A stretch of 36,409 nt of DNA from Ruminococcus sp. (lineage in GTDB: Bacteria > Bacillota > Clostridia > Oscillospirales > Ruminococcaceae), in NCBI GenBank assembly GCA_029055625.1, contig JAIDCY010000101.1, positions 1 through 36,409 on the forward strand, in the 5' to 3' direction. The notes below the pieces were generated by a model that was not told the DNA's origin, searched no databases, and saw nothing but the letters and a program-made list of their open reading frames with translations. Shown piece by piece: positions 1 through 36,409 of this stretch (positions within the stretch are counted from its first letter, which is position 1; each line of letters begins with the position of its first letter). The position numbers were made by a program, and so were the translations under genes.

Positions 1-61
1 GTATTATTTTCGGTAAATGTCAATATTTTTGAAATATTTTCCGGAATTTTTAAAAAATCTC

Positions 62-90
62 TTGACATTTTGAAATTTTTATGATATGAT
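62..90 (+). promoter_or_regulatory. Sigma-A type promoter of the SPFH operon
   Basis: TTGACA at 62-67 and TATGAT at 85-90 are separated by exactly 17 bases. This leaves about 25 bases of leader before the SPFH start at 122. The preceding 60 bases are very AT-rich. It is the only convincing plus-strand promoter in the window. Confidence 0.85.
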
Positions 91-100
91 ATTGATATCA
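87..100. promoter_or_regulatory. Palindrome overlapping the -10 region, possible operator
   Basis: Arms TGATAT (87-92) and ATATCA (95-100) are exact reverse complements around a two-base centre, overlapping the -10 element and likely start site. TTGATATCAA (92-101) is a second, overlapping palindrome. A repressor bound here would block initiation. Because the second gene of the operon encodes a ribbon-helix-helix protein, autoregulation is plausible, but that is inference. Confidence 0.4.
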
Positions 101-121
101 ACTACGAAAGGAAGATTTATA

Positions 122-1117
122 ATGAAAGAAAAAATTTTATCCAAAAGACAAAACGGTATGCCTATGATGTTATTATGGGGTCTGCTGTACATAGTCGCAA
201 TAGTCCTTGTAATAAAAGGTGGCGTATCTGATAAAGGGCTTTTAGTCGGAGCAGGTACGGTTTGGCTGTGTCTCGGCTGGTATCCGTTCAAGGGTCTCAT
301 AGTCCTCAAACCACAGGAGGCTCTTGTTTTAACCCTTTTTGGCAAGTATCACGGCACTTTAAAGGGTGACGGCTTCTACTGGGTCAATCCGTTCTGTTCG
401 GGAGTTAATCCGGCATCTCATACGCATCTCAGACAGAGTGACGACGTCGGCGAAAGTTCAGCAATAAGCGTGCAGGGCGTAAGAACTAATACGACTATCC
501 CGACGAAAAAAATCTCCCTCAAAATTATGACACTTAACAACAACCGGCAGAAAATCAACGATTATCTCGGAAATCCGGTTGAAATCGGTATCGCTGTGAC
601 GTGGAGGGTAAAAGATACCGCTAAAGCTGTTTTCAACGTCGACAATTACAAGGAATATCTCTCGCTCCAGTGTGATACCGCTTTAAGAAATATCGTACGC
701 CTTTACCCTTACGACGTCGCACAGAACGTTGATACTACCGGCGACGGTATCGCTGACGAAGGCAGTCTGAGAGGTTCAAGCGAGATTGTCGCAATGAGAA
801 TACGGGACGAGATTCAGCAGAAAGTAGAAAATGCGGGTCTCGAAATAGTCGAGGCGAGAATTACTTATCTTGCATACGCTCCGGAAATTGCCGTTGTAAT
901 GCTTCAGAGACAACAGGCTTCCGCTATTATCGACGCAAGAAAAATGATTGTAGACGGTGCGGTAGATATGGTTGAAATGGCGATTGAACGCCTTAATTCA
1001 AGCGGTATGGTGGAACTCGACGAAGAACGCAAAGCCTCTATGGTTTCGAATCTGCTTGTAGTCCTCTGCGGTAATCATGATGCCCAGCCCGTCGTGAACT
1101 CGGGAAGTCTGTACTGA
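122..1117 (+). CDS. SPFH/band 7 domain membrane protein
   Basis: A 331-residue membrane protein of the stomatin/prohibitin/flotillin/HflK-C superfamily, whose members form oligomeric scaffolds at the membrane. Two hydrophobic segments (about residues 14-33 and 41-60) precede the SPFH domain (about 62-270), which starts with the typical [17 protein letters not shown] stretch and contains a VTWRVKD strand and an internal helix rich in RQQASA. The C-terminal coiled coil is short. The start at 122 follows a GAAAGGAAG ribosome site; an upstream in-frame extension to 86 would begin inside the -10 element and is rejected. It is followed after one base by a ribbon-helix-helix gene. Family is certain; the cellular role is unknown. 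Confidence 0.9.
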
Positions 1118-1118
1118 T

Positions 1119-1328
1119 ATGGCTCAGAAAAAACAAATTCCGCTCCGAATATCCGAAAAGCTGTATAAGGATATTTACAGGTGGGCGGAAGATGATTTCA
1201 GGTCTGTCAACGGGCAGATAGAATATCTGTTGACAGAGTGTGTGAAACAGCGTAAAAAAAATGGTAAATATGTTTCCGACGATATAGACGCTCCGCCGGA
1301 TTTCGATATTGAAAACTTCGACAAGTAA
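1119..1328 (+). CDS. Arc-type ribbon-helix-helix DNA-binding protein
   Basis: A 69-residue protein. The stretch [19 protein letters not shown], then [16 protein letters not shown], fits an Arc/MetJ ribbon-helix-helix fold: one beta strand (QIPLRIS) that inserts in the major groove, then two helices. The remaining 25 residues are acidic ([17 protein letters not shown]) and probably unstructured. It starts one base after the SPFH stop, so the two are co-translated. Such proteins act as dimers on short palindromes, and a palindrome lies over the promoter of this operon. No toxin-like partner of usual size is adjacent, so I do not call it an antitoxin. Confidence 0.75.
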
Positions 1329-1344
1329 AAAGGTGGTGAACATC

Positions 1345-1431
1345 ATGAAATCAAAAAAGGGACTTTTCGGCATTATATCGCTTGTAATCGCTACTATCGT
1401 ATACACTGTACTTGAATTTATCTTCGGCTGA
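1345..1431 (+). CDS. 28-residue single-pass membrane peptide
   Basis: Too short for ordinary gene calling. ATG at 1345 is preceded by a strong AGGTGGTG ribosome site (1330-1337) and the frame runs to TGA at 1429-1431. The peptide starts MKSKKG, continues as an uninterrupted hydrophobic stretch (LFGIISLVIATIVYTVLEFIF) and ends in Gly, giving a charged N-terminus and one membrane span. It lies 16 bases after the RHH gene and just before the terminator. It may be a subunit or regulator of the SPFH assembly, or a type I toxin-like peptide. The function is not known. Confidence 0.6.
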   Translation: MKSKKGLFGIISLVIATIVYTVLEFIFG

Positions 1432-1438
1432 TTGCCAA

Positions 1439-1469
1439 CCCCCTCGGATTATCGGGGGGACTTTTTTTT
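1439..1469 (+). terminator. Intrinsic terminator of the SPFH operon
   Basis: CCCCCT (1439-1444) pairs with GGGGGG (1454-1459), using one T-G pair and a nine-base loop, and is followed by a run of T from 1462. It sits eight bases after the stop of the 28-residue peptide. The U-tract touches the stop codon of the convergent penicillin-binding protein gene. Confidence 0.8.
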
Positions 1470-3060
1470 ATTTTTCCTGCGTTACCCTGTCGGCAATCTC
1501 ACGGAATACCGGTGCAGATACATCATTTCCGTAACCGCCGTCCTCGACAAGTACCGTCACGGCGTACTGTGGCTTGTCTGCCGGAAAAAATCCGGTTATC
1601 CATGCGTGACATAGTTCTATACCGTTCTTGTCTGTACGCCCTGTCTGTGCGGTGGAAGTCTTCGCCCCAACTGTCGTATAATTCGTCCGGGCGTTTGAAT
1701 TTTCGTTATCCGATACAGCGGAAATCATCATTTCCTTTAACTGTTTCGCTACTGACCTTTCCAGTACCTCCGAGTGTTGAGCATCCTTTTCGTTCAGTAT
1801 CTCCTTACCGTCCGGTGTCATACCCTTTATCAACTGCAATACCGGCATTTTACCGTTATTCGCTATCGCACACGTCAACTGCGTTATCTGTAAAGGTGTT
1901 GCGGAAAGTTTACCCTGTCCGAACGAAAAGTTAGCAAGTTCCGCCGGTATCGTTAAATCTTCTACCGTGGGCAGTACTCCACCTGATGCCGTCATTCCGG
2001 AACATAAATGTATTTCACGTCCGAATCCTAAATTATTCGCCAGCTCCCGAAACTTCTTCACATTTAACATCTGACTAAGATTTATAAAATACGTATTGCA
2101 TGAATTTGTTATCGCATCGGATAATGTCTGCATTCCGTGACCGTCCGTTTTATGACAGTTGAAAATTTTCCCCTCGACGTTCTCCTGACCTGTACAGTTA
2201 TACACGTATCCGCCGAAGTGGTTCATGATAGCCTGTGCGGACGTAACCATTTTGAAGACTGACCCCACACTATACGAATACAACGCACGGTTTATCAGGG
2301 GGCTTCTCTCGTCGGACAGTGCGGTTTCCATATCGTCGACGGTATACGTCGGATAGCTTACCATAGCAACTATTTCACCGGTCTTTACATCCGCTACCAC
2401 TATTGCCCCTTTATCGATATTCTTTCCGACTTCCTCGCAAATCCTCTGAATATCTATGTCAATAGTCGTTACCACTCCGCTTTTTTCCGCTGTACTCCGG
2501 ATAATTTTCTTTCCGTCACCAATCAGTATCCGTCCGAACCCATCAGTATTATACGTCACACTGTTCATACCATAATCGTTCCGCAGTAACTTATTATATG
2601 CGTACTCTATTCCGGCTACTCCCTCCCCCTGCGACAGATACCCGATAACGTGTTGAGCAGGTTGATTTTCTGCGTATCGCTCCGGAATCTCAAAGACCGT
2701 CAGACCGTCGGTATCTTCCGTATCCTCCGTACACTCAAATGTAAAAGGTTCACCTTCTGCGAATTTTTCAAGAAACGCTTCCCTGTCTACCGCATAATCC
2801 GCTACTTTATCCCTGTCGATAAAATCCGGTATCGCTACCGCTATCCGCTTTGTACCGGCGTTGACTATCGGTTTTAAATTCCGGTCGTAAATCGTACCCT
2901 CACTTTTTCCCGCTATTATCGTACATTGTGCATTTGTACGTGCGGTCTGGACGTGTTCACGCTTCATGGCGATATAATAGTAATTGATACACAATCCCAC
3001 GAATATTAACAGAAATATCCCACCGATTACTATTATTCTTTTTTCCGTTTTCCGTCGCAT
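1468..3060 (-). CDS. Class B penicillin-binding protein (transpeptidase)
   Basis: A 530-residue, membrane-anchored D,D-transpeptidase that cross-links peptidoglycan. Residues 8-31 form the N-terminal anchor. A dimerisation region begins with GTIYDRNLKPI (55-65). The transpeptidase domain has the nucleophile motif SVFK (267-270) and SCN (320-322). The third motif, normally KTG, reads KTS (467-469), followed by TAQTG. The length and short N-terminal region resemble the PbpA/SpoVD/PBP2-type enzymes of Clostridia. The ribosome site GAGGTGA lies inside the stem of a terminator-like hairpin just upstream. The upstream neighbour is an unknown secreted protein. The exact paralogue cannot be assigned from sequence alone. 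Confidence 0.85.
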   Translation of the reverse strand: MRRKTEKRIIVIGGIFLLIFVGLCINYYYIAMKREHVQTARTNAQCTIIAGKSEGTIYDRNLKPIVNAGTKRIAVAIPDFIDRDKVADYAVDREAFLEKFAEGEPFTFECTEDTEDTDGLTVFEIPERYAENQPAQHVIGYLSQGEGVAGIEYAYNKLLRNDYGMNSVTYNTDGFGRILIGDGKKIIRSTAEKSGVVTTIDIDIQRICEEVGKNIDKGAIVVADVKTGEIVAMVSYPTYTVDDMETALSDERSPLINRALYSYSVGSVFKMVTSAQAIMNHFGGYVYNCTGQENVEGKIFNCHKTDGHGMQTLSDAITNSCNTYFINLSQMLNVKKFRELANNLGFGREIHLCSGMTASGGVLPTVEDLTIPAELANFSFGQGKLSATPLQITQLTCAIANNGKMPVLQLIKGMTPDGKEILNEKDAQHSEVLERSVAKQLKEMMISAVSDNENSNARTNYTTVGAKTSTAQTGRTDKNGIELCHAWITGFFPADKPQYAVTVLVEDGGYGNDVSAPVFREIADRVTQEK

Positions 3061-3104
3061 AAAAAAATCACCTCGGTATCATTCTTGACATCTGAGGCGA
3101 TTTT
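3061..3104 (-). terminator. Terminator/attenuator hairpin that contains the PBP ribosome site
   Basis: On the minus strand, AAAATCGCCTC (3104-3094) pairs with GAGGTGATTTT (3074-3064): eleven pairs with one G-U and a 19-base loop. Three more T residues follow and run directly into the PBP start codon at 3060. The downstream arm includes GAGGTGA, the only Shine-Dalgarno of the PBP gene. The hairpin can therefore end transcription of the upstream gene and, if read through, hide the PBP ribosome site. Confidence 0.65.
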
Positions 3105-3112
3105 AATTCAGT

Positions 3113-3760
3113 TTATACAAGTATTTCCCACCAGTTATCATAAAAACGTAAGATGTTTGGGAATATCTTGTTGTGATTTAAATTATAAAACATATTGGCA
3201 GTATATTCACTATGTACTTCAGAATTACGTTTTCCGATATATTTATAAAACGCTACTCTTCTTAATTCAGATATTTCATCATCTGTTAATTTTTCCACGA
3301 CAAAATCCTGTGATAAAAGAATTTCAATATCGGTTAATCGGAATACGTCTTCTGTAGTATTTACATCCGTAAGAACCGTTTCAGCTTTATATTTCTGCAA
3401 TAAAACCGTTGCAACATCAGGTCTTTCCGCTAACTCTCTCACTCCATTGAACGTATTGTATAAAACTGGTATGAAACTCTGCACATCATTATAAAAAAGA
3501 TAATCTGTGAAATACGGATATTCAACAACAGCATCTACCAAAGCGGAAGTAGTCATATTCTCTAACCACTCTTCCGGTAACTGTAGCTTTTCTCCCCGGT
3601 CTTTTCGACTGCTTGCAGACCATGAAGGATTACTCATTACGCTTTTATAAAATTCTATCGCCTGTGATGCACTTTTCATAGTATATTCAGCAGAAACAGT
3701 AGCCGGAACACACAATAATATTACTATTGCAGATATAAAAACAGACAGTATTTTTTTCAT
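3113..3760 (-). CDS. Secreted protein of unknown function
   Basis: A 215-residue protein that I do not recognise. It has a clear Sec signal peptide: MKK, then a hydrophobic core (about 5-20), and a signal peptidase I site after VSA (22-24). The mature part is mostly predicted helix, with many aromatic residues, no cysteines, no obvious repeats and no known catalytic motif; it ends NWWEILV. The start is set by an AGAGGT ribosome site eight to ten bases upstream. Downstream is the hairpin before the PBP gene. A role at the cell envelope is plausible from export and neighbourhood only. Confidence 0.7.
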   Translation of the reverse strand: MKKILSVFISAIVILLCVPATVSAEYTMKSASQAIEFYKSVMSNPSWSASSRKDRGEKLQLPEEWLENMTTSALVDAVVEYPYFTDYLFYNDVQSFIPVLYNTFNGVRELAERPDVATVLLQKYKAETVLTDVNTTEDVFRLTDIEILLSQDFVVEKLTDDEISELRRVAFYKYIGKRNSEVHSEYTANMFYNLNHNKIFPNILRFYDNWWEILV

Positions 3761-3800
3761 ATATCCTACCTCTTTTTGCGTATCGTGTGTGATTTTTATG

Positions 3801-4235
3801 TCATTCGAGTATTATCGTAAAAGGTCCGTCGTTCAGGAGTTCCACTTTCATATCCGCTCCGAAAATACCTGTCTGTACGTTCTGAACCCTGCTCCGACAG
3901 TATTCCGTAAAATATTTAAAAAGACCGTCCGCAAAATCCGGTGAGCCTGCCTGTATGAAATTTGGTCTGTTACCTTTCCGACAGTCTGCATATAACGTAA
4001 ACTGCGGTACTATCAGCAGTGAACCGCCTACATCTTTCAGTGAAAGGTTTATTTTGCCGTTATCATCGGAAAAAATACGTAAATTTATTATCTTATCCGC
4101 AAGTCTCCGGCAATCTTCCTGTGTATCGTCCTTGCCTACCCCGAACAATACGAGATACCCTATATCAATCTTTCCCGTAACTTTACCGTCTACCGTTACG
4201 CTTGCGTGAGTTACTCGCTGTAAAACTATCTTCAT
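3801..4235 (-). CDS. dtd: D-aminoacyl-tRNA deacylase
   Basis: A 144-residue cytoplasmic enzyme that removes D-amino acids, and glycine from mischarged tRNA-Ala, so protecting translation. The family start [18 protein letters not shown] is well kept and the C-terminal active-site motif NDGPFT with its Gly-Pro pair is present. The other active-site motif, usually SQFTL, reads PQFTL here (VPQFTLYAD); the substituted Ser is unusual. Length is normal. The start is supported by AAGGAGG five bases upstream. A 149-base spacer with an inverted repeat separates it from the upstream beta-galactosidase gene. Confidence 0.92.
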
Positions 4236-4266
4236 AGTTTCCTCCTTACTGATTAACTTTCTTAAA

Positions 4267-4369
4267 GGTGACGGGTGGTGACGGGTTTAAGGCTATTTTA
4301 AACTTCTCTTATAAAAAAGAAATTTGTAAAAGGTTTATAAAATGGGGTCAAACTCGTCAACTCGTCACC
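4267..4369. repeat. Inverted repeat element between GH42 and dtd
   Basis: GGTGACGGGT occurs twice in tandem (4267-4276, 4277-4286). About 63 bases later, AAACTCGTCAACTCGTCACC (4350-4369) is its imperfect reverse complement, with G-U pairing possible in RNA, so the ends form a stem of about 20 pairs around an AT-rich centre. There is no coding capacity. It fills most of the spacer and could be a dispersed miniature repeat or a long-range mRNA hairpin. I see no second copy in this window. Confidence 0.55.
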
Positions 4370-4384
4370 ACACCCACCACGGAA

Positions 4385-6355
4385 TTATTTCCTTACTATA
4401 TCCACATCAAACGGTATCAGTCTTATTACGTCCTTGCCTCGTGAATCAATAATACTGTACATGGGCTTCGGCAACGGTATATTTACCGTTTCGTCGGAAT
4501 TGTTAAAAAAGAATACGTAATCGTTTATACCATTTGTCCGTGTGACTACCTCCACACCTTTCGGCAATCCCATAAGACGTGATATTCCAGCCTGCATCAT
4601 CAGATTACCGGCGAAATTCTCATAGAAATCCATATCGCATATAGTCCCGACGTAATATGCACTGCCTTTACAGTACTTATTCATCGTAATCGCCGGACAG
4701 CATTTATAAAAATTTTCACCATATTCAGCGTATGTTTTAGCGGTAGTTACATGAAGAACGTCGCACCATTCACGACATCTGAAAGTATTTCCGGCAAAAT
4801 CCCTTATACTCTGATTTATCGTACTACCTGCAGGGTCATACTCCGTAACATCCGCCCCGATAAGTTGACGGTATACCGTCGGGAGAGATTCCATTATACA
4901 GTTATTGTTGTTATCCTTAACTCCGCTCCGGCACGTCAGAACCAGTGTACCGCCGTTTATCACGAATCTGTAGATATTTTCCGTAACCGCTTTATCATTG
5001 ACGAATACTGACGGTGCGACTACTATTTTATATCCCGACAAGTCGGAATCGGCGGAAACTACGTCTATATTCGCTCCGTATCGTGCAAATGCTGTATGGA
5101 AATCCTCAAGCTGTCCGATATAACTGAAGTTATCGGTCTGTGGCTGTATCTTCAGTGCATTAAAACAATCCGGTGAATATAGTATCGCAATTTCAGATAC
5201 TATTTTCGCTGACCGGAAAACATCAAGTTTTGCAGACGTCTTGCATAATTCAGCAAATTCATAATATCTTCTTGACGGTATGTTGTTACTGTCAAGTATT
5301 CCGTGCAGAAACATTTCAGAACCTTTTAAAGCAGTACGCCATCTGTAATGAATTACCGTATCCGCACCATGTGCGAACGCCTGCAAAGAATATCCCATAA
5401 TCATTCCAGGTCTCGGAGCAGGTGACATTACAGACCATCCACCAGTTATACCGCTTAACTGTTCGGTAATCCAGAAATTATCACGCTTTATACCTCGCAT
5501 AAGGTCTAACCGGAAGGCGTGAGATTTTACCGTCTTATCCTTTTCTGCCGTAACAGGTGGGTAATTATCGTATGCGACAAAATCCATATTCTCGAAAAGT
5601 TTATAATAATCCGGTGCGTTCTCGCATAACCATGTATTAGTAGTTACTTCCGCTTTCGGAACTTCACGTTTTATCACTCCCGCAATCTCGCTTACGTATT
5701 CCGCTATACAATCGGCGGAAAATCTCCTGTATTCAAGACATAATGCCGGATTCTGCCATTCTGTCGGATAGTCTGTAGGGGGGGTGATTTCTGAAAGATT
5801 ACTATATGTAAGACTGTTTGCCTCGCAACCTATCGCAAGATTTATATTCTCGAAACTTTCGTATTTATCCCATAACCACGCCCTGAACTTATCCCTGCAT
5901 ACATTACACGTACACTGATACGTTTCAAGTTCGTTGTCAATCTGCCACGCAACTACCGAACTATTATGTCCGTAACGTCTTACGAGGCATTGAGTAAGTC
6001 TTTCCGCATACGCCCTGAAATACGGTACATTTATACATCTATGATTTCTTATACCTGTCCGGACAGGTCTGTTATCCGTGCCAATCTGTACTATTTCGGG
6101 GTGCGATTCATACAGCCATAACGGCGGATTACCTGTAGGAATACACATCATTATTTCGATACCGGCGTTACTGAAAATTTCAACAACATTATCCAGCCAC
6201 TCAAAATCAAAATTTCCGTCAGATTTTTCGACAGATGACCATGCACCGTCGCATAAACGTACTATCTTTACACCGGTTTTTAACATCTGTCCGGCGTCCC
6301 TGCTCCATAATGATACGTCCCACTGTTCAGGGTAATAATCAACGCCTATCTTCAT
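4385..6355 (-). CDS. GH42 beta-galactosidase
   Basis: A 656-residue intracellular retaining beta-galactosidase (no signal peptide). The family 42 TIM barrel covers about 1-380: YYPEQW near the start, acid/base Glu142 in QIDNELE, and nucleophile Glu298 in WITEQLSG. Cys107, Cys148, Cys150 and Cys153 match the zinc cluster known in GH42 enzymes. A trimerisation domain follows (about 385-580) and a small C-terminal beta domain ends the protein. The start overlaps the end of the histidine phosphatase gene by 17 bases. No sugar transporter or regulator adjoins it; the importer at 20-24 kb could be a functional partner but is not close. Confidence 0.93.
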   Translation of the reverse strand: MKIGVDYYPEQWDVSLWSRDAGQMLKTGVKIVRLCDGAWSSVEKSDGNFDFEWLDNVVEIFSNAGIEIMMCIPTGNPPLWLYESHPEIVQIGTDNRPVRTGIRNHRCINVPYFRAYAERLTQCLVRRYGHNSSVVAWQIDNELETYQCTCNVCRDKFRAWLWDKYESFENINLAIGCEANSLTYSNLSEITPPTDYPTEWQNPALCLEYRRFSADCIAEYVSEIAGVIKREVPKAEVTTNTWLCENAPDYYKLFENMDFVAYDNYPPVTAEKDKTVKSHAFRLDLMRGIKRDNFWITEQLSGITGGWSVMSPAPRPGMIMGYSLQAFAHGADTVIHYRWRTALKGSEMFLHGILDSNNIPSRRYYEFAELCKTSAKLDVFRSAKIVSEIAILYSPDCFNALKIQPQTDNFSYIGQLEDFHTAFARYGANIDVVSADSDLSGYKIVVAPSVFVNDKAVTENIYRFVINGGTLVLTCRSGVKDNNNNCIMESLPTVYRQLIGADVTEYDPAGSTINQSIRDFAGNTFRCREWCDVLHVTTAKTYAEYGENFYKCCPAITMNKYCKGSAYYVGTICDMDFYENFAGNLMMQAGISRLMGLPKGVEVVTRTNGINDYVFFFNNSDETVNIPLPKPMYSIIDSRGKDVIRLIPFDVDIVRK

Positions 6356-6908
6356 AACTTTCCCCCTGAATATCGTACTCTAAAATATCGCAGTTATTAA
6401 TCATCCATACCGCAAAATCCTCTGTTCTGACGTCGTTGAAGTATGTATTTATTATCCGACATACTCCGCCGTGACACACAAGCAATACGTTTTTATCGCT
6501 GTAATTCGCTGTTACGTCGTCGAGTACGGAATATATACGGTGTGCGAGTTGTAACACTGATTCGCCTGTCTTACCCATACGTGTGGCGAAGTTTATCTTG
6601 TTATCCTCGAATCCCTCTGAAAATCTCGAATTTGTTTCATAGTTACCGTAATTCCACTCCCTGAGACGTGGTTCTGTAATGATTTCAAGACCTGTCTTTT
6701 CAGATATAATTTCCGCAGTTTTCATAGCCCTTTTCATTGGCGATACTATCATTATATCGACGTCAAGACCTGCTACACGTTCCGCTAATCCGTAAGCCTG
6801 TTGTATGCCGGTTTCGTTTAGTTCCATATCTGTAGTACCTAAAATTCTGTCCTGTTTATTGAAGTCTGTCTGTCCGTGTCTTGTAACGTATAATTTCAAA
6901 ATAATCAC
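6339..6908 (-). CDS. Histidine phosphatase family protein (phosphoglycerate mutase-like)
   Basis: A 189-residue protein of the branch-1 histidine phosphatase superfamily. It has the RHG motif (10-12) with His11 as phospho-acceptor, Arg60 in SPMKRA, acid Glu84 in LREWNYG, and His146 in the second motif VCHGG. Length and the lack of the PGM insertion favour a small-molecule phosphatase over a glycolytic mutase; the substrate is unknown. Its ATG overlaps the recN stop (ATGA), so it is translationally coupled to recN, and its end overlaps the GH42 start. In many Clostridia the place after recN holds spoIVB and spo0A; they are not here. Confidence 0.85.
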   Translation of the reverse strand: MIILKLYVTRHGQTDFNKQDRILGTTDMELNETGIQQAYGLAERVAGLDVDIMIVSPMKRAMKTAEIISEKTGLEIITEPRLREWNYGNYETNSRFSEGFEDNKINFATRMGKTGESVLQLAHRIYSVLDDVTANYSDKNVLLVCHGGVCRIINTYFNDVRTEDFAVWMINNCDILEYDIQGESYEDRR

Positions 6909-8566
6909 TCCATAACATATTTTTTTAATTCATCTCTTGCGGTATCAAGTATTAAATTACTCGGATTATCTCCGCCGATAATTCTTGCAATTTCAGAAAC
7001 TTTGCCGTCAAAGTCAAGCTGTATTACGTCCGTTTCCGTACGTTCGCCGACCGTTTTCTTCTCGATAAGCAAATGATTATCCGCCATAACCGCTATCTGT
7101 GACAGGTGCGTAACACATATCACCTGATGCATCTTACCTGTTTCACGTAATTTTATACCTATTTTCTGAGCGGTTTTACCACTTACTCCGGTGTCTATCT
7201 CGTCGAAAATCATAGTAGGTATGTTATCACGTCCGGCTATGACGCTTTTCAATGCTAACATTATTCTCGACAGTTCACCGCCTGATGCTATTTTTGATAT
7301 TGGTTTCAATGCTTCACCCTTATTTGCGGATATGAGAAATTCCACGCTGTCCATACCATTGACAGTCAGTTTTCCCTTTTCGTGCCGTACCTCTATTATG
7401 ACGTCCGGCATATTAAGAAATTCCAGCTCTTCCGTTACCCTTTCGGCGAATTTCTTTCCGAGTTCCTCCCTGTAGTCGTAAAGTTCCCTTGCCCTTTCCG
7501 TTACGGTATGCAGTAAATTCTCTTTTTTCCGGTTCAGTTCGGCTATCTCAGTAGCGGAACTCTCATACTTCGTTATTTCCGAGCAGGCATTATTATACAT
7601 CTCGATAAGTCCGTTACAATCCCTTGCGTACTTACGTTTGAGTTTATTTATCGTACTTAATCTTGTACCGAGATAATCTAACCGCTGACCGTCAAGTTCT
7701 ATCTCATCAGCAAGATTTTCGAGTTCGGAAGATATATCCGCAATCTCAATCTCTACCGCTGAAAGTCTTTCGTAAAGCGTATTGAGTTCCTTATTATCTG
7801 CGATATATCTTGAAATCTCAAACTCCGCACTCGCTATCATATCATTGGCGGTATCCTCCCCCGTGATACTCTGTACGGCGTTTTTTATCGCAATTATCAA
7901 CGTTTCCGCACTCTTTGCGGTTTCATACTCTTTCTGAAGTGTTTCGTCCTCATTTTCCGATAATTCAAGTTCTCCTATGTCATCTATTATCGCATTCAGG
8001 TAAACTGTCCGTTCCGTTCTGGACTGTTCAAATTTCCGCAGTTCGTTTAATTTCTTTGCGGTCTGCTGTAGTTCACGGAAAGATTCCCTGTAATTTTCAA
8101 GAAACGTATTATCCGTACCGAAATCGTCGAGTACCTGTAAATGTCTGTCACTGTCAAGGAGCACCTGATTATCATGCTGACCGTGTATGTTTATCAGCAT
8201 AGACCCGATTTCCTTCAGCAGTGATGCGGAGGCTGTACGGTGATTTATCCGTGCGATACTCCTTCCGTCAGAACCTATTTCACGTGTAAGCGTTATTTCA
8301 TCATTTTCATGTGCTATACCGAGTTCGTCGAGATATGCCGTTATATTTCCGTCAAGTTCCGTAAATAATGCCGTTATAACCGCCTTATCGCAACCTGTCC
8401 GCACTATATCCTTACTGCATCGCCGTCCGAGTACAGCATTTATACCGTTTATCAGTATAGACTTACCTGCTCCCGTCTCGCCTGTAAAGACGTTAAGTTT
8501 ACTGGTCAGTGGTATTACTGCCTCTTTTATTACCGCAAGATTTTTTATATATATTTCCCTTAACAT
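6905..8566 (-). CDS. recN: DNA repair ATPase RecN
   Basis: A 553-residue SMC-like ATPase that acts at DNA double-strand breaks. Walker A GETGAGKS is near residue 30. Long coiled-coil arms occupy about 150-360. The signature ASGGELSR and the Walker B stretch MIFDEIDTGVSG are in the C-terminal half. The frame is open 34 codons further upstream, but that part overlaps argR. MLREIYIKNLAVIKE is the family start, giving ATG at 8566 with a GGGGGGA site in the argR end. Gene order argR-recN is typical of Firmicutes; the spacing is four bases. Confidence 0.95.
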   Translation of the reverse strand: MLREIYIKNLAVIKEAVIPLTSKLNVFTGETGAGKSILINGINAVLGRRCSKDIVRTGCDKAVITALFTELDGNITAYLDELGIAHENDEITLTREIGSDGRSIARINHRTASASLLKEIGSMLINIHGQHDNQVLLDSDRHLQVLDDFGTDNTFLENYRESFRELQQTAKKLNELRKFEQSRTERTVYLNAIIDDIGELELSENEDETLQKEYETAKSAETLIIAIKNAVQSITGEDTANDMIASAEFEISRYIADNKELNTLYERLSAVEIEIADISSELENLADEIELDGQRLDYLGTRLSTINKLKRKYARDCNGLIEMYNNACSEITKYESSATEIAELNRKKENLLHTVTERARELYDYREELGKKFAERVTEELEFLNMPDVIIEVRHEKGKLTVNGMDSVEFLISANKGEALKPISKIASGGELSRIMLALKSVIAGRDNIPTMIFDEIDTGVSGKTAQKIGIKLRETGKMHQVICVTHLSQIAVMADNHLLIEKKTVGERTETDVIQLDFDGKVSEIARIIGGDNPSNLILDTARDELKKYVME

Positions 8567-8570
8567 TTTT

Positions 8571-9020
8571 CTATGAGTTCCCCCCTGTGAAAAGTTCACT
8601 CCGGAATTTTTTTGAAAGTCTTTTTGCATCCGCTTCACTGCGTACCAGTATAAAAATAGTATCGTCACCGGCTATAGTTCCTACTACACCCTCGTGATTT
8701 ACTGCATCTATCGCCACACAAGTCCCCTGTGCCATACCGGCTCTGCATTTCAGTACAATTGTATTCATTGCGTAATCTACTGATATTACCGCCTCCGCAA
8801 AGAAATTTTTTTCCTCTACCGCTTCCGGTGGAAGTGTGTATCTGTAATTACCGTCGTTATCACGCTGTTTTACAAGTGAAAGATGTTGTATATCCCTCGA
8901 AAGCGTAGCCTGTGTAGTCCTGATTCCTCTTTCCGCAAGCAGTTCTATCAGTACTTCCTGTGTGGAAACCGGTTTTTCATTTATTATTTCAAGTATTATT
9001 TCATGTCTGTTATTTTTCAT
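8571..9020 (-). CDS. argR: Arginine repressor ArgR
   Basis: A 149-residue transcription regulator that forms arginine-dependent hexamers and controls arginine synthesis and breakdown. The winged helix-turn-helix domain (about 1-70) contains the recognition helix TQATLSRDIQ. The C-terminal oligomerisation domain has the arginine-binding stretch GTIAGDDTIFI. The length matches the family. The start has TAGGAG eight bases upstream. It sits between nadK and recN as in most Clostridia. No arginine gene lies in the window. Confidence 0.95.
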   Translation of the reverse strand: MKNNRHEIILEIINEKPVSTQEVLIELLAERGIRTTQATLSRDIQHLSLVKQRDNDGNYRYTLPPEAVEEKNFFAEAVISVDYAMNTIVLKCRAGMAQGTCVAIDAVNHEGVVGTIAGDDTIFILVRSEADAKRLSKKFRSELFTGGNS

Positions 9021-9030
9021 AAAAAAACTC

Positions 9031-9885
9031 CTACTTTATGGGTTTACACAACTTCCGGCAAAGCGATTCATGAAAAGAATTTCCTACCACATTCACAAAC
9101 CGGATATTATTTTTTCCACGTCCGATTTCTATTGACTGGTCTTTTTCAAGTTGTATATGTCTTTCACCGTCAACACTTATCACCATGTACTCACCATTAC
9201 GTGTACGGCTTGTCAATGTTAGTTTCCGGCACGACGAAAATAATGTAGTTCTCGAAAATAACGAGTGCGGACATATCTGTGTCATCTCGATACACTCCAA
9301 ATCCGGTTCTATTACAGGACCTCCGGCAGATAATGCGTATGCTGTAGACCCTGACGGCGTACTGAACAGTACACCATCCGCCCTGTATCTGCCAACAAGA
9401 TAGCCGTCTGAATACACTTCAAAATCGCATATCCGGAAACTTCCTGAACGTGCGGAAACTTCATTCAGTGCGGTATACGTTACCTGTCTTCCGTTTTCCG
9501 TACAGGTTAAATCAAGGGTCATTCTCTCCGATATTTCATAATCACCGGTCTTCAGTAATTCCAGTTTATCTAACTGGTCGGCTTCCAGACCTGCCATAAA
9601 TCCGAGCGTACCCGTATTTATCCCGAGAAGTTTTGTATCCGTACCCATAAGCAACTGCGAACATCTTAAAATAGTACCGTCTCCGCCTATCGCTATTACA
9701 AAATCTGCCGTCCGGACTGATTTCTTTATATCTTCAAATCTCACAAATGACTTATCCGAAAATTCTTCCCTGTACTTCTCACTTACGCAAACCTCTATTC
9801 CGTATCTGTTCAGTACGTCACAGGTCTCCCTCGCACACTTCAGGGCGTTTTTTTTCTGAAAATTAGGGTATAATGCTACTATCAT
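9031..9885 (-). CDS. nadK: NAD kinase
   Basis: A 284-residue cytoplasmic enzyme that phosphorylates NAD to NADP. It shows GGDGT (67-71), with the catalytic Asp69, then GTLGFMAG (92-99), the NE pair (141-142), and the glycine-rich STPSGSTAYALSAGGP (175-190). The ribosome site AAGGAG lies in the end of tlyA, seven bases upstream in the same operon. The residues after GGP are normal for the family. No oddities seen. Confidence 0.95.
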   Translation of the reverse strand: MIVALYPNFQKKNALKCARETCDVLNRYGIEVCVSEKYREEFSDKSFVRFEDIKKSVRTADFVIAIGGDGTILRCSQLLMGTDTKLLGINTGTLGFMAGLEADQLDKLELLKTGDYEISERMTLDLTCTENGRQVTYTALNEVSARSGSFRICDFEVYSDGYLVGRYRADGVLFSTPSGSTAYALSAGGPVIEPDLECIEMTQICPHSLFSRTTLFSSCRKLTLTSRTRNGEYMVISVDGERHIQLEKDQSIEIGRGKNNIRFVNVVGNSFHESLCRKLCKPIK

Positions 9886-9892
9886 AATAAAA

Positions 9893-10684
9893 CTACTCCT
9901 TTAGACTACTGAAAGAATTTTCAACAAGTTTCCTGAAATCACGTACTACTGGTATTCCGGATTCTTTCCGGAGATATGCGAGATATTCAATATTTCCGCT
10001 TCCACCTCGCACCGGTGAAAATGTATAATCTATTACCGTAAGACCGTTACTATATATTGCGGTATCAATTTCCGATAATACACGTTCATGAACTTTTTTA
10101 TCACGGACTATCCCATGTTTACCGATAAATTTTCTGCCTGCCTCGAACTGTGGTTTAATAAGTACTACCACTTCCGCACACGGTTTTAACAACCGGCTTA
10201 TTTCCGGAAGTATCATTTTCAGCGATATAAACGAAACATCCGCTGATATGAAATCTATATCGCAACTTAACATTTCCGGCGTTACTTTCCGGATATCCGT
10301 ATTTTCCATGTTTATTACCCTGTCGTCATTACGTAACGTTTCCGCTAACTGTCCGTGTCCGACGTCGACGGCGTAAACTTTTTCCGCTCCGTGTTTCAGC
10401 ATGAAATCTGTAAATCCACCTGTTGACGCTCCTATATCAAGACAGGTTTTCCCTGTGAAATCAATTCCGAAATATTCCGTTGCCTTCCCGATTTTTAACG
10501 CACCCCGTCCGACGTATTTTTCCTGCTCCGAAGATTCTATCACATCTTCCGCACTTACTTCATAAGACGCTTTTTTTACTGTTTTTCCGTTGACGGTCAC
10601 ACAGCCGGATTTTATCATTTCTTTCGCACGCTCTCTGCTCCGTGCGATTCCTCTTGTCACTATCTCCGTATCAAGTCTCGCCAT
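9893..10684 (-). CDS. tlyA: TlyA-family rRNA 2'-O-methyltransferase
   Basis: A 263-residue protein. The N-terminal S4 RNA-binding domain (about 3-62) starts MARLDTEIVTRGIARSRERA. It is followed by an FtsJ/RrmJ-type methyltransferase domain with the SAM motif CLDIGASTGGFTDF (81-94), DVGHGQL, and VVLIKPQFEAGR. TlyA proteins methylate cytidine ribose in 16S/23S rRNA; some are called haemolysins by old name only. It overlaps dxs by 14 bases, and the dxs-tlyA-nadK-argR-recN order is conserved in Clostridia. Confidence 0.92.
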   Translation of the reverse strand: MARLDTEIVTRGIARSRERAKEMIKSGCVTVNGKTVKKASYEVSAEDVIESSEQEKYVGRGALKIGKATEYFGIDFTGKTCLDIGASTGGFTDFMLKHGAEKVYAVDVGHGQLAETLRNDDRVINMENTDIRKVTPEMLSCDIDFISADVSFISLKMILPEISRLLKPCAEVVVLIKPQFEAGRKFIGKHGIVRDKKVHERVLSEIDTAIYSNGLTVIDYTFSPVRGGSGNIEYLAYLRKESGIPVVRDFRKLVENSFSSLKE

Positions 10685-12569
10685 TGGTTTTACTCCCGTT
10701 CCGGATATATTCTACCATTTTATCACTCGTCAGACCTAATTTTTCAAGGCTTGACCTCACAGATGCCTGCCGTACGTAATTCTCAACGGTAACCCTGCTG
10801 TAATCGCCTTTGTAGCCGTTTTCCACAAGTCTGCAACCGTATTTCTCTGAAATACTTCCGTTTCCTATAGATTCCTCAAAAAATACAATCCGTTTATATC
10901 CGCCGATTTCTCCGATAATATCACGGTCTATCGGGTATATTTTCGTAAGCTTCAGAATATCGCAGTTTATACCGTCGCCGTTTAGTATGCCTTGTGCCTT
11001 GTAAGCCTCATTATAAAGCCTGCCATATGTTATTATAAGGGTATCGCTTTTGCCGTTACGCATAAAAAGATATTCCGTATTCAGACAGTCACGGTTGAAA
11101 TCTACTTCCTCCGCACCTCTCGGGTATCTTACCGCCGTGAGATGCTTATTTGTATATATCGCCTTCTTCATACATAATTTTAACTCTTCGTAACACGACG
11201 GTGAATATATTACAGTTTCCGGAATACTCGTCAACATGGGTACGTCGAAAATCCCCTGATGCGTTTCACCGTCCTCACCGACTACTCCGGCACGGTCTAT
11301 ACACAGAATTATATGCAGTCTGCCTATAGAAATATCATGTATCAACTGGTCATACGAACGTTGCAGAAAACTCGAATACACCGCAAAGACCGGTATCTGT
11401 CCCATTTTCGCAAGTCCGCCACAAAACGTTACGGCGTGCTGTTCTGCTATGCCGACGTCATAAAAACGCTTCGGAAATCTCTTACTGAAAAACTGTAAGC
11501 CTGTACCGTATTTCATAGCGGCGGTGACCGCACATATACGGTCATCTCTCTCCGCAAGCCGTACAAGTTCCCTGCCGAATACGGTAGAGTAACATTTATC
11601 CGCCGAAACTTCCGGATTGCCTGTTTCAATATCAAATTTCGATATACCATGATATTCTCCGGGGTTATTTTCCGCCGGTATATAGCCCTTTCCCTTTTTC
11701 GTCTTTACGTGTATAACTACCGGTTTATGATAATATTTTGCTTTTTTCATAATTTTTTCGAGTTCTGAAAGATTATGACCGTCTACCAGTCCTAAATATA
11801 CGAATCCCATATTTTCAAATAATGAACTCCGGTCAAGTATTTTCGCTTTTACAACGTCTTTGGTTGTCTTTATCCCTTTCGCTACCGGCTTACCCAGTAC
11901 CGGTATGGCATTAAGAGTATCTTTTACGTTCTTCTTTGTGGATATATACTGTTCGGAATTACTTAAATTAGTAAGATGTTTTGCCAACGCCCCGACGTTC
12001 CGTGAAATCGACATATCATTATCGTTAAGAATCACTATCAGATTACTTTTCCGCTCCTTACCGGCATTATTCATAGCCTCGTAGAACATTCCGCCGGTCA
12101 TTGCACCGTCTCCGATTACCGCTATTGTATAATTTTCCTTCCCCTGCAACTTCATAGCCTCCGCAATCCCACACGCTACCGAGACTGACGTGCTACTATG
12201 TCCGGCAATGTAAATATCGTGTGGCGATTCGTCCGGCTTCGGAAATCCGGAAATCCCACCTTCCTTCCGTATGGTGGAAAACTTTTCCGCACGTCCGGTA
12301 AGAATTTTATGCACATAACTCTGATGACCTACATCCCATATGATTTTGTCGTCTGGTGAACTGAAATTCCGGTGAATTGCCATTGTCAACTCCACAACAC
12401 CTAAGTTTGAGGCAAGATGTCCGCCGTTATTAGATATTGTGGAAATAAGCATCTCACGTATCTTTCCGCAAAGATTCTCGCACTGTTTTAAAGACAGTTT
12501 CCGTAAATCTTCCGGCAATCTGAGTTCAGACAGATTAATTTCTGTATCTTTTTTTTCGTATTCATTCAT
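10671..12569 (-). CDS. dxs: 1-deoxy-D-xylulose-5-phosphate synthase
   Basis: A 632-residue thiamine diphosphate enzyme that joins pyruvate and glyceraldehyde 3-phosphate, the first step of the MEP isoprenoid pathway. It has His51 in NNGGHLASNLG, the TPP/Mg motif GDGAMTGG (153-160) with NNAGK, a transketolase central domain with IAEQHAVTF, and VGEDGETHQG. Length is normal. A normally spaced ribosome site is missing: the nearest is AAGGAG at 12605-12610, 35 bases from the ATG, with a palindromic hairpin between. It adjoins ispA, which uses the pathway products. Confidence 0.95.
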   Translation of the reverse strand: MNEYEKKDTEINLSELRLPEDLRKLSLKQCENLCGKIREMLISTISNNGGHLASNLGVVELTMAIHRNFSSPDDKIIWDVGHQSYVHKILTGRAEKFSTIRKEGGISGFPKPDESPHDIYIAGHSSTSVSVACGIAEAMKLQGKENYTIAVIGDGAMTGGMFYEAMNNAGKERKSNLIVILNDNDMSISRNVGALAKHLTNLSNSEQYISTKKNVKDTLNAIPVLGKPVAKGIKTTKDVVKAKILDRSSLFENMGFVYLGLVDGHNLSELEKIMKKAKYYHKPVVIHVKTKKGKGYIPAENNPGEYHGISKFDIETGNPEVSADKCYSTVFGRELVRLAERDDRICAVTAAMKYGTGLQFFSKRFPKRFYDVGIAEQHAVTFCGGLAKMGQIPVFAVYSSFLQRSYDQLIHDISIGRLHIILCIDRAGVVGEDGETHQGIFDVPMLTSIPETVIYSPSCYEELKLCMKKAIYTNKHLTAVRYPRGAEEVDFNRDCLNTEYLFMRNGKSDTLIITYGRLYNEAYKAQGILNGDGINCDILKLTKIYPIDRDIIGEIGGYKRIVFFEESIGNGSISEKYGCRLVENGYKGDYSRVTVENYVRQASVRSSLEKLGLTSDKMVEYIRNGSKTNGET

Positions 12570-12579
12570 TTTATATTAT

Positions 12580-12601
12580 GCAGAAAAAAATTTTTTTCTG
12601 C
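12580..12601. promoter_or_regulatory. Perfect 22-base palindrome between the dxs Shine-Dalgarno and start codon
   Basis: GCAG, seven A, seven T, CTGC: every base of the 22 is matched. In the mRNA it can form a nine-pair stem with a four-base loop. On the minus strand AAGGAG (12610-12605) lies before it and the dxs ATG (12569) after it. Looping out the hairpin cuts the spacing from 35 to 13 bases. It might also act as a weak bidirectional terminator. Confidence 0.6.
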
Positions 12602-12614
12602 CTGCTCCTTTTGG

Positions 12615-13505
12615 TTAATTTTTTCTTTGCAAAAGTTTCTCCGTCAGTTCCGTAAGGAAACTGTTACCCCCTGTTTTTCCGAGACATTCAAGAGCTTCAA
12701 CTGTTATCCTGTCGGCTGTCTCCCGGGCTTTTTCCACACCGTAAAGCGTTACAAAAGTAGTTTTATTCTCCGCCTTATCGCTACCGGCTGGCTTTCCGAT
12801 TTCTTCCGTACTTGCGGTGACGTCAAGAATATCGTCGATAATCTGAAAAGCAAGTCCGAGTTTATAACCATATTCCGCCGAATTTTTAATTATTTCCTCG
12901 TCCGCACCGGCACATATACAACCCATCATACAGGATACCGCTATAAGCTGACCGGTCTTGTTACGGTACATATTACGGAGATTTTCAGCGTCGACGTCGT
13001 TTCTTGATTCGTTTTCAATGTCAATGACCTGTCCGCCTATCATACCTGATTTGCCTGTAGCCTTTGCGAGTACGGAAATTATTTTAATTTTCTGTTCGGG
13101 TGTCAGTTCCGTATCGTCGGCGATAATCTCAAACGGCAACACGGAAAGTGCATCACCGGCAAGTATCGCCATAGCCTCACCGTATGCCTTATGGCATGAC
13201 GGCTTACCACGTCTTAAATCGTCGTTGTCCATAGCCGGTAAATCGTCGTGTATCAGTGAAAACGTATGTATCATCTCGATACCACACGCCGGAGCTTTTG
13301 CCTTTCTGTAATCCGTACCCATTGCCTCGCAGAACGCCATTACTAATACCGGTCTGATACGTTTTCCGCCTGCACTCAATGAATAATTCATTGCTTCTAT
13401 CAGATGTTTCTGCGGTTCAGTATCTGCCGTCAGAATATTATACTCCGCAAGACTTTTTTCTGCATATTCAACATATTCTTTATATTTTTTATCGAATCCG
13501 TTCAT
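12615..13505 (-). CDS. ispA: Polyprenyl (farnesyl/geranylgeranyl) diphosphate synthase
   Basis: A 296-residue trans-prenyltransferase that condenses isopentenyl diphosphate with allylic diphosphates. It shows GGKRIRP (46-52), the first Asp-rich motif DDLPAMDNDD (87-96) with the four-residue spacing of bacterial FPP synthases, RRGKPSCH, and the second motif DDILD. Phe, not Tyr, sits five residues before the first Asp motif, so the product chain length (C15 or C20) is left open. It starts two bases after the TsaD-like gene and is followed by dxs, as in the standard nusB-xseAB-ispA-dxs order, though xseA and xseB are absent here. Confidence 0.92.
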   Translation of the reverse strand: MNGFDKKYKEYVEYAEKSLAEYNILTADTEPQKHLIEAMNYSLSAGGKRIRPVLVMAFCEAMGTDYRKAKAPACGIEMIHTFSLIHDDLPAMDNDDLRRGKPSCHKAYGEAMAILAGDALSVLPFEIIADDTELTPEQKIKIISVLAKATGKSGMIGGQVIDIENESRNDVDAENLRNMYRNKTGQLIAVSCMMGCICAGADEEIIKNSAEYGYKLGLAFQIIDDILDVTASTEEIGKPAGSDKAENKTTFVTLYGVEKARETADRITVEALECLGKTGGNSFLTELTEKLLQRKN

Positions 13506-13507
13506 TT

Positions 13508-14455
13508 TTATAAATCTCCATAACTTTTTAAATATCCGTATATCGCTACACCGGAAGCGTTATCGCATGAAAAATCCGGTTCTGCAAAATCAGCGTACTC
13601 AAACCGGGAAATAATTTTCTGTCTGATAATCTTATCCGACATTACCCCTCCTGCATATACAATCGGTACATCTCCGTAATTCCGGACAGCCTCGGCGGTC
13701 ATTGCGGTTACCGTTTCCGCTATCGTATCAAGACAGTATCCGGCTATATTTTCGGACGTTTCACCGTTTTCGAGCATCTGCTTACACTTATTCTCAAATC
13801 CCGACAGGCAACAATTACCGTCTTTTATGACCGGTCTTATTTTATAGTGACTATCTGCATTATAGGCGAGTTTTTCAAGTTCTATGCCACACGGAAATTT
13901 TAATCCTAACATAAGTCCCACACGGTCTACAAGCTGACCGGCTTTCAGGTCAAGTGACGTACCAATCTGTGTTATTCTGATAATATCAGTCTCCGACGGT
14001 TCACATAGCAGGCAATCCGTAGTACCACCGCTGACGTGAAATGCTATAAATTTTTCGTGAATCAGTACGAGCCTGTCCGTAGAATATAGTGCGGATAATA
14101 TGTGTCCGGTCTGGTGAGACGTACTATAAAACGGTATCTTATTTAACGCCGACAGTGTACGCCCTAAACCCTCACCACTCAGAAAACATGGCATATACGA
14201 ACCCTCAACATTCCGAGGTCTCACAGATGCGGTGACGGCTTTCAGATTCTTTACAGGATGTACGGTAAAAAGTTCTTCCGTCATTTCCGGTAACTGTCTC
14301 GTATGGTGAAATACGGCATCACTCTGTCGCAATCCGGCTGTACCCTCTTTTACTGGTAACAGTTTCTTCGACTGGTAAATTTTATTATTATCGCTATTGT
14401 ATACCGCTACAGATGTAGTGTAATTGCTTGTATCAATTCCGAGGAATTCAGCCAT
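13508..14455 (-). CDS. TsaD/Kae1-like M22 family protein (paralogue)
   Basis: A 315-residue protein of the ASKHA superfamily, TsaD/Kae1/Gcp branch. It has the N-terminal phosphate loop GIDTSNYTTS, the metal-binding HxxxH as HQTGH (114-118), FHVSGGTTD, YAGGVMSD and the C-terminal DNASGVA. It is shorter and more divergent than the usual 340-residue TsaD that makes t6A in tRNA, so it is probably a paralogue with its own, unknown job. The start MAEFLGIDTSNYTT at 14455 has CAGGAG upstream; an open extension to 14494 lies inside nusB and is rejected. It occupies the place of xseA/xseB. Confidence 0.85.
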   Translation of the reverse strand: MAEFLGIDTSNYTTSVAVYNSDNNKIYQSKKLLPVKEGTAGLRQSDAVFHHTRQLPEMTEELFTVHPVKNLKAVTASVRPRNVEGSYMPCFLSGEGLGRTLSALNKIPFYSTSHQTGHILSALYSTDRLVLIHEKFIAFHVSGGTTDCLLCEPSETDIIRITQIGTSLDLKAGQLVDRVGLMLGLKFPCGIELEKLAYNADSHYKIRPVIKDGNCCLSGFENKCKQMLENGETSENIAGYCLDTIAETVTAMTAEAVRNYGDVPIVYAGGVMSDKIIRQKIISRFEYADFAEPDFSCDNASGVAIYGYLKSYGDL

Positions 14456-14864
14456 TTTTATTTTCTCCTGATTTGCGGTCACGTGAAAATGCACCTAATA
14501 CGCCATTTATAAAAGAAACATCTTCCGGATATGTGTACTTCTCCGCAAGTTTTACCGCCTCACTTATTGCGATATTTACCGGTACTTTATCATCATAAAG
14601 TGCCTCAAAGACCGCTATTTCAAGTATCGCAAGATTTACTTTTGAAATCCTCTGTATAGCCCTTGACTTACTGTATCCGGAAATAATTTCTTCAATTTCC
14701 TTACTATGTTCCAACGTTCCGCCGACTATCTTCTTTACGTCGTCACTGACCGTTATTTCCTCTATCTCGTCGGCGATTTCATAGAGTTCATTTATATCAT
14801 CATCTCTTAAAAGGTGTTCAAACACCAGTATGAACGCATTTTCCCTTGTTTTACTTCTCGTCAT
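14448..14864 (-). CDS. nusB: Transcription antitermination factor NusB
   Basis: A 138-residue all-helical RNA-binding protein that joins NusE (S10) on boxA for rRNA antitermination. The N-terminus MTRSKTRENAFILVFEHLL and the C-terminal half with LAILEIAVFEALYDDKVPVNIAISEAVKLAEKY match the family, as does FINGVLGAF near the end. It overlaps the TsaD-like gene by eight bases and follows asp23 after 15 bases with an AGGAG ribosome site. Length is normal. Confidence 0.93.
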   Translation of the reverse strand: MTRSKTRENAFILVFEHLLRDDDINELYEIADEIEEITVSDDVKKIVGGTLEHSKEIEEIISGYSKSRAIQRISKVNLAILEIAVFEALYDDKVPVNIAISEAVKLAEKYTYPEDVSFINGVLGAFSRDRKSGENKNG

Positions 14865-14879
14865 TTTTAAATCTCCTTT

Positions 14880-15215
14880 TTATCCGAATACCGCACCGCT
14901 TATTATTACGTTTACACGTTCTACCGTCAGACCCGTGATTTTCCGTATCTTCTCCGTTACGGATTTCTGTACTTTTCCCGCAATCCTCCGGGACTTTCCG
15001 TTACCTACTATCTTTATTTTTACCTCGATAGTAACTGATTCATCATTCCTGATTATCTTTATCGGCGGATTATTCTTTATTTTACTGAATAAATTTTCCT
15101 CACCACCAAGACTTACCACACCTCTTACTTCCAGTGTGGCAAGTCTCGTTATAGTCATTATTACTTCATCTGATATTTCAAGTCTGCTGTTTACCTTGTC
15201 TTTTTCGACTTCCAT
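14880..15215 (-). CDS. Asp23/Gls24 family envelope stress protein
   Basis: A 111-residue Asp23/Gls24 domain protein, about 12-111: LEISDEVIMTITRLATLEVRGV, then SVTIEVKIKIV, and VERVNVIISG at the end. Such proteins are abundant, small and linked to the cell envelope in Firmicutes. Start: the frame opens at TTG (15221), directly against the GGAGG site, so ATG at 15215, six bases after GGAGG, is the real start. It lies between spoIIIAH and nusB as in most Clostridia, and has its own promoter. Confidence 0.9.
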   Translation of the reverse strand: MEVEKDKVNSRLEISDEVIMTITRLATLEVRGVVSLGGEENLFSKIKNNPPIKIIRNDESVTIEVKIKIVGNGKSRRIAGKVQKSVTEKIRKITGLTVERVNVIISGAVFG

Positions 15216-15251
15216 TTTCAACCTCCATATCTGTTATAATATTTAATTTAT

Positions 15252-15265
15252 GGTTCTTACGAACC
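15252..15265. promoter_or_regulatory. Short palindrome at the asp23 transcription start
   Basis: GGTTC TTAC GAACC: five-base arms around four bases, beginning a few bases after the expected start site of the promoter at 15275-15303. It is either an operator or a 5' mRNA hairpin. The half-site order is opposite to a Firmicutes LexA box. Confidence 0.35.
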
Positions 15266-15274
15266 TTATTATAT

Positions 15275-15303
15275 ATTATACCAAAAAATTTCAGTTTGTA
15301 CAA
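15275..15303 (-). promoter_or_regulatory. Sigma-A type promoter for asp23-nusB and downstream genes
   Basis: On the minus strand TTGTAC (15303-15298) and TATAAT (15280-15275) are 17 bases apart. The -35 starts one base after the spoIIIAH stop region. This lets the housekeeping genes from asp23 onward be expressed in vegetative cells, apart from the sporulation operon upstream. Confidence 0.75.
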
Positions 15304-15861
15304 CTACTTTACTTCAAAAATTCTGATATTTTCTGCGGATACATCTGTTTCATCAAGAATTATTTCCTTTATCGACGCCGCCTGTGCCTTATCCAGACCT
15401 TCAGTTTTCACCACTACTTTAGCCGTTGAACCGTCAAGATACGCCACACAATCCTCAAATCCCTGTGCTTTTATAAGCGATTCTATTGTACCTTCGGATT
15501 CTATCAGTTTTGATACCTCAACGGCATCAAGTGCGTTCATTACCATCTCATCTTCCGTAATGTCCCCACCACCTATTATTGACTGCAAAGTCTGTACGGC
15601 GGTGTCACGGTTATTCATCTTATCAAGTCTTGCCTGTGCGAAATAGTCTTTACCCGTTGCGTTTACCGATTCCGTTTCCGCATTGACAAATTCCGTCTCA
15701 CCGTAACTTACTGTATCATTATCGGCGGTTACCGTTTTTGTATCCGGCGTGTTAATTTCCGGAGCGGTTGAATAGTTTATGTATACCGCTATTGCGAGCA
15801 TCAAGGTCAGACAGGTCATAATAATATGTTTTTTTCCTATTATAAGTGTTGGTTTTTTCAT
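15304..15861 (-). CDS. spoIIIAH: Stage III sporulation protein AH
   Basis: A 185-residue mother-cell protein with one N-terminal membrane span (about 12-30) and a ring-forming extracellular domain related to type III secretion YscJ/FliF rings (about 95-185: TEDEMVMNALDAVEVSKLIESEGTIESLIKAQGFEDCVAY in pieces). It pairs with forespore SpoIIQ to form the feeding-tube channel. A region before the ring domain carries ARLDKMNNRDTAVQTLQ, a family feature. Last gene of the spoIIIA operon; no spoIIQ in the window. Confidence 0.93.
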   Translation of the reverse strand: MKKPTLIIGKKHIIMTCLTLMLAIAVYINYSTAPEINTPDTKTVTADNDTVSYGETEFVNAETESVNATGKDYFAQARLDKMNNRDTAVQTLQSIIGGGDITEDEMVMNALDAVEVSKLIESEGTIESLIKAQGFEDCVAYLDGSTAKVVVKTEGLDKAQAASIKEIILDETDVSAENIRIFEVK

Positions 15862-15874
15862 AAATATTTCTCCT

Positions 15875-16408
15875 TTAATGTTTTAATTTTGTTACATATA
15901 TTTTGCCGGTAGATATTCCGAGTACCGCAGATGTTGCCTTGTAAATCTGTTCCTGTACCGCCGGACTATCATATCCCGAACACGCTACTACAGCACCGGT
16001 TATTGCCGGTGGCTGTACCGTTTCGACAAGTGCCGTCTTTTCACTACCGTTACCGATAATCACATATTTTTTTTCCTCCTCTGTCGTATTTCCGGACTGA
16101 TTCCGTTTGCCCTCCGTTGCGTATACATAACGCTGGTCCGTCGCAACCGTTATACATACTTTTACATCACCTGCTCCGTCGATATTACTGAGAAACTCTT
16201 CAAGTCGTTTTTCCGTATCAATGCGGTATTTTTCCGTACTGTCCGCACCGTCTTCAAGTGAATATCCGGCTGATTCCGTATCTTTTTTACTGTCGGGTAC
16301 TACGGCGGAAAGCATTATGAAAATAAGTCCGGCTACTCCAAGCATCATCACGACGGCAAGCAGTTTTTTTTCTTTCGGTAAATTTCTGAATTTTTCAGCC
16401 ACTTCCAT
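15875..16408 (-). CDS. spoIIIAG: Stage III sporulation protein AG
   Basis: A 177-residue protein with one membrane span (about 15-37) and a C-terminal ring-building domain (GAVVACSGYDSPAVQEQIYKA, then VLGISTGKIYVTKLK). SpoIIIAG forms a large ring in the channel between mother cell and forespore. The middle contains an insertion-like stretch (DQRYVYATEGKRNQSGNTTEEE) typical of clostridial members. It overlaps spoIIIAF by 14 bases. Confidence 0.93.
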   Translation of the reverse strand: MEVAEKFRNLPKEKKLLAVVMMLGVAGLIFIMLSAVVPDSKKDTESAGYSLEDGADSTEKYRIDTEKRLEEFLSNIDGAGDVKVCITVATDQRYVYATEGKRNQSGNTTEEEKKYVIIGNGSEKTALVETVQPPAITGAVVACSGYDSPAVQEQIYKATSAVLGISTGKIYVTKLKH

Positions 16409-16856
16409 TAACTACCTCCACACTATCGCCGATAATGTTTCTTATAATTTCAACCGCTTTCCCGAAATCGTCCGACCTGATTGTGACCTTATTAATAAAT
16501 ATGCTGTTATCGTCTGAAATATTAACTTCCGTCTGAATTTCCGTACAATTTATTCCGGAAGCGGTAAGCTGTTGCAGTATCGCCGACGATACATTTTCCG
16601 CAGTCTGCCGACATATTTCATTATTATATACTTCCTCTGATATTCCGTAATCCTGCTGACTGTATGTTGAAAAATCAGGCATTTCAAAAGATACGCCACC
16701 TTTTGCGAAAGATGCGACAAGAACGGTCACGACGGTAAGATTAAGTAAAAATTTCATCTGCGTTTTTAACCGTGTACCTGATACGAGATTCTCAATCATA
16801 CACACCCCGGCGGATATTATACATACCGCCATGACCGCATTTTTCAAATCCTCCAT
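16395..16856 (-). CDS. spoIIIAF: Stage III sporulation protein AF
   Basis: A 153-residue protein with two N-terminal membrane spans (about 5-22 and 33-51) and a C-terminal ring-building domain (about 85-153) with NCTEIQTEVNISDDNSIFINKV. It is part of the SpoIIIA-SpoIIQ channel complex. Its start follows the spoIIIAE stop by ten bases and its end overlaps spoIIIAG. Confidence 0.9.
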   Translation of the reverse strand: MEDLKNAVMAVCIISAGVCMIENLVSGTRLKTQMKFLLNLTVVTVLVASFAKGGVSFEMPDFSTYSQQDYGISEEVYNNEICRQTAENVSSAILQQLTASGINCTEIQTEVNISDDNSIFINKVTIRSDDFGKAVEIIRNIIGDSVEVVNGSG

Positions 16857-16866
16857 AATATCCCTC

Positions 16867-17958
16867 CTAATTCAGACATTTCATAAGTATACCGGTACAA
16901 AGTACAAAAATCACCGAGTAACAAACCAATACGCTTTGTGCCACAGCAAGTCCGCTGTCGATACCTTTCATAAGTTTTGTAAGCGGTTCGGTGGAAAAAA
17001 GTTCCGCTATCGCCGTACCTATCCACATTACTAAACGGAAAACAAGCACTTCGAGTACAGGCGGTGACATTATTATTATCATCGCAATCACTCCTGCCGT
17101 ACCCACGCTTCCGTGTATCACGTCGAAACTGCTTTTTACCGTCGCATATGCATCCGATACCGCCCCACCTACTACCGGAACTGCTCCGGATATAAGAAAT
17201 CTTGCGGTCTTACTCGCAACGCCGTCCGCCTTACCGCCTAACGTACATTTCATAGATACAAAACCGGTGAAAAGCGTCATTGTAACGGTCATTCCCCATG
17301 TAATCAGCTTTTTCAGCAGATTTATTATACTGTTCAGCGACATATCCGGAAAAACACTGCCCGATACCGCAAGGACTGTACTTATGCTTACCACCGGAAT
17401 AAGAAAATTTTCCGAAAGTCTCACTATCAGCTCCGACGCACCGAGTATGAGCAGGTTATATATTCCGGCGGTTGTGATTCCTCCGGCTATTAACGTTATA
17501 CCGGCAAAAACCGGAACGAATACGAGAATAAAATTCCCACCTCGCTGTATCGCCGTAAGGGCTGAACCGTATACCGTAAAAAGTTGTGGCATTATTACCG
17601 TAACCGCCGTTATAACGCAAATCATGTTGTAAAGTCCGGCAGATGTACCCGAAAATATTACAGTACCGGCATTTTTCATTATCGCCGTGAAAAGTATGAC
17701 CAGCAAAAGCGTTTTCAGGACTTTCAAAGGTGCGGAAATTCTCGTCACTACCGCATTTTTTACTATATCCAGCAATCCGGTAAATGAAATATTTTCTATA
17801 TCTTCGTAACTGAAATCTATATCATAATCAGACATTATTTCATCAATCTGCTGGCTTATTTCCGCCTTACTTCCTGTACCCTCCGCATAACTTTCTACCG
17901 GTTGCGTAACTATAATCAGAATCACAAATATTATAAGTATATAAAATATTTTTTTCAT
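16867..17958 (-). CDS. spoIIIAE: Stage III sporulation protein AE
   Basis: A 363-residue polytopic membrane protein: an N-terminal signal-like segment (1-26), a short extracellular part, then about eight hydrophobic spans. The stretches AGAVPVVGGAVSDAYATV (with the glycine-rich VVGGAVSDA) and VGTAGVIAMIIIMSPP are characteristic. It is the likely export-gate-like part of the spoIIIA machine. It overlaps spoIIIAD by four bases. Confidence 0.93.
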   Translation of the reverse strand: MKKIFYILIIFVILIIVTQPVESYAEGTGSKAEISQQIDEIMSDYDIDFSYEDIENISFTGLLDIVKNAVVTRISAPLKVLKTLLLVILFTAIMKNAGTVIFSGTSAGLYNMICVITAVTVIMPQLFTVYGSALTAIQRGGNFILVFVPVFAGITLIAGGITTAGIYNLLILGASELIVRLSENFLIPVVSISTVLAVSGSVFPDMSLNSIINLLKKLITWGMTVTMTLFTGFVSMKCTLGGKADGVASKTARFLISGAVPVVGGAVSDAYATVKSSFDVIHGSVGTAGVIAMIIIMSPPVLEVLVFRLVMWIGTAIAELFSTEPLTKLMKGIDSGLAVAQSVLVCYSVIFVLCTGILMKCLN

Positions 17959-18353
17959 ACTTGTCCCATAATTTCATTAATTTTTTCAATCAGAGCCTTT
18001 AAAATCGGCATACTCATAAATGTTACCGCACCCCTGCCCCACATCTCCGCTACCGATGCTATCGCATTTTCTCCGCTGTCACGGCATATTTCACACGTTA
18101 TCTGCGTTACGAAACATATAGCCGATGCCTTGAAAATCAGCGACATATAACTTTCAGATATTCCAGCCTGCGAAAAAACGTCGCTTATATCCGTCAGAAG
18201 AGGTTCGATAAATAACATGAATCCGCACATTACCCCGATACACGCCACAAGTGCCGTCATCATCGACTGCTCCTGACAGTGTTGCTTCAGCAGTACCGCC
18301 ATTATCGCCGAACTTATACAGAATACTGCTACAGAAAAACAGTTCTCTACCAT
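17955..18353 (-). CDS. spoIIIAD: Stage III sporulation protein AD
   Basis: A 132-residue membrane protein with four hydrophobic spans (about 5-22, 30-48, 67-90, 102-120). The family segment FKASAICFVTQITCEICRDSGENAIASVAEMWGRG (residues about 78-112) is easy to recognise. It acts in the mother-cell membrane of the developing spore. It overlaps spoIIIAC by seven and spoIIIAE by four bases. Confidence 0.93.
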   Translation of the reverse strand: MVENCFSVAVFCISSAIMAVLLKQHCQEQSMMTALVACIGVMCGFMLFIEPLLTDISDVFSQAGISESYMSLIFKASAICFVTQITCEICRDSGENAIASVAEMWGRGAVTFMSMPILKALIEKINEIMGQV

Positions 18354-18544
18354 AACCCGAACACCATTTTTACTTTCTCGAACAGGTCGCCTATCTCGTC
18401 GACTATCACGACAAGTACCACAATAAGTCCGGCAAGCGTGGTCATCATTGCCTGCTCCTCACGTTCAGCACGCTTCAGAACAAGATTAAGTACCGCAACT
18501 ATTATCCCCGTTCCGGCTATTTTAAAAATCAAGTCAATGTCCAT
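18347..18544 (-). CDS. spoIIIAC: Stage III sporulation protein AC
   Basis: A 65-residue membrane protein, the normal length. It has the highly conserved start MDIDLIFKIAGTGIIVAVLN, then RAEREEQAMMTTLAGL, and two membrane spans. SpoIIIAC and SpoIIIAD are related to each other and belong to the same engulfment-stage complex. It lies 19 bases after spoIIIAB with a GAAAGGATAT ribosome site. Confidence 0.95.
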   Translation of the reverse strand: MDIDLIFKIAGTGIIVAVLNLVLKRAEREEQAMMTTLAGLIVVLVVIVDEIGDLFEKVKMVFGLW

Positions 18545-18563
18545 AATCTTATATCCTTTCGTA

Positions 18564-19070
18564 CTATATTATGAGAATACCTGTCATTATTCCAAAAAGT
18601 ATTCCGATACTTCTATATAATCTGCCTTTCTGTGCGTATATATCGGAGTAATTTTTTTCAAGAATACCGGCTTTTTCGGTGAGTGTCGCAATAGATTCAA
18701 GCTGACCTTCTATGTCACTTTGTCCGAGTACGTAACCGAAATCACATAACAGTCCCTTTACATCGTCAGGTAAATTTTTCTGCGATTTTACAGCGTTTAT
18801 CCATATTTCACGAAAATTACTTTCCGGACTGTATTGTTCCGGTATGGTATTCAGAAATTCCAGACGCTGAAATTTTCTGTTTTTCCGGAGTTCTGAACCT
18901 ATGGAATACACGTCAACCGCACTACACCGGATTATTACGGCGGTATTCATGAACATTTCACGGATATTACGGCAGAAATCAAGGTCAGATTTAAGACGTT
19001 CTGAAAAATATATACCGGTTACCGCCCCCGCAATTGTAAACATAATCGCTGAAATTATCCTGAAAAACAT
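18564..19070 (-). CDS. spoIIIAB: Stage III sporulation protein AB
   Basis: A 168-residue protein with hydrophobic ends (about 2-21 and 151-168) and a helical middle, including the family segment FLNTIPEQYSPESNFREIWINAV. SpoIIIAB resembles type IV pilus/type II secretion GspF-like proteins and works with the SpoIIIAA ATPase. It overlaps spoIIIAA by 16 bases. Confidence 0.9.
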   Translation of the reverse strand: MFFRIISAIMFTIAGAVTGIYFSERLKSDLDFCRNIREMFMNTAVIIRCSAVDVYSIGSELRKNRKFQRLEFLNTIPEQYSPESNFREIWINAVKSQKNLPDDVKGLLCDFGYVLGQSDIEGQLESIATLTEKAGILEKNYSDIYAQKGRLYRSIGILFGIMTGILII

Positions 19071-19969
19071 CTTCCGAGCCTCCTGATTTCACGGATTCTG
19101 CCTGTTTTTTCAAGAAAAACTGCGTACTCAAAAATACCGTTTTCCAGTAATGGTCTGATAGTCCGGCGTTTCAGGAGATTTTCATAATTCTCTGCGTGGA
19201 CAGTCGCCGTAAACCCTACCCCACAACCATATGCACCCGATATTGCCGATACGTCTTCCGGTGTGGAAATCTCGTCGCAGAAAATCATATCCGGCGAAAG
19301 AGTACGTACCGCCGATATTATACCCTCAGCACGTCCGCAACCTACAAGAATATCCGTAAGCACCCCAACGTCATTTTCAGGTACGCCGTCGGTTACTGAT
19401 GCTATTTCATTCCTTTCGTCGATAAGTGATATTTTTATCCGGTTTCCGTATATCCTGCACAAATCCCTTAAAACTGTAGTTTTTCCGGTGTTCACGCCAC
19501 CACATATCAATACGCTTTTTCCGTAAATCTGCTCCGCTATCCTTTCCGCACATCCTTTAACACATCTTGCTATCCGAAAATTAAGGGCGTTGAAACTGCT
19601 GATTGTTTTTCCGGCAGTTTCGGAGTATGTACCGGCTACGCCTACTCGTATTCCGCCTTTAAGTACAAAATATCCCTCACGCAGTTCCCGGCTACAACTA
19701 TGCACGGAATAGTGACAAAGTTTATCGACGGTCTGCCGTATGTCTTCGGCGGTAATCGCTATATTTTCCGGATTGTCATAATCTCCTGTGAGCTTTCCGT
19801 TACGTGTAAGAAATTTTATCCTGTCGGGAAAAATGTATGTCACAGCACGTCCGCTCCGTAAGCGTATCTCTGTAGCACTTCTGCCGGTTACCGCCACCGC
19901 TGACATTGCCGTTCTTATTTCCGGTATCATATAAGACGTTATTATTTCATAGCTTGTACTTTCCGTCAT
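19055..19969 (-). CDS. spoIIIAA: Stage III sporulation protein AA (secretion-type ATPase)
   Basis: A 304-residue cytoplasmic ATPase of the GspE/PilT-like secretion superfamily. It shows GGIRVGVAGTYSET, Walker A GGVNTGKTT, then SLIDERNEIA and a Walker B-type MIFCDEIST. It probably powers the SpoIIIA channel. ATG at 19969 has AAGGAG eight bases upstream; the open frame upstream to a GTG at 19987 would include the ribosome site and is rejected. It is the first gene of the operon. I could not recognise a sigma-E promoter with confidence in the 57 bases between it and the terminator at 20027. Confidence 0.95.
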   Translation of the reverse strand: MTESTSYEIITSYMIPEIRTAMSAVAVTGRSATEIRLRSGRAVTYIFPDRIKFLTRNGKLTGDYDNPENIAITAEDIRQTVDKLCHYSVHSCSRELREGYFVLKGGIRVGVAGTYSETAGKTISSFNALNFRIARCVKGCAERIAEQIYGKSVLICGGVNTGKTTVLRDLCRIYGNRIKISLIDERNEIASVTDGVPENDVGVLTDILVGCGRAEGIISAVRTLSPDMIFCDEISTPEDVSAISGAYGCGVGFTATVHAENYENLLKRRTIRPLLENGIFEYAVFLEKTGRIREIRRLGRCFSG

Positions 19970-20026
19970 TCTGAACACTCCTTCCACTTAATAATATTCA
20001 GTAATTCCGTACATTATTCACATACA

Positions 20027-20056
20027 TAAAAAAAACAGCACACCGAAGTGTGCTGT
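20027..20056 (-). terminator. Strong intrinsic terminator of the sugar ABC operon
   Basis: On the minus strand ACAGCACAC, loop TTCG, GTGTGCTGT: a perfect nine-pair stem (20056-20035) with a stable tetraloop, followed by eight T (20035-20028). It lies 15 bases after the stop of the last permease gene and isolates spoIIIAA from the importer. Confidence 0.93.
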
Positions 20057-20070
20057 AAATTTTTTGGAAA

Positions 20071-20988
20071 TTATTCCTTGACACCACCGAGGGCAACGCC
20101 GGCAATGATGAACTTTGAAAGACAGATGTATACGATGATAATCGGAATGATACCGAGTGCGATACAAGTGTAAATCATACCATAGTCAGCGGTTTTCTGT
20201 GACGACTGGAGGATACCAAGCATCATAGGAAGCGTACGGAGGTTTGTTGTACCGCCCTTGTTCGGGTCGATAAGAATCATGTTAGGAGTATAGAAGTTGT
20301 TCCAGCTTGCGATAAATGCGAAGATTGCCTGAACTGCGATAGCAGGTTTCATCATAGGAATTGCAATCTGTAAGAAAATTCTGAACTCACTGCAACCGTC
20401 GATACGTGCTGCCTCAACTATTGACTGCGAGAACGACGATTTAAGATACGATACCATGAAGTATACTACCGACGGTGCGGCAACTGCCGGAATGATAAGC
20501 GGTATGAATGAGTTTGTAAGATGTAAGTTAATCATGAACTTTACGAAACCGGCTGATGTTACCTGTACCGGAACCATCATTACAAGAAGTATCGCTGTAT
20601 ATGCGGCGTCCTTGAGTTTGAAATCGTAAACTCGTATACCATATGCGGTCATTGCGGAGAAGAATACTGTCAGGAATGTTGAACATACTGTGATAGTCAA
20701 GCTGTTCTTGTAACCAATCATGATACTGAAATCGTCGGAAGTTTTTGTACTGAGGTTTTTGATATTCTCACTTAAATGACTGCTCGGAGCAAACAGAGTA
20801 CCGAGACCCGTCATACTGATAATTTCAGTGTGAGACCTTGTGGCATTAATAATAAGAATGTAGATAGGAAGAAGACATACAATGGTAAGAATTACGCACC
20901 ATGCAAAGAGTATACCTGATTTTATTTTCAGACTCCTTGTGTAATTGGCTTCGGCGTCTCCTCCATAAGTTGCTTTCATTTTGCTCAT
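20071..20988 (-). CDS. Sugar ABC transporter permease, MalG type
   Basis: A 305-residue inner-membrane permease of the CUT1 class with six hydrophobic spans. The cytoplasmic EAA loop, which contacts the ATPase, reads EAARIDGCSEFRIFLQIAIP. The extended hydrophilic N-terminus (about 1-25) is a little longer than usual. It overlaps the MalF-type permease gene by four bases. No ATPase gene is present, so a shared MsmK/UgpC-like ATPase elsewhere is expected. The substrate cannot be read from sequence. Confidence 0.92.
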   Translation of the reverse strand: MSKMKATYGGDAEANYTRSLKIKSGILFAWCVILTIVCLLPIYILIINATRSHTEIISMTGLGTLFAPSSHLSENIKNLSTKTSDDFSIMIGYKNSLTITVCSTFLTVFFSAMTAYGIRVYDFKLKDAAYTAILLVMMVPVQVTSAGFVKFMINLHLTNSFIPLIIPAVAAPSVVYFMVSYLKSSFSQSIVEAARIDGCSEFRIFLQIAIPMMKPAIAVQAIFAFIASWNNFYTPNMILIDPNKGGTTNLRTLPMMLGILQSSQKTADYGMIYTCIALGIIPIIIVYICLSKFIIAGVALGGVKE

Positions 20989-22091
20989 ATGCTGAGACCT
21001 CCAAACTGTTTATTCTTTGCCTTCTGCTGTTTGATAAGTGCCTTTCTCTGTAACTTCTTTCTGTGCTCTTCTTCGTCACGGTTGAGACGGAAGATAATTG
21101 CACCAAGTACAGCGGTAATGATAAAGAGTACAACTGACGCCGCACCGGAATAACCATATGACGGCTCAATAGCACCACTGTGGAACTTATCGTAGATATA
21201 AACGGCAATTGTCTCGATATTACCGATTCTCTGACCTTCCTTGGAAGTTGTGAAGAGATAAGGCATATCGAACATCTGGAGACCACCTATCATAGAGGTG
21301 ATGACTGTATAAACAAGAATCGGGCTGAGAAGCGGAACTGTGATTTTTACGAATGTCTGACCACTTGAAGCACCGTCGATACTTGCAGCCTCGAACAGTG
21401 AAGGGTTAATACCCATGATACCTGACATAAGCATTATCATTGTGTTACCGAACCACATCCATGTCTGAATGAACATTACTATTATACGTGGTGGCCATAC
21501 AACGTCAGGGATATTTTTTGTCATGTTGAAGAATTCGCCGTCTTTGAGGACACCTATTGAACGTCCGAGAAGTGTAGCTGCTGAATAGTTTGTATCAGCA
21601 CAGAGCTGAAGGAAAAGTACAGCTATTGAAGCAGCTGTTATGATGTTAGGCATATACATGATAACTTTGAAGAATCCTGTTCCCGGAATCTTAAGTTTTG
21701 CATCTGTGAACCATACGGCGAGTGAAAGTGAAAGTGCAATCTGCGGAATGAAGTTACCGAACCACAGAACGATTGTGTTTTTCAGACATCTTATAAAGTT
21801 CTGGTGCTGAACGTCGATTGACATGAGTTCTCTTGCGGCAGCTTTTACATTGGCGTCTGAACTTAAAAGGTCTGATTTGTTATACGGGTGACTGAAAAGT
21901 AAGTCGCTGAAATTCTTGAAGCCCACGAAGTCATTACCGGCGCTCTGATTTCCCTTGAAAGCGAGGATAAACGTATAAATCAAAGGCCATAACTGGAAAA
22001 AGCAATAAACAATAAAAAACGGTAAAATAAATATGTAGCCATACTTAGCATAGCTGATTGATTTGATTCTGCTCTGAGCAGCTGATGCCAT
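20985..22091 (-). CDS. Sugar ABC transporter permease, MalF type
   Basis: A 368-residue CUT1-class permease. The first span is about 20-40, a large extracellular loop follows (about 45-120), then the core spans. The EAA loop reads EAASIDGASSGQTFVKITVP. The C-terminus is basic (EEHRKKLQRKALIKQQKAKNK). ATG at 22091 is preferred over a GTG four codons earlier, which lies against the AAAGGG ribosome site. It is separated from the binding-protein gene by a hairpin, usual where the binding protein is made in excess. Confidence 0.9.
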   Translation of the reverse strand: MASAAQSRIKSISYAKYGYIFILPFFIVYCFFQLWPLIYTFILAFKGNQSAGNDFVGFKNFSDLLFSHPYNKSDLLSSDANVKAAARELMSIDVQHQNFIRCLKNTIVLWFGNFIPQIALSLSLAVWFTDAKLKIPGTGFFKVIMYMPNIITAASIAVLFLQLCADTNYSAATLLGRSIGVLKDGEFFNMTKNIPDVVWPPRIIVMFIQTWMWFGNTMIMLMSGIMGINPSLFEAASIDGASSGQTFVKITVPLLSPILVYTVITSMIGGLQMFDMPYLFTTSKEGQRIGNIETIAVYIYDKFHSGAIEPSYGYSGAASVVLFIITAVLGAIIFRLNRDEEEHRKKLQRKALIKQQKAKNKQFGGLSI

Positions 22092-22141
22092 ACATACACA
22101 CACCCTTTCGTAATATTAAGCAAATTAAAAATCTAAATAAC

Positions 22142-22169
22142 GCCGATGGAACACACCTGTCCCACCGGC
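22142..22169 (-). promoter_or_regulatory. mRNA hairpin between binding-protein and permease genes
   Basis: On the minus strand GCCGGTGG pairs with CCATCGGC (eight pairs, one G-U) around a 12-base loop. No T-tract follows, so it is more likely an RNA-stability or partial attenuation element that raises binding-protein mRNA over permease mRNA. Confidence 0.5.
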
Positions 22170-22194
22170 AATAAAACAAGGACTTTACTAAATA

Positions 22195-23736
22195 TTAGCC
22201 AAGGTCTGGGATATCTCCTGAAACTTTCTCCATGAATGCAATCTGTGTATCATCCCATGAAGCACCGGATTCAAGATACTGTGCCTGAACGATGTCGATA
22301 AAGTCAGACTTTATAGTTGCGTCGTAAGGAGTGATAAGACCGTTGAGGTTGATTTTCTTTGCGTTTTCGTGGAGAACTTCAAAGTAGTTCTGACCGTCGA
22401 GGAGGTTAGTTACGTATTCGTTCGGGTTCTCACCGGAATTAACGATTTCTTCCATTACAGCCATGTTGTTGCAGTATTCAGGCTTGCTGAGTGCATATTC
22501 TTTAATAGTAGCAGGGTCAACAGTGAATGTCTTGATAAATGACTGTGCTTCTTCAGCGTTATCAGTAGCAGGATTAACAACAATCCATGTACCGCCCCAG
22601 AAGTAAGGTGAAGGACCTTGACAAACTTTCCACTTGCCGTATGTTGCACCGCCTTCGCCACCTGCTGCCTGAGCAAGAATAGCATCGCCGAAGCCCCATG
22701 TTGATACGAAGAAGCCCATTGCACTGTCGTCCTGACCGGAAGCGTACCATGAAGGATCCCACTGTGGGTTCTTTGTAACACCACCGCAATCCCAGAGTCT
22801 CTTAGCATAATCTGCGAACTGCTGGCAAGAACTATCGATATTAAGTGCATTATCTACAACCCACGGAGTTGTACGTGTTGCGGCGAATACCTGCCACATA
22901 CCACCGAGTGTATCAGCAAGAGCTGTTGCACCGCCGGACTGTTCTGCAATATCTTCAGCTGTTGCTACGAAGTCTTCCCAGTTGCCGATCTTAGCCTGCA
23001 TTTCTTCAGGGGATGTTACACCGAGATACTGTTCAGCGAGGTCTGCTCTGTATGCGAAACCACCGGCTGCTGCCTGCCATGATACACCTTTTCTTACGCC
23101 GTTGGAATCCTTACCGATTTCATCAGTATATCCGTAAATATCAGCGAAGTTGTCATCTGTAAAGCCGAGCTGTTCGAGTGGAGCTGTCTTTGTATCGTCG
23201 TTTATGTACTTGAGAGCCCAGTCTGCTTCACAGAAATAAACGTCGAGGTCTGCGTTATCATTGAAGAGAGCGTCGTATTTTTCGGAAGCCTGACCGCCAC
23301 CAACATCGAAGTTAATGAAGTTTATCTTATCGTCGGAAGTTCCTGTAACTGATTTCCACTGTTCGAGCATTGCCGGTACGTCGTCTGCGTTCCATGCTGC
23401 AACTGTGAAAGTGGCACCGCCTGTACCGAGTGATACCTCACCTACTTCTGTAGAGCCCTTAGCTACAACAGGTTCAGCTTCGCCTTCGTCTTCTGCCTCT
23501 GAATCTTCTTCGCCGTCTTCAGCTTCGGATTCGTCTTCAGCTTCTGATTCTTCTTCACTTTCTTCTTCGCTGGATTCCTCTTCACTGGATTCTTCTTCAC
23601 TTGATTCAGGGGCGGAAGTTGCAGGAGCGGAAGTAGCTGTTGAAGATGAAGGGTCATCGCCACCACAGCTTGCGAATGCACTTGTAGCCATTGCGAGAGT
23701 TGCGACTAAGGCTAAAGTTTTCTTGAGTTTGTTCAT
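22195..23736 (-). CDS. Extracellular sugar-binding lipoprotein (CUT1 family)
   Basis: A 513-residue solute-binding protein of family 1. The N-terminal lipoprotein signal ends at SAFASC with Cys24 as the lipid site (the -3 Phe is not ideal). Residues about 28-90 are a low-complexity Ser/Glu/Asp linker made of repeated SSEEE, SEAED units, unusually long. The binding domain (about 95-513) begins VSLGTGGATFTVAAWNADD. ATG has AAGGAGG nine bases upstream. Codon choice differs visibly from the flanking genes, and the only two GATC sites of the window are here. It probably delivers an oligosaccharide to the two permeases downstream. Confidence 0.92.
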   Translation of the reverse strand: MNKLKKTLALVATLAMATSAFASCGGDDPSSSTATSAPATSAPESSEEESSEEESSEEESEEESEAEDESEAEDGEEDSEAEDEGEAEPVVAKGSTEVGEVSLGTGGATFTVAAWNADDVPAMLEQWKSVTGTSDDKINFINFDVGGGQASEKYDALFNDNADLDVYFCEADWALKYINDDTKTAPLEQLGFTDDNFADIYGYTDEIGKDSNGVRKGVSWQAAAGGFAYRADLAEQYLGVTSPEEMQAKIGNWEDFVATAEDIAEQSGGATALADTLGGMWQVFAATRTTPWVVDNALNIDSSCQQFADYAKRLWDCGGVTKNPQWDPSWYASGQDDSAMGFFVSTWGFGDAILAQAAGGEGGATYGKWKVCQGPSPYFWGGTWIVVNPATDNAEEAQSFIKTFTVDPATIKEYALSKPEYCNNMAVMEEIVNSGENPNEYVTNLLDGQNYFEVLHENAKKINLNGLITPYDATIKSDFIDIVQAQYLESGASWDDTQIAFMEKVSGDIPDLG

Positions 23737-23976
23737 TTGATTTTTCCTCCTTAAAAATGTATATTATATTTCTGAATAAATATAATATTATGAATAGATA
23801 TTCCGTTCCCGTGACAGATTATACGGGCAATTGTGCTTACCATACGCAACACCATTACGGAAACTACTGATACCAAAAGCTCTTTGCGAAAAAATTTCCG
23901 CATTATTTCCGGAGTGTATGACCTCTGCAGAGAGCCGGTACTATCTGTGCTGACACACAACTTCGGATTATTCGCT
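23737..23976 (-). promoter_or_regulatory. Long 5' leader of the sugar ABC operon
   Basis: About 240 untranslated bases separate the predicted start site from the ATG. Within it, an 11-pair perfect AT hairpin (arms 23761-23771 and 23778-23788, six-base loop) lies just before the AAGGAGG site at 23746-23752, and a CTCTGCAGAG palindrome lies near the 5' end. I recognise no known riboswitch class. A short open frame in it has no ribosome site. Confidence 0.5.
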
Positions 23977-23983
23977 TTATTAA

Positions 23984-24012
23984 AATATACCTTATTTTTT
24001 GTGTAAAGTCAA
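23984..24012 (-). promoter_or_regulatory. Sigma-A type promoter of the sugar ABC operon
   Basis: On the minus strand TTGACT (24012-24007), 17 bases, TATATT (23989-23984). It is the only good promoter in the 438-base gap between 23737 and 24174. Confidence 0.85.
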
Positions 24013-24039
24013 TAGTTTATAACGTTCTTTAATATTTCT

Positions 24040-24086
24040 TGTGAAATATGTATATTTTCAACATCTTTTTCTTGTTGGATTTCACA
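24040..24086. repeat. Nested inverted repeat upstream of the sugar ABC promoter
   Basis: Outer arms TGTGAAAT (24040-24047) and ATTTCACA (24079-24086); inner arms CAACA (24059-24063) and TGTTG (24073-24077). It starts 28 bases upstream of the -35. No T-tract follows, so a terminator for the preceding gene is unlikely and a regulator-binding site is possible. Further upstream, AGTTACA occurs twice 11 bases apart (24111 and 24122). The rest of 24013-24174 holds nothing I recognise. Confidence 0.4.
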
Positions 24087-24174
24087 TAATTTGCAGTTAA
24101 AATCTTAAAAAGTTACAGAAAAGTTACAAGCGTTTTTGATACTTATGCACTATTATTACTGCTCTATTTTATAT

Positions 24175-25077
24175 CTATTGACCAACAGTTACAAATTCAA
24201 CAATTTCTGCCACTTCTTTTTGTGTAAGTTTTTCCACATAAAGTAACTCGTATACATGAGTGAATTTTTGTAACTCTTCACGAAGATTTATAATATCCTG
24301 TGCAGTCTGTTCGTCGACGTGTGGGAGTAATACGAGTTCGTCGATTCCGGCAGTATTTATGTTTATCGGTGCAATGTCTTCAAGGGTAAGAGGCGGTAAA
24401 GTTTCCGTTACCTGCTCCGGTTCTGTTTCCGGTTCGGATTCCGTAATTTCTGCCGGTTCGTCGTACTCCTCTTCAACGGGATATACCGGATTCTGTACGT
24501 ATATATAGTCACATATACCCGCAAATTTTGCCTCACCTATGCCGTATACATTCATTATCTCTTCAATGTTATTAAAACCGCCGTTCTGTTCTCTGTATTT
24601 TACTATTTCATACGCCGTAACCTCACCGATACCGTAAAGTTTAGTGAGTTCATCTACTCCGGCGGTGTTTATATCAATGAAAATTTCTTCCTCTGCCTGC
24701 TCCGTGACAGATTCTGTGACAGGTTCAGGTGCAGATGTGGTTGTAGTGGTGACCGTTACGGTTGATTCCGCAGAAGTTGTAACCGGTATGGTCTCTGTAG
24801 TAGTAGTGGTGGTGGAATAAGTCGTTTCCATTTCCGATAATGTCGTTATAATCGCTGTAGTAGTTACCTTTCGTGATGTCGTTATCTTAGCTGTAGTAGT
24901 CTTTAAGGTCGTGACAGTCTGCGTCGTGTGTGTTTCCGTAATAACAGTGTTTGTATTAATTGCCATAAGTGTTATCTCGTCATCCGGTACGGTTTCTTCC
25001 GGCAGAAGTACCATAAAGGCAGTAAATATCACTATCGCCAATGATATACAAAGATATATAATTCCTGATTTATTCAT
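24175..25077 (-). CDS. Membrane-anchored protein with two ComEA-like helix-hairpin-helix domains
   Basis: A 300-residue protein. One N-terminal membrane span (about 5-26) is followed by a Thr-rich stalk (about 45-118, with runs of Thr), an acidic patch, and two HhH domains: about 133-194 (INTAGVDELTKLYGIGEVTA, then NVYGIGEAKF) and 238-299 (INTAGIDELVLLP, less perfect second hairpin). ComEA binds incoming DNA in competence, but it usually has one HhH domain and an SLBB domain, absent here. Start MNKSG at 25077 overlaps the peptidase stop (ATGAATAA); the ribosome site is poor, so coupling to the peptidase is likely. DNA binding is inferred. Confidence 0.8.
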   Translation of the reverse strand: MNKSGIIYLCISLAIVIFTAFMVLLPEETVPDDEITLMAINTNTVITETHTTQTVTTLKTTTAKITTSRKVTTTAIITTLSEMETTYSTTTTTTETIPVTTSAESTVTVTTTTTSAPEPVTESVTEQAEEEIFIDINTAGVDELTKLYGIGEVTAYEIVKYREQNGGFNNIEEIMNVYGIGEAKFAGICDYIYVQNPVYPVEEEYDEPAEITESEPETEPEQVTETLPPLTLEDIAPININTAGIDELVLLPHVDEQTAQDIINLREELQKFTHVYELLYVEKLTQKEVAEIVEFVTVGQ

Positions 25078-28000
25078 TCTGTATAGTGGACATCTCCGCA
25101 TAATACATCAGTATCGCCGTGGCATCTACCGCATCTATAAGACCGTCACCGTTATAATCCGCCCTTGAAAGACTGCCGGATTCAATAGTTCCTGTCCCGT
25201 CCGTCGACATTGAGGCGTAATGCATAAGTACAAGTGTAGCATCTACCGCATCTATTAAATTATCGTTGTTTACGTCACCTTTACGCTCCCCGACTGTAAT
25301 AATCCTGCACGCAGATGCAAACTGATTTTCTGTTGAAGCAAGTCTCACCGCTACCTGCTCACCGCCTTTTATTCCGTAATCCGTCCCCCACTCAAGACCC
25401 AGTATCTCCTCTATATCTCCTGCTTCTTCTCCGTGTCTCTTCCGCATGACGGCTTTAAAACCTTCTCTTGTAATATATCCCATCTCTACACACATTTTGT
25501 CAATATCATCTTCACTCAGCCGATTCCCTGACGGTGCTATCTCGTAATCGTAACCGTTCAGATAATATTTACCGTCCCTGAAATCAAATTCCGGATTTTC
25601 TGCCGTTAAAACCGGTGCTTCCGGTATCTTATACGTGACGGGTTCGCTCGCAAACTTGCCGTTTCCTGCGGATACCTTAAAAGTAATCGTTTCTCCCGGA
25701 ATCACTTTAAACGCCTTATTCATTACCATTCCTGAATTTATCCACCTGCCGTCAACAAGTCGCTTTCCGGCTGATATATAATCCCTCTCGAATTTGTCAT
25801 CTTTCAGTAAATATGTCAGAAGGTCGGCGGTTTCATTCGGGATAAATCCTAAAGTCTCGTAATAATAATCATACTCCAGTTCAGGAAGTACAGCCCTTTC
25901 CGGTACGGTATATATGAACTCCTCGCCGGTCTCGTTATTAACCGCCGTTATGTTCTGTCCTGCATAATCGCTTACACTTCCGCCCACTTTGAACTGTATG
26001 CCGTCCTCCGCCGTAACAGTAAAAACACTCTGAAAAATTATCGACTCATTATCAAGGCTGAATGCCACCGGTGCTTTTATAACTCTTATCTTTACTGTAT
26101 TTGATAATTTATCCGGTTCATTCAGTTCAATTGTAATATCCGTCTCACCATATGGAACTTCTTTCATTGCGGTATACTCATAAGGTTTTATCTCCTTACC
26201 GTCCATAATCATTTCAGATGAAGTTTCAGGGAATAACTGAAATGCGTTATCATTCGGTGACAACTCTATTATATATTCACTGTCGCTTACTTTTACCGCT
26301 TCACCTGTACCCGATAAGTTACCTTTATATCTCAGAGTGTTGAATCCTGCTATCGCCGGTCTGTAGGTTCTTTCCGATACGTTCAGAGGGTTTGTATACG
26401 CTGAAATCTTTGTTTCTTCCGTAATCTTCAGCGGTTCGGTATACGGCACATATGATGAACCGTTGACGGATACAAATATTTCACCTGCTCCCGATAATGT
26501 GATTGTCTCACTCTCCGGAACTTCTCCGGATATATGCGAAAATCTGACGTTTCCTTCCGGATTTCCAAAAGCTTTAAGTGAAATGTTTCCGAAAGTTGCG
26601 TACAAATCACCTGAAGAAAAAAGTTTTTCATAAGTATTGTATATTTCGTCTGCTTTCTGCATTTCAGATTCATTATCTTCTGATATTCCGGAATATATTT
26701 CTTTCTTTAAACTATCAAGTATTTCTGCTTTTTCCTCTCCGGAAAATTTTTTATCCTCACCGTAAATATCTGTCCACTCTTTACCGTCCGGACTACAGAA
26801 ACTCTCATTTTTTCCTGTATATTTCCCTATCTGTTCAGCACTGCTATACCGGAGCAGGTCTGTTACTTCACCGCTTTTGCTATCCTTTATATAAAGACCT
26901 GATTCTATCGGTATTACATACTTATTATCTTCACTGGATATTTTTACCACAACCCCGAATTTCTCACCGGCTTTTACCGGCACGCTTTCCGATAGTTCTA
27001 TAGTATGGTAACCTGTCAGAATGTCGTTACCTGTTGTCACCGCTGAAGGTTCGGCAGATGTGGGGTCTGTATCGTCGGAAAGTCCGGAATATATCGTTAT
27101 CTCGTAATCTGTACCGGCGTTCTGGAAATAAGTTGATACCGCTTCTATCTGCATATCAGATTCAGCAGTAAAAATATTCGCCATATATGAACTGCCTGTC
27201 TCCTGACCCTCCGGTAACGCACTGATAAGCTGAGTGGGAACAAAAGTATCATGCTGATAATTTATTGTGTAATTATCCTTATCCCCTAACTCGTAAACAC
27301 CAAAAAGATTAAGGCTTCTGTCTTCATATGAAATCCACATATAACCGTCATCACCGAATGTATACCCCCAGCTGTTCTTTACCAGCCACGCTCCGTTATG
27401 TTCCGGTTCTATGGTGAAATTTTCAGCAGGAAAATCATCATCCCAGCCTGCGATTGTTACCGCATGATTCGCAAACTTCGGAAGTCTGTTACTGTTAACA
27501 CAGTTCCACACTGAATTATATGATTCCAGCGACTCGTGATAAAATGAAACGTCTACTGCATGACCTTCATATACAAACTGCTTTATAAGATTATTTATAT
27601 CGTCAAAATTTGAACGGTCTTCATTGAAATCGAACAGATACGCATTTTCAAGGTGATAATCACTTGTATAACGCATATCATCAATATTATCGGAATTACC
27701 GGAATCTTTAAAGAAATCCGTATTATTATACGGCAGACGGCTTTCATATACAGGACCTATCCACTGTGCCCACATATTCGTTACTATTTCCGCAGAACCG
27801 CCCCAGTCAAGATGTTCTTTCAGAGTTCCGGCGGTAATATTTATAGCGTCGTCACCATAATATGAGTAGTAAGCTGTATGCAGTTCTGAAAGATTTACCG
27901 AAGGTTCTGCACTGATTACGCTTGTTTCCGCACTCGATGCTGAAGAATGCGTCCAGCACGTACCATACTGCCCCTGATTCCTGACGGAAGATATTGTACC

Positions 28001-28252
28001 ATGTTCTCTCATATCGTAGCTTGAAGGCATATCCGCATACAGATTTACTCCGCTGTGATATTCCGTACCTTTTGCCACCGGATTTGGTCTGCCGTCGTTA
28101 TGCCCTGTTATGTAGGAAAATTCCGGAAATGATACACTGAATCTGTTTTCACCGACGTTTTCGGCGGTAACTGCCGTATCATAACCCGTATATACTGCCG
28201 GTAGCGATAACGCCGTAACTATTGAAAGGGTCTTCACAAGAAATCTTTTCAT
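25070..28252 (-). CDS. Secreted papain-family (C1) cysteine peptidase with C-terminal dockerin
   Basis: A 1060-residue exported protein. Signal peptide about 1-30. Peptidase C1 domain (about 75-315): Gln93 and Cys99 in NQGQYGTCWTHS, His263 in FANHAVTIAGW, Asn293 in WLVKNSWG, so the catalytic set is complete. A lectin-like beta domain of the kind attached to C1 peptidases follows (about 335-460). A chitobiase C-terminal-like domain (about 572-632) includes VSVNGSSYVPYTEP. The end (991-1060) is a dockerin with two calcium-binding repeats, DVNNDNLIDAVDA and DYNGDGLIDAVDA. The dockerin would bind a cohesin on a scaffoldin; no cohesin is in the window. Ribosome site GAGAGG upstream. Confidence 0.93.
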   Translation of the reverse strand: MKRFLVKTLSIVTALSLPAVYTGYDTAVTAENVGENRFSVSFPEFSYITGHNDGRPNPVAKGTEYHSGVNLYADMPSSYDMREHGTISSVRNQGQYGTCWTHSSASSAETSVISAEPSVNLSELHTAYYSYYGDDAINITAGTLKEHLDWGGSAEIVTNMWAQWIGPVYESRLPYNNTDFFKDSGNSDNIDDMRYTSDYHLENAYLFDFNEDRSNFDDINNLIKQFVYEGHAVDVSFYHESLESYNSVWNCVNSNRLPKFANHAVTIAGWDDDFPAENFTIEPEHNGAWLVKNSWGYTFGDDGYMWISYEDRSLNLFGVYELGDKDNYTINYQHDTFVPTQLISALPEGQETGSSYMANIFTAESDMQIEAVSTYFQNAGTDYEITIYSGLSDDTDPTSAEPSAVTTGNDILTGYHTIELSESVPVKAGEKFGVVVKISSEDNKYVIPIESGLYIKDSKSGEVTDLLRYSSAEQIGKYTGKNESFCSPDGKEWTDIYGEDKKFSGEEKAEILDSLKKEIYSGISEDNESEMQKADEIYNTYEKLFSSGDLYATFGNISLKAFGNPEGNVRFSHISGEVPESETITLSGAGEIFVSVNGSSYVPYTEPLKITEETKISAYTNPLNVSERTYRPAIAGFNTLRYKGNLSGTGEAVKVSDSEYIIELSPNDNAFQLFPETSSEMIMDGKEIKPYEYTAMKEVPYGETDITIELNEPDKLSNTVKIRVIKAPVAFSLDNESIIFQSVFTVTAEDGIQFKVGGSVSDYAGQNITAVNNETGEEFIYTVPERAVLPELEYDYYYETLGFIPNETADLLTYLLKDDKFERDYISAGKRLVDGRWINSGMVMNKAFKVIPGETITFKVSAGNGKFASEPVTYKIPEAPVLTAENPEFDFRDGKYYLNGYDYEIAPSGNRLSEDDIDKMCVEMGYITREGFKAVMRKRHGEEAGDIEEILGLEWGTDYGIKGGEQVAVRLASTENQFASACRIITVGERKGDVNNDNLIDAVDATLVLMHYASMSTDGTGTIESGSLSRADYNGDGLIDAVDATAILMYYAEMSTIQNE

Positions 28253-28281
28253 AAAAAATACCTCTCTGATTTTTTTATAAA

Positions 28282-28309
28282 ATTGTCCGTACTTTCACAT
28301 ACGGACAAT
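28282..28309 (-). terminator. Terminator after the TIM-barrel/acyl-CoA synthetase gene
   Basis: On the minus strand ATTGTCCGTA pairs perfectly with TACGGACAAT around an eight-base loop, followed by TTTTAT. It lies eight bases after the stop at 28318. The T-tract is short, so partial read-through into the peptidase gene is possible; I see no separate promoter for that gene. Confidence 0.7.
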
Positions 28310-28317
28310 CTTATTTA

Positions 28318-30846
28318 TTATGCTGTTACTATATCTTCCGCCTTCCGCAGATTTAATTTTTCTACTGCCTGCTCCCTCATCTTATACTTCAGTATCTTTC
28401 CGGCGGCGTTCATGGGAAAACTTTCTACAAACTCTATATACTTAGGACATTTATGTGATGCCATACGTTTTCTGCAGAATTTCTTTATCTCCAGTGGTGT
28501 AGCCGTTTCACCCTCTTTAAGTACGATACAAGCCATTATCTCCTCGCCGTAATTCTCCGACGGTACGCCTATTACCTGCACGTCCTTTATCTTAGGGTAT
28601 GTATACAGAAAATCTTCTATCTCCTTAGGGTAGATATTTTCCCCACCTCTGATTATCATATCTTTTATACGTCCGGTAATCTTATAATATCCGTCAACAG
28701 AACGTCTTCGGGCGAGGTCTCCGGTATGCAACCACCCCTGCGAATCTATCGCCGATGATGTAGCTTCCGGCATTTTATAATATCCTTTCATGATATTATA
28801 TCCTCTTGCGACCAATTCACCGTCTGTATCGTCTGGTAGTTCCTGATTCGTTTCAGGGTCAACGATACGGCATTCAACGCCGAATATATTTCCGCCCACC
28901 GTATTTACCCGCTGTTCCAATGTATCCGTCGTCTTACTCATCGTCACCGCCGGTGATGCTTCCGTCTGTCCGTATGTTATACAGATTTCTTTCATGTTCA
29001 TCTTCTCTATGACCTCTTCCATGGTCTTTACCGGACACGGTGAACCTGCCATTATTCCGGTACGCATATATGAAAAATCGGTCTTCTTAAAATCGGGATG
29101 TCCGAGCAGGGAGATAAACATTGTAGGTACTCCGTGCAGACACGTTATTTTCTCCTTGTTTATACAGGCAAGGCTTTTACGTGGTGTGAATCTCGTTATA
29201 GGTGACATTGTAGCTCCGTGTGTGACCGCTGATGTCATAGCAAGTACCATGCCGAAACAGTGAAACATAGGAACTTGTATCATCATTCTGTCAGCCGTCG
29301 ACAAGTCCATACAGTCGCCAATTGCTTTCCCATTATTCACGACGTTATAATGTGTGAGCATTACTCCCTTAGGAAATCCTGTCGTCCCTGACGTATACTG
29401 CATATTACATACATCATGTACATCTATAGTACGCCGTATCTTCTCCACTTCACTATACGGTACGTGCCGTGAAAGTTCTATTGCCTGCTCCCATGTATAA
29501 CATCCTTTATTCTCTGAACTTACTGTTATTACGTTCTTAAGAAACGGCAAACGTTCGGAATGCAATTCACCAGGTTTACAGGTTTCCAGTTCCGGGCATA
29601 TCTCTTTTATTATATCAATGTAACTTATTTCCTTTATACCATCTATCATTATTAATGTGCTTGTATCCGACTGCTTCAAAAGGTATTCCGCTTCATGTAT
29701 CCGGTACTCACTGTTCATTGTAACAAGTACAGCCCCTATTTTCGTCACCGCCCAGAACGTTATATACCATTGCGGTACGTTTGTAGCCCATATTGCCACG
29801 TGGTCACCCTTATTAACTCCCATTGCCAGCAGTGACCGTGAAAATGTGTCAACATCATCACGAAACTCCGGATATGTCCTTGTATAGTCAAGTTCGGTAT
29901 ATCTGAATGCGTACTGATTCGGAAACTCTTCACATATACGGTCAAGTACGTCCGGAAACGTATAATTTATAATACGCTCCTTCGGCCATGGATATTTACC
30001 GTTATTACGCATATTATCCTGTAATGTATGCTTATGCTTTGTCTGATACTGTTTCATGAACTCCGAAAAATGCGGTACTACTATTCCACCGTCAAACAGT
30101 CGGTGTGACCACCTCTTCACCCACTCCAATGATATGTAACCTATATAATTTATCGATTCCAGCACAGACAGCATTTCCCGAACCGGTACGTCACCGTTAC
30201 CTATCATACGGTACTCTATCTTACCGTCTGATGTCATTATACTGTCCTTTACCTGCACGAATTTTATATACTCACCAAGATTTGCTACCGTTTTTTCCGG
30301 CGACTCTCCGACAAATCTGTACGGGTGGTGCATATCCCATACTACCGCAACCTTACGGCTTTTTACCCTGTCAAGCATACGTGCAAGACGTGCGGTATCG
30401 CTATATACTCCGTTTGTCTCTACCAACAACGTTATATTATACTTTTCCGCTACCGGTATAAGCTTTATCAGAGATTCTATTACTACTTCGTCGTCTACTT
30501 CATCTTCCGGTCCTACATTGTTATCCGCAAGTACTCTTATATACGGCGTATTCAGTTTCTGTGCAAGTTCCGCATATGCTATTATTTCAGACTCCGCATT
30601 ATCATAATTTTCTGCATCTTTTAAACACGCTCCCGTCGACAGACAAGGGATTTCCAGATTAAGTTCATTAAGTTTTTCAATAGTCTGTGGCAGTCTTGAT
30701 TCGGTAAAAGGTCTGGCTCTGTATGAATAAATTTCGTCACCTATGCCCCGTACCTCTATACCGTTGAAATTCAGGTCTTTCGCTATCGAATATATATCAG
30801 ACCATGACCACTCCGGACACGCAAGAGTTGAAAAACACGTTTTCAA
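28318..30846 (-). CDS. Fusion: sugar-isomerase-like TIM barrel plus acyl-CoA synthetase
   Basis: An 842-residue cytoplasmic protein with two enzymes in one chain. Residues about 1-265 are an AP-endonuclease-2/xylose-isomerase-like TIM barrel (start KTCFSTLACPEWSW) with metal ligands kept: Glu143 (LVETNG), Asp171 and His173/174 (VWDMHHP), Glu241 (SLEW). Residues about 285-842 are an ANL adenylating enzyme: YTSGTTGFPKG (484-494), YGQTEASP, GWLHTGDLA, GRIKDMIIRGGENIYP, and catalytic Lys817 in AAGKILKYK; closest in look to medium/long-chain acyl-CoA synthetases. Start: the ATG at 30855 directly abuts AAAGGA, so TTG at 30846, nine bases on, is preferred and matches the family N-terminus. Substrates unknown. 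Confidence 0.88.
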   Translation of the reverse strand: MKTCFSTLACPEWSWSDIYSIAKDLNFNGIEVRGIGDEIYSYRARPFTESRLPQTIEKLNELNLEIPCLSTGACLKDAENYDNAESEIIAYAELAQKLNTPYIRVLADNNVGPEDEVDDEVVIESLIKLIPVAEKYNITLLVETNGVYSDTARLARMLDRVKSRKVAVVWDMHHPYRFVGESPEKTVANLGEYIKFVQVKDSIMTSDGKIEYRMIGNGDVPVREMLSVLESINYIGYISLEWVKRWSHRLFDGGIVVPHFSEFMKQYQTKHKHTLQDNMRNNGKYPWPKERIINYTFPDVLDRICEEFPNQYAFRYTELDYTRTYPEFRDDVDTFSRSLLAMGVNKGDHVAIWATNVPQWYITFWAVTKIGAVLVTMNSEYRIHEAEYLLKQSDTSTLIMIDGIKEISYIDIIKEICPELETCKPGELHSERLPFLKNVITVSSENKGCYTWEQAIELSRHVPYSEVEKIRRTIDVHDVCNMQYTSGTTGFPKGVMLTHYNVVNNGKAIGDCMDLSTADRMMIQVPMFHCFGMVLAMTSAVTHGATMSPITRFTPRKSLACINKEKITCLHGVPTMFISLLGHPDFKKTDFSYMRTGIMAGSPCPVKTMEEVIEKMNMKEICITYGQTEASPAVTMSKTTDTLEQRVNTVGGNIFGVECRIVDPETNQELPDDTDGELVARGYNIMKGYYKMPEATSSAIDSQGWLHTGDLARRRSVDGYYKITGRIKDMIIRGGENIYPKEIEDFLYTYPKIKDVQVIGVPSENYGEEIMACIVLKEGETATPLEIKKFCRKRMASHKCPKYIEFVESFPMNAAGKILKYKMREQAVEKLNLRKAEDIVTA

Positions 30847-30881
30847 GTATATCATTCCTTTTCATTGATATTGTAAAGAAT

Positions 30882-30910
30882 ATTATATCATGAAACTGCT
30901 GAATTGTCAA
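30882..30910 (-). promoter_or_regulatory. Perfect-consensus sigma-A promoter of the fusion gene
   Basis: On the minus strand TTGACA (30910-30905), 17 bases, TATAAT (30887-30882): both hexamers match the consensus fully. The predicted leader is about 30 bases. The gene is therefore likely a monocistronic, strongly transcribed unit. Confidence 0.92.
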
Positions 30911-30921
30911 CCGGAGAAACT

Positions 30922-30967
30922 AATTAATAATTAATAATTCAAAATTAATAATTATGAATTATAATTC
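30922..30967. repeat. AT-only repeat cluster at the end of the metallophosphoesterase gene
   Basis: AATTAATAATT occurs three times (30922, 30929, 30943), two of them overlapping at a seven-base step. The palindrome GAATTATAATTC (30956-30967) contains the stop codon. It may act as a weak terminator or be a remnant of a dispersed AT-rich repeat. Confidence 0.45.
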
Positions 30968-31546
30968 GATTATGTATTTTTCAAAAGCATTTACTACAGT
31001 TGTTGCACCGACTTTCTGAATACGTGTGAAATTTCCATAATTCCGGTGTACGTGACCATGTACGAAAAATTCCGGCTGATATTTTTCTATAAGAGCATTA
31101 AAACAATCAAATCCCCTGTGTGCATAATCGTCCATATCATTCAGATTTCTTGCCGGTGAGTGCGTCAAAAGAATGTCGAAACCCTTATTTTTTAACAGAC
31201 TGATATGGCGTTTTCTGATACGGTGTTTCATTTCCTTTTCAGTATACTGAAAATATCCGTTTCCGTAACGCATTGACCCTCCTAACCCGAAAATCCTTAT
31301 TCCGTTATAATTAATAATTCTGTCGTCAATACAGATACAGCCTTCAGGAGCTTTTTTTATATAACTGTCATCGTGATTTCCGTGAACATACAGAACATCT
31401 ACATTGACCATAGTAGCAAGAAATGTAAGATATTCTGAATTGAGGTCACCACATGAAAGTATTAAGTCTATACCGTCGGTTTTGGATTTATCCCAGTAAT
31501 CCCATAGTGAACGGCTTTCTTCGTCGGCAATTACAAGTATTTTCAT
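30959..31546 (-). CDS. Metallophosphoesterase (calcineurin-like, YfcE/MJ0936-type)
   Basis: A 195-residue cytoplasmic phosphoesterase. The metal-binding motifs are CGDLNSE (31-37), GNHDD (56-60), LTHSP (126-130) and HGHVH (162-166). The first motif, usually DxH, reads ADEES with Asp8 kept and Glu in place of His, which appears to mark a clostridial subgroup. The substrate, phosphodiester or nucleotide, is unknown. Its ATG overlaps the stop of the HAD phosphatase by four bases, so the two are co-translated. Confidence 0.85.
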   Translation of the reverse strand: MKILVIADEESRSLWDYWDKSKTDGIDLILSCGDLNSEYLTFLATMVNVDVLYVHGNHDDSYIKKAPEGCICIDDRIINYNGIRIFGLGGSMRYGNGYFQYTEKEMKHRIRKRHISLLKNKGFDILLTHSPARNLNDMDDYAHRGFDCFNALIEKYQPEFFVHGHVHRNYGNFTRIQKVGATTVVNAFEKYIIEL

Positions 31547-32178
31547 ATAATAAATTTTACTATATCTTCCGGAGTTTCCGCTATGAAGTCCGCTCCTGCT
31601 CCGGTAAGTTCTTCACGCCCACGGAAGCCCCATACGCAACCGATTGATTTTATACCGGCATTCTTTGCGGTCTGAATATCTACGTTACTATCGCCTATCA
31701 TGAAAATATTTTCCTCGTCTGGATATTCTGAAATAATTTCCGTTATAATCGCTGTATCCGGTTTCTTCGGACGTTCCGCACATCCGCCTAAGACTTTCAC
31801 AAACTTATATTCCGGTAGCAGTTTTTTTACAATCTCTATCGCAAAATTCTGTGGCTTATTCGTCGCTACCGCAAGTACTACTCCGTTTTCCGTAAGTACT
31901 TCAAGACATTTTTTCATACCGTCGTAAAGATGTGTCTTATCAAGAAAATGTTTCCCGTAATACTCGCTGAAGATTTCAAGTAATTTTTCTGTATCATCTT
32001 TTCTGTCGTCAGGTAATACCCTGTAACATAATTTCTGGACGCCGTTTCCGACAAATTTTCTGTAACTTTCGTATGGGTGTACCGGACAATCCAGTTTTTC
32101 AAGTCCGTAATTTGTAGCATCGGCGAGGTCTTCCAACGTATCCGCAAGTGTGCCGTCAAGGTCAAATATCGCTATCAT
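31543..32178 (-). CDS. HAD-family phosphatase, phosphoglycolate phosphatase-like
   Basis: A 211-residue HAD hydrolase. Motif I FDLDGTLADT (5-14) carries nucleophile Asp6 and Asp8; motif II is VATNKP; motif III Lys is in RPKKPD; motif IV is MIGDSNVDIQTAKNAG. The alpha-helical cap inserted after motif I is that of the Gph/PgmB/Ppa group. Phosphoglycolate phosphatase is the usual family label, but the substrate is not fixed by sequence. It starts 12 bases after queA with GGAGGTA upstream. Confidence 0.85.
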   Translation of the reverse strand: MIAIFDLDGTLADTLEDLADATNYGLEKLDCPVHPYESYRKFVGNGVQKLCYRVLPDDRKDDTEKLLEIFSEYYGKHFLDKTHLYDGMKKCLEVLTENGVVLAVATNKPQNFAIEIVKKLLPEYKFVKVLGGCAERPKKPDTAIITEIISEYPDEENIFMIGDSNVDIQTAKNAGIKSIGCVWGFRGREELTGAGADFIAETPEDIVKFII

Positions 32179-32190
32179 CTTACTACCTCC

Positions 32191-33222
32191 CTACAGTATA
32201 CACATACAGTCCCCGAAACTGAAAAATCTGTACCGCTCTTCTACCGCTATCTTATAGGCGTTCATTGTATTCTCGTATCCCATAAACGCAGATACCAGCA
32301 TTATTAACGTACTCTCCGGCAGGTGAAAGTTCGTTATCAGACCGTCTATACACTTAAACTCATACGACGGATATATAAATATATCAGTATAGCCTTCACG
32401 TTCGGAAATCTCATCGTAAAACGTCGCTACGCTTTCGAGTGTACGGCAGGCTGTCGTACCTACCGCTATTACTCGTCCGCCGTTTGCTTTCGTCTCGTTT
32501 ATCAGGTCTGCTGTCTCCTGTGGCAAGTAGTAGTGTTCGCTGTGCATTTTGTGATTCAGAACATTATCCTCTTTCACCGGTCTGAACGTACCTAATCCGA
32601 CGTGCAACGTCACAAATGCCGTTTTAATGCCTTTTTCGTGGAGTTCCTCTATCATCTCCGGCGTGAAATGTAATCCGGCTGTAGGTGCTGCCGCTGAACC
32701 GAGTTCACGGGAATATACCGTCTGATAGCGTTCCTTGTTTTCGAGTTTGGCGGTTATGTAAGGCGGTAACGGCATCTGACCTACATCTTCGAGTGCAGTG
32801 AAAAAATTCCCCTCACACTCGAATTTTACGATTCTGTTTCCGTCGTCTTTCGCCTCGACTACTTCCGCAATAAGTCTGCCATCGCCAAACGAAAATTTAA
32901 CTCCGACTTTTGCCTTTTTCGCCGGTCTGCATATTATCTCCCATATCTTGTCGCCTTTCTGCTCCAGTAACAGAAACTCTATAAATGTATGATTTTCTAT
33001 CTTCTCGCCGTAAAGTCTCGCCGGTATTACTCTTGAATCGTTCATCACCAACAAATCGCCACTTTTCAGGTGTCCGCATAAATTATAGAAATGGTCGTGT
33101 TCAATCGCTCCGGTCAGACGGTTCACACACATCATTCGTGAGGCGTTACGAGGTTCTACCGGTGTCTGTGCTATGAGTTCTTCCGGCAAATCGTAATAAA
33201 AATCGGATTTTAAAAGTTCCAT
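32191..33222 (-). CDS. queA: S-adenosylmethionine:tRNA ribosyltransferase-isomerase QueA
   Basis: A 343-residue enzyme that moves the ribosyl part of SAM onto preQ1 in tRNA to give epoxyqueuosine. The typical start FYYDLPEELIAQTPVEPRNASRMM in pieces, GSAAAPTAGLHFT, HVGLGTFRPV, and FHLPESTLIMLVSAF are all present; length is normal. Ribosome site AAGGAG lies before the ATG. It normally adjoins tgt; here a PAS gene and an hsdS gene stand between. Confidence 0.95.
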   Translation of the reverse strand: MELLKSDFYYDLPEELIAQTPVEPRNASRMMCVNRLTGAIEHDHFYNLCGHLKSGDLLVMNDSRVIPARLYGEKIENHTFIEFLLLEQKGDKIWEIICRPAKKAKVGVKFSFGDGRLIAEVVEAKDDGNRIVKFECEGNFFTALEDVGQMPLPPYITAKLENKERYQTVYSRELGSAAAPTAGLHFTPEMIEELHEKGIKTAFVTLHVGLGTFRPVKEDNVLNHKMHSEHYYLPQETADLINETKANGGRVIAVGTTACRTLESVATFYDEISEREGYTDIFIYPSYEFKCIDGLITNFHLPESTLIMLVSAFMGYENTMNAYKIAVEERYRFFSFGDCMCIL

Positions 33223-33232
33223 AATTTCTCCT

Positions 33233-34294
33233 TTATATCTTTATTTCTTCGTTCAGCAGTTTCGGGAGCAGGGCATCACGCAGGGCGGAAAGTCTTTTAT
33301 TTTCCAATTGATTTTTACCGGTTTTATTAAATAATGGGCTGACAATATTATTAAATTCTGATATATCTTTTTCGTTTAATTCAATAACAGGTAATATTTC
33401 AATATGTTTCGGGTAAATATGCTGTTGTACTGAACCTGTACGCATTTTATATATTTCTTCCTGACGTTTTTTCAGCATTACGTACCAGAAATAAATATCT
33501 TCTGTCATTGTCGAATCAATGAACGACGAGTCGGAAGACCATACCGGAATACTCCACAACTGCACATATCCGACATTTGAGCCGGAAGCTGATACCGTTA
33601 TAACAGGTGCGGTCGTATTCGCTTTATTATGATAAAATGCCGGTTTCAAGCCTCCGGCAACTACAGGAACTTCTCCGGAAACAGCGTTCTTTGATACTAA
33701 ACCTTTTCCACGCTTTAACGTTATATATTCTCCTATCGTATGTTTACCGGTTGCAATATCAGGAAACATTTTACTGAATATTATCTGTGCCTGCTCCTCA
33801 AGATTTTTATTTATTCTGTTGTTGAGTTCTATTTTCCTGTCAAGCAACCTTAAAATATATCCGGTTTTCTTCTGCGTTTCGTAATCCGGTACGTTTACTA
33901 TGTAATCCATGATTGCTTTCTTGTCACCTCGGGGCATTTTAGTACCTTTTGATGTCTTCATTGAATATTCAAAAAATCTGTCGGCGGACAGCGTATAGTA
34001 CAGAAATTCCGGTGATATACCGTCTTCTGCCCTGAATACAAGCACATCGTTTGAACAGCTTCCGGAATTTTCCGCAAACCATATCTTTTTAAAATAAGGT
34101 CTTATATTTGAAACAAGTACATCATTTTTCTGATATGCCGTGACTTTTCCGGTTTTCGGTACTGTCGACGGCTTAGTGATTCCGCATTTATCCGGTAGCA
34201 TATTTTCAGTTGATATATAATTATCCGATATAATATCGCTTACGGAAATTTTTTCACTCACCAGATGACTTATATTTCTGAGTTCAGTTTTCAT
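33233..34294 (-). CDS. Solitary type I restriction specificity subunit (HsdS)
   Basis: A 353-residue DNA-recognition subunit. Two target-recognition domains (about 1-135 and 180-315) alternate with two conserved helical spacers: about 136-178 (ETQKKTGYILRLLDRKIELNNRINKNLEEQAQIIFSKM in pieces) and about 318-353 (LENKRLSALRDALLPKLLNEEI). The second TRD contains YVQLWSIPVWSSDSSFID and RTGSVQQHIYPKHIE, usual for HsdS. The protein looks intact. No hsdM or hsdR is near; it lies between queA and a PAS gene and overlaps the PAS stop (ATGA). It may serve a distant HsdM or have another role. Confidence 0.88.
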   Translation of the reverse strand: MKTELRNISHLVSEKISVSDIISDNYISTENMLPDKCGITKPSTVPKTGKVTAYQKNDVLVSNIRPYFKKIWFAENSGSCSNDVLVFRAEDGISPEFLYYTLSADRFFEYSMKTSKGTKMPRGDKKAIMDYIVNVPDYETQKKTGYILRLLDRKIELNNRINKNLEEQAQIIFSKMFPDIATGKHTIGEYITLKRGKGLVSKNAVSGEVPVVAGGLKPAFYHNKANTTAPVITVSASGSNVGYVQLWSIPVWSSDSSFIDSTMTEDIYFWYVMLKKRQEEIYKMRTGSVQQHIYPKHIEILPVIELNEKDISEFNNIVSPLFNKTGKNQLENKRLSALRDALLPKLLNEEIKI

Positions 34295-34659
34295 ATATTA
34301 TATCGTCTTTCCGTTTCAGCCGTCCGGAGTTCGTGCTTCTCATAGTAGCCGATTAATTTTCCCGTATCGTCTCGCAACGCTATCATGTATATATCGTGAT
34401 TCTCCTTGTTATGAAACGTATATACTTTATTATTCTCCATGCTCTCTCCGAACCATGCGACAACCTTTTCTATCATCACGTTCGATTCCGCATTATGACA
34501 CGCAAGCAATGATTTCCCTACTAACTCCGCACCGCCTCTTTTTGCGTATCTCGCAACAGCTGACGGGTTCATGTATACTATTATATGGTTCGTATCGCAT
34601 ATCACTACCGGCATACTATCCGCATCTATTACGCTTTTCAAAAATACTGATATTTCCAT
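34291..34659 (-). CDS. Small single-domain PAS protein
   Basis: A 122-residue protein that is essentially one PAS domain: PVVICDTNHIIVYMNPSAVARYAK, GKSLLACHNAES, then YMIALRDDTGKLIGYYE. The CHN motif after GKSLLA resembles the Cys-His region in PAS domains of DUF438-type proteins, which suggests ligand binding, perhaps haem or flavin, but I cannot show this. There is no output domain. It is placed 12 bases after tgt and overlaps hsdS by four bases, an unexpected partner for either. Confidence 0.8.
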   Translation of the reverse strand: MEISVFLKSVIDADSMPVVICDTNHIIVYMNPSAVARYAKRGGAELVGKSLLACHNAESNVMIEKVVAWFGESMENNKVYTFHNKENHDIYMIALRDDTGKLIGYYEKHELRTAETERRYNI

Positions 34660-34671
34660 ATACTGACCTCC

Positions 34672-35802
34672 TTAAATCCTCGTCGCAAGAAGTACGCTAT
34701 ATTTCTTCCGGAAATCTTCAAACTCGTCTCTCTCTATCGATTCACGTATTTTTTCCGTGAGCGTATTATAAAAATACAGATTATGTTGTACCGCTAATCT
34801 GCCTGCTAACTGTTCGCCTGCCTTGAAAAGATGTCTCACGTATGCCCTCGAAAAATTCCGGCAGGTAGGACAGTCACATTGTTCGTCTATCGGGTGAGGG
34901 TCTGTCTCGTAACACTTATTTCCTAAATGCATTATACCGCTCCATGTGAATACCGTTGCGTGACGTGCATTCCTGCTCGGCATTACGCAGTCGAACATAT
35001 CTACACCTCGTGCGACTGCCTCTATTATATTAGACGGTGTACCCACTCCCATCAAGTAACGTGGCTTATCTACAGGCATATACGGCTCTACTACGTCGAT
35101 AATACGATACATTTCTTCCGTCGCCTCTCCTACCGCCAAGCCACCTATTGCGTATCCGTCAAGATTGAGTTCTGCGATGTCTTTCATGTGCTTTATCCGC
35201 AAATCGTCAAACGTCGAACCCTGATTTATCCCGAATAACATCTGATGTTTATTTATCGTATCCGGTAAACTGTTCAGGCGTTGCATTTCCTCTTTACATC
35301 TATACAGCCAACGTGTAGTGCGTTCGATAGAGTTAAGCACGTACTTATACGGCGACGGATTTTCTATACACTCATCAAAAGCCATAGCAATGGTAGAACC
35401 TAAGTTCGATTGTATCTGCATACTCTCTTCCGGTCCCATAAATATACGGTGACCGTCTATATGCGATGCAAAATATACGCCCTCTTCCTTTATCTTCCGG
35501 AGTTTCGCAAGTGAAAATACCTGAAATCCGCCACTATCCGTAAGTATCGGCTTGTCCCAGTTCATGAACTTATGTAATCCGCCCATCTGCTTTATGACTT
35601 TATCCGTCGGGCGTAAGTGCAGATGATACGTATTACATAATTCAACCTGCGTTTTGAGTTCCTGCAAGTCAACGGAAGATATTCCGCCCTTTATAGTCGC
35701 ACACGTTCCGACGTTCATGAAACACGGTGTCTGAAATGTTCCGTGTACCGTCTCTACCTGTCCACGACGTGCCTTATTTTCCTTTTTAAGTAGTTTAAAC
35801 AT
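34672..35802 (-). CDS. tgt: tRNA-guanine transglycosylase Tgt
   Basis: A 376-residue TIM-barrel enzyme that swaps guanine-34 for preQ1 in tRNAs with GUN anticodons. It has DSGGFQVFSL (first catalytic Asp region), GGLAVGE, a VDMFDCVMPSRNARH stretch with the nucleophile Asp, and the zinc ligands CDCPTC with the later His of the C-terminal part. Start MFKLLKKENKARRG at 35802 has AGAAGGG upstream; an open extension to 35841 lies inside the preceding gene and is rejected. The overlap with that gene is eight bases. QueA, the next step, is three genes on. Confidence 0.96.
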   Translation of the reverse strand: MFKLLKKENKARRGQVETVHGTFQTPCFMNVGTCATIKGGISSVDLQELKTQVELCNTYHLHLRPTDKVIKQMGGLHKFMNWDKPILTDSGGFQVFSLAKLRKIKEEGVYFASHIDGHRIFMGPEESMQIQSNLGSTIAMAFDECIENPSPYKYVLNSIERTTRWLYRCKEEMQRLNSLPDTINKHQMLFGINQGSTFDDLRIKHMKDIAELNLDGYAIGGLAVGEATEEMYRIIDVVEPYMPVDKPRYLMGVGTPSNIIEAVARGVDMFDCVMPSRNARHATVFTWSGIMHLGNKCYETDPHPIDEQCDCPTCRNFSRAYVRHLFKAGEQLAGRLAVQHNLYFYNTLTEKIRESIERDEFEDFRKKYSVLLATRI

Positions 35803-36370
35803 TCTGCTTACCCTTCTGGAAATCAACCGGATATTTGTCAATCCAGTTGTAGTTGTTTATCCTTTTAATCAATGATTCCACATAGTTTTCAGCTTTTTCT
35901 TCACGTGCATACCATATATTAGACATACCGAATCCATAGCCGTCCTTTTTGCTGTACGGAACTTTCCACAGCTTTCTTGCCTCTTCGGAAAGAAGTACAC
36001 AGTTTTCGATATTGGCAGTAATGTAATACCAGTCCGGATTTTTCTGTAGATGTCTGTATACAGTGGCGTGTTTATACCAGCCGACTATCAAATTTCCTAT
36101 ACCCTCGTATCTCGCAAACCATACAACAAGAACATCGTCTATCAAATCAGATAATTTTGCATTTTCATCTATGTTTTCGATTAAGACGTTATTTCCGTGA
36201 TTTTCAAAATAGCCACGGCATATTTTTTTACCGTTTTCGATAACATACTTAAAGTTATACTGTTCGCCTAAGTAGTCAAAACCCTCCGGCATCTCGACAG
36301 GTTCGTCATCCGTTACGCCCTTATAGTACTTCATGGGCTTGATTTTACAGAAAAGAATTTTGTTTGTCAT
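35795..36370 (-). CDS. Conserved-looking protein of unknown function upstream of tgt
   Basis: A 191-residue soluble protein that I do not recognise securely. The middle has a distinctive aromatic stretch, NLIVGWYKHATVYRHLQ, then WYYITANIENCVLLSEEARK, and GYGFGMSNIWYA, suggesting a compact alpha/beta nucleic-acid or nucleotide-binding domain; the end is basic. The start is set by AAGGAG ten bases upstream. It overlaps tgt by eight bases, so expression is coupled, and a role in RNA modification is conceivable from context only. Its promoter lies beyond the window edge. Confidence 0.65.
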   Translation of the reverse strand: MTNKILFCKIKPMKYYKGVTDDEPVEMPEGFDYLGEQYNFKYVIENGKKICRGYFENHGNNVLIENIDENAKLSDLIDDVLVVWFARYEGIGNLIVGWYKHATVYRHLQKNPDWYYITANIENCVLLSEEARKLWKVPYSKKDGYGFGMSNIWYAREEKAENYVESLIKRINNYNWIDKYPVDFQKGKQNV

Positions 36371-36409
36371 TTTAACATTTCTCCTTTAAATTAATTGAGA
36401 ATTAAGAAT

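Follow-up and report, generated by a model that had tools for sequence, protein, structure and literature searches.

In this work we asked why a bacterial DNA stretch of 36,409 nucleotides is almost free of the tetranucleotide GATC. The stretch, which in its full length we call the window, makes up contig C4 of a MAG 2.5 Mb in size (92% complete, 151 contigs). Direct counting found two GATC sites, at positions 22755-22758 (inside GGATCC) and 22987-22990, the same two that a preliminary description of this DNA had located. The base composition is 42% GC, and the expected number of sites is 129.8 in a zero-order model, in line with the figure of about 130 given earlier, and 117.3 in a second-order Markov model. 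The palindromes TCGA (106 copies), CATG (81) and GTAC (186) are indeed common. Both GATC sites lie, as had been described, in a single gene, a 513-aa ORF at 22195-23736 on the minus strand. Its earlier label of sugar-binding protein is plausible from two adjoining BPD_transp_1 permeases, while the ORF has no Pfam or NCBIfam family match at 0.01; judging from the neighbouring genes, the product is probably the solute-binding protein of the adjacent ABC permeases.

The synonymous codons of 29 of the 30 window ORFs of at least 150 aa (one nested ORF was dropped) were shuffled 300 times, which preserves proteins and codon usage. Shuffled coding sequences held 75.4 +/- 7.1 GATC sites, with a minimum of 57, as compared with the 2 observed, and codon usage was rejected as the cause. 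The 4,182 window bases outside these 29 ORFs contain no GATC at all. Four other tetramers, overlooked in the preliminary description, are as empty: CGCG (0 found, 78 expected), CTAG (0 and 24), GCGC (1 and 51) and GGCC (3 and 60), and we rejected an account limited to GATC. CCGG stands above the codon null in the coding DNA of the window (244 versus 147); it is normal in the own genome and near absent in three related loci (L033-L035).

The depletion extends far beyond the window. In the own genome (G000), 1,238,436 unmasked bases were read, equal to 49% of the genome; 10 of 100 stretches had been chosen since their contig has GGATCC or a methyltransferase (MTase) match, which biases GATC slightly upward, and 10 fetched stretches consisting entirely of N were left out. 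In this half of the genome GATC occurs 237 times against 3,771 expected, an observed/expected ratio (O/E) of 0.063 where the preliminary description had named a value near 1 as speaking against its view. Corresponding counts are 18 against 2,314 for CGCG, 36 against 1,810 for GGCC, 52 against 1,594 for GCGC and 33 against 846 for CTAG. The loss of these five tetramers over positions 1-36409 therefore matches that in the other parts of the genome that were read, and a local feature of the window was rejected. Contig C70, which encodes a secreted-looking protein of 2,006 aa (1741-7761 of locus L293), is richer in GATC, with 17 sites against 30 expected, and was possibly imported recently.

The same bases point to palindromy as the common property of the missing words. 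Five of the 16 palindromic 4-mers have an O/E below 0.1 and the other 11 lie between 0.78 and 1.02, while none of the 120 non-palindromic 4-mers falls below 0.56. Among 6-mers with an expectation of at least 30, an O/E below 0.3 was found for 9 of 43 palindromes versus 7 of 1,918 other words, and all of these 7 belong to degenerate palindromes (GGNNCC, RCATGY, GWGCWC and CYCGRG). With a maximal-order Markov model the depleted longer sites are GCCGGC (0.07), GGNNCC (0.10), RCATGY (0.12), GATATC (0.17), GASTC (0.18), GCNGC (0.20), TTCGAA (0.21), CYCGRG (0.24), CTGCAG (0.27), GGWCC (0.28), GAATTC (0.29) and GWGCWC (0.30). By our own grouping of words this amounts to about 17 Type II-like specificities at an O/E of 0.3 or less, four of them below 0.04. 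Depletion is confined to palindromic and degenerate-palindromic words with the exceptions of GASTC (equal to asymmetric GAGTC) and, mildly, CCCG and CCAA; the mild depletion of the non-palindromic CCCG, CCAA and CCCAA is unexplained by restriction. With about 17 sites avoided and GATC just one of them, the pattern is beyond what a single GATC enzyme explains.

As a control, 50 kb of E. coli K-12 were counted by the same tetramer method, with observed/expected values of 240/271 for GATC, 301/359 for CGCG, 342/411 for GCGC, 140/239 for GGCC and 7/37 for CTAG. Avoidance of CTAG is common among bacteria, and this site is given no weight here.

The nearest matches to the window dxs are in records titled Ruminococcus sp. 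or R. flavefaciens, and the source is judged to be a Ruminococcus flavefaciens-like gut bacterium. One record with a dxs 90% identical to that of the window (L030) is titled Alistipes senegalensis; it groups with Ruminococcus records and is likely mislabelled. Among 73 relative loci the set of avoided sites varies between lineages. In a 70-row dxs tree, built by a quick method and leaving out L038, L073, L094 and L097 as short or partial, a 14-row clade including the window (SH-aLRT 100) has a GATC ratio of 0.07 or less in every row, and L038 and L094, outside the tree, are also without GATC. At a cut of 0.15 the minimum number of changes on this tree is 4 for GATC, 5 for GCGC, 9 for CGCG, 10 for GGCC and 11 for CCGG. 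Within the 14-row clade L030 has GCGC at 0.68, a hint that a lineage can lose avoidance again. Because related species differ in the sites lost, the group is usable as a natural series, in which the rate of restriction-modification (R-M) turnover, the duration of the footprint and the roles of resident enzymes versus gene exchange could be followed.

The explanation that we prefer, and hold to be very probably correct, is selection exerted by a changing set of orthodox Type II R-M systems. The lineage would have been exposed for long to many such systems; whenever one was resident, arriving or decaying, unmethylated sites would be cut, mutations removing sites would be favoured and new sites purged. 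Successive systems, DpnII- or Sau3AI-like in the case of GATC, may in this way have emptied the genome of that site and of some 16 more. Restriction would be the selecting force, and the systems would be replaced more quickly than the footprint disappears. Support for restriction comes from the depletion itself, its site specificity, its spread over the clade, its maintenance and the GATC-type R-M genes of relatives, and also from the decayed and the apparently whole Type II pairs of the own genome described below.

Maintenance was followed in aligned DNA of diverging lineages. The alignment of the own genome with that of relative G071 covers 77,415 bases at 83.8% identity and includes no common GATC site, 6 present only in the own genome and none only in G071. 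Sites present in the own genome with one mismatch in G071 number 3 versus 106.8 expected, and those in the opposite direction 0 versus 109.4. In comparisons with G064, G062 and G074+G063, one-step gains (observed/expected) were 5/84, 2/67 and 0/64 in the own genome and 1/98, 0/75 and 1/70 in the relatives, while the 11 non-avoided palindromes, taken as control, gave ratios of 0.27-3.30 over the four comparisons. The test used one substitution matrix per comparison and no outgroup polarisation. One-step GATC gains being nearly absent, selection was at work during most of the divergence of these lineages, and the long selection against GATC proposed in the preliminary description is borne out by codon shuffles, genome counts and gains alike. 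At 0.063 the own genome is leakier than G071 (1/364) and G062 (1/173), and G064 is leakier still (27/276); leakiness in the own genome could come from recent relaxation or import.

The preliminary description had found no GATC enzyme in the window, and this holds for the 29 ORFs of at least 150 aa, 5 of which have no family match at the thresholds applied. A solitary HsdS-like Type I specificity gene (PF01420; Specificity_I, 191 bits) lies at 33233-34294 on the minus strand, between queA (32191-33222) and tgt (34672-35841); it is not a GATC Type II enzyme, and neither HsdM nor HsdR is present among the 29 ORFs. Profile searches of the own genome gave no match to PF04556, PF02976 or PF06044 and thus no GATC enzyme. 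The single PF02086 match, on contig C149, is a Dam-like MTase scoring 97 bits against a Dam cut-off of 115, and with PF02976 absent the MutH and Dam expected for a mismatch-repair effect on GATC were not found. This MTase adjoins a gene that looks phage-tail-like by eye. In viral contigs tblastn found no relative of the phage-tail-like protein; the MTase has relatives there (top identity 60%), and in the 80 such loci retained out of 186 GATC is below 0.2 in 5, at least two of GATC, CGCG, GCGC and GGCC are below 0.2 in 4, and no matching phage genome was identified among them.

PF00145 has three matches in the own genome, broken or partial. Half a REase_II and a C-terminal MTase_II piece form a decayed Type II pair at 6801-8250 of contig C141 (L310), a putative decayed R-M island to judge from its gene remnants; the m5C MTase piece is the C-terminal part of a 255-aa ORF whose N-terminal part is macro-domain-like by eye. 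Broken m5C pieces are found on C132. An apparently whole Type II pair, with an EcoRI-family MTase and a REase_II, occupies 6606-8853 of C65 (L288), a contig that also has a relaxase-like gene by eye. C90 carries Type I genes, HsdM plus a specificity domain, next to a 1,029-aa ORF, and Type III-like pairs are found on C69 and C102. MmeI-like proteins are encoded on C39 (family-tested) and C132 (N-terminal part), with similar motifs on C11, C30 and C73. C76 encodes an M.PvuII-like MTase with no recognised partner, and CAGCTG, its likely site, is mildly avoided (0.66).

PF04556, PF06044, PF02086, PF00145 and PF01555 were searched in the own genome and in the genomes of 50 of the 73 relative loci, PF02976 in the own genome and 23 of those 50; the pairing of avoided sites with enzyme names is taken by us as given. 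A DpnII-like or Sau3AI-like endonuclease is present in 3 of the 17 GATC-avoiding relatives searched. G070 and G074 pair a DpnII-family REase with an adjacent Dam-family MTase, in G070 in two copies, one with an internal stop in the endonuclease, and the G074 MTase matches M.DpnII at 187 bits. In G064 an m5C MTase gene adjoins that of a 451-aa Sau3AI homologue, which aligns over residues 5-450 with 311 bits. A DpnII-family gene is present outside the avoiding group as well, in G078, where GATC stands at 0.27. G062, G065 and G068 encode Dam-family MTases for which no partner was recognised; in G062 and G065 the neighbouring genes scanned included no recognisable REase. The MTases of G064 and G070 closest to M.HhaI would fit GCGC; those closest to M.HaeIII, in G071 and G062, score only 148-162 bits, and no GGCC enzyme was pinned down among them. 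A GATC-cutting system, as the preliminary description had proposed, is thus supported indirectly through avoiding relatives, while the own genome, unlike hosts of DpnII-type or Sau3AI-type systems, was found to have no such enzyme.

Enzyme content and avoidance do not run in parallel. A candidate GATC enzyme is present in 6 of 17 avoiders versus 5 of 33 others (Fisher P = 0.15, the search for PF02976 covering only 6 of the 33 others), which is no significant link, and the number of avoided 4-mers is related to that of m5C plus D12 matches with a Spearman coefficient of 0.20 (P = 0.17). Only D12 matches are commoner in avoiders, 2.6 versus 1.0 per genome (P = 0.019, kinship ignored). The scattered candidates, together with an MTase number that does not track avoidance, speak against a simple resident-enzyme account and lead us to favour turnover of many systems, with gaps in the MAG, recent loss and exchange-driven selection as possible reasons for the missing enzymes. 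Counting against turnover, besides the missing correlation, are the lack of a GATC enzyme among the matches in the own genome and the persistence of the footprint, which ought to fade when no enzyme is resident but shows hardly any new sites.

It is possible, though in our judgement doubtful, that avoidance is of the ordinary kind driven by resident enzymes, the cognate Type II systems being present in the strain and either missing from the MAG or belonging to unrecognised families. Family models often fail to recognise Type II REases, the assembly is incomplete and split into many contigs, and relative G064, with a contig of 1.4 Mb, carries 17 PF00145, 9 PF02086 and 6 PF01555 matches, partials included, over 13 contigs. 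Set against this, at 92% completeness the missing part can hardly accommodate some 15 complete systems, and the few own PF00145 matches are broken or partial.

Avoidance might instead be maintained by gene exchange: DNA has to survive in many recipients, site-free alleles spread, and no resident enzyme is needed. The genomes of the clade would then be a collective memory of restriction, with the sites kept empty by the R-M pool met through exchange and not by their own enzymes, and a list of missing sites would report the restriction environment of the gene pool. We regard this as unlikely. Clade members of very different MTase content do lack largely the same sites, the contigs C149 and C65, mobile-looking by eye, avoid the same tetramers (observed/expected 5/39 and 0/32 for GATC, 0/28 and 1/10 for CGCG), and target avoidance follows the taxonomic distribution of R-M systems according to Shaw et al. 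2023 (PMC10359461); conserved aligned DNA is nevertheless as depleted as the rest.

A DpnI-like system cutting methylated GATC, the other cause named in the preliminary description, is very improbable and was rejected. According to Rusinov et al. 2015 (PMC4687349), GATC is underrepresented in 38 of the 42 genomes that have such a system, but PF06044 exceeded its cut-off in none of the 51 genomes including the own, in a search without positive control as 14 control genomes also gave none; one sub-threshold match was seen in G105, and the other avoided sites would be left unexplained. Least credible of all, to the point of being nearly negligible, is that composition, codon usage or another non-selective bias makes the gap. 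The lack of CTAG, low in the E. coli control too, is ordinary, but Markov and synonymous-shuffle nulls lie far above the observed counts, GATC is missing outside ORFs as well and related genomes differ sharply in the palindromes lost.

Selection by Type II systems that come and go places the phenomenon among known restriction footprints, of which it is a case of extreme breadth. Rusinov et al. 2015 describe how the sites of orthodox Type II R-M systems are avoided, in some cases as the trace of a system since lost. As in the cases given there, palindromic sites of 4-6 bp are lost, GATC among them, and avoidance occurs without an enzyme while relatives carry one; unlike those cases, about 17 specificities are affected in one genome. 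As in Shaw et al. 2023, avoidance tracks the systems of the species or family pool and not of the strain alone. In that study the plasmid effect comes from 6-bp targets, with no excess on plasmids for 4-bp palindromes, whereas here conserved DNA has lost the avoided 4-bp sites almost completely. No report of such a pattern in Ruminococcus was found among the titles and abstract openings of the best-ranked open PubMed Central literature, which is weak evidence, subscription journals being mostly outside it.

A near-total loss of so many restriction sites is an unusually broad footprint and may have practical consequences. The avoided sites suggest what could be omitted from plasmids meant for these bacteria, and protocols cutting at GATC or GGCC would probably under-sample them. 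Apart from its missing sites, the window contains at 28318-30855, on the minus strand, an ORF in which a xylose-isomerase-like TIM barrel domain is fused to an AMP-binding enzyme.
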